From: Beroe forskalii
Taxonomy: Eukaryota; Ctenophora; Nuda; Beroida; Beroidae
NCBI GenBank assembly: GCA_011033025.1
Contig: WFMF01000063.1
Span: 62,001 to 126,000 of the forward strand
Length of the DNA: 64,000 nt
Direction of reading: 5' to 3'
The stretch's first letter is position 1. Every line of letters begins with the position of its first letter. Of this stretch, positions 1 to 64,000 are shown one piece after another. The notes beneath the pieces were generated by a model, which saw only the letters and a program-made list of their open reading frames with translations, did not search any database and was not told the DNA's origin. Position numbers and translations under genes: made by a program.

Positions 1-7
1 TAATCTA

Positions 8-805
8 TCAATTATAACTGAAGTGAAAGGAGGTTTGTCGGATCAAAATATCGATATTTAAAAAGTCCATAAACTGACTAACCATGGGTGGGAGGCACCT
101 CACATTGGTGATATTAACCTCATCCATCTTATGGGTATCTGAGTCTGCTTTGCACACCTGCACAACCCCCCTGTTTTGCTTCGCAATCACCGCGTAGAAA
201 ATCTCACAGTGCAACTTCCTGAACTTAGCAGCATGAGGGAGCCCCTTGAAGAAGGATGAGGGTCTGTTACCGGGAAGGAGGATGGTCAGTTTAGCAAGGC
301 TTTGATCTGCAGTAAACTCATCGAGCATACCAATGAACATTTGAAAGAATTTCGCTTGAGTCGTTTCCTTGGATAAGTTGTTAAAGTTCTCATGTCTCGT
401 GAATTTCTTGGGAATCCTGCCGCACGGAATGACCCTTAGATCCTTATGCGAGACGAGGAACTTCAGTCCCCTAGCCACGGCATCCTCCCGTGCCTTAGTC
501 ACGGTTCCCCCGTTTCCCCTGGCCACGTTCACGCCATTGATCAGCATCTGAGTGTATATCTTCTTCTTACTCCGTTCCAGGATTTCATAGCTTACTGGGA
601 CTCCTCGGCTAGCTCTAATGTCCTCGATTATTTTCAAGGGAAGGACGAGGTTTGGAAAGATGCCAAGGTACCCATCTAGGTTTAGTTCCTTCAACGTCAC
701 GTCGGTGTTTAGCTCCGCGTTGTTTACTGAGTCATTATGTCGTAGAAGTGTCCAGAAGGACCTGGCCTCTTTGATAATTTTATTCTTCTTTGAATTTCTA
801 GCCAT
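8..805 (-). CDS. NKRF-like short paralogue (dsRBD-like + R3H-like)
   Basis: Single-exon reading frame of 265 residues starting MARNSKKNK and ending in TGA at 8-10. Residues about 45-120 align by eye with the dsRBD-like segment of the large NKRF-like gene at 4327-10465 (same order: a leucine-rich lead-in, a region like YTQMLINGVNVARG, then an alanine-rich helix). Residues about 150-230 match the R3H-like segment that follows in that gene. It is therefore probably a nucleic-acid-binding protein and a tandem paralogue. It lacks the XTBD, the acidic linker and the RG-rich tail. No acceptor site lies immediately before the ATG, so this start is preferred. Ku70 lies between the two paralogues, all on the same strand. 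It could also be a decayed retained exon, but the frame is fully open. The family assignment is by eye. Confidence 0.6.
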   Translation of the reverse strand: MARNSKKNKIIKEARSFWTLLRHNDSVNNAELNTDVTLKELNLDGYLGIFPNLVLPLKIIEDIRASRGVPVSYEILERSKKKIYTQMLINGVNVARGNGGTVTKAREDAVARGLKFLVSHKDLRVIPCGRIPKKFTRHENFNNLSKETTQAKFFQMFIGMLDEFTADQSLAKLTILLPGNRPSSFFKGLPHAAKFRKLHCEIFYAVIAKQNRGVVQVCKADSDTHKMDEVNITNVRCLPPMVSQFMDFLNIDILIRQTSFHFSYN

Positions 806-1427
806 TTTAGTTAATAATTAAAAACGAGACTAAAATGTCTTTTATCTGTTCATCTTCATTTGTAGCGAGAATTTCATAGCACCAATGGCTGCCTAACCAT
901 CCTATTGGGAACAACTGGTCAAGGAAAGGTTAGGACAATAGATACAAAAAATGAAAACATACTGACTCTCCATCACAATCGAAGATGCCCATATCAAATC
1001 CGAACTAACAGACTCGGCTAAAGAAAAGATGAATTGGAAATTCAATTAAATCAGAACAATGAATAATGGCATGGCTGTAGGAAAAAGAAACACGTCAATG
1101 TAACAATATAATAAACTCAATAGTTGTTGTATAAACCTTTATAAACATGAGAAAGTCTTCTGTCACTAACGTGCTAATAATATGATTGGAATATTTTAAA
1201 ATTGTTACATTAACTATTAAACAATTAACTATTTAACAAATGGAATATTGGAATCATAAATAAATTAAGAACTTAAGAATATTAAAATAAACAATTATCA
1301 GTTTTTAAAAACTATCAATATCGTGTGGCATATCTTAAATAAAAATTATCCAACTCGGACGAGATTTAATCTTAAAATCATCCGACAATAACGTTATATA
1401 ATATGCTCCATGGAAATCAAACAATCC
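806..1427. other. intergenic, AT-rich
   Basis: About 620 bp between the Ku70 stop and the start of the short NKRF-like paralogue. I see no coding signal or repeat structure. It should hold the Ku70 3' UTR and the promoter of the paralogue. Confidence 0.4.
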
Positions 1428-3647
1428 TTACCCCAGGAAACGTTTAACTGCCTCAAGAAGCTCAGCTTTCTTTGCAGTGGAAGACACTTTGATCCGGACT
1501 CCTTTACAGTATAGACGCAGATCCGCCACGGACACCTTGCCGAGGGTTCCTTCCAAGTTTTTGCTTTGAACCTGGAGAGTGGAGGGAGAAATTAAAAATA
1601 TGATTGAAACTGTGATTATAATCTCTTGTAATTTCATAATTTGTAGGATTCGAATTTATTCAATTTTGGTTTTCCAAGATTTTGATGGAATTAGATAGAT
1701 TTGAACGACTATGTTTCCGAAAAATCCAGGTCTAGAAAAAAAATCACAATTTTTAGATTCAAAACTTACTAAGTTGATGACACGCTTATAATCCGGTTTC
1801 TTGCATGCATCCGGAATAACAAAACCCTTCGGCAGCACTGTCTCGTTGAACCCCTGCATCTCCTTGCCGGCCCTCTTATCAATACTAGCCACATCTGGCT
1901 TAGTGAGATCCTCTGTCTCCTCAATCTGATCCTTCTCCAGAGCTATCGCTTCCAGAGTCTTGTTAAACTGCTGGGACTGCGGATCATCTATCAGTTCGGA
2001 GCTGTATCGAGCTTTCAACTTCAGCACCAGCGCTTTGGCAGCCTCAACTTGGGCTGAAGTAGGGGGCACCGTGGGTTCGTATGTCAGTTTTCTGACATTC
2101 TCAGCCCAGGGGAGCCGGACGAGGTTGAAGCCCGCTGCCCGCACCTGCTCCCGGTTCTCATCCCTCTCCTCCCGCTGCGGGATCAGAGCTCCGATGTATC
2201 CCGTGGAACCCTCCCGGGGCACACAATGACACAGAGCCACCATATCCCGGGCTGAGAGGCGATCCAAGTAGAGCCATGAAGAACTCTGTGCTGCCAGTGA
2301 ACAGAGCCTCATCTGGTCGTATGAAGAGGGAGGATCCTGCAACGTGGTGGAACTTGATGTCGTTAGGTCTGAAGCCGAGGATGTAGAAGCCCTTGTCCAC
2401 CTGGACCTTCATCTGAGCCATCTCCTCTGCAGTGAATATCACAGTTTCACTGCCCAGTTTACAAGACCTGTGTATCTCATGGGGAAGAAGGACTGATCTG
2501 TCTGACTCCTTGACAACGGTGGAGACAGTCACCACCGGCTCGTTGGTTTTACTGCACAGATTAACGTGTTTTACAGCCGGAGCCCCGTATAAGTTGCAAC
2601 ACTGCACCCCGATAGTCAGCTCAGGACCGATGGTTAGTTTCAGATTCTTCATCATTCTGACTTTGGTTTCCCTCCTGTGAACTCGCTGAGATAGCTCCTC
2701 CAAATCATTTGTAGGGTTCGTTAGTTCGTGATCTGGTATAAGAGCAGCGTAGAAGGAATCCATGTTGAATTCAGCTCCTGATACTGTCGGCATGGTGATT
2801 ATAGAGATTGTGATTCCTAGTTCAGACATGTCCCTAGCTTTGGTTACTGCTAGAGTTCGGGTTTTAGAGTCCAGGTTAGCTGGCTCAGCCACATTGGTGA
2901 AGATCATGACGACCCTATTTGTCAGCTTCTTGACACAGCTGGTATAGACACTATTACAGGTCCACAACAGGTGGTAAGGTGAGTAATCCTGACCCTGACC
3001 AAACTCAGACTTCCCTGCCTTAAACTCATTAATACACTTCTGCAACACATCCACACAGGTCTTATCAGGGGTGTCAAGAGGCAGCAGAACATGAAGTCCA
3101 GGGTAATCGTTTGTTTTAGTAGCTGTCCCACAGAGGATGACACCAATGAAGTCCCTGCTACCACTGATGAGTTTATTGCAGAAGGTGCTCTTTATAGCCT
3201 CCAGAGCCAGGACCACTCGGGAGATACCAGTTAGGGATTTTACTCAGTCAGAATACAAATACAGTTACTTGATGGTCTTAATTGTTATGTGTATTGTAAT
3301 ACCGTTTTACATTTGTTTAAACCAAATTCTCGTTTCTCTGTCTCTTGACAGCCTTCTTACGTTACTGCCAAGATATATCTACCAACTGCTTGGTTCATGA
3401 GGTAAACAACGGGTTCAAGATGTAGACAACAGGAAACAACGATAGTAACATACTCGATTATAGGGAGCAAGCTTTAAACATTGATACGACCTCGGGAGAT
3501 ACCAGTCTCAGAGTCCTTGACGAGCATGTCCTCAGTACAGTCCACCACACAGAGGGTACCTCCTGGTTGGGAGGAGAAGGCGAAGGAGCCTTCCCCGCCG
3601 TACTCTTCCTCATCCAACTCATCAATGTCATCAAATTCATGGGCCAT
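1428..3647 (-). CDS. XRCC6: Ku70 (XRCC6), DNA double-strand-break end-binding subunit
   Basis: Ku70 pairs with Ku80 to ring broken DNA ends for non-homologous end joining in the nucleus. Exons read as 3647-3491, 3215-1770 and 1571-1428, giving about 581 residues (human 609). The N-terminus is acidic (MAHEFDDIDELDEEE), followed by the Ku-type vWA domain (TLCVVDCTEDM, then GVILCGT), the beta-barrel core (LFTGSTEFFMALL, VALCHCVPRE, GALIPQREE), the arm, and a C-terminal SAP domain in the last exon (VADLRLYCKGV to KAELLEAVKRFLG). Within the core, near 2262-2275, the frame slips by one base. Removing one base in CTACTT restores an ungapped match to the human order SALL...VAALC, so this is either an assembly error or a real lesion. 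Intron 1 (3216-3490) has a 16-bp direct repeat at its borders. The stop codon overlaps GGTAAGG, a donor-like string, so a further short exon cannot be excluded. Confidence 0.93.
3216..3506 (-). repeat. 16-bp direct repeat flanking Ku70 intron 1
   Basis: On the plus strand CTCGGGAGATACCAGT occurs at 3216-3231 and at 3491-3506. Read in gene orientation, the last 16 bases of exon 1 are repeated as the last 16 bases of intron 1. The second copy supplies the AG acceptor (CTCCCGAG/TGG). The intron is 275 bp. Confidence 0.9.
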
Positions 3648-4326
3648 CCTCCCTCAGATTTGATTGTAGGTTAACAAAAACCATAAGTGATCTGTGATCA
3701 AGCTGGCGGTTTCAATGATCCATCTAGTCATCTAATGATATATCAAAAAAGGCTTAATCCAGAACTAGAATTAAGATTGATTGGCTGATAATTGCGATAG
3801 AAAATAATTACGAAAATGATAAACAATGATGACAGGAAATAGGATAAATGTTGAAGTATCATTAATATTTCAGTCAACAATTTACAATTCACCTTTCATA
3901 ACTATCCATATCGTGTTTGAATAACTATAATTAAATAACTATAATTGAGAAGGTCCCAATCGCATTGAAATTACTTTGAAAACCTATTGGATAGAACTGA
4001 AGTTTAATATAAAAAATAGCAGCAATGGTTGAGAATAAATTCCAATTATCTAGCTATGAAATGTGCCACAATCTGAAAGTTAGGCTTTATGCGCATTTGA
4101 AAATAAAAGTTTTCGATGCTATTACCTATACATTCACTTGCAAAGAGTTATACATATTATTAAGGAATATGACAAACAATAAAATAAATAAAAAAACGTT
4201 CATTTTGATCAGTTCATGGTCGGTGGTACATCTGATAACAAAATGGGCTTTAATAATGTCGGTTTGGCTGGTGTCATAATTGAGCAGCAGAGATCAAAAG
4301 ATAAATGAAGGCAAACACGAAAGACT
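3648..4326. other. intergenic
   Basis: AT-rich spacer between the Ku70 start and the NKRF-like stop. A plus-strand frame of 84 codons at 4025-4279 has no recognisable features and I do not call it. Nothing else is seen. Confidence 0.4.
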
Positions 4327-7300
4327 TCATAAATTATCTTCCTGCAGAACGAAGCTTCGACGACCGGGACCCCCTCTAGAACTCGGACTTTTCTGCATAA
4401 GACTGCCTCTCAGACTTGGGCCCCCTCTAGGACTTGGCCCCTCTCTCCCAATGCCCCTGGGACTTGGTCCCCCTCGCTGAATCAGACCCCCTCTGATGTT
4501 CGGTCCACCCCTGGGACTGGGACTGCCGCCCATGCTATTCCTAACGTTTGACACGAAGCTGTCAATGGGGCCTTCCCTCAGAGGGCCAGGGCCCAGTCGT
4601 TGCTTAGCTGACCCACGTGCACTGGGAGGCGGAGACATTGGACGCCTGCCAAACTCTGGTTCACGAGGCAGCAATGAACCACCTCCCGAGTAGCCTTGGT
4701 ACCCATCACGACTTTCCATTAGGGTTTTCTTACCCATAGTCCTGTTGAAAGCTTGCGGAGGTTGGTTGCCTGGCTGACCACCAGATCCTGCCCGGGATGG
4801 GTGGATATTGAATTGGTTAGCGGGGTCCCTGTCTCTAGAGAGATTAGGATTAGCTGACTGGAATCTATCATGATCAGGAGTGCGGTATCTTGGGCCTGGG
4901 CCTGGAACATGTCGGGAGAGGATGCCAGGGTCTCTCGGTGGTGGGGAATGTCGGGAGGGGATACCAGAGTCCCTTGGTTCTGGGCCACGTCGGAATGGTG
5001 CACCCTGGTCTCTTGAGTCTGGACCATGTCGAGAGGGCATACCAGAGTCTCTGAAGGGAATCAAAGGCCGTGGCTCAGGGTTTCTGGGAGGTTCCCTCCA
5101 ATGCAGGCTGTCCCTTCCATCTGGGGTATTCCTGGGCGACCTTCCATCTGGGGTATTCCTGGGGGAAGACGGGACTCTGGGGTGTTCCTGGGGAGAAGAC
5201 GGACCTCTGGGGTGTTCCTGGGAAGAAGGCGGACCTCTGGGGTGTTCCTTGGAGGAGGACGGGAAACAGGGGAAGGGGGCATTGAACGGGGTATCTTCTG
5301 GGCAGGAGTTCCCCTCGCAGGAGGTCTGTCAGGCCCCCTCCGGGGGCTCTCTTGTGAAGTGGGAGAATTGGTGGCATTAGTTTTTTGGTGGAATTTGTTG
5401 AGAGCGGTTGTAGAAGCCATCTTGTAGGTTGTTCTCAGTCTCTGGGGAACGCCCTTCGGACTTTCTTTTGGTTTCTTCTTCGGGGGTTCAGGTGAATCTT
5501 TTGGCTGAAAAGATATGGATTAAAATCATAGCTAGAAATTAAACTTTCTAACTAAACTTACAATTAATGATGATTCAAGGAAAATTTTAAAGATAAATCA
5601 AAGTCCAAATATCAAATCAAAGTCTTATAGTATTTCGAAATCAGAAGACATGAAAGATTCCAGGAAGTTTCTCTGACCTTGACAAAGCTGATATTCCTCT
5701 TGGTTGCCGAGGCAGGAGTGCTCTGCTTGCTGCTCACAGGCTTTTCAACTGGAAGTCCAGCCCCTCTCGACAACAAGGTGTACCCTGACGCCTCGTCAAA
5801 CTGTACCAACAAGTTATGCTTCTCCGCCAGGATTTCAATCAGATCCTTCTGGTTGGGCGTGAGGCCTTTGTCGAACTGTATCTCAATTGCCTCAGGATCT
5901 TTGACGAAGTTCTCCACTTCACTCCGAATAGCCTGAGGGTTAGCAGCCAGCATTTCCTGAGTCATGAGCTTCACTTTGGAAACAAGTTCCTCCTCTACCG
6001 TCGGGTAACTTGTCGGGAACTTCATCTTGTGCTGCACTGAGTTGGTCTTCCAAAGCGACACACATCCCGTCCCCTCGTACACCTTGTTGAGGGAGTGTTT
6101 TTCAGCGAGAACGTCAATTACTTCCATCTCAAAGTCGTTGGTATCCACGGGAAAGGTGACCTTCAGCAAGTTCTCGTCTGCGAGGAATTCGTCCAACTTT
6201 CCGCGGATTGTGCCGCATTCCAACATTTCACGTGTTACTGCCAAGAAGTGCTCATTCCGAACTTCACCGTCAATTACCAGCCCAATTCCTTCAGATCGGA
6301 GGAAGAAAAAGGTATTCTTGGCACAGTGCTGCTGTGCTGCCTCTGCGTTTTTTCCCGTGCCCTTGGAAATGAATTTTTCGTTGATACTGAGTCGAGCCTC
6401 CCACTGACAACTTTTGTTACGTTCTTTGAGAGGGCCAGTCACTGAAACTCTGCAAGGTATGTCACACAAACGAGTCATGTCCAGTAAAAATTCCAAGTAT
6501 TTCTCGGCTCTCTGAGGTGAATAGTATACCCCGTAGAAGTTGCTCATGTTAATAGACTTGATGTCCAAACTCTTATTCACAAGTGATGGTTCATGCTTGA
6601 AAAAGGCAATATTAACGTTAGTGCTGGAGAGGGTTCTGTAACCATCAGTTTCCTCGATCACGGTCCCAGAGTCGCCATCTGACTCATTAATCTGTGAAAT
6701 AAACCAATGAAAGTAATTACCAACAAGCAAAAGCATCGCATCGGTGTGATTTGTAAATTTGACTGCCTAGCTATTCAAAGATAAGACTAAAAAGTTTTTT
6801 ATAACAACCTATGTGAGTTTATCAAAACTCAGCACAAAATTATTTTAATTTGTAGACCATGTGAGCCGACCAGTTGTTACCCAGTTATTACCCGTGACCC
6901 GCCCAGTTTTAACCTGTGACCCGCCCAGTATTATAACCTGTGACCGCCCAGTTATTACCTGTGACCCCACAGTATTATTACCAGTGACCCGCCCAGTTAT
7001 TACCTGTGACACCGCGGACAGATCTTCCTCCTCCTCTAACAGATCCGTAATGGGGTCAACTCGCATTGTAAACCGCACTGAACTCCACTTCCAAGCCTTA
7101 ACCTGGCCGTTCTTATTCTGTACCTTTAGCTGGTACTTGAGACACAGGTCCATTATAGTTTTCATCTCTGGTGACAAGTTAGTAGCCCATGAGAACTTCC
7201 GGGACTTGTCCATCGGTTTTTGAGTCACAAAGATTATTTTGAATTTGTTAGGATCACGAATGAAAGTCTTGACGAATTTCTCGACTTCCACTTCGAATTT

Positions 7301-10300
7301 GCTGCCTAACGGTCCGAATGATGTTATGTGTCGAGTTGAGCAAAGCTCAGTGCTGATTTGGTCGTGTACGAAGTACTTTATCCCCCGAGTAATGAGCAAA
7401 CCGAGTACATTCTTGGCAGCATCTGATTTTGCCTGATTTATCTTAGTTTTTTGATTGTCCGCTTTGTCTCCTGGTAGCCCATCACCAACCCATATGTTAT
7501 TGATGAAAACAGAGACCTTACACTTGGGCTTCTTGTAAGCCAGCGCTTTTATAGGAACACTGAAGTCCCGAGTAAGGCTCTTGAGGATTCCCCATTCCCC
7601 CAACGACTCCTGAACCATTCCAGTGAACGGACCGATGTTCAGGCTCTTCAGAGACACTTTCTGGTTTGTCAGTTCTGGTTTACCTTTGAAGTTAAGGTGA
7701 GATTCCGAGTCATTGTATACTTTCTTGAAGATCACGGTAGTTTTCTTCTTCTGTGGCTGAAATATGAGGTGTGTTTATACATGGGTTAACCGGATTTAAA
7801 GGCGAAAAGGTTGTTAATCTCAGGTTATCATACCGCAACCTCCTAGACCCTGCAGACAAGTGTCAATTTGAACGGAATACCTTTGAACTTTATGTAAATA
7901 AATTGAAAATTGGAATAAGTATGTTAATATTGACAACTGTATTGACAAATACTTGATATTATTGCCATGACCAAATTCTCAAACAAAAGACCATTATACT
8001 CTAGAACTATAAACTAGGGGGCCTTGGTCCCCACTAGCTCGAAAAAGTGTGTATTGGTATGTTCTAGTCATTTACAAACAACAAACATTACCTCTGCCCC
8101 AATGACCTTTGTCACTTGAATATCATCCTCGCTCCCATCAGCATTCCCCTCCTTTTCCTCCTCCTCATCCTCCTTTCCCTCATCCTCCTTTCCCTCATCC
8201 TCCTCATCCTTGTAAACTACAAACGAGTGGTTGGCATTGGTTCCCGTACTCTCGCACCGCAACCCATTCTCCGTCACGAACTTGTGCACCAAGAACCGCT
8301 CATGGTCGGAGATGTCCTTGTGGAATTGCAGCTTCCTCGACCCCTGATTCTCCATGAACTTCACCAGTTTCTTCTCAACCGGATCAAGAGCAGTCTTTGA
8401 CTTTGGGGTGAGTTCTTCACACTGGAGCTCGTTCATCTGGAAGTCCTCTATTTCGACGGTCTCAAAGTCAAGGGGCTGTTCAACTCCATCCTCCAAACCA
8501 GTGGAATCCTCTGGAAGCTTTTCTTCCGTTGATGGTGGAGGACCATTTTCAGTAGGATGCTCTTGAGGAGCTTCTGATGGAGAGGTTTCCTCGGCTGATT
8601 CTGTCTGCTCTGTCATTGCCTTTTCATCCGGAACAGGTGATTCTGAGACAGTGCTTCCCACAATGATCCCATCACCATTTTCTTCCTGGGAGTCAACCTC
8701 AGTAACTTCATCTGTAACCATCTTCTCCACGCCTTCCACATTGTTAGTGGCCGTTTCGACAGTATCTGCTTCATTTTGGGTAGTCATTTCGACGGTTTCT
8801 TCTTCATTGTTAGTAGCCGTTTCGACAGTTTTTTCCTCATTGTTACTAACAGCTGCTATTGCATTGTTTGTAGCATCAGGTTCCTTATCAGCACTATGAT
8901 TCGGAGGAGACTCTGTTACAGGATCCCCAACTGAAGTTTCTTCCGGCACTTCATCTGGAATTGACTCTGGCTCGGTGGTCAGTTTGCCTTCATCTGGGGT
9001 ATCAGTTACAGGGGCTGGCTGGGGTGTTTCTGATGTTTTCTTTGCTACAACTTTCCTCTTCCTTGCCATGCTAGAAATATAATGATGAACACGAACAGCA
9101 ATTAATATAAAATACATTGACTAATCAGTCTAAGGAAAAAGAGTTTATTCTATTCAATCAAAACAGTAATAAATTATTAGAAAACTCATCTTAATAACGG
9201 GACCAAAAGTAAAAGCATGATGAAAGTTTGTTCTAAAAGTTCAATCTTATACTAGATCAAAACCATAAGTTTATACCTAAGCAATCATCATCACAGGTAT
9301 GTAAAAGATTAGAATTGATTTAGATAATGAATATTGATATTTCACTTACAGAATGAAAATAATATATGAATGAAATAAAGAGCTGTCAAAAATACAAGTA
9401 ACGAACCGAGGAGGATTATTCAATATTCACGGTTAGCGCAATCAAATAAATTATGTTTCAACTATTCACCCAAGTCACTTAGCAATGGCCCCTGACAGCC
9501 AAACTGAATATTTCATTGAGATTCAAAGCTATTTGTAGTCATCTGTCAATAGTCCTAGTTCATTCAACATCATGAAATGGTTTAAAAACTGAACAGTATT
9601 CACATCTTAATGTGAAAAACACAGTTTGTAAGTTTGTATTCTCACATGTGAATCTGTAATCGTGCTTTCTTCTTGCTGTTCCTGAAACGATTCCATGATA
9701 GGAAACACAAACCCCATTCTTCAAGAACCTGATTTCTCACCAGTATGACCATATCATCCCATCTCTCTCAACTCCCTCACGTCCCTAGCCCGTACCCGGA
9801 CACTCCATATTGTCCTTCACCTTCCCACGCAACTCACATCTCACTTTCCCACTTCATCTTACCCGCCCCTCCCCACCCAGACTCACCCAGACTCACCCAG
9901 ATGATGACTTCTAATTGATTGCTTCTCTGTCTTTGTCACCAATAACCCCGTAACCCCACTCCCCTCCCCATCCTAATTCCCATATTCCCTGCCCCTTCCC
10001 ACTCACCCTGATCCTGATGAAGACTTCTCTAAGTTGACTGCCTCTCTTTCCTTCAGCTCCTTCATCTTCTCATCGTAGATCCTATCTCGGGGAGGGGGAC
10101 CCCAGCTCTTTATTGCTTCCAGTGCAGGCTGCGGGTACGAACAACCTGCAAGAAGAGGGGGAATTAGAGCTTGAAAATAACCTAGGGGGTAATCTATGGA
10201 ATGCTCAGATTTTATTCATGTTTCATTGTTTCAAGAGCATTACATACTGTAACTCCGAATTAAAATATGCCCCCCAAAAATGCGAAAATTCCCAGATTTT

Positions 10301-10465
10301 AATGAAGCATTATTGATCACATCGCGTACCCAAGAAGTGGTAGTTAGCCCAGACGTTAGCCAGAGCTGTAGCCCTCCCGTCCCCTAGCTCAGCTCTGTGT
10401 TTGTCAAACATCCTCTTCTTACATTGGTACTGATAGGTACTGTCCCAGGGCATCTCAGCCTCCAT
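4327..10465 (-). CDS. NKRF-like XTBD/dsRBD/R3H RNA-binding protein
   Basis: Exons read as 10465-10330, 10145-10007, 9070-8092, 7756-7004, 6691-5678 and 5504-4327, all phase-consistent until the last, for about 1,400 residues. The first two exons encode an XTBD (XRN2-binding domain) with the diagnostic VWANYHFLGCSY. Exon 3 is acidic and ends with an R3H domain (about residues 325-395, with HERFLVHKFV). Exon 4 has a dsRBD-like then an R3H-like segment. Exon 5 has a clearer dsRBD (KGTGKNAEAAQQHCAK) followed by two R3H-like segments, each with the pattern DLAEKH. The last exon is Pro/Arg/Gly-rich with PRGG motifs. Human NKRF has the same order of XTBD, dsRBD-like and R3H but also a G-patch, not seen here. 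The known role of NKRF is recruiting and assisting XRN2 in nucleolar RNA processing; that role here is inference. MARKRK at 9069 is internal, because its exon joins the XTBD exon in phase. Confidence 0.8.
5107..5249 (-). repeat. 27-30 bp repeat encoding RNTPE-type Pro/Arg repeat in the last NKRF-like exon
   Basis: On the plus strand the units are 5220-5249 (30 bp), 5190-5219 (30), 5161-5189 (29), 5134-5160 (27) and a partial 5115-5133. The protein repeat is RNTPEVRLLP, then RNTPDGRSP. The 29-bp unit shifts the frame, and the long downstream frame (to the stop at 4327) is entered only after that shift. Each unit also carries a GAG/GTCCG donor-like and a pyrimidine-rich CCCCAG/G acceptor-like string. 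Confidence 0.75.
6866..7013 (-). repeat. ~22-bp minisatellite of 5' splice sites in NKRF-like intron
   Basis: About six units of 21-24 bp, in gene orientation GTCACAGGTAATAACTGGGC. The first unit spans the exon 4 / intron boundary (exon end 7004, donor CACAG/GTAATA). Later units keep CAG/GTAATA, CTG/GTAATA, CAG/GTTATA or CGG/GTAATA at the same place, so the intron starts with a row of candidate donors. Unit length is mostly not a multiple of three, so a change of donor would change the frame. Confidence 0.85.
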
Positions 10466-10857
10466 ACTGATATATACCTTGCTAATGGGAAGATGTGGGG
10501 TAGAGGAAAATATTTTACTGAAGTGATATCAACTGAAGTCAATAACATTGTTTCTTGATGAAGCACATTGCGGTGCCCTTCGGGTTTTCAATCAGAACCA
10601 GGTAATGAAAAATACGACGAAAAAGATGATTTGAAGGAAAAACGACTAAATAAATAGAGTAAAGGAAAACAGATTTCAATAGGCTGAACTTTGAAAAAAA
10701 CTCCCAGAAATCATAATTTCGGATTTTCAGAATGTTAAGTCAATGATAGATTAAAATTCAATAAATTACTCAGATTAAAATGCTCCAACCGTCAGTCGTC
10801 ACAGATCAACAGTCCCCTGCTCCTATGGACACAGTTGAGAACATTCCCCCTCTCTCC
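10466..10857. other. spacer between IMP4 3' end and NKRF-like start
   Basis: 390 bp that must carry the IMP4 3' UTR and the NKRF-like promoter. No further coding or repeat signal seen. Confidence 0.4.
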
Positions 10858-13800
10858 TCACCCCTCCTCTTCCTCCTCGTCTCCTAAGAAGTACCTCTTC
10901 CTAGCCGTGTTCATGTACGGTCGCAACTTCCACTCAACACTCGCATGACTCTGCTCCATCGTACCCTGCCGTATCTCAAACAACCTCATCTCAAACCTCG
11001 GACCCACCTCACTCAACTCTATGTTATTGTTAGGACCCTGATGAGTGTGATGACGGAAAGAAACATAGTCCTCGCTATTGACAAACGACACAATCCTCTT
11101 ACTCTCCGGTTTAGGGACCGGGAACAGGTACTTGAGGATGGATTCCAGACGTTTCCCAAGTTTGGTAGTGAAGTTGTGGAAGATGAGATGGGGGTAGACC
11201 TCCTGAACAGGACCAACGTTAGGGATGTCATGTCGCATGACAACGTTCGAGAGGGAGAAGTAGGCCGTGGGACCTAGGGGAGATAGGATGTTCATGTTAC
11301 ACGATTTTTATTAAACGCTGGTTTAAACTTACAACACAACACATATTAAATTAACTAACTGAGGTCACTCAATGACTTTTGCACTGATGATGATTTGAAA
11401 GTACTTTGCATTAAAATGTCAGCTCGTTGTGGTTATTCGTGTTGTGGAACTTGGCAATTACAGTGTTTTATTGTTTTAAGTTCTTCCCATATAAGTCCGA
11501 TTTTCATGAAAAAACTTGATAATATCGTGCACTATTCGATAACCTTTGGTGAATTGCCAAAAAGTTTATCAAAAACTCATTTCATCCCAATTTTATGGGA
11601 AATTTTCGTAACTTCGTGATCTACACTAACCTCAGCGGCATATCAGCTTACCAGTTTACCAATAGGGACGCGAAAACATCAAGACTTTGACCAATCAGCG
11701 AACGAGTTTGCAGTCAATTCGCGCGCTGATTGGCCGATGTCAAATGGACCTGTGGGTAAACTATAATACTTCGTTTCTACTAACCGTAAGGAAGATGACA
11801 GATCACCAGGCCGTCAGGGACTCCTCTATGCTCGTGTAGGATGATCAGATCCGTGACATCGTTACTCTTACACGCCTCCACCAGATTCTTCACCTAAACA
11901 CGGGAACCACTTTAGGAATACTACATTGTGCTACTGTTGTGAAAAGCGTCTTTGGCGGACGTTACCCATCTATTTCTTCTCACTGGGTGGACGAAAGCGC
12001 AAATGTGACCGTCCAAATGTTGAGTATTTTGCTCAATTACTGGAGGTCTCGAAAAAGACGCGCAAAATTGTGTGCTTTCGATGAAAATTGCGTAGAAAGT
12101 TGATGCGCGAATAGTAAATCCCCCTATTTTTTCGAGCTCTCCTGTAATCAAGCAGTCTGCACAGTGCACGCTGTCATATCATGTCTGACCCACTAACGCA
12201 AGCCGCGAAAATTCATGCACGGTGCGTCAATTCTAACAGTCAATCTCACAGTCAATCTGCATACAACTGCAGTAAATCTGCATACAACTGCATAACTATA
12301 GTACCAATTCGTCTAGAATTCAACGAAAATATAACAGGCATCGGCAGAAAGAGAAGATTCTTCACCACGAAGTGTCCTCGGTTGAGACGCTGGCAGTTCG
12401 GGAGGATCAGCCGCATTTCCTTAGCGAACTGCTTGAGTTTGGAGGAGGGGTTGTGGGAGGTGGTCAGGACGAGTTTGGGATCCCGGACACCAGCGTAGAG
12501 ATACTCATCATCAAGGGGGTTGATGGTCGTGTCAGCGTTACCTGGGGTGGGAGCGATATGGTAAATGATATGGTATTAGAAAGGATAGATATCTTTCAGT
12601 CTGGATATATTTCAGTCTGGAAACACTCCTCGACAAATTTAAATCGTACACAGATCATGGGGGATCATGGGTATTGGATCTGTTGAATTTAACAATTTGG
12701 ACCCCGGACCTACCATCTAAATCTATTTCTTTCTGCAGAGCTATGGCATCCTTCTTCAGGTCTGTGGGTAGCTTCTTACCCTCCTCAACTGCAGATTTTA
12801 ACTGTGCTTTACGTTCGGCAGTCGCTCTTTCCTTTTCTTCTAAACCCTGAAAAATAATCCGTATTATTCATTGAGTTAATCGATTTAGTTGCCTAGTGAA
12901 CTCCTGAATCTCAGTCAGTTTTCGTTCTCTTCGAAGTTAACTTCCGTGAAATTCTCGGTGTACATTCTATGGTCGAAGATCAGAAAGTGGAAACATTTCT
13001 GAAATCACATTCCTGTTGGATCTGTTACATGATCCAATCATAATTCTCATCATACTACACTCAATATCAGACCCCATTCACCTAGTGCTATTGGAACATG
13101 ATCAGATGGAGCCCTGAAATCCGAACTGGCTCCTTCCCTTGGAATCAGATCTGGATCCGATGACCTATTCACCGGGCTCTGAAATCAGATATACAACCGA
13201 AAATCATATAAAGACACTTCCCCGCACAATCTCAACATCAATCTCTTCTCTTATAATCTTCTACTACCAACACATCAAAGCTGATATCTCAAACCATGCA
13301 TTCCTTCGTGACCTACGCTACTAAACTCGGATATACCTCAGCCCAAGCTGAACTAGCCTACAACCCTCGGACAAGACGCTCTGACCAACGATCTCCTCTG
13401 TCTGGTGATATCGATGAACTCCTCGACTTCAGCTAGAAAGAATGATGCCAAGAAGAGGGCTGCTGGTTTGAAGAATAAGGGCAGCAATCCTAGGACGAGA
13501 TGCTTGGGATACAAGATGGAAAAGCTGTCTTTTGTACTCACAAGCAGAGGTGGAGGTCAATAAAGGCAGTTGTGACTCGAATGTGGATGGGGAGGAGAGC
13601 TTCTGATTCTACATTCCTGACTGCTGATTCCACTTTCCAGAGAGATTCAAAGATGGATGACGCTATCATCTGATTCGTGGACTGATTAAACTCAAGGCGA
13701 TGTGAATAATGAAGGTTGCATGTTGACGTTCCTATGATGCCTTTCTGATGAAGACGATGACAGGAGTTTGGAGAGAACGAAAATGAGGACGATGTGCGTT

Positions 13801-14092
13801 GACGAGATCAGGATGACAACTGCTCATTTTGGAATAATGAACGATGTTTGATAAGAAAGTTTGCTGATAATTAAGAAATCATGATGTTTGATATTGGGAA
13901 AACATTGTTTAGAATCATTAAATAGGTCATAAGTTAAATTATTTATTGTTTTCTTGATCACATACAGAGTTTATTAGATTATCAAATTGAAATATGAAAT
14001 GCGTATTAAACGAAACATTTGAAATTTATCTGTTATTTTCTCACCTTGCGATACAAATACTCTCTTCGTAGTCTAGACTGCCTTCTGATCAT
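10858..14092 (-). CDS. IMP4: IMP4, U3 snoRNP / SSU processome protein
   Basis: IMP4 is a Brix-domain protein of the U3 snoRNP needed for early 18S pre-rRNA cleavage in the nucleolus. Five exons: 14092-14045, 12846-12714, 12541-12366, 11893-11785 and 11273-10858. All are phase-consistent and give 293 residues (human 291). Exon 1 encodes [16 protein letters not shown], the conserved N-terminal helix. Exon 3 carries [20 protein letters not shown] and NRGHF. Exon 4 carries [17 protein letters not shown]. Exon 5 carries [28 protein letters not shown] and VGPRFEMRL, ending with an acidic run. Intron 1 is about 1.2 kb; the other introns are 170-510 bp. Intron 3 has a 12-bp direct repeat at its borders. 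No frame defects seen. Confidence 0.95.
11883..12366 (-). repeat. 12-bp direct repeat flanking IMP4 intron 3
   Basis: AGATTCTTCACC (plus strand) occurs at 12355-12366 and 11883-11894. In gene orientation GGTGAAGAATCT straddles the donor (exon G / GTGAAG) and straddles the acceptor (AG/GTGAAGAATCT). The intron's first 11 bases therefore equal the next exon's first 11 bases. The intron is 472 bp. Confidence 0.85.
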
Positions 14093-14543
14093 TCTCAAAT
14101 AGTTAATTTTGTGAGATTCACAAAGTCATTCCAAAGTCCAACAAGTAATTGATATCAATAAGTGTAACCAATATCAAAACCGAAAAGACATCTTTTCATC
14201 TGTAAAACTGGATACCTAATAACCTATGAGATTTAAAAATCAATATTCTTGTTCAAAAAAGGACATATAAATGGGTATCAATGGAATAAATAAAATATAT
14301 TGATAAAATTATCAACTGAAAAGATTAAAAAATAAAATGCAATAAACAATGATTTAGAAATAAGTTAACTTGCCTTATAGTTAACTTTCCTTATAAGTTG
14401 ACTTGCCAGTATTAGCAATTAATCCTGAACTAATTAGGGCTAATTCACTCCTAACTCCACATATATGAGTAAAATCCTAACTAATTAGTAATGCTATACC
14501 ATGCTAATAACTAATTATCAATTAGGCCATAGGAGCTAAATAA
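14093..14543. other. intergenic, AT-rich
   Basis: Spacer between the INTS11 stop and the IMP4 start. It has several short TTAACT/TAATTA-type runs at 14360-14560 but no gene or defined element. Confidence 0.4.
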
Positions 14544-17333
14544 TTAATTAGTAATTAGCCCCTCACCGCACTCCTCCAGTATATCAGACACTGCCTTCCC
14601 AATAGCATCGTCCTCCTGATTCCAAGACACCTGAATCACTGACCGAGTCCTTTCAGGAGTACAAGTTATGTGCACAGTGTTCAGGTTTAGTGAACCATCG
14701 TGCTGCCTTTTAAACGTCACGTTCTGATCTGATATGATGGAAGAGAGTTGGGTGTGGAGTCTCTCCATAATCACTGGAGCCTCTAAGTTGAGACCGGTGA
14801 GAGTGAGTTTGTAGTTTAGGTTAATAGCGTGGGGCTTGAGACCGAGCTGGTTGATTGCTTCCTGTTTGGAGAGGAGAACTAACTGGTTGTTCCGACGAAC
14901 CAGCATACCGTCGAAGTTATTACCCCCACTCCTGACTGATTTGAAGGTCTCTTTGGAAATGGTGGCTGTGACTTTGGGTTTGCAGGGGATGGAAATCTGT
15001 TCACCATTAGCGGGTTTAAAAGCAGGGATGTTAAACTGATCTGTTATCTTATCTATTAGAAAGGCCATCTTCCGATCCTCTCCATGCACTAGCACCACAT
15101 TCTTAGGCTGACAGTTCTTGATAAGCTGCAGGATGCCCTTAGCATCAGCATGAGCACTAAACGACAGGTACTCCACAGTCATATTAATAGTAACAGGACC
15201 CTTATCAGTATCCAACTTCCTCGTTCCGTTCAGGATCTTATGTCCCACTGTCCCTGCTACACAATACCCCGGCATGATAACCATGTTCTTGGCATCGTGA
15301 CACCACGCTTTGAAGATGTTTAGAGACATGCCTGAGTGAAGCATCCCGGGGGTAGCAAACACTACCATAGGCCCGGGGTTGTTCATGTAGGACCGCTCAA
15401 ACACCGAGATGTGCTTGAAATCGAACATGTTCCGCTTTACAAAGGTTGATTTTATCTTCTCGTTAGTCCAGGTGATGAACAGTTTGTAGTAGTTAGTAGC
15501 TTTCTCTGTCAACCCATGACAGAAGTACACAGGTACCTTGAGGTTCATCCGGTCCCAGAACTCTTCTATCAGGATACAGAGTTCCTGAGCTCTGCCCAGT
15601 GCGAAGACAGGGATCAGCACTTTCCCTCCTCCCTCCACACAGTTATACACTTTCTTCAGGAAATCCCGCTCCCGACAACGCTTAGAATCCCTGATGGTAG
15701 TCGCAAAATATTTCACTTCTTGTTATAAACAAGTGAAAAAAAGTTGCATCTATAACTTTGCTTTTCACTGCCAAAGAGCTGTTTATCATTCATCAATGTC
15801 AGATTGAGGAAAATCTGCAAATCGCGTTTAATTTTGACAGCAGTTTTTCCAAAAAAGTGGATCTGATGACGGAAAAACCCAGCATCCTAAGGCGATTCTG
15901 TGCCCCCCCCCCCCTCAAAACCTCAAAACCTTACCTGATGGTGGTCGCGTAGGTGCTCTCCGATATCAGACGGTGGGGTTGCACCTGTTTTATAATTTAG
16001 TGATTAGATTATATAGTTACTTCACGTAGAATTCAAGTAGCTATAGATTCATCCGAATTATCTCCTTAAATTTTTGAATTAAATACATTATAAAAACAAA
16101 GAGACATGCGTTGATCTAACCACTGCAACTTTTTAATGTGTTTTGTAGATTAAAAATGAAACTCATTTGTTTAAAACACTCACCTGTCGACCCAGGCACA
16201 CCCCAGATGCCTATCCGGGGTCATGTTATAATCCCCGGTGTACAGAACGGACTGACTCCCCACCTTTACCAGGAACATGCCCGCTCCTAACACGTGACCT
16301 GCGTAATAGCACTTCACGCTGATGTCAGCATCCACTTGGATTAGTCTCGTGGACACGGATAGTCCGGACTTTCTTGATGCAGGTCTTGATTTGTTGTGTC
16401 GTGAAGAAATCTGTTTCACCGTACCTGAGGCAAACGACCGGTTACCTTTTCTCAATAAATCCGGTTAAGGTTTCGGTTGACTAAAAATATTTGGTTAATC
16501 ATTATTTTGGTTTCGTTTCGGTTAACCAAACGTTATCCTTAACGGTTAATAGTGAAATAAAAATATTCTATTATTCGGTTACAGCTTCGGTTGGTTAAAA
16601 ACGCCCATTTAACCGGTATTTCGGTTTACCGGTAGTTTCCTACGTACCTATCCACTGTGATTTTCCTGTAATCCTCCAGAAGGAGAGGAGCTATAGCTCT
16701 GGTTGGAGCTGTCATGATCAGCGGCCCGTTGTACCTGTGTTATAAGCGTTGATTTGGATTTAACGAGGAAAAGACATGGATTCCTAAAACCTAATATCTC
16801 TTACAATCACATATATACAGATTCATTCATGTTCTCATCAGCAGGTAGATAGGGAAAAAGGGAGAGGTTTGTGAACAGGATACCCGAACATACCCGAATT
16901 TCTCGGTGAAATACGGCAGAGACCCGCAGTGGTCAAGGTGGAAGTGGGAGATGATCAGGCAGTCGATTACGTCAGTAGCACCACCTAGGACGAATTGAAA
17001 TGCCCATTAAGTTGGGTATAAAATGAGCTTTTGGATAACGTTTTGGTTATTCACTTTAAAGTTCATCACAGTGCACGATACCCCCAAGATATTATCAAGT
17101 TTCATGAAAATCTGACAATGAAAATGCATAAAACTGGCGTTTAAAACATCGTTATAACGCTACTAACCTGGCTGACAGATGTAGGAAAAGTCAGGGAAGC
17201 GGCGGTCGTCCTGGTAACCCATGTGCATTCCACAGTCAAACATGATGTTCTTACCGGCCATGGATACGAGGATACAGCTCCTACCCACATCTTGACCAGC
17301 CCCAAGAGGGACTATCTTTATGTCTGATGTCAT
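14544..17333 (-). CDS. INTS11: INTS11, Integrator complex RNA endonuclease subunit
   Basis: INTS11 is the metallo-beta-lactamase/beta-CASP nuclease that cleaves nascent snRNA and other Pol II transcripts. Six exons: 17333-17168, 16984-16894, 16734-16648, 16424-16184, 15984-15935 and 15690-14544, about 593 residues (human 600). Visible landmarks are [16 protein letters not shown], the zinc motif SHFHLDHCG in exon 2, [91 protein letters not shown] and VLVHGE. There are two one-base slips: an extra base in exon 4 near 16345-16352 (between RVHET and IQVD) and a missing base at the start of exon 5 near 15979-15983 (DRC then PHRL). The sequence on each side matches the family, so I favour assembly error. 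The last intron has a border repeat. Confidence 0.95.
15690..15948 (-). repeat. 15-bp direct repeat flanking the last INTS11 intron
   Basis: On the plus strand CCTGATGGTRGTCGC occurs at 15690-15704 and 15934-15948 with one mismatch. In gene orientation the last bases of exon 5 (GCGACCACCATCAG/G) are echoed by the last bases of the intron (GCGACTACCATCAG/G), so the intronic copy supplies the acceptor. The intron is 244 bp. Confidence 0.85.
16440..16640. repeat. degenerate CGGTT/AACCG-rich tract in INTS11 intron 3
   Basis: About 200 bp with many copies of GGTT, TTCGGTT and the palindrome-like GGTTAACC in both orientations. The unit is too degenerate to define a period. Confidence 0.5.
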
Positions 17334-19614
17334 GCGGGCTCAGGGAGAGGAGAGAAGTTAATTAATATGGCGTGATTACTAGGATTTAATTAGAAGTTAA
17401 AGAATAATGGATAAAAACTTATTATTAAGATTGATCACTTGAAAAAAAATCGTCGAACAAATCAAAAAATGTACGCAGGCAAAAAAGCAGTACAACATAA
17501 TCCATAATTAAAAAGTTATATAAAATTAAAATGGGAATACAATAAACAAATCAAAATAATTTAACTTTTAAAAACCCTGGAAGATAGAAACCAAATAATA
17601 ACTTACGAAATCAGCTCTGATAATTTAACCCAATATGGATTTTACTGTTCAGGTGAAACTTAGAAAAACAATATTAAAAACAAGTTTGTCATGAAATTTG
17701 TGTCAACGCCCCATTCTAGAACCTGTAGTAATGTTAGTACAACCTGATTTTTGAAGGACGTCATGTTAGTATTGTTTCAGTGTCGTCACACAATCATAAT
17801 TATAACATTCATACATGTTTCTACTCCTCTCTAAAATGGGAACGTACTGCAATAACCAGCCACCACCGAGCGCTATTCAAGTTCTTAAGTATTTTTAGGC
17901 ACATTTCTTCAAGGAGTAACCTTGCATATCAATGGGAATTGGGGATAATATGCAAGCATTTTGATTGAATTATGAAATATGCTAGAAATTGACATGATGA
18001 TTGACTCTAATTCTAATACCTTTACAACCTTTCTTTATGATAAAAGAGACAAATTTGGTTTTCCCATTGTTAAATATCCATCTGTTAAAAGTAATATACA
18101 CAGCACGACTGTCTATAATGTATTCCTAACACAAGTTATACGATACGCACGTGTATGCAATGACCTTAAATACTTCCTAATATCCTTAATTGTCTACTAT
18201 TCCTTTTATCTTAATTCCTGAGGTTTTCAGCTCATCCTCCCTATTCTCATAAATTGCCTTATTTATTGCCTCTGTGATTATTTATTTATTACCAATCATT
18301 GAATCTTTATACCTCTTGTTACCTTTTTTGAACTTTTGATGATGAAAGTAACTCGTGTAAAGTAATGGTACCGACGGTATGTTTTTCGTAGCATGAAAAA
18401 CCATTTAAAACATCCTTTTTCATGGAAACAAGGGTTTCTTTCTAAGTTTTTTGGTTACAGTCGGGATGGATACAGTACAGTGTACTCATTGTCTGTTTCC
18501 ATGGCCCCTGGGGTGTATGGTTTATTGGGCTAGGGGCCGAAAAACCGCGTGTGGTACACTTTGTACTGCACAATCACCCTGCCCAACTGATGACCCGTTT
18601 TTAGCCCAGAGCATCTCATACCTTTTCAGGCCTTAAATTATTATTAAACTCATATAAATTACTTGCTAGTTGAATGTATGAATGACAAAAATTGACCTAT
18701 ATGTAAAAATTAACTTAGATTTTTTGTTACTCTTGAATGCATGATTTTAATTTGCATATTTATACCTATATTTTAATTATAAATTTACCTTAAACCCCAA
18801 GACATGACATGGTCTATTCGCTGCAACTTTGTACTGTGTTTTATAGATTACAATTACAATAGGTCAGAGCATAGCGTGGAGAGGAACAGGACACCCGCTC
18901 TCTCTACATAGTGCCAATTCGATTATCTACCTCCCCACTTCACTGTTGGACTAACATGAAGATGACTAACATGCTTTTGCAACGCAACATACAATAATAC
19001 AGTGGGTTGCCTAGATCTGGGCAACCTGACATACAAATATGAACGGGGTTGCCTGTTTCTGTAACTTGAGCTCCCTAGCAGAGGAGGAGCAATACTGCAA
19101 TAGCATATTTTGTAAACAGTGATGAACAGTGTCCACTAGCGACTGGTCAATGTATACAATCGGAACTGTTGATTATTTTCACAATTTTATTTCTGTGGAT
19201 GTTTGTTGTCAACCGTCAAGCAGGTCACATGTTAGTAATTTTGTCCTTTTATTATCCTAGATGTTAGTACAATATGTTGCATAAGTTGCCTGGGTTTTTG
19301 AATGGGGTGTCAACGTATTCAATGCAATTTATCAAAAGTTCATTATATTCAGCAATAATAATAAAGTTGAATATTGATTAAAAAACTTAAAAAACAACAA
19401 GGATTATCCTTGAATTAACCCCTTTTAACGCAGGCGTTTCCATATCTACATGATTCTTTCATGATCTAGTGATTTGCACCAGCATGATGCAGGATTAACT
19501 ATGTATGACCAATTAATGTAGAATCACACACGTATAAAGTGCCGCGCGACTGGAATTTCAAAATTACTCCCATTCTTGAGAATTTTGGCACCACCTGTGA
19601 AACTGTAACCAAGG
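17334..19614. other. intergenic, no gene recognised
   Basis: 2.3 kb. I see only short unremarkable frames. At 18466-18575 a string CAGTACAGTGTAC is roughly mirrored by GTACACTTTGTACTG, a possible short inverted-repeat element. A phrase at 18797-18850 (GCAACTTTGTACTGTGTTTTATAGATTA) is echoed at about 16105-16155 in an INTS11 intron, which suggests a dispersed repeat. Confidence 0.35.
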
Positions 19615-21503
19615 TTACAGTGCATCTCCAGTTTCAGCCTCTGATGACTTTCTGATACCTGATACTCTATTATCTGTAACATCACCTCCCACCTGACCAG
19701 CTTTATCCTGACTACATGAGTCCCGCTCCGTGTTATCTAGCTTAGGTTTCTTGGCCATGTACTTTTCCAGTGTGTTCAGTTTTCTCTTCTTTTCTGGCTC
19801 TGTTATACAGATAGTTACTTGTATTCTGAATAAAATGCACTTACTGATTAATGATGATTATAGTCTCTGCGACAAAATTCCGAAAATATTCCCGATGTCA
19901 GTTAATTAAAATCAGATTTAGTTATTAAAATCAGCTTCTTTCATTTTGTTAGACTATAATCTTATAATCATCATTCATCAGTATCAGTTTGCGACTAATG
20001 GATAGTGATCCGATCATTCAGTTAAGAAACATTCAGTTAAGTTCAAAATGCACTTACCATGCCATGATATATTCAATTATCTCATTTTCTCAAGAACCTT
20101 CAATCTGAATTCTTATATCGCCAGATCTTTAATCTTACATCAAACGATATTTCAAACGAGTATTAGTCAGTTGAAACCCTCCAGTTCCAATATATTTGTT
20201 TAATATTTACCTGCTCTTTGCATACAGACCGGACCAGTGGTCGTACTGCTGTTGACCACCTTACTGACAGGATACAGGTCAATACAGGTCCGAGGTGAGA
20301 GGAGGGACAGGGTCTCTTTGGAATAGAATTGTCCTGCGTGCAGCCACCTCTTAACCTCATCCTCAGTTTCTAACACTGCCTGAGGAGTAGTGAAATAGGT
20401 GAGGGAGAGGGTCTCTTTGGAATAGAATTGTCCTGCGTGCAGCCACCTCTTAACCTCATCCTCTGTCTCTAACACTGCCTGAGGAGTAGTGAAATAGGTG
20501 AGGGAGAGAGTCTCTTTGTAATAGAGTTGTCCTGCGTGTAGCCACCTCTTAACCTCATTCTCTGTCTCTAACACTGCCTGAGGAGTAGTGAAATAGGTGA
20601 GACAGGGTCTCTTTGGAATAGAGTTGTCCTGCGTGCAGCCATCTCTTGACCTCATCCTCAGTTTCCAGCACTGCCTGATGAGTTAGGAGTAGTGAAATAG
20701 GTGAGAGAGGGTCTCGTTGTAATAGAGTTGTCCTGCGTGTAGCCATCTCTTGACCTCATCCTCAGTTTCTAACACTGCCTGAGGAGTAGTGAAATAGGTG
20801 AGAGAGGGTTTCTTTGGAATAGAGTTGTCCTGCAGGCTGCATGCAGCCACCTCATCCTCAGTTTCTTACACTGCCTGACGAGTTAGGAGTAGTGAAATAG
20901 GTGAGACAGGGTCTCTTTGGAATAGAGTTGTCCTGCGTGCAGCCACCTCTTAACCTCATCCTCAGTTTCTAACACTGCCTGAGGAGTAGTGAAATAGGTG
21001 AGAGAGGGTTTCTTTGGAATAGAGTTGTCCTGCAGGCTGCATGCAGCCACCTCATCCTCAGTTTCTTACACTGCCTGATGAGTTAGGAGTTGTGAAATAA
21101 GGTGTTTTTATTGCACCAGCGATATTGTGCGCAGTTTCGAGCAAATCTGTCATAAATAGACCAAAAACGCGGTCATTTTCTTCATTATTCTGTGCCCTGA
21201 ATCCTGATAAGTCGGTATTATAATCAATGTCATCCCATCCCTTGTTCCCCCTCTCGAGATGGTTTAAAACTCCCTCATACCCACATCCCATCCCTTGTTC
21301 CCCATAAGAGTCTAAAACTCCCTCATACCAGCATCTCATAACCTTGTCCCCCATAAGAGTCTAAAACTCCCTCATACCGGCATGCGGTGGTGTAGCCAGC
21401 TGATAGACTCGGAGGCTGCCACAGTGATCACAGCAGCAGAGTAGAAAGTAGTGTCCTCGTTCTCCAGGTTACAAGTGTCGTAAAGTCCAGCTATCATCAG
21501 CAA
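19615..21503 (-). CDS. HMCES: HMCES (SRAP domain), C-terminal exons
   Basis: HMCES crosslinks abasic sites in single-stranded DNA through its N-terminal Cys2. Three exons are readable: 21503-21378 (LLMIAGLYDTC ... SISWLHHRMP), 20379-20211 (AVLETEDEVKRWLHAGQ ... LYPVSKVVNSSTTTGPVC) and 19799-19615 (a Lys-rich, low-complexity tail with TLEKYMAKKPK, possibly PIP-box-like). They match the conserved MAGIFDC / HHRMPAIL / HPVSTVVN part of the SRAP fold and are phase-consistent. The N-terminal half, with MCGR and the active-site Cys2, is not seen anywhere up to the next gene at 23.8 kb. The 5' part may lie in an unrecognised diverged form, be lost, or be misassembled. Between the first two exons lies an array of about eight partial copies of the second exon (20285-21105). 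Confidence 0.8.
20285..21105 (-). repeat. ~99-bp tandem array of HMCES 3' splice site plus exon start
   Basis: About eight units. The canonical unit is 99 bp and runs, in gene orientation, through a pyrimidine tract, TACTCCTCAG/G, then codons for AVLETEDEVKRWLHAGQ and FYSKETLS. The unit is a multiple of three and stays open through at least the last three full copies. Some units (acceptors near 20675, 20860 and 21080) carry a small insertion giving CTCCTAACTCATCAG. Only the lowest-coordinate unit runs on into the complete exon. Confidence 0.9.
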
Positions 21504-23596
21504 CTGAGGATGGGGAAGTGCTTGTTCTAAGTTGCAGTGGTGGGCATGAATATATACCTTAGGGGGTGTATTTATGTGGAGTAAAATTTTGGTGTTTAAA
21601 AAATTTGGTAGGATGCAATTTGGAGATCTTTCTCATTACTCTAGTTAGTAGTTAACATATGATAATGACGTCATTTTGAACTGCCATGGTGTGTGAAAAA
21701 ATGGGGATTTTTCCGAAAAATCCCCAAATTACATCCTCCATAAATACACCTCCTAAGGTACTCATTTATAAAAGAAACTGTCCATGAAAAGTGAAAACAG
21801 AGAAACTCATCTGGGAAATTTGGCTTCTCAAATACAAAGAATCTTCCTTAACTCTTCCTTAAATCGAGGTCATATACTGTAGCCTCGATTTTAGGAAGAA
21901 ATAAGGAAGAAATAAGGAAGAAATAAGGAAGATTATAGTAGGTTTTGATTGTGACTTTGTAAGTAGGTACTCATTCGATACCAATGATGAAGAGTGACAT
22001 CATAAGTCTATTGATGCCCAACATATCCCTCTATATTGAGGTATTTCTGGCCATTTAGTGAAGCCACGCCACTAATTTATGAGACAATAACCCATCATGT
22101 AGCGAAGAGAGAGTTGAGCAATGAGTAACCTACATTTTATGAGTTACATTTTATGTACACTACACTTTCTCTACTGAGCTCCCTATGTGTGCTCTAAACA
22201 TTTTGTACTCTTGAGTGTGTTGCCTACCACCTGTTACCTTCCTTGCGTTTGCACAAAGGCCCTCTGGTAGAACCATTTCAGGTTCAGCATTGAATTCCTC
22301 ACTTTCCTAGATTTGCCACGGATTTTGTGTAATTACAATCGATTTAAGTTCGTACGGGTATTAAATTTCACAGTGTTAGATCCATGTTGGTATTAGATTC
22401 GTGTACGATTCTCGTGTACTTCTTTCGTGCACCAATGTTGTGTACTCTTTTCGAGTACGATATTCATTATTCGTGTATACTGGTTATCGTGTATAATGGT
22501 GATCCTGTATACTGGTGATTCATCCATTGTACAACTCGCCTCTCCACTGTTTTACTGAAAAGTTAGATGTACCCTATGCTGCCGTTTTACTTCGTACAAT
22601 TACAATGAGGGCATGTATAATGAGGAAATGGTTGGTTATCAGCGCAAGAAAGGTAAATACTCCTTACTCAATGGCAAGTTCTCGTTGAGTCAGGGAAAGG
22701 CTCTCAATATTTAATGATGCAAGGCTCGCTCGGTGTAAAGTAATACATTACCACCTGGCCTCTCTTTTGCAGCACTCCTACTGGCTATTCTTTAGTTGTA
22801 GATTCTGATGTACCCATACGAATTAGGATCTGCGATGTACTATGCGTTTTGTATTTAACATGTTAAATAAGTGATATTAGAGTTAGTTTTCAGTAAATAG
22901 GTACAGAATATATGTGTTGTACTAAACGAAGTTGTGTTCGATTTAGATTTAAATTGCGTGGAGATAGGTTTGTGAAGGCTGCTGTTTCAAATTTCCATTT
23001 GATCGGAACGGGTTTGAATTGTGTCGATCTAATTGCGTTGCCCAGGTGTCTCGACCTTTTAAGGCGTGGCGTATTGTGCCGCGCCTGGGTGCTTTCTGCT
23101 GCGCCCAAAGTACTTTCAATGCAACACGCATTAAATACGCCGCGCCTCAAAAGGTCGAGACACCCCCGTTAAGCATTTCGTGTATATCTTATTTTGCATA
23201 ATGCCGTGCCAGAGCACGACCACTTGTAAATTTGAAATTAAAGAGTCTCCTTCTAGCCTTGATTCAGTGTACCGGTTAAGTCCAATTTTACAACGAGTGG
23301 TTGATGTCAAAATACCGCCTCTAAGTGATGAGCTCATCATTTTGCAAACCTAATACATATTATCTCATCAGTTTCAAAATATACATACATAACCAAGACG
23401 TGATGAGCTCATTTCTGGATGGCCCCTTTAGTAGTTTGTTGTTTCCAATGCTTTATTTTCCATTTTTCATTGCTTTTACTTTCTTTGCCTTCTTTTTTTC
23501 TTTGTTTTTGCTACACAATAGATGCAATTTACAGTGTCCAACTGAATCTTTTTCCATTGTCGGATTCCAAGCCCTGGCCATGTTCTCAGTGGTAAT
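21504..23596. other. intergenic; one small inverted-repeat element
   Basis: No gene recognised in 2.1 kb. A tandem AAATAAGGAAGAAATAAGG stretch lies at 21890-21935. The element at 23045-23164 is described separately. A minus-strand string near 22245-22330 could encode a short basic exon but has no family match I know. Confidence 0.35.
23045..23164. mobile_element. MITE-like inverted repeat, GGTGTC ends
   Basis: A 120-bp near-palindrome. The left arm starts GGTGTCTCGACCTTTTAAGG and the right arm is its reverse complement with few changes (CCTCAAAAGGTCGAGACACC). No coding capacity. The ends resemble those of the element at 37587-37774. No clear target-site duplication seen. Confidence 0.7.
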
Positions 23597-23843
23597 ATGA
23601 ATATCTTGAGAACTCTACATGGTATTGCAAAGCACCAAGAAGACGGAAAGGATGGTCACAACGCCATCTTTGTACAGTATGTATTTTTACATTTTCACTG
23701 TATCATTCTTACAATATGACTATTTAACAACATGATATTTTGATGATATTTCAGGGATATTAGAAAATGCCACACAAATTATCATAACGATCATTGAATA
23801 GATATAAACCGAATACCATTCATAACTGCAGTTCTATTTTCAG

Positions 23844-26800
23844 TTTTTGGCTTGGTGATGCTATGGTGGACGTCCAATGCCATCTCTACGATATTCTCCA
23901 AGCGAATGATGAATGTCGTGGACGAGGATGCTCCATTTAGAGATCTCCGCTGGATCGACCTGACCCTGGCTCAACTACTGCTCGCCATCATTGGAGGGGC
24001 TTTCTGGATAAAACACGTCCTGAAGGAGCCAGTTTGGATATCTGACGCTAAACTCAGAGTAGCGTGGTGGGTTATCATTGTCAACATGATAGGTAATCTC
24101 GCCACCAACGCTGCTTTCTCATCCATCAGTTCGAGCTCTGTGCAGGTCATCAAGGCTTGCGAGCCTATTATCACCTACGTGATCATGCTCTGCTTCTTCA
24201 AGAACACCACCCCCTTCTCTTTCCCCATCTTGGCGAGTATGATCTGTGCAGGAGTGGGAGCTACCGGTTTTATATCCGGTAACAAACAGAGTAGTTTTAG
24301 GATGGTGGGATTCATGGCTGGTCTGGCTTCCAGTATTTGTCTCCCAATTAGGAACCTCTTCCTGAAAACTACTCAGTTCAAGGAGATCCACCCCGTCCGG
24401 CAATACTTCACACTAGCGCTGGAAACCTGCAAAGTCATGCTCCCAATCACCATCGTCAAAACGGCTTTCTTAGGTTCAACCTTCATGAACTACGACATAA
24501 CAACTGAAACTTCGGTCTCCTCCTTCTTCCATGCTGTCTATAACATGACATCGATATCAGTGCTGAGTGCACTTAACCCCATCATTCATGCCATTCTCAA
24601 CCTCTCCAAAAGGGTGTTCATTACTGCTGCGAACATTATCTACTTCAATGAGGAAGTGACAGGGAACAGACTGTTCTATGTGGTTCTGATGATGATTGGT
24701 TTAGCTTCCTTCACAGCCCTCAAGAGCCAGTTACAGACGGGCTCAGTTCTTTCGTTCAAATCCAAAATGATCAGCGTACTTTTAATCACACTATCCATTA
24801 CCGCAATTGCTTTCCCATTCCCCAAGAACGAATCAGCAGAAGCGCTGAGAATCCCAGACCCTGGACGGGAAAATCGTATGAGTCAGAAGCAAGCTACCAG
24901 GGCGATCTTGCTGGTCCTACAGAGGATATATTCGAGCAAACTGCTGCAAACAAGGACTGTTCATCTGACTTTGGAGGACGGGGTCATCGCACCATCTACT
25001 CCTCCTGGGCACTCCCCTCCCCTCCTCGCAAACAAGTGGAGGCATCCCTCAGACAGGTCTGTTTACAGAACCCTGACAAGACCATAGTGATAACTGCCCC
25101 TGAACACATCCACCAGACTATCGTGAGGGATGTCAGCTCTAACATCACCGGGAGCTTCTGTCATCTCAAGTCAGTGTCCTTGAATCTGAGGGAGCTGTTC
25201 AAGGGCTCAGTCCTTGAGGGTTGGATGGGGAAGCAAGCTTTGTTCAAGATCCTTGCTGGTGCAAATTACCCCTACTATTTGCACCTAGCAGTTCGGCTAC
25301 AGGTGGAATCTTCGAACAAAGCGGAGTACTATTTGGATCTGTTAGGGGATGGGTGTGTGGCAGCAGTTGACACTTCTCAACACCACCGAGCCTTGGAGAG
25401 ACTCCGGGATGTCTTTTGAAACCGCTCGGGTGGGTGTCCGGGAGGAAAAGTTGGATAAACAAATTGATTTCCTGCTGAGCTACGAAGATTTGCTGTCTGA
25501 TAGCTACCACTGTGACGTCCTGAAGAGCTGTGAGGCGTCAGGAAAAGCCTTTACTTACACCAAGGCAGCTAAATCTAACCTGCATTTCGGGACCCTGTCC
25601 TATGAGTCTAGGGTGAGCACACATGGTGTTTATGCCAACATTGGGGATGAAATGCAGGGATTATCTGGTCTGCAATTCCTCCCTCTTTGTGATAGGTTTG
25701 TAGATAGGGACACCCTGGGAGAGGACATGTTCAAAGACCCCAATGAACGGGTGATGATGTTCATGAATGCGTGGTATGGAGCACAGCACATGAACTGGCC
25801 CCCACCAGATAACATCATACCTATACTGGTATCCATGTTCATACAGTCGAACGTACAGTATCGGTTTGAAAGAGCGGCAGATTACATGAAGGAACATGGA
25901 CCGGTGGGGAGTAGAGATATGCAAACACTGGCTTACCTGCAGAGGATCTCAGTCCCTTCATTCTTCTCTGGTTGCATGACACTCATGCTACAGTCTCCCA
26001 ATCCACATGCAGCTAGACGACAAGAAATCATTGCTGTAGACGCACCAAAAGCCTACATCAACATGATTCCTGATGCTGTTCAAGAACATGTTACGTTCAG
26101 GACTCAGGCTTACACCAACCATACCACCATCCTGACTCGGACTGAGTCTGCTTTCAGTCGTCTGGAGGAGTATGCTACAGCTAAACTCGTCATAACCAAC
26201 AGGATCCACGTGGCACTTCCTTGCGTTGCCATGGGAACGCCTGTTATCTTCATCAACTCTAAGGATATCGGAGACGCCTCTACGAGTCGTGGATCGGACA
26301 GGTTAGCAGGGCTGACAGATCTCTTCCACACTATAGACGCTTACACAGAACAGGACGTTGAGGAGAGATTTGCAGCTTTCGACTGGACCAACCCACCCGC
26401 TAACCCTAACCCGAGCAAGTTCAAGAGACTACGGGCCACGTTCTGGAACATCATTCGGAGCCACGCCACACTGCACCGCTCAGCTCGCATGTTCGGGTTA
26501 GTTCCTCTGCCGTCTGTGGGTATGATCGCTCCTGAGAAACCCCAGATCTTCCACCTGATATTCACCTCGTCAGGGAATTCCACCATTGGTATCTTCAAGC
26601 CAGGTATCTTCCAGCTGGATAAGAAGGCTTCTGGAGCTTGGAACTGGAGACACCAGCGGACACTGGAGTCGGTGCTGCGTTACCACCCCATGGCAACAGT
26701 CTACATCCATAGCAACACCCTGGAACAGGAGCAGTTTGCTATATTCCTAGAGGCGGGGTATGATGTCAGAGTGCAGCCTTACGACCTGAAACAACTCCTA

Positions 26801-27406
26801 CAGGAGTCTCCTGCGAGCAGTCTAGTGGATCACATTCCTAAAGACGAAGCCAGCAACAAGTACTGGTATTCCCACCAAACGGACATGTTACGGTACCTCC
26901 TGGTCTACAAACATGGCGGAATATACCTGGACACAGACGTTCTAGTGCTCCGTGACCTGAGTGCGTTGCCGGACAATGCTGTGGGCTACGAGGCTGAGGA
27001 TGTTCTGGGAAGTGCCTTCTTCAAGTTTGAGAAAGGGAGTGCGTTCCTGAGGAAGGTAATCGAAAAGATGGCTTTGACTTACACTGGGAATGACTGGGCA
27101 GAAATCGGACCGGAGCTTCTCACCAATGTGTTTAAAGAGGAGAGCGAGAAATCAGGAGCAGATCCAGCTACAGCCTTCCCACCATCTGCCTTCTTCCCCA
27201 TACACTACTCCAACGTTTTGAAGTATTGCTTTAGAGATGTGGACCCAGACACTGTCCAGAGAAGGACTAAAGAGTTGAAGGAGGAGTCGTGGGTCATCCA
27301 TCTGAACTCTAAACTAACGGGGGATGAGACACATCTACTGAAGGGATCGCTGTGTTACAGCTTGCTGACTCTGAACTGTGTGCTTTGCAATGAGATCCCC
27401 GGCTAG
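23844..27406 (+). CDS. transporter + pyruvyltransferase-like + GT32-like glycan multidomain gene
   Basis: One long exon-like unit after a good acceptor (TATTTTCAG at 23835-23843). The first ~320 codons form a multi-helix DMT/TPT-type transporter like the SLC35 nucleotide-sugar carriers (LVMLWWTSNAI, SVQVIKACEPIITYV, ALNPIIHAILNLSKR). Then comes a linker and a segment with NLRELFKG. Next is a polysaccharide pyruvyl-transferase-like domain (IGDEMQGLSGLQFLP, FMNAWYGA, GPVGSRDMQTLAYLQ, FFSGCMTLML, LVITNRIHVALPCVAMGTPVIFI). Last is a GT32-like domain with the DXD context DMLRYLLVYKHGGIYLDTDV. The frame slips once between about 24800 and 24960, and again at a TTTT run near 25412, where dropping one T restores continuity. 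A candidate upstream exon (23597-23676) has a donor but does not fit in phase. Likely a Golgi glycan-modifying protein; the fusion is read from position and frame, not proven. Confidence 0.65.
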
Positions 27407-28149
27407 AAACAGTGATATGTTTATTTGTCTATTTGATTATCAGTTGAATTTTACAGAAAGGGATAGCGAAGGACCCGTGGTCAAAGAGATTCTTATCGTT
27501 GCATAAGAAAGCCGGAGATTATCTTTTCTTATATTTGTCTGCTTTAAGTTAAAGCAGGAGAATCAGAGCCCTAATTGTGTTGTTTTTCTTGAAACATGTT
27601 AGCCCCGTTTTATATTATTGTCTTAACATTACTCCTCTCTGTTACAGAGCTTATGAAGTACAGTTTGTTTTTCTTTCAACTCAATGAATTGAATCTCTTT
27701 CTCATTGAAAATGTTAAACTACTTCAGACATAAATTAATGCATGAAATAATGGGCCAAAAGTTTGAAATAATGAAGATGAAACTGCTAGATGTTTTTAGT
27801 TCCCAATAATCTCCAATGAGATGGTTTGCTAGGATAAAGCAAGAGTTGAAGGAGGAGTCCTGGGTGATACATCTGAACTCTAAACTAACGGGGGATGAGA
27901 CACATCTAATGGAGGGATCGCTGTGTTACAGCTTGCTGACTCTGAACTGTGTGCTTTGCAATGAGATCCCCGGCTAGAAACAGTGATATGTTTATTTGTC
28001 TATTTGATTATCAGTTGAATTTTACAGATAGGGATAGCGAAGGACCTGTGGCAGAGAGATACATGTCGTTGCATAAGAAAGCCGGAGAGTATCTTTTTCT
28101 ATAATTTATATTTTTCTGCTTTAAGTTAAAGTAGGAGAATCAGAGCCCT
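27270..28149 (+). repeat. partial tandem duplication of the glycan-gene 3' end
   Basis: 27270-27572 (last ~45 codons plus 3' UTR) is repeated at 27841-28149 with a few substitutions and small indels, offset about 571 bp. The second copy keeps the same stop but lacks the rest of the gene. Confidence 0.9.
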
Positions 28150-28354
28150 GATCAAGGTTGTTAAATACGTATTTTTAAAAAATACGTCAAAAAGTACAAT
28201 ACGTATTTTTTTCCAAAACTGCCGTACTACAATTTTGAAATTTTGCTCAAGCTTCGAATAAACGGCATTGTCTGAATGTATTGGTCGCGCGCGCACTCGA
28301 AATGTTAACGATACAATCGTTTTACTATATTCGGTAGCGCATGCGCGCGTACTT

Positions 28355-30050
28355 CAGAAGATGATTCCGTGGGTTGGATGCAAATTGGGAAAATCCGCGC
28401 GCGCTCGATATATGCGATTCTGTAGAATGAAGTTGGGAAAATTTTACCAATTTCTTAAAGTTGACTCAGACTGATTGAATATGATTGAATAGACGGATTA
28501 GAATATCATTGAATAGATGATGGTTGATTGGTAAAGCCACTTTAAGGAGACTTAGCTGTTTTAAGATGCCAGATTGAGGCAAAATACCGAAAAAATTTAA
28601 TATTATTTCCCAGTTTGATTTGTATCGACTAAAATTTATTCAAAGACACCAGAAGAAAAGGTCCGTATATTTCCAGCCAAAATTGAATCATTTCACTTTT
28701 AAAACTCGGGCTGAATATTGCTTTATTTTTCCCAAAAATGGATGCATCCAAGTGCGAAATTTGGTCTGAGAAAAAGTGGATGCATTTTCCCAAAATTGGG
28801 AAAATGGCTTTTTAGCCTGTTTAATGCACTGAAAATGATTCCAAATGGTTGGAATATGTTTTTATAGATGATACACGAGTCCTGGGACCGTTTTTAGAAA
28901 ATTTGGCCATCACTGAGAGCCGATATGGGCGAAAAAGGCCGAAAAAAGCAGAAAATTAAAATTGCTCAAAATTGATTTCTATCGACTCAAATGTGTTTAT
29001 AAACATCCTAGAAGTCATTCTGCGTCGTTTTCGGGTGAAAATTGCTTTATTTTCCCAAAATGGATGCATCAAGTGAAATTTGGTCTGAGAAAAAGTGGAT
29101 GCATTTTCCCAAAATTGGGAAAATGGCTTTTTAGCCTGTTTAATGCACTGAAAATGATTCCAAATGGTTGAATATGTTTGTATAGATGATACACGAGTCC
29201 TAGGACCGTTTTGGAAAATTTGGCCATCACTGAGGGCCAATATGGGCGAAAAAGGCCGAAAAAAAGCCGAAATTAAAATTGCCAAATTGATTTCTATCGA
29301 CTCAAATGTGTTTATAAACATCTAGAAGTCATTCTGCGTCGTTTTCCGGGTGAAATTGCTTTATTTTCCCAAAAATGGATGCATCAAGTGCGAAATTTGG
29401 TCTGAGAAAAAGTGGATGCATTTTCCCAAAATTGGGAAAATGGCTTTTTAGCCTGTTTAATGCACTGAAATGATTCCAAATGGTTGGAATATGTTTGTAT
29501 AGATGATACACGAGTCCTGGACCGTTTTTGAAAAATTTGGCCATCTGAGAGCCGATATGGGCGAAAAGGCCGAAAAAAGCCGAAATTAAAATTGCTCCAA
29601 ATTGATTTCTATCGACTCAAATGTGTTTAAAACATCCTAGAAGTCATTTGCGTCCTTTCAGGTGAAAATTGCTTTATTTTCCCAGAAATGGATGCATCCA
29701 AGTGCGAAATTTGGTCTGAGAAAAGTGGATGCATTTTCCCAAAATTGAGAAAATGGCTTTTTTGAGCCTGTTTAATGCACTGAAAATGATTCCAAATGGT
29801 TGGAATATGTTTGTATAGATGATACACGAGTCCTAGGACCGTTTTGAAAATTTGGCCATCACTGAGAGCCGATAAGGGCGAAAAAAAGCCGAAAAGCCGA
29901 AATTAAAATTGCTCAAAATTGATTTCTATCGACTCAAATGTGTTTATAAACATCCTAGAAGTCATTCTGCGTCATTTCAGGTTGAAATTAACTATTTTTC
30001 CCAAAAATGGATGCATCAAGTGCCGAAATTGGTCTGAGAAAAGTGCAATG
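28355..30050. mobile_element. fold-back satellite element, subfamily I (left part)
   Basis: Starts with CAGAAGATGATTCCGTGGG then GGATGCAAATTGGGAAAAT and a CG-alternating block, the same end layout as elements A and B. Inside are about 4.5 tandem units of about 315 bp. Phase markers ATCGACTCAAATG lie at 28981, 29295, 29611 and 29928, with a more divergent first unit near 28624. Each unit holds TGGATGCATC, GTGGATGCATTTTCCC with its mirror GGGAAAATGG, and a GGGCGAAAAAGGCCGAAAA tract. The right end runs into the poor-quality stretch and is not seen. No coding capacity. Confidence 0.75.
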
Positions 30051-31650
30051 AGGGCCTTTAATATCTTCAATGAATCTTTTTGGCTATAAACGGGGAATTC
30101 AATGAAATGATCCGTGGGGAAATTAAAAAAATCTTCTTTTAACCTTTTTAAAAAGTTTGATAACAAGTCCGTCTTTATCAAGTCACCCTGTTCACATTTC
30201 CCCAAACCCTTTCAAAATTTTTCTTTTTCGGGGGCCCGGATTAAAAATACATAAAAAAGATTTGCCCACCAAAACCCTTTCTGGTTTTGGGCCCCAGAAA
30301 TACCCTTTAAAGGGGGTAAATCAAGAACTCCATCCCAAAGTTCCCCCCCGCAAAAAGTTTTTTAAAGGGGATCAAATAAATCTCCTCCCCCCAGTTCAAC
30401 AAGATCTAAATTTCCCCCCAAGAATTTTGATTAGTCCCTTTTTCTTTTTTTTTGGGCCCAAAAAATTTCCCCTTCCCCATTTGATCGGGTTTTGGTTCTC
30501 TATTAAAGATGGTTTCCAGCAAATTCTCATCATAAGCACGCTAAAACCCCCGGGGCCTCCCATCATTCATAAGAAACCAACATTCATCCTTAAATTTTTA
30601 ATGGGTGTCTACCCTTAATTCCTTTTCCTTTTATTTTTTCCAAAATACTACTCAAAAAAATTATTTTTTTTTTTTAATGCATGGGGTTTACTTTGGATTC
30701 CCTGGTCCTAATGGGGTTTTTTGTCTTAAATTCCAAAAAGGGGTTAACTTTAAAATTTTTAAACCCAAAATTTTTGACCCGAAAGATATTGCGCTGTTTG
30801 GAATTCCCTAATTTAAAGTCTAAAGGGAAATTTTTTTAAAAATTTTAAAATTTAAATTTTAAAAAGGCATTTTATACAAATATACACCGGCTCAGATTTT
30901 AAAGGGGATAAAGTTGATAAATGATAATGTGATAAGGTGATAAAAAACAGGGGGTGGGTTTGAAGCAAGTGACGGGGGCCCAGTGGGGATTACCAACAGT
31001 AGGGCCACAGGGGCAAAAAAGGAGAAAAATTTAAAAAAAGGGGGGGGAAGGGGTTGAGGGGTAAAAGGGTGCAGAAGAAAGGGAACCCCTTGACTCGAAC
31101 GGGATTAGGACCAGAACACAATCGGGGGCGTTGGGTGCTGGGGATGAAGCTGATAAAGGTTTTTTTTAAAGGGTCCCAACCCCCAAAACAAGATGAAGGG
31201 ATAAGACAAAATAAAGGGGCAATGGAGCCCCAAAAGGGCCGATGAAGCTGGGGAATGATGAGGGGAGTTCTGGGGAAATAAAGGGTTCAGGGGGACTGCG
31301 GGAAAGGGGGAAAAAAGGAAGAAGAAAAAAGAAGGAGAGTTGACCTCCCATGCCTCCATAAGCTGATTGCAAAACAGACCGGGGGGGCACCCTTCCCACA
31401 AAAATATGTGGCAGGTGGCTGGATCACCGGAAGGTCGGAAAACACCCCTCCGCCCACTCAGCCATCTGGGACCCAAAAACCGAGTGGGTTTTGGACCCGT
31501 TTTGTTAAGGAAAAAAAGAGGGTTAAAGGGAAAATTGTGGTCGGTAAGGGTTAGATTACGGGATTTGGTGTTGACATTTTTTTGCCCGGGCATTTTTGGA
31601 AAACCCTTTTTAAATTCCGGGTCGATTTCTATGTCCCTGATTTGCTGTTG
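30050..31650. other. low-quality sequence, homopolymer-inflated
   Basis: Base composition and texture change abruptly: runs of G, C, T and A of 4-12 are packed everywhere, both strands are full of unrelated short open frames, and the repeat units of the preceding element lose their register. This reads like an uncorrected assembly end or join rather than biology. I call no genes in it. Confidence 0.7.
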
Positions 31651-31699
31651 ATTGTTGATTTTGGGTTGGTGTCGGGGTTTAATTTGTTTTTGTCTTTGA

Positions 31700-34600
31700 T
31701 ACCATCCATGGATAGGTTAGGTTTGTTGTGAAGCTCTGAGCAGAGAGGTATTTCTGCATGACTGTCTGCTGGGCATGGCGAGAGGCTTCATCCTCAACTT
31801 GCAAGCCACGCGATTTTCGATCGAGCAGCTACAGATTCGATGAAACAGGTCTTAGAGTGCCCACCGGTTTCAATAGAAGCCCAGTGCACTGTGGCGAATC
31901 GCGAGGACATCTTCTATCTTCAAATGATCGAAATTGGTCGAGATAGAATGTGATACCATCCTTGACATTTGCAGTCTGCTCGACTGGTCGATGGTATTTT
32001 CCAGGACTGATGATGAAGTGTCCTTGGAGTTTGCCTACAAAAGTCTGGGAGAGCTTTGTCGGCAAGGGTAGAGTTGATGATGTGAGTTCTGATTGAGAAG
32101 CAGTAATATCTTCTGTGCTGCGTTTATGATCGTTGACTTGATGTTGGTGAACCATGATAGGCCTAGGGATATTTGTTCGTTCATGGCTGCTTTAGCGAAG
32201 TTTGATTATCTAAGTGGATAACTCGGCTTGAAGAATTTGATGCAGAGTTTGAGACTGTTGATGAAAAGTGGGAAATTTCACTGTCTCACCCCAGGCTCCT
32301 ACAGTTGGAGGTGCTGGCCGGATGCCAAGCAGGTACTGTGATGACGTAAGTGAACCTGTTCAGTCCCATTTTGCAATTTTGGTTAGGCAGAGGTTGATAT
32401 TCTATCTCTTTGATATAGGCAAGAGTTGAGGTGCTTGATGATAGGGAAGTGTGGGGAGCCAGACTTCACAGCCATAGGTCAGGATGGGGCTGATAAGGGA
32501 GCTGAATAACTGGTCATGCTTTGGGATTGATGAACCTTCTGTCGACAGTGCCCCTAAGAGAAGTAAGCACTCCAGCCCTTTTTGTATAGGACTCTACTGC
32601 TTGACTAAACTTGCCGTTACTGCTAATGATGACACCCAGATAACAGTAAGATGCCACAAGCTCGATTTCACTACCATTCATCAATGGCCTCCATGAGCTG
32701 TGAGGATAGTCAGGGCGTCTGCCATTTAACACCATGAACTTGGTCTTAGAGATGTTCACTTCAAGACCCCAGGCATTGCAATAATTTTCAATGACAGAAA
32801 GCTGCTTCTGGAGGGAATCTGTGTCCAGAGCAAGAATAACTAAGTCATCAGCCCAGGCAAGGTGTGTCACTGTAAGTCCTGATAGTGATGGACAGTTGAC
32901 TGGCAGTTCGTTAAGAAGGTTTGAGAGTTTTAGGAAATAAACTTTGAATAGCTCTGGGCTGAGAGGGTGACCTTGCTCCGTACCTTTTAGAGATGTCAAA
33001 AGCTTTGCTCAGTCGATTGTTGATTTTGATGTGACCACTGGAGTTACTGTACATGTTTTTGATAATATTGAAGAACCCTCCATTAATGCCATAGCAAGTT
33101 TGAAAAGAAGTGCCTGCCGGCACACAAGGTCGAAAAGCCTTTCTCAAGTCGATGAAGACATAGACTTTTGCTTGGACTTTCTGTACTTCTCCATGATAGT
33201 CAGGAGGGTAAGAAATATGATCGTTGCACTGGCTACCTTTCTTAAAACCTGCTTGATTAGGTGGGTCAGGGAAGTTAGTGTCTCGATGGGCAATGAGCCT
33301 GTTCAGCAGCATAGATGATAGAAGTTTGCCGAGGCAGCTGCACACAGCAATGGCTCTGTAGTTATCTGATTGTCAATGCTACCTTTCTTGTGCAGGGGGT
33401 GATAACACTTTGGTTCCAGACATAGACACCTAGTTTGAGACAAGTGTTGAAGAGACTTAGTAGAAGATGCTGGACTTTGCTGTTGAATCCTTTGATAATT
33501 TCGTTGCTGATGTGATCAAAGGATGATGCTTTGCCAGATTTCAGACCGTTGATGGCAGCAGTCAGTTCATCGATAGTGAAAAGGCTTGTTTAGATCTTTG
33601 TTAGAACATTCGAGTTCGCAGTACAGATGGCATCATTCATGAGGGCCTCTTTTGTTTGGCTGTCCATGGTTGGGTGTTGGTCAGAGTAGAGTTTTGCATA
33701 GAATTCATGGAAGGGATCAAGGTGCTCAGATTCATCAAGTCTGACCTCGTCCTTCTTAGATCGTTTCAGTTTTTTAAAGTCCTTCCATGAGATCACTCTG
33801 CCATTTTTGATTTTGTTGTTCAGATTGCGAAGGAATTTTTCCTTCTTGGAACCAATAATACGATATCCTTTGACGTTGAGGCGGTGGCGATCCTTAATAG
33901 CCTTGTTATCTGGGTTTTTGTCAACAGCACGGACAGATCTTTTCAGAGACGTCTAGCAGAGTGACAGGCAGGGTCAAACCAGGCTTCCATACTTTGGCTT
34001 TGTTGTTTTGTCTGACTTGGTCTTATCAAAACATTCCTGTGATACAGAGTTGATAAGAGTTGAAAACTCAACACATGCCGACTTGGTCTCATCCGTGCTG
34101 GTAGTGATGGATGTGATTTTATCCTGCAGTTCATTGATCTGACTTGCAATGTGTGGTTCATCCAGCATATTTTTGAATCTGTTGAGTGATTCACCTGTAA
34201 GTTTGTACTTAAAAGGTGCTGATTCATAGGTGATGCCACTTTTGAGTCTATTGGGTGGGTCAGATGGAGCTTTTATTCCAAAGCTGGAGAACTACTGGGC
34301 TGTGGTCTGAAAAAATTATGTTCTTCCATTATTAAGGTACTTCACTCTATGCGTGAAGTTGGTTGAGCTAATAAACAGATCAATGACACTGTTTCCATTC
34401 CATTTGAAGCAGGTGTAGTTTCCAGAGGTGTCACCGATTGTACGTGACCATTTAGAACCAGAAGATTCTGTGATCCCGATCAAGTCGAGGAGGGGGCCCT
34501 TATGACTGTTCGTACACTTATCCTTGCTGTTTCTGGAGTGAGGAGATTGGTGCCGTGGCATGGATATCGCTAGAGTCATCCATGCTATCAAGGTCTGTGT

Positions 34601-35680
34601 CAGAAATGAAGCGAACTCTATGCCAACTAGAGGCTGGTCGTAGCTCGTCGCCTCGCCTATGCGGGAGTTTAGGTCGCCACAAAGAAGGATTTCATCACCT
34701 GGTGGTCCCTTAACTTGCTGATGATTGAGTTAAGAGCATCAAAGTTCGAAGCTGAGTTGTGAAAGGCGCCTTTGATGATGCTGTTGGAGGGAGGAATGTA
34801 ACAGTTGACAATGTAGCAGCTGTTGCTGGAACCTGGAATGCAGAGCTTGACAACTATGATGTTTGCTGATATCGTGCTATCTTTCGGCTCGTTGTTAGTG
34901 CTGACCTCTGTGCAGTGATGAACAAGATCTTTGTGAATGAGGGTTGTAACTCCACCGCCTTTGCCAGCTTTGCGGAGATTGCTGTAAGATTTAAAGCCAT
35001 TGATAGCAACCTCGGACACAGTCTCTTGCAGACACACAATATTGTGAGTAGAGATGGTCTTCTACAAACTCTGGATCTTCAGACTTATTTCCAAGGATTC
35101 CAGTGGCATTGGCAATGTTCCAGGAGATGATGGAACGAACATAATCCATCGGAACAGAGAAAAGAAGATAACGAAGGGATGAACCTGATGATGGAGAAGA
35201 GGTGCAATGGACTGCGATGAGGAGAGACGGAGGATCTAGGTAGTAAGAGGAAATGTACGATGAAGACTAGTTCTGAAATTACCCATGATGACTTTAGTTC
35301 CTCTGGTTAAGGTGAGTGGTACCTCCCCTGAACATGTAGTGGTAGGGGGTCCGGAGCCATTTGCAAAAAGTTAGCATTACGGTTTTTGCTCAACTCTTCC
35401 AAAAGTCGGAGGAATTAGTAGCTCTTGGAGATACTCGATCTTTTCTGAAAGTGATTCTGAACTGTGAAGCCTTTTCTTGCTCTTGCCACAGGAGAGTATG
35501 GGAGACAATGACGCTGCAAGACTGGGCAGATTCACGCAGAATTTTATCAATGGATTCTATGAATGTTTCCACAGCCTCAACTACTGGAACTTTCTCGATG
35601 ATATCGTTGGCTCCCAGATGTATGTAGATTGCGTCGGGTGCCTTAAGAGCAATGCTATGAACAATTAGATCTAGTTAACA
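31700..35680 (-). mobile_element. non-LTR retrotransposon (LINE) with SGNH, AP-endonuclease and RT
   Basis: Read on the minus strand from 35680 down. First is an SGNH/GDSL-type segment (YIHLGANDIIEKVP, near 35600-35640), then an AP-like endonuclease (GKGGGVTTLIHKDLVHH, VNCYIPPSNS, then ATGDLNSRIGE near 34650-34690), a linker, and a reverse transcriptase (GTEQGHPLSPELFKVYF; the catalytic LAWADDLVILAL near 32830-32870; EVNISKTKFMVLNGR), followed by a C-terminal extension. An SGNH/esterase region together with AP-endonuclease and RT is known in CR1/L2-like lineages, so I place it there tentatively. The frames change several times over 4 kb, so it is inactive as written. The 5' end is truncated near 35680. 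It probably lies in an intron of the plus-strand gene that ends at 37370. Confidence 0.85.
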
Positions 35681-35844
35681 ATTAAATCTAATTAACAATT
35701 TATGTGATTAAATTTATGTAATGTGATCCATGTATTTAATTTGTGTGATGTGACCCCCTTCTTCTTGATTTCTGTAATATAATCCTCTTCTGATTTCATT
35801 GGTGTAATGTGATTTATGTAATGTGATCCCCTTTGATTACTCAG

Positions 35845-37370
35845 TCTGAACGGATCCTCCTCGGGCCTCTCAAAGCGACCATCAATGTCATCCCTTGAAG
35901 ACATCAAGAGGACCAGCAGTGGGACTGGACGGTACTCGGAGAATGGAGCATCGAAACACTCTAAAGCTTACATGTCGGTAAGTTCTGGTATCAGGAAAAA
36001 GACATTATGCACCTTCCAGGCATGTTTATGCTATGTATTCAAAAACCCTATAGGCACCAGGGTACCGTGCGCAATAAATTATTACGCACTGTAGTGCCGA
36101 AATCCGGATTTATTACGCACTGTAGGTCATAATAATTTATTATGGTGCAGTAGAACAGTGCGTAACAATTTATTTCGCACAGCTGAGCAAACTGTAGCTT
36201 CATATCTTAATTTAAAACATTTCCTTGTGTTTGAAAATATTGCCATTTTTTCGAGTAAAGTCGGTGCATAATTCAGTTTAATAACTCGTAAAAAGGTACT
36301 AAACTCAGCATTAAAAACCTCGGCCTTCGGCCTCGGTTTCTTAATGCCATATTACACACTCTGGCCTACGGCCCTCGTGTGTAATAAGACGTTTAGTACC
36401 TTTTACTCGTTACTAAACCCTTCATTTTTACTGTGAGTATGATCTTGGGAGCCTGGATCATACCCAAAGTGAAAATTTCTGATCCATGCTCCATTTTTCA
36501 ATTTTATAGCTACTAAAAATCAATGCCATTGAATCGTACTAGTGAATGAACTTGATACATTCAATTTCAACCTCACAGAGATGTTAATTGTCATATTGTA
36601 AATTCTATAGTAGGTGTGATTCATTACTTGCAGCTATTTTACTGCCTTATCGGACATAATTTGGTCGGGAATAATTGTGGGCTGAATCATGTCCGATAGG
36701 GTATATCGCCATTGAAAACTTTACATTTGACGTTTCATTGACTCATTCAGCTATCCAAGTGTAATATTATGTAAATATTGTTTGTAAATTCTATGTAACC
36801 TGTCCCAACACACCTCACCCCCAAACAGGGCATTAAATTTATCCGTTCTAGCTTCCGGTCAAAAAAGGGAGGTCCCAAAGGAAGGCCCTCCCTCAGTGGT
36901 TCTCCTAAACCCTTCTCTGAGTATGTATGACTTGTGTTTCATATGCACTTGCTTTCGTACTTGCCTTTAATAAAAGCTCAAATTAAAGCAATTCTAATAC
37001 ATGTTGTGATGTTGCGTTTTTGCAGCTGTTACTTATATCATGTTTGACCACTTATTTAGAATGCCTGAATGTTTAATTTTTTGGTTGTTTGGAGTCTGCT
37101 TTCGATTGCAGCTGATGCTGTCAGCTGTTTTTCTAATTCCTATCAATGTGAATTCTTTATCAAGTTCAACCCAATCAATTTAGATATCATGCAAGCACTT
37201 GTAAATAACGGCATTTTGATTTCAGTTCTCCTCCGCGGTTATTTCCCAAATCTCCCGGGGACCGTCAGAAGCCCCCGAAGTTCGTTCTTCCACTCCCACC
37301 CATTGCCAGGATGAACAACGGACTGCGGTCCTCCTTCAAGTCTTCCTTTAGAATCAAAAAGCGATTGTGA
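35845..37370 (+). CDS. unrecognised basic protein, last three exons
   Basis: Exons 35845-35977, 36829-36920 and 37226-37370 each have clean GT-AG borders (acceptors ACTCAG, AAACAG, TTTCAG; donors GTAAGT, GTATGT) and join in phase. The product ends KRL then TGA. It is Ser-, Arg- and Lys-rich and contains two related motifs: FIRSSFRSKK in the middle exon and LRSSFKSSFRIKKRL at the C-terminus, with LPLPPIARM between. Such RSSF basic motifs occur in cytoskeletal and membrane-binding proteins, but I do not recognise the family. Upstream exons must lie to the left of 35845, beyond the LINE. Confidence 0.6.
36063..36185. repeat. palindromic GTGCGNAAYAAWTTATT repeat cluster
   Basis: Four related palindromic strings of the type GTGCGCAATAAATTATTACG within 120 bp, in an intron. 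Single related copies with AACAGTGCGTCATAG lie near 57640 and 59230, so the unit is dispersed. Confidence 0.6.
36275..36418. repeat. cruciform-like inverted repeat with two inner hairpins
   Basis: Outer arms AACTCGTAAAAAGGTACTAA (36283-36302) and its near mirror TTAGTACCTTTTACTCGTT (36393-36411). Inside are two GC-rich hairpins, 36318-36337 (CTCGGCCTTCGGCCTCGG) and 36357-36382 (CTGGCCTACGGCCCTCG). No coding. Probably a small MITE-like or structured element in an intron. Confidence 0.75.
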
Positions 37371-37586
37371 ATTTCTGATGCTTTTGCCCTATGTTTCTGC
37401 GTTCCTTTGCTATGTTTTATTTATGCCATGTATCGATGTATTGATATGATAAGTTTCTGTTCTGTTTTAGCTGGTTTAATGTTCTAAATTTAAAGATTGA
37501 ATATTTTAAATATTTTAGGCACAGAAAATGTAATGTAAAAATCGACCGAAAATTGATTAGGTAATATGTGAACGATCCCTAACCGT

Positions 37587-37774
37587 GGTGTCCCGCCTCT
37601 TTCGTGCGCGTTGTGCTTTTTGCTGCGCTGAAATGTGCTTTTTGTGGCGAATGTTAGTGTGTAAATGTAGTTTCGATGCTGAAACGAAGAGTTTTGAAGC
37701 ACATTTGTACGCTGCAAGACGCACAGCACGCGTCATCAGTCATAATACGCCATGCACGAAAGAGTTGGGACACC
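37587..37774. mobile_element. MITE-like inverted repeat, GGTGTCCC ends
   Basis: A 188-bp element with arms GGTGTCCCGCCTCTTTCGTG and the mirror of GGTGTCCCAACTCTTTCGTG. It shares end style with 23045-23164. It lies just 3' of the plus-strand gene. Confidence 0.7.
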
Positions 37775-38539
37775 TCGGTAATGATGGATTATGGATCCTT
37801 AATGTCAGATTTTAAGTTATATCGTGGCAGAAGAGGTGCCATGAGAATGTATATTTTTGGAATTTTGGACGGAATTTGACTTTCATGAGTTGGGTTTGCT
37901 ATTGAATACAATAACCAATTTTTGGTATGACTTTATTTTTTGATTATTGAATCTAATTTTATTTTTGACGGGAATGAACATTGAACTTGTACATTATTAT
38001 CACGCTTAAATAAAGTTGTGTCTAATAAAACTGCGATTTTGTTTGCTTCAAGTGCCATAAAATAGAATGCTGAGACCGTTGAAATTGGGGGATTGTATTG
38101 ATTTTGGTCAACATTGAACCAGTTTAATCCCAACAAATCCCCGTTTCTATCCCTGTCCCATGAGTCACAGATTTCAAACCATTAACCACTTTTTCCAGTT
38201 CATGAACAATAACTGAAATTAAACCAAATTTCTTTTATGAAAGTTAAAAATAATTTCAATGGAACATGTCATAATCTTCGATTTCGATATAAAACTCGAC
38301 TATTCTAAATTCATAAATCGGCTTTAAGAAAATGAGCAATTTGTGGTGAATTGAATGTGCATGAATTACAATACAATACATTAGTACATTTACATTAAAA
38401 TAGTAGGTACAATTTAGTTGTGTAAAAATATTTGTTACAGCTAAGAACATTACAAATTAACAAGCAATTGTTGAAATATTATTAAATTTCAAGACGCTTT
38501 TGTCAAAATAAGTGCCTCTGTCAAAATCAGTCCTCAATA

Positions 38540-39360
38540 TCACCACAATAAAGCCACCTCAATAGCTTTCCTCAAAGCGTCCACCTCTGCTGTGGCTGAC
38601 TGACACATCTTGAGGAGTCCTAGTATCTCCTGATTGTTTAGTTTAACTTGTTCTTGGCAGTAGGCTGGAATTTGGAGCTCAGACAGACGGGCCTTACACT
38701 CTGATATCGTCTCCTGAGATAAAGAGTGCACCGTTAATTGATATTGTTTGAATGAACATCACGACTTCACGAGTTGAAAATTATCAAAATTTCAAGAAAT
38801 TCTCTTTAAGAAGTATTCAACCCTCCCTCAGTCTCTGTTAAGATAGAAATCGAATAGGACTTTTGTGTTACACTCCTCAATAAATGAACGATCTCAGCAT
38901 TTAATTAAATTATAATTACCATAGCACTCTTCATGGTCGTTGCCACATAGGAAGCGTTGGGGAAGAGCTCGTAATTGAAATTATCGACAACTTCTAATAG
39001 ATCCTCGCTCAAATCGTCAATGTCCACCGTTTCTGGGTCTAGCTCTAGCTTTATCCACCCTTGGAATTCAATACCCTGGGAAACAAGGAGAATTTTAAGA
39101 CAGGATAGTAGCGTGAATGTCCAAATTCTCGTTGGTTTACATAGCGAACTAAATAAAATTAATGAAATTAAACCATCGGTTACTGATCGTCATGAATCTA
39201 TAAGTTAATTGCGATCAGCAATCATGTCAGTGTGCTATGATTACGATCAAATACCTTGAGAGAATTCTCAGGAACTTTCTCCTTGATATTGAGTACGAGC
39301 TCTTCCGCGCTCGAGGTGGCACTAGCAATCTTGTAGTCAACAAAACACTTTCGAAACTTC
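38540..39360 (-). CDS. unrecognised helical protein, three C-terminal exons
   Basis: Exons 39360-39255, 39075-38920 and 38713-38540 have good splice sites (donors GTATTT, GTAATT; acceptors CTCAG, CCCAG, CTGAG-side CAG) and join in phase to a TGA stop. The sequence is helical: KIASATSSAEELVLNIKEKV, then GIEFQGWIKLELD with an acidic stretch, then SAMETISECKARL and a final helix ending ALLW. The order of elements recalls the kinetochore MIS12-complex subunit NSL1, but similarity is too weak to name it. The first exon is not identified. Upstream is a CG-rich stretch (39490-39530) that may be the promoter, then element A. Confidence 0.5.
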
Positions 39361-39598
39361 CTGAGATAAAAAACAACAGGGAGTATTTGCTCAACTGTAA
39401 AATCAGGGAGAATAGTACTAATAACGGTATACGGTAATTTAAACGTGGCTCAATTTGCAGGACACAGTGAATCACTCAACACGGTCTACTAAGACACGTG
39501 TGCGCGGCGCGCCATCAACACGCGCGCCAGTTAAAACGGACACAAAATTTAAGAGGCAAAGTCATTGTATCATTAATTTGTCGTCGCGCGTCACAAAT

Positions 39599-42500
39599 CA
39601 GAAGATGATTCCGTATAGTGGATGCAAATTGTGAAAATGCGCGCGTGCTCACAATGACGGCCTGGCTGAGATGAAATTGTGAAAATTTTCACATTTTGCC
39701 AAAACTGGATGAGAATGGCTGAAATATGTTTGAATAATTGATATAAGTGACCTAAAGTCGTTTTTGGAGTCTTGGTCATTTTTGAGTCGTCGATATAGGC
39801 GAAAGGGTCGAATTTAAAGATTGATCAAATCTGACTTTTCTCGGAGCAAATGCATAGGAGACAGATAGGAAACATTCAGTTTAAACCAAAAACATATTTC
39901 CCCGGGGAGGGATGCATCCATTCCCGAATATTTAGGCGTGTAAAAACGTGGTTGCATTGTCACATTTTCTGTGAAAATGGTTTTAGCTAGTTTTGAGGAC
40001 TGAAAACGTGTTAAAATCGTTTAGACATGCTTGTATAGTGAATACAAGTAACTTAAGATTGTTTTTGAGCAATTATAAAGTTGCTCAAATTTAGAATAAT
40101 TACCTGGTACATGCCCTTATCTAACCGGCCTTCTAGACTTAGAGATTTTGTCCAAAGGGCCGGGCAAGAAAGACCCGGTCAAGGCTTCAAAGTGGGGTCG
40201 GTTGAATTTAAGGCCAGTTATTTCCGTCAAACGAAACTTTTATGACCTCGCTTATACATTGTTTAATAAGACACTTGAACACCATAAAAGATAACATAAC
40301 ACGATAATGCCCTAAATTATCAAATCACACGGGAATTTGTGGACCTTTTGATTCAATTTACTGGATTTAAAATGGATTTAAATGGCTATTTCGGCGTGTG
40401 AAATCATTGGTCTGGAAACCACTTGATAAGTTGATACATTTATTTTGTTCAAAAAGTTATCATAAGATAAATTGTGCGTGGTTCTTGGACCGAAAATGGC
40501 TCGCAAAACCGTGGATGCATTTCACATTTTTTATGAAAATGGTTTTGTGCGTGAAAATGGCTCAGTTAAAAAAGTTATCAGGTACTTAGGATCGTTTTTA
40601 GAAGGCTTGAGAACTTCCGGCCCCTACAAGGCCGAAAAAGGCCCACCCAACTCAAAATACGCTGTTTTTCGCCCGTAAGAATGCATTTTTCACAAAAAAT
40701 TTGAAAATGGTTTTGTGCAAGTTTGAGAGCTGGAAATGTGCAAAAATGGTTCAGACATGATTTAATAGCGAATGCAGTTACTTAGGATCGTTTTTTGGGA
40801 GTTTGAGAAGTTTTGGGCCCCAATATGGCCGAAAAAGGCCCAAAAAGGCCGAAAAAATAAAGTTGCTTAAATTTGATTTTTATCGACTGGAAAGTAATTC
40901 GAGACATCCTAGGAAACATTCTGCGTGGTTTTAGACCGAAATACGCTGTTTTCCGCCGGTGAGGATGCATCCATTTCTGAAAAACGTACCAAAAAGTGGA
41001 TGCATTTTCACAAAAGTGTGAAAATGGTTTTGTGCGAGTTTTGAGGGCTGGAAATGTGTAAAATGGTTCAGACATGATTGTGTAGCGAATGCAAGTTACT
41101 TAGGATCGTTTTGGGAGTTTTGAAGTTTTGGGCCCCAATATGGCCGAAAAAGGCCCAAAAGGCCGAAAAATAAAGTTGCTCTAATTTGGGTTTTATCGAC
41201 TGGAAAGTAATTCTAGACATCCTAGGAAACATTCTGCGTGGTTTTAGACCGAAATACGCTGTTTTCGCCTGTGAGGGATGCATCCATTTCTGAAAAACGG
41301 CCTGTAAAAAGTGGATGCATTTTCACAAAAAGTGTGAAAATGGTTTTGTGCGAGTTTTGAGGGCTGGAAATGTGTAAAAATGGTTCAGACATGATTGTAT
41401 AGCGAATGCAAGTTACTTAGGATCGTTTTTGGGAGTTTTGAGAAGTTTTGGGCAGTCGATAAAAATCAAATTTAAGCAACTTTATTTTTCGGCCTTTTTG
41501 GGCCTTTTTCGGCCATATTGGGATAAGGCCCAAAGGCCGAAAAAATAAAGTTGCTTAAATTTGATTTTTATCGACTGGAAAGTAATTCGAGACATCTAGG
41601 AAACATTCTGCGTGGTTTTAGACCGAAATACGCTGTTTTCCGACTGTGAGGATGCATCCATTTCGAAAAAGGCCTGTAAAAAAGTGGATGCATTTTTTCA
41701 CAAAAGTGTGAAAATGGTTTTGTGCGAGTTTTGAGGGCTGGAAATGTGTAAAAATGGTTCAGACATGATTGTATAGCGAATGCAAGTTGCTTAGGATCGT
41801 TTTTGGGAGATTTGAGAAGTTTTGGGCCCCAATATGGCCGAAAAAGACCCAAAAAGGCCGAAAAATTTGGTTGCTCAAATTTGATTTCTATTACTAATTT
41901 CGGTCCAAAAATTACGCAAAATGTTTCCTAGGATGTCTAGAATTACTTTCCAGTCGATAGAAATCAAATTTGAGCAACTTTATTTTTCGGCCTTTTTGGG
42001 CCTTTTTCGGCCATATTGGGGCCCAAAACTTCTCAAAACTCCCGAAAACGATCCTCAAGAACTTGCATTCGCTATACAATCATGTATGAACCATTTTTAC
42101 GCATTTCCAGCCATCATAACTCGCACAAAACCATTTTCACAAAATATGTGAAAATGCATCCACTTTTTTACAGGCCGTTTTTCAGAAATGGATGCATCCT
42201 CTGCGGAAAACAGCGTATTTCGATTAAAAAACCATCACAAAGAATGTTTCCTAGATGTCTAGAATTACTTTCCAGTCGATAAAAATCAAATTTGAGCAAC
42301 TTTATTTTTCGGCCTTTTTCGGCGGACATATTGGGGCCCAAAACTTCTCAAAACTCCCAAAAACGATCCCAAGTAACTTGCATTCGCTATACAATCGTGT
42401 CTGAACCATTTTTACACATTTCCAGCCCTCAAAACTCGCACAAACCATTTTCACACTTTTGTGAAAATGCATCCACTTTTTACAGGCCGTTTTTCAGAAA

Positions 42501-44452
42501 TGGATGCATCCCTCACAGGCGGAAAACAGCGAATTTCGGTCTAAAAACCACGCAGAATGTTTCCTTGGATCTAGAATTACTTTCCAGTCGATAAAAATCA
42601 AATTAGAGCAACTTTATTTTTCGGCCTTTTTTGGGCCTTTTTCGTATATTGGGGCCCAAAACTTCTCAAAACTCCCAAAAACGATCCTAAGTAACTTGCA
42701 TTCGCTATACAATCATGTCTGAACCATTTTTACACATTTCCAGCCCTCAAAACTCGCACAAAACCATTTTCACACTTTTTGTGAAAATGCATCCACTTTT
42801 TTACAGGCCGTTTTCAGAAATGGATGCATCCCTCACAGGCGGAAAACAGCGTATTTCGGTCTAAAACAACGCAGAATGTTTCCTAGGATGTCTAGAATTA
42901 CTTTCCAGTCGATAAAATCAAATTAGAGCAACTTTATTTTTCGGCCTTTTGGGCCTTTTTTCGGCCATATTGGGGCCCAAAACTTCTCAAAACTCCCAAA
43001 ACGATCCTAAGTAACTTGCATTCGCTATACAATCATGTCTGAACCATTTTTACACATTTCCCGCCCTCAAAACTCTCGCACAAAACCATTTTCACACTTT
43101 TTGTGAAAATGCATCCACTTTTTACAGGCCGTTTTTCAGAAATGGATGCATCCCTCACAGGCGGAAAACAGCGTATTTCGGTCTAAAAACCACGCAGAAT
43201 GTTTCCTTGGATGTCTAGAATTACTTTCCAGTCGATAAAACTCAAATTAGAGCAACTTTATTTTTCGGCCTTTTTGGGCCTTTTTCGGCCATATTGGGGC
43301 CCAAAACTTCTCAAAACTCCCAAAAACGATCCTAAGTAACTTGCATTCGCTATACAATCATGTCTGAACCATTTTACATTTCCAGCCTCAAAACTCGCAC
43401 AAAACCATTTTCACACTTTGTGTGAAAATGCATCCACTTTTTTACAGGCCGTTTTTCAGAAATGGATGCATCCCTCACAGGCGGAAAACAGCGTATTTCG
43501 GTCTAAAAACAACGCAGAATGTTTCCTAGGATGTCTAGAATTACTTTACAGTCGATAAAACTCAAATTAGAGCAACTTTAGTTTTCGGCCTTTTTGGGCC
43601 TTTTTCGAAATGGATGTATATTGGGGCCCAAACTTCTCAAAACTCCCAAAAACGATCCTAAGTAACTTGCATTCGCTATACAATCATGTCTGAACCATTT
43701 TTACACATTTCCAGCCCTCAAAACTCGCACAAAACCATTTTCACACTTTTGTGAAAATGCATCCACCCACACAGGCCGTTTTTCAGAAATGGATGCATCC
43801 CTCACAGGCGGAAAACAGCGTATTTCGGTCTAAAAACCACGCAGAATGTTTCCTAGGATGTCTAGAATTACTTTCCAGTCGATAAAACGCAAATTAGAGC
43901 AACTTTATTTTTCGGCCTTTTTGGGCCTTTTTCGGCCATATTGGGGCCCAAAACTTCTCAAAACTCCCAAAAACGATCCTAAGTAACTTGCATTCGCTAT
44001 ACAATCATGTCTGAACCATTTTACACATTTCCAGCCCTCAAAACTCACAAAACCATTTTCACACTTTTGTGAAAATGCATCCACTTTTTTACAGGCCGTT
44101 TTTCAGAAATGGATGCATCCCTCACAGGCGGAAAACAGCGTATTTCGGTCTAAAAACCACGCAGAATGTTTCCTTGGATGTCTAGAATTACTTTCCAGTC
44201 GATAAAAATCAAATTAGAGCAACTTTATTTTTCGGCCTTTTTGGGCCTTTTTCGGCCATATTGGGGCCCAAAACTTCTCAAAACTCCCAAAAACGATCCT
44301 AAGTAACTTGCATTCGCTATACAATCATGTCTGAACCATTTTTACACATTTCCAGCCCTCAAAACTCGCACAAAACCATTTTCACAAAATATGTGAAAAT
44401 TTTCACATTGCATCCAAGTGCATCCAATTTGCATCCACTTTTACGGAATCAT
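39599..44452. mobile_element. fold-back satellite element A (subfamily II)
   Basis: 4.85 kb bounded by inverted ends: left CAGAAGATGATTCCGTATAG then GTGGATGCAAAT; right the mirror image, ending CCACTTTTACGGAATCAT. A left module of about 1.1 kb (39599-40700) includes a non-satellite block (40085-40470). Then come forward ~320-bp units (CGACTGGAAAGTAATT at 40885, about 41198 and 41572), a local hairpin at 41455-41575, an orientation switch at about 41890, and then about eight reverse units (CCAGTCGAT near 41951, 42271, 42583, 42906, 43228, 43550, 43875 and 44197). Each unit holds a GGATGCATCC palindrome, GTGGATGCATTTTCAC with its mirror, and GGCCGAAAAAGGCCC tracts. No protein coding. No target-site duplication could be fixed. 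Confidence 0.85.
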
Positions 44453-44747
44453 GAACTCTCACAAATACGTTTAAAATTAGTGTGTCAGTGCCAAAAAAAT
44501 ATTGAGTTCTTATCGATGTGACGTAAATGTTTGTAAATAATCTAATACGCGATCTATTATACGCTCGTAGGCCAACTATCGAAAAGTAGGTGAACAAACA
44601 AAAGTGCAAGTTGAAAGTGCTAGGAAAAGATTATCTAGGACATATAACGATAAATAACAAAATAATATCAAGTACAAAATGATATCGATTTTCAGTTCCT
44701 TCGCTCAAATAGAAAAATGCTCTGCCAAAACATACACCCTTAAGAAG

Positions 44748-46108
44748 TTAGGAAAAGGTAAAATCCCCGCTAAATCCATCTGGGATGAGGTTGAACGACA
44801 CCTCTGAAATTGGGATTTCGCGCGTGTGAGAGGATTTGCCCCTAGATCCTCTCACTGACACAAGCACACTTTTCAGTAGTGCAAATGACAGTTTTGTTCT
44901 CATCATACTGATCACATCTCGATATTCCTCATTGGTTTTCGCTGCTACGAGTTCTGCGATCCTCTTATGAAAGACCTGTGCCTGAGGAGCCATTCCTCCT
45001 GATGTGCTGTACACGAGAGGTGTGAAGCTACACTTCTCCACCTGTATCACCCGCTGTTCGTAGTCTTTCCTCTTGATGTTCTCATGTTGTGTGTATACTG
45101 ACTTGATGTCACGGTCCTTGTATGAATCAGCGTTTGGATGGAAGATTCTGACATCGAACATCGTCTTCTGAAAGGTCCCCAAAGCCCTCGAGCAGAAATG
45201 TCGAGGCGTGCCCTCTCTTCCGTATTCCCTGGGATTGTCTGACTAGATTCGATTGGGATCAGTTCTGGTTCAGTCTTAACGTCCTGACAGACTTCCCTCA
45301 AAAACGCAGCATTTGTGTCACGGACCCTGTTGTGTCTGAAGATTAAGTAGCCACCATTTTTACAAATTAAAGTGTGGTCTACAGAATTCTTCTTTCCACA
45401 AACACAGAATGCTGGTATGTTGGGAATCTGCCAGCCGTACCTAAGTCTGATGGCATCCCTGAACTCCTCCTTGTTCAGTACCCACCCAAGAGAACCAATA
45501 GGAAGGACCGTGAGCCATGCCCCAGCACCCTTCTCTTGGGCTAAGGTGATGGACCTTTTCAACTTACCACCAGAAGAGTCCGATACAATAGCAGATATCT
45601 TCCTCAGCAACCTCACTTCCTTGTCCTTCAAACAATCACTAGTCATCTTAGTCACAGTCTCAGTCTGATACCCATCAAGTGTTGACTGCTGATTGATGAT
45701 CAACTTCTTCAGATTGTCTGTGATTTTCTCTGAAGCCTGGAACTCGAATTCTGAACTTTCAATTGGATTCGAGATACCAAGCCCCCCTAGTCTCACAGGC
45801 AATGTGAACAAATCTCTCTCACAATCAGAAACTTGTCTTCCGATGATTGCTGGAAGAAAGCTCTGTCTAATAGCAGCTTCTAGAGGAGTCAACAGATCTG
45901 AAATCCCAGGTATTGTCCTCTGAACGAATGCCCATCTGTGACAAAGTGCCTTAGTGAAGGCCGAGTATGCAGCTTGCGGGTCATCTTTGCCAATGTCCGC
46001 TAACTGCTCTACATCTCTCACCCACTTAGCCACTTTGTCCTCCACATAGCTCTTCCTGAACTCCTCTGTTCCTAACACGGCACCAAGATGACGCTCCCCT
46101 CTACTCAT
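44748..46108 (-). mobile_element. RLE-type LINE fragment (C-terminal region)
   Basis: Two overlapping minus frames (46108-45047 and 45182-44748) carry the end of a retroelement protein. There is a helical post-RT region (RHLGAVLG, DDPQAAYSAFTKALCHRW), then a zinc-knuckle-like CVCGKKNSVDHTLIC followed by GGYLIFRHNRVRD, then RLDISARGLWGPF with FDVRIFHPNADSY. The Cys-Cys-His-Cys motif directly followed by RHN and a D-x(n)-FDVR pattern is how restriction-like-endonuclease LINEs (R2/R4/NeSL-like) end. The frame shifts once near 45180. The RT core upstream is missing, so the copy is 5'-truncated. It sits between element A and the SETD2 3' end. Confidence 0.65.
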
Positions 46109-46198
46109 CGAAATAGTTAACTTCGATCTATAGACGGTAATTTATAAATATTAAGAATGCTTATACAAAATCAGACCACCGCACCATGTTAACGGTAG

Positions 46199-49100
46199 TT
46201 AAGTCTTGTGGTATATGGGTCCGAACTTGCTCATGTATGCGGATATGTACAGCTTGACTCGCTGTTTCAGACTGTCTGTAATGTTGAGATCCGAGACGCC
46301 TTTCCGCTGTAGCTCCTTCTCCGTGAGTCCGTGTGTCAACTGAAGTGGTGTAAGAGATTCAGAACGAAGTATTTCTAATTTATTTGGTTGGGATCAGTCT
46401 TTCACTCACTTGGAGAAATACTGAAATTCTTTCAAATACTGAAATTCAGGCACAGGATTTACCGATTTAGTTCAATGCTTCTTAGGGATACATACCTTTC
46501 TAGCAACGTATTTGAAGTCACTGTTGTCCATGATGCGCCCCACTTTGCAATCCACTTTGTTGTATTTGCCCAGGTTGTTGACCACTATCTTTGCAAGTTG
46601 AGACTTGAAGTCAGCGAGTAGTTTCTTAGACGCAGCATCGAGCTCCGGCTCACTTTTCTTGGCAGCAAAACTACTAGTGGACTGAAAAAAGTCGCTGACA
46701 TTAGAAATCATAAACAAGCGAGTTTACATGGTTATCAATGGAGTTATCCAAGTCATCATTAAAACTACAAACTAGAATAGAACTTTAGCAATATTCAATG
46801 ATTACTGTGTGCAACATAGATCAGTCGTAGATCAAAAGAGCTGCGCGCAATTTTTGACCATTTCACCGATCTGTGAATGTCCAATCGATATCATTTGCAT
46901 GGATACAGTTTATGGCATTAGACACCGTCTGTGAAAATTTGAAGCATTTTCAGCCAAAAATGACCACGGTATAGCAGAATGTAGTCAGTTTCGGACCGAA
47001 AGTACTAATTTCGGTCCGAAACTGATCTATGTTGTACAGTGTACACAGTACCTTCTGCTTGACAGGTGACTCGTCCCTCTTCGCTTTCTTGTGAACTGGT
47101 GGCTGAGGTTGCTGCTGGGGAGGTGGCTTCTTCGGAGTGGGGGAGGAGGGGGTTTCCAGCTTCTTCGAGCTGGACGGATCTTCTGCGACAGGAGCATCCC
47201 ACTGCGTTTCCCTGGTATAGTAGAAGATTCATTACCAAATGGTTCAAGGAAATGTCTTGACTATCCTCAAGGTATAAAGCCAACATTTGTCACTATGGTT
47301 GTTCGGATATGTGCCTAGCCTGGCGAACACAGTTGATGTCCTTGCTGAACGGCATGTTATTAAACAAGGAACTGAAGCTGAGAGATTCCGTTCAGTCCGA
47401 TCAGCTATTGTGTCAAATGTTGGTATATACAAAGTGTGTTTATCAACACAACCCCAGATTGACATCATCTCAGAAGCAGGTAATCAAGACATTCGCATTA
47501 TGTGAGATCATGTACATTGCAAAGCATGTACAGTACCCACCTGGTAATAGCATGGTAGTAGTATATCTTGCCGTCGTTATCCTTGGCAGTTCGCCAGTGA
47601 GGTGGCAGTTTCTTGTCTTCTGGTCGGATGGGAGGCGCTGAGGACTGGGCAGCTGACGGCTGTGTCTTGACCGTCGACGACTTCTTTTCAACCTCCGGTT
47701 CTTTGGGCAGTGCTGGTAGAGCTGTCGAGCTTACCCCTGTTCAAATGTGTTAAAATAATGTCACACATGCCATATCAGGGATATTTGCACCAGTGTACGT
47801 GATACTGATTTAACGGTAATCACCAACCAACATGACATTGACATATCAGGATGACTTAGGGGACTTAGATATCCCCTGCTTTAGACTTACCATTGCCAGC
47901 AACGATACACAATTTCATGACATCAATTTGTAGAGAAGGGTTGCATCAAACGCAAAGTTTACACCGATAAAGTTACCTGAAGTCGGTTGAGTGATTTGCT
48001 GGGAAGTTGCCGGCACGGAATCAGATTTGGTGGTAGCTGATGTTCCCAGACTGGTGCCGCCTATGTTGCTAGTAGTGGCCATAGCACCGCCTATTGTAGA
48101 AGGTACCACACCCTGTAGAATGCCAATTGTCAGTGGGGTGGGTTGGAAATATTATCACATGTCATGTTATCCATTATCATGTTATCACATGTCATGTAAT
48201 ATCGGGGCTAAAAAGGTCGATCTTACACGTGCGCACCTGAACGTGTACAATGTACATAACTGCATTTGAGCGTTAAGGTATTCACTCGTTCACCTATTCA
48301 AGTGTTTTGACACGTGTTTAATTCACTCGTACAATCAAATTTAATGGGCCCTACTACGATTCGCAGAAGCACGTAAAATTTTAGGCATGTAGCCTAAAAT
48401 CTGACATGAATGCAAATACGACCCACCGTGCGCGTGAAATTGGACACGATGTTTTGCGTTCTGTACCAGATATATCAACAAAAACTAGCAATACAGAAGA
48501 TGATTCCGTATAGTGGATGCAAATTGTGAAAATGCGCGCGTGCTCACAATGACGACCTGGCTGAAATGAAATTGTGAAAATTTTCACATTTTGCCAAAAC
48601 TGGATGAGAATGGCTGAAATATGTTTGAATAATCGATATAAGTGACCTAAAGTCGTTTTTGGAGTCTTGGTCATTTTTGTGTCGTCGATATAGGCGAAAA
48701 GGGTTGAATTTAAAGATTGATCAAATCTGACTTTTCTCGGAGCAAATGCATAGGAGACAGATAGGAAACATTCAGTTTAAACCAAAACATATTTCCTTGG
48801 GGAGGATGCATCCATTCCCGAATATTTAGGCGTGTAAAAACGTGGTTGCATTTTCAAATTTTCTGTGAAAATGGTTTTAGCTAGTTTTGGGGACTGAAAA
48901 CGTGTTAAAATCGTTTAGACATGCTTGTAAAGTAAATACAAGTAACTTAAGATTGTTTTTGAGCAATTATAAAGTTGCTCAAATTTAGAATAATTACCTG
49001 GTACATGCCCTTATCTAACCGGCCTTCTAGACTTAGAGATTTTTTCCAAAGGGCCGGGCAAGAAAGACCGGTCAAGGCTTCAAAGTGGGGTCGGTTGAAT

Positions 49101-52100
49101 TTAAGGCCAGTTATTTCCGTCAAATGAAACTTTTATGACCTCACTTATACAGTGTTTAATAAGACACTTGAACACTATAAAAGATAACATAACACAATAA
49201 TGCCCTAAATTATCATATCACACGGGAATTTGTGGACCTTTTGATTCAATTTACTGGATTTAAAATGGATATAAATGGCTATTTCGGCGTGTGAAATCAT
49301 TGGTCTGGAAACCACTTGATAAGTTGATACATTTATTTTGTTCAAAAATTTTTGTCCATGGGTTAAAAGTTATCATAAGATAAATTGAGCGTGGTTCTTG
49401 GACCGAAAAGGGCTCGCAAAACCGTGGATGCTTTTCACATTTTTTATGAAAATGGTTTTGTGCGAGAACTGCGTGAAAATGGCTCAGTTAAAAAAATTTA
49501 TAAGAGTATTAGGTACTTAGGATCGTTTTTAGAATGCTTGAGAACTTCCGGCCCCTACGAGGCCGAAAAAGGCCCACCCAACTCAAAATACGCTGTTTTT
49601 CGCCCTTAAGGAATGCATTTTCACAAAAAATTTGAAAATGGTTTTGTGCGAGTTTTGAGAGCTGGAAATGTGTAAAAATGGTTCAGACATGATTGAATAG
49701 CGAATGCAAGTAACTTAGGATCGTTTTTGAGAGTTTTGAGAAGTTTTGGGCCCCAATATGGCCGAAAAAGGCCCAAAAAGGCCGAAAAATAAAGTTGCTC
49801 AAATTTGATTTTATCGACTGAAAAGTAATTCTAGACATCCTAGGAAACATTCTGCGTGGTTTTTAGACCGAAATACGCTGTTTTCCGCCTGTGAGGGATG
49901 CATCCATTTCTGAAAAACGGCCTGTAAAAAAGTGAATGCATTTTCACAAAAAGTGTGAAAATGGTTTTGTGCGAGTTTTGAGGGCTGGAAATGTGTGAAA
50001 ATGGTTCAGACATGATTGTATAGCGAATGCAAGTTACTTAGGATCGTTTTTGGAGTTTTGAGAAGTTTTGGGCTATTATATGGCCGAAAAGGCCGAAAAT
50101 AAAGTTGCTCAAATTTGATTTTTATCGACTGGAAAGTAATTCTAGACATCCTAGGAAACATTCTGCGTGGTTTTAGACCGAAATACGCTGTTTTCCGCCT
50201 GTGAGGGATGCATCCATTTCTGAAAAAACGGCCTGTAAAAAAAAAAGTGGATGCATTTTCACAAAAAGTGTGAAAATGGTTTTATGCGAGTTTTGAGGGC
50301 TGGGAATGTGTAAAATGGTTCAGACATGATTGTATAGCGAATGCAAGTTACTTAGGATCGTTTTTGGGAGTTTTGAGAAGTTTGGGCTAATATGGCCGAA
50401 TAAGGCCCAAAAGCCGAAAAATAAAGTTGCTCAAATTTGATTTTTATCGACTGGAAAGTAATTCTAGACATCCTAGGAAACATTCTGCGTGGTTTTTAGA
50501 CCGAAATACGCTGTTTTCCGCCTGTGAGGGATGCATCCATTTCTGAAAAACGGCCTGTAAAAAAGTGGATGCATTTTCACAAAAAGTGTGAAAATGGTTT
50601 TGTGGGAGTTTTGGGGGCTGGAAATGTGTAAAAATGATTCAGAAATGATTGTATAGCGAATGCAAGTTACTTAGGATCGTTTTTGGGAGTTTTGAGAAGT
50701 TTTGGGCTAATATGGCCGAAAAGGCCCAAAAGGCCGAAAAATAAAGTTGCTCAAATTTGATTTTCATCGACTGGAAAGTAATTCTAGAGATCCTAGAAAC
50801 ATTCTGCGTGGTTTTAGACCGAAATACGCTGTTTTCCGCCTGTGAGGATGCATCCATTTCTGAAAAACGGCCTGTAAAAAAGTGGATGCATTTTCACAAA
50901 AAGTGTGAAAATGGTTTTGTGCGAGTTTTGAGGGCTGGAAAAGTGTAAAAATGGTTCAGACATGATTGTATAGCGAATGCAAGTTACTTAGGATCGTTTT
51001 TGGGAGTTTTGAGAAGTTTTGGGCCCCAATATGGCCGTAAAATGCCCAAAAAGGCCGAAAAATAAAGTTGCTCAAATTTGATTTTCATCGACTGGAAAGT
51101 AATTCTAGAGATCTAGGAAACATTCGTGGTTTTTAGACCGAAATACGCTGTTTTTCCGCCTGTGAGGGATGCATCCATTTCTGAAAAACGGCCTGTAAAA
51201 AAGTGGATGCATTTTCACAAAAAGTGTGAAAATGGTTTTGTGCGAGTTTTTAGGGCTGGAAATGTGTAAAAATGGTTCAGACATGATTGTATAGCGAATG
51301 CAATTTACTCAGGATCGTTTTTGGGAGTTTTCAGAAGTTTTGGGCCCCACTATGGCCGAAAAAGACCCAAAAAGGCCGAAAAAATTTGGTTGCTCAAATT
51401 TGATTTCTATTACTAATTTCGGTCCAAAAACTACGCAGAATGTTTCCTAGGATGTCTAAAATTACTTTCCAGTCGATAGAAATCAAATTTGAGCAACTTA
51501 ATGGGGCCCAAAACTTCTCAAAACTCCCAAAAACGATCCTAAGTAACTTGCATTCGCTATACAATCATTTCTGAATCATTTTTACACATTTCCAGCCCCC
51601 AAAACTCCCACAAAACCATTTTCACACTTTTGTAAAAATGCATCCACTTTTTTTACAGGCCGTTTTTCAGAAATGGATGCATCCTCACAGGCGGAAAACA
51701 GTATTTTGGTCTAAAAACCACGCAGAATGTTTCCTAGGATCTCTAGAATTACTTTCCAGTCGATGAAAATCAAATTTGAGCAACTTTATTTTTCGGCCTT
51801 TTTGGGCCATATTGGGGCCCAAAACTTCTCAAAACTCCCAAAAACGATCCTAAGTAACTTGCATTCGCTACACAATCATGTCTGAACCACTTTTACACAT
51901 TTCCAGCCCTCAAAACTCGCACAAAACCATTTTCACACTTTTTGTGAAAATGCATCCACTTTTTTACAGGCCGTTTTTCAGAAATGGATGCATCCCTCAC
52001 AGGCGGAAAACAGCGTATTTCGGTCTAAAAACCACGCAGAATGTTTCCTAGGATCTCTAGAATTACTTTCCAGTCGATGAAAATCAAATTTGAGCAACTT

Positions 52101-54868
52101 TATTTTTCGGCCTTTTTGGGCCTTTTTCGGCCATATTGGGGCCCAAAACTTCTCAAAACTCCCAAAAACGATCCTAAGTAACTTGCATTCGCTATACAAT
52201 CATGTCTGAACCATTTTTACACATTTCCAGCCCTCAAAACTCGCACAAAACCATTTTCACAAAATATGTGAAAATTTTCACATTGCATCCAAGTGCATCC
52301 AATTTGCATCCACTTTTACGGAATCATAGCCTTTTCCGCCTTTTAACAAAACGTCAATTTGACCGCGTTCTGCGAATTTCTAATTTGAAGTTCACTAAAA
52401 ATTTTCCTCCTCAGCTCTACAGCCTTAAATATTTCGCGAGCGATTGAAGTGAGCCGCCATTAACTAAGTTTTGACCTGAATGACAGTAGGCAGGAATATT
52501 TCCTGGACAGGCTGAGATAACATTACTTGGACAGGCTGAGAGAACATTACCTGGACAGGTTGAGAGAACATTACCTGGACAGGTTGAGAGAATATTACCT
52601 GGACAGGTTGAGAGAACATTACCTGGACAGGCTGAGAGAACATTACCTGGACAGGTTGAGAGAATATTACCTGGACAGGCTGAGATAACATTACTTGGAC
52701 AGGCTGAGAGAACATTACCTGGACAGGTTGAGAGAATATTACCTGGACAGGCTGAGAGAATATTACCTGGACAGGTTGAGAGAACATTACCTGGACAGGC
52801 TGAGAGAACATTACCTGGACAGGCTGAGAGAACATTACCTGGACAGGTTGAAAGAATATTACCTGGACAGGCTGAGAGAATATTACCTGGACAGGTTGAG
52901 AGAATATTACCTGGACAGGCTGAGAGAATATTACCTGGACAGGTTGAGAGAATATTACCTGGACAGGTTGAGAGAATATTACCTGGACAGGTTGAGAGAA
53001 TATTACCTGGACAGGCTGAGAGAACATTACCTGGACAGGCTGAGAGAATATTACCTGGACAGGTTGAGAGAATATTACCTGGACAGGTTGAGAGAACATT
53101 ACCTGGACAGGTTGAGAGAATATTACCTGGACAGGCTGAGAGAATATTACCTGGACAGGCTGAGAGAATATTACCTGGACAGGTTGAGAGAATATTACCT
53201 GGACAGGTTGAGAGAATATTACCTGGACAGGTTGAGAGAATATTACCTGAACAGGTTGAGAGAATATTACCTGGACAGGTTGAGAGAAAATTACCTGGAC
53301 AGGCTGAGAGAATATTACCTGGACAGGTTGAGAGAATATTACCTGGACAGGTTGAGAGAACATTACCTGGACAGGTTGAGAGAATATTACCTGGACAGGT
53401 TGAGAGAATATTACCTGGACAGGCTGAGAGAATATTACCTGGACAGGTTGAGAGAATATTACCTGGACAGGTCGAGAGAATATTACCTGGACAGGTTGAG
53501 AGAATATTACCTGGACAGGTTGAGAGAAGGGAATATTACCTGGACAGGTTGAGAGAATATTACCTGGACAGGCTGAGAGAATATTACCTGGACAGGTTGA
53601 GAGAATATTACCTGGACAGGTTGAGAGAATATTACCTGGACAGGCTGAGAGAAGGGAAGGGGAGCCGTAAGAGCGGCGCCAGGAAGGCTGGGTTCCGGAA
53701 TGCCCTTGTACATGTCGTGCGGCATGTTTGGCAGTGAGAACTGGGAGGCTTGTGCCATCTGAGTCATCCCGTACTGGTGCATGTTGAGGCCGTGAGTAGG
53801 GAGTCTGTGTTGGGGAATGATGGGGTGGGGTACCCCAGCCACACCCCCTCCTGCTGGACGCTGGCTCAGCGAGGTGTCCAGACCTGCCCTGATGTCTGCT
53901 GGAGATTGGTATCTGTACGGCATGTTGCCACCCCACTGATCGAATCGAGGTGGTCGTACCATAGGCTGTCTAGACTTGTGGTCATAAGGCGGTCTCTCGG
54001 ACCGGGTCATGTCCAGAGGAGAGCGGTATCGCATGTGCAAGGGCTGTCGAGGAGGGGGGCCGCCCATATCAGGGAGACCACTCATCAGATGAGTTCGGAT
54101 AGGAGAGTCAAACAAGGCTGTCCGCACCCCCTCACCTTGGTTTCTAGGTTTGAACATGGGCATGGACCCTGCGAACCTTGGAAAGCTGCCCGCGTTCCTT
54201 GGGTTAAAGCCAGGCGGGTAGCGAGGCATTCGGGGAGGAGCGTCCGCTGAGAATGGATCACTTTGACCGCCTGTCAAGAAAGTTGTAGGGCGTGCTTGTC
54301 CGAAGGCAGGAGGAAAATTGTCTGATTTAGGTGGCTCTTTGGCTTCTTTTGGCAATGGGGCCCTTACAATAGGCTCACTTGGCGCTATGGGCTGCTGAGG
54401 GGGTGCCAGCGGCATTGACGGGCTCCTCTGTGGAACTGAGGGAGATGCCACATTGGCATCAGAAGGTACTTTCTGCATCTTGTCTTTAGAAGAACTCCTG
54501 TCTTTGGAAGAACTCCTGTCACGTTTGTCTTTGGAACTCTTTCTCTCCTTTGAAGAGGATCTGCGTTCTTTGCTGCTCCTCCGATCGTCCTTGTCGTCAC
54601 GTGACTTGTCACGTGAGCCACGTGAGAAGCGGGACGAGTACTCGCTAGTCAGACTATCGTAGTCCCTCTTCTGGTCCCTACCGCGATCATACCGCCCTCT
54701 ATCATCCCTTCTATCATCTCTCCTATAGTCCCTCTTGTCTCGCCTGTCATCCCTTCTATCATCCCTGCGGTCATCCCTCCTATCGTCCCTGCGGTCATCC
54801 CTTCGATCCCTATCTGAATCCCACCGACTAGTTCGCTTTTCATCACGCCGAGGCTCATCACGTTTGTC
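46199..54868 (-). CDS. SETD2: SETD2 (H3K36 methyltransferase), C-terminal exons with WW and SRI domains
   Basis: SETD2 trimethylates H3K36 behind elongating RNA polymerase II. Exons seen: about 54868 (into the gap)-53636, 48112-47977, 47738-47541, 47211-47052, 46681-46496 and 46339-46199, phase-consistent. The first is an Arg/Asp/Ser-rich then Pro/Met/Arg-rich exon ([29 protein letters not shown]). The third and fourth hold the WW domain ([20 protein letters not shown], then ETQWDAP). The last two hold the SRI domain ([56 protein letters not shown]), which binds the phosphorylated Pol II CTD. The WW-SRI order identifies the gene. The RD-rich exon is assigned by strand and matching phase across a 5.5-kb intron. 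The AWS/SET catalytic exons lie beyond the gap or outside the window. Confidence 0.85.
46804..47040. mobile_element. MITE-like element in a SETD2 intron
   Basis: Terminal inverted repeats ACTGTGTGCAACATAGATCAGT (46804-46825) and the mirror ACTGATCTATGTTGTACAGT (47021-47040). Inside the right end is a 16-bp perfect-stem hairpin (46985-47023, stem CAGTTTCGGACCGAAA). No coding. Its right end lies about 12 bp from the donor of the WW exon. Confidence 0.75.
48494..52327. mobile_element. fold-back satellite element B (subfamily II), inside a SETD2 intron
   Basis: 3.8 kb, same layout and ends as element A: left CAGAAGATGATTCCGTATAG, right CCACTTTTACGGAATCAT. The left module (48494-49640) is nearly identical to that of A, including the non-satellite block. 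Five forward units follow (CGACTG markers near 49818, 50128, 50448, 50769 and 51089). The switch point lies at about 51400 with the same TACTAATTTCGGTCC string as A, then about three reverse units. Flanking sequence differs from A, so the two are separate insertions of one family. Confidence 0.85.
52494..53658 (-). repeat. 24-bp minisatellite of 5' splice sites at a SETD2 exon end
   Basis: About 48 units. In gene orientation each reads CCTGTCCAG/GTAATATTCT then CTCAA. The first unit overlaps the end of the RD-rich exon (donor at 53636/53635), so almost every unit is a perfect copy of the native donor. 24 bp keeps the reading frame: read through, each unit adds VIFSQPVQ. The opposite strand is also open (YYLDRLRE repeats), a by-product of the period. 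One unit near 53521-53545 still carries the exon's GAGAAGGGA, showing the array grew from the junction. Confidence 0.9.
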
Positions 54869-54968
54869 NNNNNNNNNNNNNNNNNNNNNNNNNNNNNNNN
54901 NNNNNNNNNNNNNNNNNNNNNNNNNNNNNNNNNNNNNNNNNNNNNNNNNNNNNNNNNNNNNNNNNNNN
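54869..54968. other. assembly gap (100 N)
   Basis: Exactly 100 undetermined bases within or at the 5' edge of the RD-rich SETD2 exon, in a GAYMGN-type low-complexity repeat. The true gap size is unknown. Confidence 0.99.
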
Positions 54969-55129
54969 CACCTTCCATAGAAACGCCTAATACTAAGAAT
55001 CACATCACCTGCAAGATACCTATTTGATACTACCAATTTAGAAATACCCATAAAACTATAAAAGGCAATGAGCATACTAACTCTTCCTACTAACTCTTCC
55101 AATTGTAATTGTTTTCATCTTCAACTAAT

Positions 55130-58100
55130 TTATTATGGTTCCCTCTACCCTTTACCCTCTACTAAAATCCCAAGCATCAGCACCCTGTCAGGCGAGAGCG
55201 TCTTTTTCTACGAGGCACTGTCGTTAATCGAAGACCCGACTACGACACATACTACAACATCACCAAGAAGAGTATCGCTAGTCAGAGCGATAGTAAAGAA
55301 CCCATAGTACTGACCGATCAGTTATTACGCTGTGCTCAGCGAAAGACTGTAAAACACCGCGTGTTAACGGTGTAAAATCTGTGCTTTGCTCTGACAGTCT
55401 GACCATCACTCCATCATGGGTAAAATTTACTCCACCTAAAAGACAGGAGAACAGCAGGGGACAGCTCTCCTTAGCGACTTCGAGCAGTGCGCTGCTGCGG
55501 GAGATGAGGGCAAAGCAAGGGCAGCGTGCATTCACCTTAGGGTGTGGTTCACCGGAGTTAAAAACCTAAGAATCTTCTTCGGCAGCCTGTTGAAGGCTAC
55601 TGATATGGCTCACACAGACTACATAAACCTGGTCATTCTGAGAACTCTGCTTTTCGAAGCATATATGATAAGGTTTTTATGCACTTTTCTGCTTATTGGT
55701 ATTTATAATTTATTATGGCTCCTCTACACTTCACCCCTACTACGATCCGCAGCATCAGCATCCTGTCAGGCCAGAGCGTCTTTTTCTACGAAGAGGCACT
55801 GTCGTTAATCGAAGAATTCGACTACGACACATACTACAACATCACCAAGGAGAGTATCGCTAGTCAGAGCGATAGTAAAGAACCCATAGTACTGACCCAT
55901 CAGTTATTACGCTGTGCTCAGCGAAAGACTGTAAAACACCGCGTGTAAACGGTGTAAAGTCTGTGCTTTGCTCTGACAGTCTGACCATCACTCCATCATG
56001 GGTAAAATTTACTCAACTTATAAGACAGGAGAACAGCAAGGGATCACGGCTCTCCTTAGCGACTTCGAGCAGTACGCTGCTGCCGCAGATGAGGACAAAG
56101 CAAGGACAGCGTGCATTCACCTTAGGGTGTGGTTCACCGGGGTTAAAAACCTAAGAATCTTCTTCAGTAGCCTGTTGAAGGTTACCGATATGGGTCACAC
56201 AGACCACATCAGGCTGGTCACTCTGAGAACTCTGCTTTTCGAAGCATATATGATAAGGTTTTTATGCACTTTTCTGCTTATTGGTATTTATAATTTATTA
56301 TGGCTCCTCTACACTTCACCCCTACTACGATCCGCAGCATCAGCATCCTGTCAGGCCAGAGCGTCTTTTTCTACGAAAAGGCACTGTCGTTAATCGGAGA
56401 CTTCAACTATGAAGCATACTACACCATCACCAAGAAGAGTATCGCCAGACAGAGCGATAGTGAAGTACCCAGTACTGACCAATCAGTTATTACGCTGTGC
56501 TCAGCCTAAGACTGCAAAACACCACGTGTTTACGGGGTGAAATCTGTGCTTTGCCCAAATCATCAGCACATCATTGGCGACATCTACACCTCCTACAAGG
56601 CAGGAGAACAGCAGGGGACGGCACTCCTTAGCGACTTCGAGCAGTGCGCTGCTGCTGGAGATGAGGACAAAGCAAGGGCAGCGACGCAGCGTGCATCCGC
56701 ACCAGGGGTGTGGTTAACTAAGGGTTAAAAACCTAAGAATCTTCTTCAGTAGTCGCTGTTGAAGGCTACTGATATAACTCACACCGACCACATCAGGCTG
56801 GTCACTCTGAGAACTCTGCTTTCGAAGCATATATGATAAGGTTTCTGCACATTTCTGATTGTTAATAATTACATTTGAGTATTTATAATTGATTTGACGA
56901 ATTTCCTCCTCATGGCAACCCCTGTAGTTGTAGGCATCTGAATAATTTATAAGAATTCTCAATTTTATTTACTATTATATTTTACTAATATAAATTTAAT
57001 TCTAATTCTAATTCTCATAATCAGGTTTTCTCTAACCTTCAAAAATCACCTGCCTGCCTCTTGGCTACGAATTTCAGAAGAGCCAGCTGAAATTCCTGAA
57101 AATGGAAAAGACAAAGGAGATGCATTCATATATCTCATGAAAGAATTGCAAAATAGCGGTAAGAAATGTCTTATTCTAATTCTACCAGTATCACACCATC
57201 TGCTAATTCTACTGATAGTCTTTATATTGTGAGCTCATAAACTAGTCTTTAATAAGTCCCTCTTCTCCTGCAGATTCATAACTCTGCAGCTCAACGCTGA
57301 AGCTGCGTCACGACGGGTTTATTGCGAACTCACCCCTGCAGCAGTGAGCACTAATGCAAGGACCCTCAATCCGAGCATCGAGCTTGTTTACAACCCGACA
57401 CCTACATTGAGCTCTAGGACCACCCCTGGCATAGCCATCGATACTGTAAGTATTATATTCCTGCACCAAGATAATATAACACGCACTAAACCGAAAAGAT
57501 TGTTAGTCAAATGCAGTTACATTATGTTATTTTATGGACCCACCGACCATGTTTTAAATGCGATGCTCTTTAAAGCCAATATAATATCATATGTGTTAAG
57601 CGAAACATAGAAAATTAATTATTTATGGTGCAGTGAAAAACAGTGCGTCATAGTTTATTCCACACGGTAGTATCCCTATATACTTAAATAGTCGTATTTA
57701 GATCATAATCTAAGATATTTCCTACAGTAGCGGATAACTGTGCACTGGCAGCACTAGCGGGACTTCCTCAACCCGTCATCGAGCTTGTCAGCACAACAAC
57801 CCTTTTACTGAATTATCGACCACAGCTCTCTACGACCAGCGTCCTCATTGCATTAACTCTTCTGTTTAACTTTCCAATTGTACTGCTTTCATCTTAAACT
57901 AATATTATTATGGCTCCTCTTATGAAATCACACCTATTGTGATCCCAGCATCAGCATCCTGTCAGGCTCGAGCATTTTTCTACGAAGACCACTTTCTTAA
58001 ATCGAAGAATTCGACTACGAAGCATTTTCAAGCAGAGTATCGCCAGACAGAGCGAAGGTGAAGTACTCAGTACTGACCAATCAGTAATAACGCTGTGCTC

Positions 58101-60380
58101 AGTCAAAGACTTTTCTGAAATGGTACCATCGTGTTTTGCGATTTTCGAATCTGTGCTGCCAAATCATCAGCACATCATTGGCGACATCTACACCGCTACA
58201 AGGCAAATGAGACCAGCAGGGCTGACTCCTTAGCGACTTCTCGAGCAGTGCGCTGCTGCGATGAGGACAAAGCAAGGGCAGCTCTTTTCTGAAATGGTAC
58301 CATTTTCTTGACGATTTTCGACCTAATCTTTAAATGGTACCCTTTTTGAAGGCTACTGATTTCACACACCCTTCGGCTGTGGTCACCATAATTTTGTTCG
58401 GCATTTGGCCCTTTTCAGGTTTCTGTGCACATTTCTGATTATTTAATAATTGCATTTGGTATTTATAATTGTTTGTGCATTTTCCTCCTCGTCTGAAATG
58501 GTACCATTTTTTCTGGGCACATCTGAAATGGTAATTTATAAAGGATTCTCAACCCTTTTATTTTACCATTTTACTATTTAAATTTAATTCTAATTCTAAT
58601 TCTCATAATCAGGTTTTCTCTAACCTTCAAATCTGCCTGAAGATTTTGGCTACAATTTCAGAAGAGCCAGCTGAAATTCCCTTTCGGAAATGGAATGACA
58701 AAGGAGATGCAATTCATATATCTGAAAGGGTGCAAAATAGCGGTAGAAATGTCTTATTCTAATTCTACCAGTATCATTTACACCATCTGCTAATTCTTGA
58801 CTGATAGTCTTTATATTTTGAGCTCATGTTAGACCTTTAATAAGTGGTCCCTCTTCTCCTGCAGATTCCATAACTCTGGTAGCTCAACGGAAACCTGCGT
58901 CACGACGGGTTTATTGCGAACTCACCCTACAGCAGTGGTTTTAATTTTTCAATCCGACATCGTATTTGTCAACACCACAACCCAACACCTACATTGAGCT
59001 CTAGGACCACCCCTAACATACAGCCATCGATACTGTAAGTATTATATTCCTGCACCAAGATAATATAACACGCACTAAACCGAAAAGATTGTTAGTCAAA
59101 TGCAGTTACATTATGTTATTTTATGGACCCACCGACCATGTTTTAAATGCGATGCTCTTTAAAAGCCAATATAATATCATATGTGTTAAGCGAAACATAG
59201 AATATCAATTATGTATGGTGCAGTGAAAAACAGTGCGTCATAGTTTATTGCACGGTAGTATCCCTATATACTTAGCCAGTCATGTATTTAGATCATAATC
59301 TAAGATATTTCTTACAGTAGCGGATAACTGTACTGGCAGCACTAGCAAGGACCCTCAACCCGACATCGAGCTTGTCAGCACCACAACCCGACACCTACAT
59401 CGACCACAGCTCTAGGACCAGCGTCCCTCATTGCGCTCGAAGAAACTAAAAGCCATGCTCAAAACAATGACTGTCTATTTATTGCCTATTATTGATTTAG
59501 TGAATGCTATAATATTGATTTAGCATCACGCCATCATGAGCAACATTTACTCCACTTATAAGGCAGGAGAACAGCAGGGGACGGCACTCCTTAGCGACTT
59601 CGAGCAGTACGCTGCTGCTGGAGATGAGGACAAAGCAAGGGCAGCGTGCATCCATCTTAGGGTGTGGTTCACCGGGGTTAAAAACCTAAGAATCTTCTTC
59701 AGTAGCCTGTTGAAGGCTACTGATATGGGTCACACAGACCACATCAGGCTGGTCACTCTGAGAAATCTGCTTTTCGAAGCATATATGATAAGGTTTTTAT
59801 GCACTTTTCTGCTTATTGGTATTTATAATTTATTAGTTTATTATGGCTCCTCTACACTTCACCCCTACTACGATCCGCAGCATCAGCACGCTGTCAGGCC
59901 AGAGCGTCTCTTTCTACGAAAAGGCAATGTCGTTAATCGAAGACTTCAACTACGAAGCATACTACAACATCACCAAGCAGAGTATCGCTAGACAGAGCGA
60001 TACTGAAGTACCCAGTACTGACCAATCAGTAATAACGCTGTGCTCAGTCAAAGACTGTAAAACACCACGTGTTAACGGTGTAAAATCTGTGCCTTGCTCT
60101 GACCATCAGCACATCATGGGCGACATCTACACCTCCTACAAGGCAGGAGAACAGCAGGGGACGGCACTCCTTAGCGACTTCGAGCAGTGCGCTGCTGCTG
60201 GAGATGAGGACAAAGCAAGGGCAGCGTGCATCCACCTTAGGGTGTGGTTAACCGGGGTTAAAAACCTAAGAATCTTCTTCAGTAGCCTGTTGAAGGCTAC
60301 TGATATGGCTCACACCGACCACATCAGACTGGTCACTCTGAGAAGTCTGCTGTTCGAGGCTCACAGGTGCTTTCAAACTT
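55130..60380 (+). repeat. tandem copies of an unrecognised ~570-bp coding module
   Basis: Copies begin at about 55130, 55713, 56300, 57905 (degenerate), 59536 (second half) and 59843. Each codes for a first part MAPLHFTPTTIRSI ... SLIEDFNYEAYYNITK and a second part IYSTYKAGEQQGTALLSDFE ... GVKNLRIFFSSLLKATDM ... TLRTLLFEA. Only the last copy keeps both parts in one frame and runs on into further exons. Most copies end in a shared AT-rich tail (GCATATATGATAAGGTTTTT). I do not recognise the family. Confidence 0.75.
56860..59400 (+). repeat. ~1.5-kb direct duplication with exon-like segments
   Basis: The segment from about 56300 to 57760 recurs, much more damaged, from about 57905 to 59380. Shared landmarks are the AATTCTAATTCTAATTCTCA run (57000, 58583), an exon-like piece with donor GTAAGAAATG (57073-57161, AEIPENGKDKGDAFIYLMKE), an exon-like piece 57276-57447 (RRVYCELTPAAVS ... 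NPTPTLSSRTTPG) with donor GTAAGT, and ACACGCACTAAACCG (57478, 59068). The exon-like pieces do not join in phase as written. Confidence 0.7.
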
Positions 60381-61135
60381 GCACTTGTGGAGATCATAAC
60401 AATTACAAAGACTGTTCGCGGATGGTTCCACATGAAGGTAGAGACAAACAACTGCTTCGACACGGTGGAGCTAGGATTCACCCTGAATCCATGCAGTCAG
60501 CTTGAGTGCTGGGATGTGAAACTTTCAACATTATGGGGATATGGTGCAGGTATCCTACGAGAAGATGGGGATCAACCCCCTATTCCGTAGTGCCATCGAG
60601 AAAGTGGAGGGCTATGACAACTGTCCTGTTTGCAATCAAAATCTTGAATTTGGACCATATTCTGAGAACACTCCTGTTCGAGGCTCACATGATCAGGTTC
60701 TACCTACAGGGTCAGATGCCCATCGCTGGGGTATCACTCCCAAAAGGTGTGTAAATTTCATTTCTTACTTTGTTTATTAATTGTTATATAACGCTGCTCC
60801 CTGGAGATGCAGTAAAATATTTTCATTTACATGAATCGCATGAATCGAAATTTGGGAAGGAGGCAACGCGTAGCGCCGTAGCAGCGCCGAGTGACCTGTG
60901 TATTATCAGTCGGCTTTCTATTAATAAGTAACATAGAGTCATTGCTTTATTTCAATTTGATGAATTTTCAGGCAAGTCGCAGCTTTTATACAAGTGGACA
61001 TACTGCACCAACGCATATGGGACGCAGATAGAAAGGCACATGCGTCGGTGCCGCGAGAAGCCGCTGGATTACGACAGTACGAGCCCTCGATACTGGAAAG
61101 ACGTCCACACGGCTAAAGGCAAATGGGGCCCTTAA
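59843..61135 (+). CDS. unrecognised gene built on the tandem module, with Cys/His-rich last exon
   Basis: The most complete module copy opens at 59843 (MAPLHFTPTT) and stays open for 220 codons. Past 60370 the frame changes more than once, and one further exon end at 60746 (LRTLLFEAHMIRFYLQGQMP ... SLPK, donor GTGTGT) joins in phase to 60972-61135 (acceptor TTTTCAG). The last exon encodes KWTYCTNAYGTQIERHMRRC, a possible BED-like or CCHC-type zinc finger, and ends GKWGP. A CPVC pair lies in an overlapping frame at about 60620. Function unknown; the gene model is partial. Confidence 0.4.
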
Positions 61136-61355
61136 CTTATTCATGTGCGTCCTATGTGGCGTTTCACAAAAGAAGAAATAGGTTTGCAGCAGATGGATAT
61201 TGTAGTAGTTCACTGTTCACACATACTATTAGTATCATGTGAGAATGCGCCCTGAATTATTTGAGAACAGCTTAAATTAATATATATGACGAAAATAAAT
61301 TGAAATTAATAAAACGTTAAAATCAAGAAAAGTTGGAATAATAACAATTTTTCAG

Positions 61356-61883
61356 AGACGCCAGCATCCTGTTGGAATGCACCCTGAACTCGAGCTGAAG
61401 GATAAGATAACTGGCTGGTTATCCCTGGATAACATAATGTGGACAGCTCTTCAGAACTTGGTAATTGGCTTTTATCAATAATTATCACTTACTATTCCGA
61501 ACTCAGCAAACCGTTAAACTCTTTTGGCTTTAATTATTGATATCATCGTTTTATGGGTTCGTGGCTGTTCCTTGATTGTTTTTATAGGTAGCTTTTCTAA
61601 TTTCATTCTACTTCTATTCAGGGTTGTAAAGAATTCTATTGCTACCTTGCTGGACCATCGGTTCCGGAAATCAGGACTCTCTGATGTCCCCAACGCAGAG
61701 AGTGCTTCAACGTTACTTTTGGAAAAAGTCACGGACGACATCGTCAATGAAAGTGCTGCTAATACAGAACAGAATACGTCAGTGGTCGAGGAGGACGATG
61801 AATGGGCGACATGCATGCTGATACAGAGCTCATCGGCCAACGATAGATTGGACAGAAAATTTCAGTCAAATGAGTTGATATAG
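61356..61883 (+). pseudogene. hAT/ZBED-like transposase C-terminal fragment
   Basis: Two exon-like pieces. 61356-61460 (acceptor TTTTTCAG, donor GTAATT) encodes HPVGMHPELELKDKITGWL. 61622-61883 (acceptor CTATTCAG) encodes SIATLLDHRFRKSGLSDV, which recalls the ATLLDPRFK...F motif near the C-terminus of hAT/ZBED transposases, then an acidic tail to a TAG stop. The two pieces do not join in phase. It may be a decayed plain DNA transposon or part of a domesticated gene with the zinc-finger exon at 60972. Confidence 0.4.
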
Positions 61884-62180
61884 CAGCATCAACGGAGATT
61901 ATTGCATTCGTTGAAGAGAGGACAATTCTAGCAGAGTGTGATATTTACCGGGGATCAGTGTACGATAATTGCAAGTATTCAAGTTTTATTATTGATTAAA
62001 ATCACGTTTTTGCTCTTCGTCACGTAATAGTCATAGAATTACTGCCCAGATTGAAGATGCGGCAATTTTATCTTTTAGAATGATGAAAATCTAGTATTAG
62101 GTATTACAAGATGTGGGATGGCCCATTATAAAATTCTGGTGATGAATACATGTTGTGAATGGTACAATGAATATCAGTTC
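61884..62180. other. spacer, nothing recognised
   Basis: About 300 bp of ordinary AT-rich sequence up to the left end of the next satellite element. Confidence 0.4.
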
Positions 62181-64000
62181 ATGATTCCGCCGAAGTGGAT
62201 GCAAAGTGGATGCAATGAGACAAATTTGAGACAAATTTGAGACATCGATTTTCTAGCTATAAAAACGGTATTTTGTGACTTCCAATGATACCAAATGGTT
62301 TGTAGGATAGTTTTAAAGGTTGTCCAACCTGTCACGGGCCAGTTTGGTCATTTTGGGCCCAATTATGACCCAAATGGGCCCAAAAAGGCCCAATTTTCAA
62401 ATTGCTCCAATCGATCTGGAAACACTTCCTATTGATTAATAAACATCCTCTGAGGTATTTTACAAAGTTTCACGGCCCTAAAGTGATATTAAGTGCCCCG
62501 CTTCGCATATTCTTGCGTAAAAAGTGGATGCAAATGAGACAAATTTGAGACATTGATATTTTGGCTATACCACCGACTAAATTGGCCCCAGAGAGGTTGG
62601 ACATCCTTTAGAACTGTCCTACAAACTATCTGGTATCATTGGAAGTCACAAAATACCACTTTTATAGCCAGAAAACCAATGTCTCAAATTTGTCTCATTT
62701 GCATCCACTCTTTTACGCAAGAATATGCGAAGTGGATGCAGAGTGTCCGGGGCACTTAACATCAATTTAGGGCCGTAAAACTTTGTAAAATACCTCAGAG
62801 GATGTTTAGAAATCAATTGGAAGTGTTTCCAGATCGATTGGAGCAATTTGATAATTGGGCCTTTAGCCCATTTGGGTCATAACTGGGCCCAAAATGACCA
62901 AACTGGCCCGTGACAGGTTGAATAACCTTAGAACTATCCTACAAAAAACCATTTGGTATCATTGGAAGTCCTAAAATACCGTTTTTATAGCTAGAAAATC
63001 GATGTCTCAAATTTGTCTCATTTGTATCCACTTTTTTGAACAAGAATTTGCGAAGTGGATGCAGAGTGTCCGGGTTACTTAATATCAATTTAGGGCCGAA
63101 AACTTTGTAAAATACCTCGGAGGATGTTTATAAATCGATTGGAAGTGTTTCCAGATCGATTGGAGCAATTTGAAAATTGGGCCTTTTGGGCCCATTTGGG
63201 TCATAACTGGGCCCAAAATGACCAAACCAACATGACAGGTTGGACAACCTTTAAAACTATCCTAAAACCATTTGGTATCATTAGAAGTCACAAAATACCG
63301 CTTTATAGTTTTATAGCCAGAAAACCAATGTCTCAAATTTGTCTCTATTTGCATCCACTTTTTGCAAGAATATGCGAAGTGGATGCAGAGTGTCCGGGCA
63401 CTTAATATCACTTTAGGGCCGTAAAACTTTGTTAAATACCTCGGGAGATGTTTATAAATCAAATGGAAGTGTTTCCAGATCGATTGGAGCAATTTGAAAA
63501 TTGGGCCTTTTTGTGCCCATTTGGGTCATAATTGGGCCCAAATGACCAAACTGGCCCGTGATAGGTTGGAAATCCCTTAGAACTATCGTACAAACCATTT
63601 GGTATCATTGGAAGTCACAAAATATCGCTTTTATAGCCAGAAATTCAATGTCTCAAATTTGTCTCATTTGCATCCACTTTTTACGCAAGAATATGCGTAG
63701 TGGATGCAGTGTCCGGGGAACTCAATATCACTTTAGGGCCGTCAAACCTTGTAAAATACATCGGAAGATGTTTATGAATCAATTGCTCCAATCGATCTGG
63801 AAACACTTCCAATTGATTTCTAAACATCCTCTGAGGTATTTTACAAAGTTTTACGGCCCTAAATTGATGTTAAGTGCCCCGAACACTCTGCATCCACTTC
63901 GCAAATTCTTTACTTGTTCAAAAAAGTGGATGCAAATGAGACAAATTTGAGACATCGATTTTCTGTAAAAACAGTATTTTGTGACTTCCAATGATACAAA
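62181..64000. mobile_element. fold-back satellite element C (subfamily III), cut by the window edge
   Basis: Starts ATGATTCCGCCGAAGTGGAT. Units of about 310-320 bp carry GTGGATGCAAATGAGACAAA, GGCCCAAAAAGGCCCAA, ATTGCTCCAATCGATCTGG and AAACATCCTCTGAGG. Orientation switches at about 62570-62600 (forward to reverse) and again at about 63778 (back to forward). The order of modules inside the unit matches elements A and B although the bases differ. Confidence 0.75.

Follow-up and report, generated by a model that had tools for sequence, protein, structure and literature searches.

The window (the whole stretch of 64,000 nucleotides analysed here) holds four elements with fixed ends, two of them complete (elements 2 and 3) and two incomplete (elements 1 and 4), whose coordinates are collected in Table 1. 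A sequence-only reading of this DNA had called such elements giant, a term that does not suit the 3.8-4.9 kb of the complete ones. The right end of element 1 was looked for in the window and not found; the sequence past 30045 looks poor, with 33% of its bases in homopolymer runs of at least 4, against a window median of 8%.

Table 1. Position and internal organisation of the four elements (TSD, target-site duplication)
Feature	Position	Strand	Remarks
Element 1 (family A), incomplete	28355-30045 (end approximate)	+	L-type left end CAGAAG-ATGATTCCG
Element 1, interior		+	subterminal ~350 bp, then one partial and four full ~315-bp units, forward order
Element 2 (family B), complete	39599-44458	+	L end 39599-39613
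Element 2, R end	44444-44452 (core), 44453-44458 (GAACTC)		
Element 2, left 8-bp TSD, TCACAAAT	39591-39598	+	
Element 2, right 8-bp TSD, TCACAAAT	44459-44466	+	
Element 2, left-arm non-unit stretch	40068-40510	+	common to element 3; between unit matches, by alignment
Element 2, forward B units	40678-41891	+	small inverted patch 41453-41522
Element 2, centre of symmetry	41892-41896		forward unit phase 207 against reverse unit phase 267
Element 2, reverse B units, about 7.8	41897-44400	-	
Element 3 (family B), with both cores	48494-52327	+	6 bp outside right core mismatched; without TSD
Element 3, left-arm non-unit stretch	48962-49423	+	
Element 3, forward B units, about 5.6	49610-51410	+	
Element 3, centre of symmetry	51411-51415		unit phases identical to element 2
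Element 3, reverse B units, about 2.7	51416-52275	-	
Element 4 (family C), cut by window end	62175-64000	-	R-type end CAGTTC-ATGATTCCG first
Element 4, units	forward 62227-62569; reverse 62575-63785; forward 63781-64000		

The ends of all four elements carry a common core, ATGATTCCG, which occurs six times in the 64 kb, always at an element end (28361, 39605, 48500 and 62181 on the plus strand, 44444 and 52319 on the minus strand), while about 0.51 copies would be expected on both strands under a first-order Markov model of the window. The four elements thus share end motifs, and the complete ones close with the mirror image of their start, as had been claimed; the mirror likeness covers the core and TGGATGCAAA. 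To be added to the earlier reading is that homology at the left of elements 1-3 reaches 6 bp beyond the core (CAGAAG, 3/3). The core was rejected as the true terminus on account of these 6 bp and of an 8-bp repeat that flanks element 2 at a distance of 6 bp from the core on either side. Going inwards, 6 bp separate the core from GGATGCAAA at each left end of elements 1-3; the spacer measures 7 bp at the start of element 4 and at the right ends of elements 2 and 3. Two types of end can be told apart, an L-type (CAGAAGATGATTCCG, 6 bp, then GGATGCAAATTG) and an R-type (xAGTTCATGATTCCG, 7 bp, then GGATGCAAA with a doubled GGATGCA). Compared over 70 bp, the left ends of elements 1-3 gave 70-136 among themselves and the right ends plus element 4 gave 54-124, against 18-35 between the two groups. 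Since there are two end types, the elements have polarity, and element 4, which starts with an R-type end, is reversed. At 6/6 ends the repeat register starts 42-65 bp inside the outer tip. The offset of unit phase 1, derived from the unit match nearest each end, is 42 bp in element 4, 48 and 51 bp at the left and right ends, respectively, of elements 2 and 3, and 65 bp in element 1, the latter on a weak 34-bp match (E 4.5e-4). The pattern that had been named as contrary to a mobile family, arrays lacking fixed ends and starting at random phase, was met at none of the six ends in the window.

The repeat units measure 310-329 bp (23 units as cut) and form three families, A, B and C, all of which align in one phase. 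On the unit strand the modules are ordered as GTGGATGCA plus a palindrome, a GGCC-rich module, TTGCTC... and ACATCCT; the sequence-only reading was right about units of ~320 bp with a shared module order but had wrongly placed GGCC last. Its picture of interiors made throughout of tandem units also needs amendment: arrays are present and unit matches cover 79%, 83%, 79% and 95% of elements 1-4, but elements 2 and 3 include a ~0.45-kb non-unit stretch, and array direction is opposite between the two arms and switches twice in element 4. Beyond the four elements, unit matches amount to 0 bases in the window (blastn, E up to 1e-4), and the density of GGATGCA is 7.1 per kb within elements versus 0.10 outside. 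Near GGATGCA lies a family-specific motif, found in the units as well as at the ends: counts in elements 1/2/3/4/outside are 12/0/0/0/2 for GGGAAAAT, 2/27/23/0/4 for GTGAAAAT and 0/0/0/8/1 for GAGACAAATT. Homogenisation within elements of family B was looked for and not shown, mean identities being 91.6-97.7% for groups within an element and 93.5-96.3% for comparisons of element 2 with element 3; the best match of a B unit is a unit of the same element in 10 of 16 cases, about 7.6 being expected from numbers alone by our own arithmetic.

The arrays of both complete elements start in forward orientation and, beyond a centre of symmetry, continue in the inverted one, and the best inverted alignment spans 1142 bases in element 2 and 854 bases in element 3 (96%). 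Both the centre and the non-unit stretch of the left arm are common to the two elements, whose arms differ in length (element 2 vs element 3: forward about 1.2 vs 1.8 kb, reverse about 2.5 vs 0.9 kb). Across the left 1 kb, identity between the two is 97.4% (1039 aligned bases), their right 108 bp are 100% identical, and their outermost right units are each other's best match (98.7%). The 200-bp flanks, in contrast, score 18 and 19, near the shuffle means of 16.9 and 17.1, and therefore elements 2 and 3 are not a segmental duplication; near-identical termini within unrelated flanks show that they moved as units. Further, the 8-bp repeat around element 2, TCACAAAT, is taken as a target-site duplication; 8-mers at equal offset (0-12) were met in 0.086% of 200,000 random window flank pairs, two elements having been tested. 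A search of the flanks of element 3, the other of the two complete elements, found no such duplication.

No ORF of at least 150 aa lies inside the elements in the ORF list. Eighteen ORFs of at least 80 aa are located in or overlap the elements; among the 10 of them that were scanned no transposase, of MULE type or other, was detected, and one gave a weak Pfam match under the cut-off (APG12, E 0.0091). Viral contigs gave no match to three DNA patterns or to the protein encoded at 45047-46141. A search of genome contigs with one DNA pattern returned 7 bacterial loci, none of which (0/7) matches the window by blastn (E up to 1e-3), so these pattern matches are due to chance. By our own estimate about 5 matches of this sort were expected.

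Taken over the four elements of this one window, among which there is no empty site or autonomous copy, these results make it very probable that we are dealing with non-autonomous Class II (cut-and-paste) fold-back DNA transposons. Their inverted arms would consist of subterminal cassettes that have been amplified and that probably bind a transposase. Against this reading count the missing duplication and the mismatched outer 6 bp at the right of element 3, and the negative result for a transposase in the ORFs scanned. The interpretation first proposed from the letters alone, a mobile fold-back family in which tandem repeats have expanded within long inverted arms, is upheld as the best one. 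A transposase made elsewhere would recognise the two distinct ends and move the whole 4-5 kb element, and insertion would create the 8-bp duplication (seen at one insertion only). The long arms would be inverted arrays of the ~320-bp cassette, the start of which (GTGGATGCA, then the family-specific palindromic motif) resembles the subterminal sequence and may be a transposase-binding site multiplied within the arms. After insertion, arrays might expand or contract by unequal exchange or gap repair, with the outermost units retained. The superfamily can be suggested only provisionally. Members of the hAT superfamily have an 8-bp duplication and CAG-like termini; here the duplication is 8 bp in 1/2 complete elements, the left ends begin with CAGAAG, and the right end of element 2 is GAGTTC. 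For Mutator (MULE) elements the range given is 8-11 bp (PMC6446971), to be set against the 8 bp in 1/2 complete elements. An autonomous copy of the P superfamily (Galileo) would carry a THAP-domain transposase, and no autonomous copy is among the four elements. We slightly prefer a Mutator-type affiliation over hAT or P.

Elements of this kind have already been described in flies and in a small number of other organisms, so that the earlier statement that the family matches no described one applies to its sequence, as far as searched, but not to its kind. No literature match was found for four end and unit strings, nor any such element among the papers listed for Amphimedon or for sponges together with fold-back elements; the sequence family looks new within this search. 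Among the elements most like ours is Tetris, a fold-back transposon of Drosophila virilis which (PMC4079207) has long terminal inverted repeats (TIRs) with tandem repeats, ~220 bp long and variable in number, that share a stretch with the outer TIR, arrays that vary in length among copies, 8-10 bp duplications, and neither a conserved ORF nor a transposase found. Compared by their descriptions, our elements differ in their ~320-bp unit with 79-95% unit coverage, in their three diverged families in one phase and in their two end types, while Tetris has an outer non-repeated TIR domain of up to 866 bp. Galileo, of the P superfamily, is, in the passages considered (PMC3573991, PMC3688188), also fold-back-like, with ~210-bp internal tandem repeats in one subfamily, with extra binding sites for its transposase inside repeats (PMC3688188) and with copies without matching duplications, explained as chimeras; it differs in its 7-bp duplication, its two to four repeats per TIR and its known transposase. 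Tm1 (Mutator/Foldback, root-knot nematodes), as portrayed in extracts of PMC3169594, has 7-bp terminal motifs that are asymmetric, lie beyond the inverted repeat and are generally of a single kind at each end (compare the 6-bp CAGAAG / xAGTTC here), and certain copies without terminal motif or duplication, but its internal motif is ~14 bp, one described copy measures 1080 bp, and its duplication is mostly 9 bp. Array expansion inside a TIR-bounded element is likewise reported for a MITE with an internal satellite (Scalvenzi and Pollet, cited in PMC12628747), inverted double arms going unmentioned in the relevant portion of that review. On the fold-back reading, our elements operate in the manner of Tetris, Galileo and Tm1.

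Helitrons and Helentrons leave no target-site duplication, and a rolling-circle element of this type with a satellite core would agree with the bare flanks of element 3 and with the difference between the two ends. This origin is very improbable given the 8-bp repeat at equal offset around element 2 and the ends that mirror each other over the core and TGGATGCAAA; long inverted arms, moreover, are not known to be among the defining traits of Helentrons. Satellite cores are known from Helentrons, with oyster arrays in different directions, in the section of the review that treats them (PMC12628747). That the arrays are ordinary dispersed satellite DNA which happens to occupy several loci is extremely improbable: the units are indeed tandem, with 89-99% pairwise identity within a family, and scattered satellite-like arrays are reported from Crassostrea gigas, but such DNA would not account for fixed ends and a common register at six ends, a non-unit stretch common to two elements, inverted arms that meet at the same centre and the confinement of all unit matches to the elements. 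There is next to no chance, finally, that fold-back replication or an assembly error produced the inverted arrays on the spot at each locus, without transposition. The direction switches of element 4, the small inverted patch of element 2 and the poor sequence past element 1 could be read in that sense, but elements 2 and 3 have the switch point, the ends and the left arm in common despite their unrelated flanks.

Read as fold-back transposons, the elements would provide a clear case of a DNA transposon that bounds, carries and spreads satellite DNA; the window contains three diverged families, in which changes at the ends are matched by changes in the repeats. This makes it directly testable whether such satellites are retained for transposase binding. 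A bolder and rather unlikely proposal is that an element consists almost wholly of binding cassette, each ~320-bp unit serving as a selfish module for transposase capture, with a family-specific palindrome that coevolves with the ends of the element and with the transposase lineage, so that selection for transposition and not neutral turnover would drive the satellite; the three diverged, phase-conserved families would then represent three such lineages coexisting in one genome.

The 9-base core ATGATTCCG occurs six times in the window (four times on the plus strand and twice on the minus strand), against about 0.5 expected occurrences, and every one lies at an end of one of the four candidate fold-back elements. 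In each case it is followed by GGATGCAAA, with a spacing of 6 bp at three ends (L-type) and 7 bp at the other three (R-type). The common start motif proposed in the sequence-only reading is found at all six ends; elements 2 and 3 have it at both of theirs. The two end types also part in an alignment of the first 70 bp: the L-type ends of elements 1, 2 and 3 give mutual scores of 70, 74 and 136; in the R-type group the right ends of elements 2 and 3 score 124 together, and element 4 scores 66 and 54 against them; cross-group pairs reach just 18-35. Since the start of element 4 aligns with right ends and not with left ends, this element is in reverse orientation. In 3 of 3 L-type ends the homology on the left already starts 6 bp outward of the core, at CAGAAG.

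Positions of the elements and neighbouring features in the window, with counts of the family motifs
Feature	Position	Ends	GGGAAAAT	GTGAAAAT	GAGACAAATT
Element 1	28355-30045	left end only	12	2	0
Element 2	39599-44458	both	0	27	0
Element 3	48494-52327	both	0	23	0
Element 4	62175 onward	cut by window end	0	0	8
Outside elements			2	4	1
Glycosyltransferase-like ORF	25349-27406
Direct duplication	27270-27575 / 27841-28152
Homopolymer-rich stretch	30046-30960
RVT_1 matches, minus strand	32514-33372
24-bp tandem repeat	52494-53653
Assembly gap (100 N)	54869-54968
Protein-coding-like copies	55440-60505

The arms are filled with tandem units of about 320 bp, of which 23 were cut at GTGGATGCA or a local variant (four of family A, from element 1; sixteen of B, from elements 2 and 3; three of C, from element 4). 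Within families, mean identity amounts to 93.4% for A, 91.6-97.7% for the groups of B and 91.3% for C; between families it falls to 67-68% for A against B and 54-55% for either against C. Consensus units rotated in 5-bp steps score best at rotation 0 in all three family pairs (A-B 346, A-C 219, B-C 200; z of 22.7, 12.2 and 10.7 against 300 dinucleotide shuffles). The best reverse-complement rotations (149.5, 137.5 and 156.5, respectively) lie below these scores and above the shuffle maxima, as expected because palindromes and A/T runs are abundant and the best of many rotations is chosen.

The units also keep a register with the ends. Taken from the unit matches nearest each end, phase 1 (the first position of the unit) lies inside the outer tip by 42 bp in element 4, 48 bp at the left and 51 bp at the right ends of elements 2 and 3, and 65 bp in element 1, the last from a single 34-bp match (E 4.5e-4). 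The left-end unit of elements 2 and 3 is diverged (71-73% identity to family A). Arrays starting at random unit positions, which along with a lack of fixed ends would, according to the sequence-only reading, indicate ordinary satellite DNA, are not what these ends display, in a sample of four independent ends rather than six because elements 2 and 3 are copies.

By sequence comparison, these two complete elements are copies of each other: over the left 1 kb they share 97.4% identity (1039 aligned bases, 47 gap columns), their right 108 bp are identical, and their 200-bp flanks on either side score like shuffled sequence. A non-unit stretch of some 0.45 kb is present in both, as is the same centre of symmetry, where the forward and inverted arrays meet, with the forward unit broken at phase 207 and the reverse unit at 267. 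In arm length they differ: element 2 has a forward array of about 1.2 kb and a reverse one of about 2.5 kb, element 3 arrays of about 1.8 and 0.9 kb, respectively. On the right, the outermost units are reciprocal best matches (98.7%). On the left, the outermost unit of element 2 finds its best match in that of element 3 (94.0%), but the latter scores higher with a reverse unit of element 2 (96.2%). The outer units therefore seem to have been inherited and the inner ones to have turned over, a pattern that the right side shows more clearly than the left.

Element 2 carries the 8-bp TCACAAAT on both sides, at a distance of 6 bp from the core; random flank pairs share an 8-mer at equal offset (0 to 12) in 0.086% of cases. 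No comparable repeat was found outside the cores of element 3, and beyond its right core the adjoining 6 bp (AAGGCT, reading inwards) differ from the GAGTTC of element 2. By analogy, we infer that a lost tip, or an exchange with another copy through recombination, would account for this; parallels have been described for Galileo chimeras (PMC3573991) and for Tm1 (PMC3169594).

In our reading, the elements are non-autonomous fold-back DNA transposons, which a transposase encoded elsewhere would move. No listed ORF of at least 150 aa lies inside them, and a Pfam scan of 10 of the 18 ORFs of at least 80 aa in or overlapping them (one extending across the left end of element 3) found no coding capacity, with one weak sub-threshold match. 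GGATGCA has a density of 7.1 per kb within the elements versus 0.10 outside, and the motif close to it differs by family; the family motif of the units is also located near the ends of the element that holds them. Of all the features, this match between ends and units speaks most for a putative binding-site role, in which the repeats, carrying the subterminal motif, may act as extra transposase-binding sites. Such binding has been reported for the Galileo transposase from gel shifts with oligonucleotides taken from its repeats (PMC3688188). Matching motifs in both places would, however, also result if gene conversion had acted between ends and units.

As a kind, such elements are already known. 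Tetris resembles them in plan, with TIRs carrying repeats of about 220 bp, TSDs of 8-10 bp and no transposase found (PMC4079207). One Galileo subfamily has repeats of about 210 bp, and some Galileo copies are chimeric and without TSD (PMC3573991); in Tm1 the terminal motifs are asymmetric and lie beyond the inverted repeat (PMC3169594), and MULE TSDs measure 8-11 bp (PMC6446971). Four end and unit strings were absent from the literature searched, within which, repeat databases such as Repbase lying beyond that scope, the family appears new.

Around the elements, a Pfam scan of 20 window proteins (two regions scanned twice) gave Ku, Beta-Casp/RMMBL, triose-phosphate transporter, R3H and WW among its matches, with sub-threshold matches to an SRI domain and, in the Beta-Casp/RMMBL protein, to the IntS11 C-terminus; this domain content marks the window as eukaryotic. 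The two RVT_1 matches mark a LINE-like remnant. Upstream of element 1, an ORF of 685 aa joins polysaccharide pyruvyl transferase to Gly_transf_sug and Gb3_synth domains, and, close before element 1, a direct duplication (92% identity) overlaps and follows the end of this ORF. Directly after element 1, 33% of bases fall in homopolymer runs of at least 4 (window median 8%), like low-quality base calls, and an assembly problem may have cut this element. Further on lie several related protein-coding-like copies (KTGEQQG..., FLCTFLLIGIYNLL...), two scanned regions of which gave no Pfam match, and, about 170 bp past the right end of element 3, 48 copies of a 24-bp tandem repeat with several frames open.
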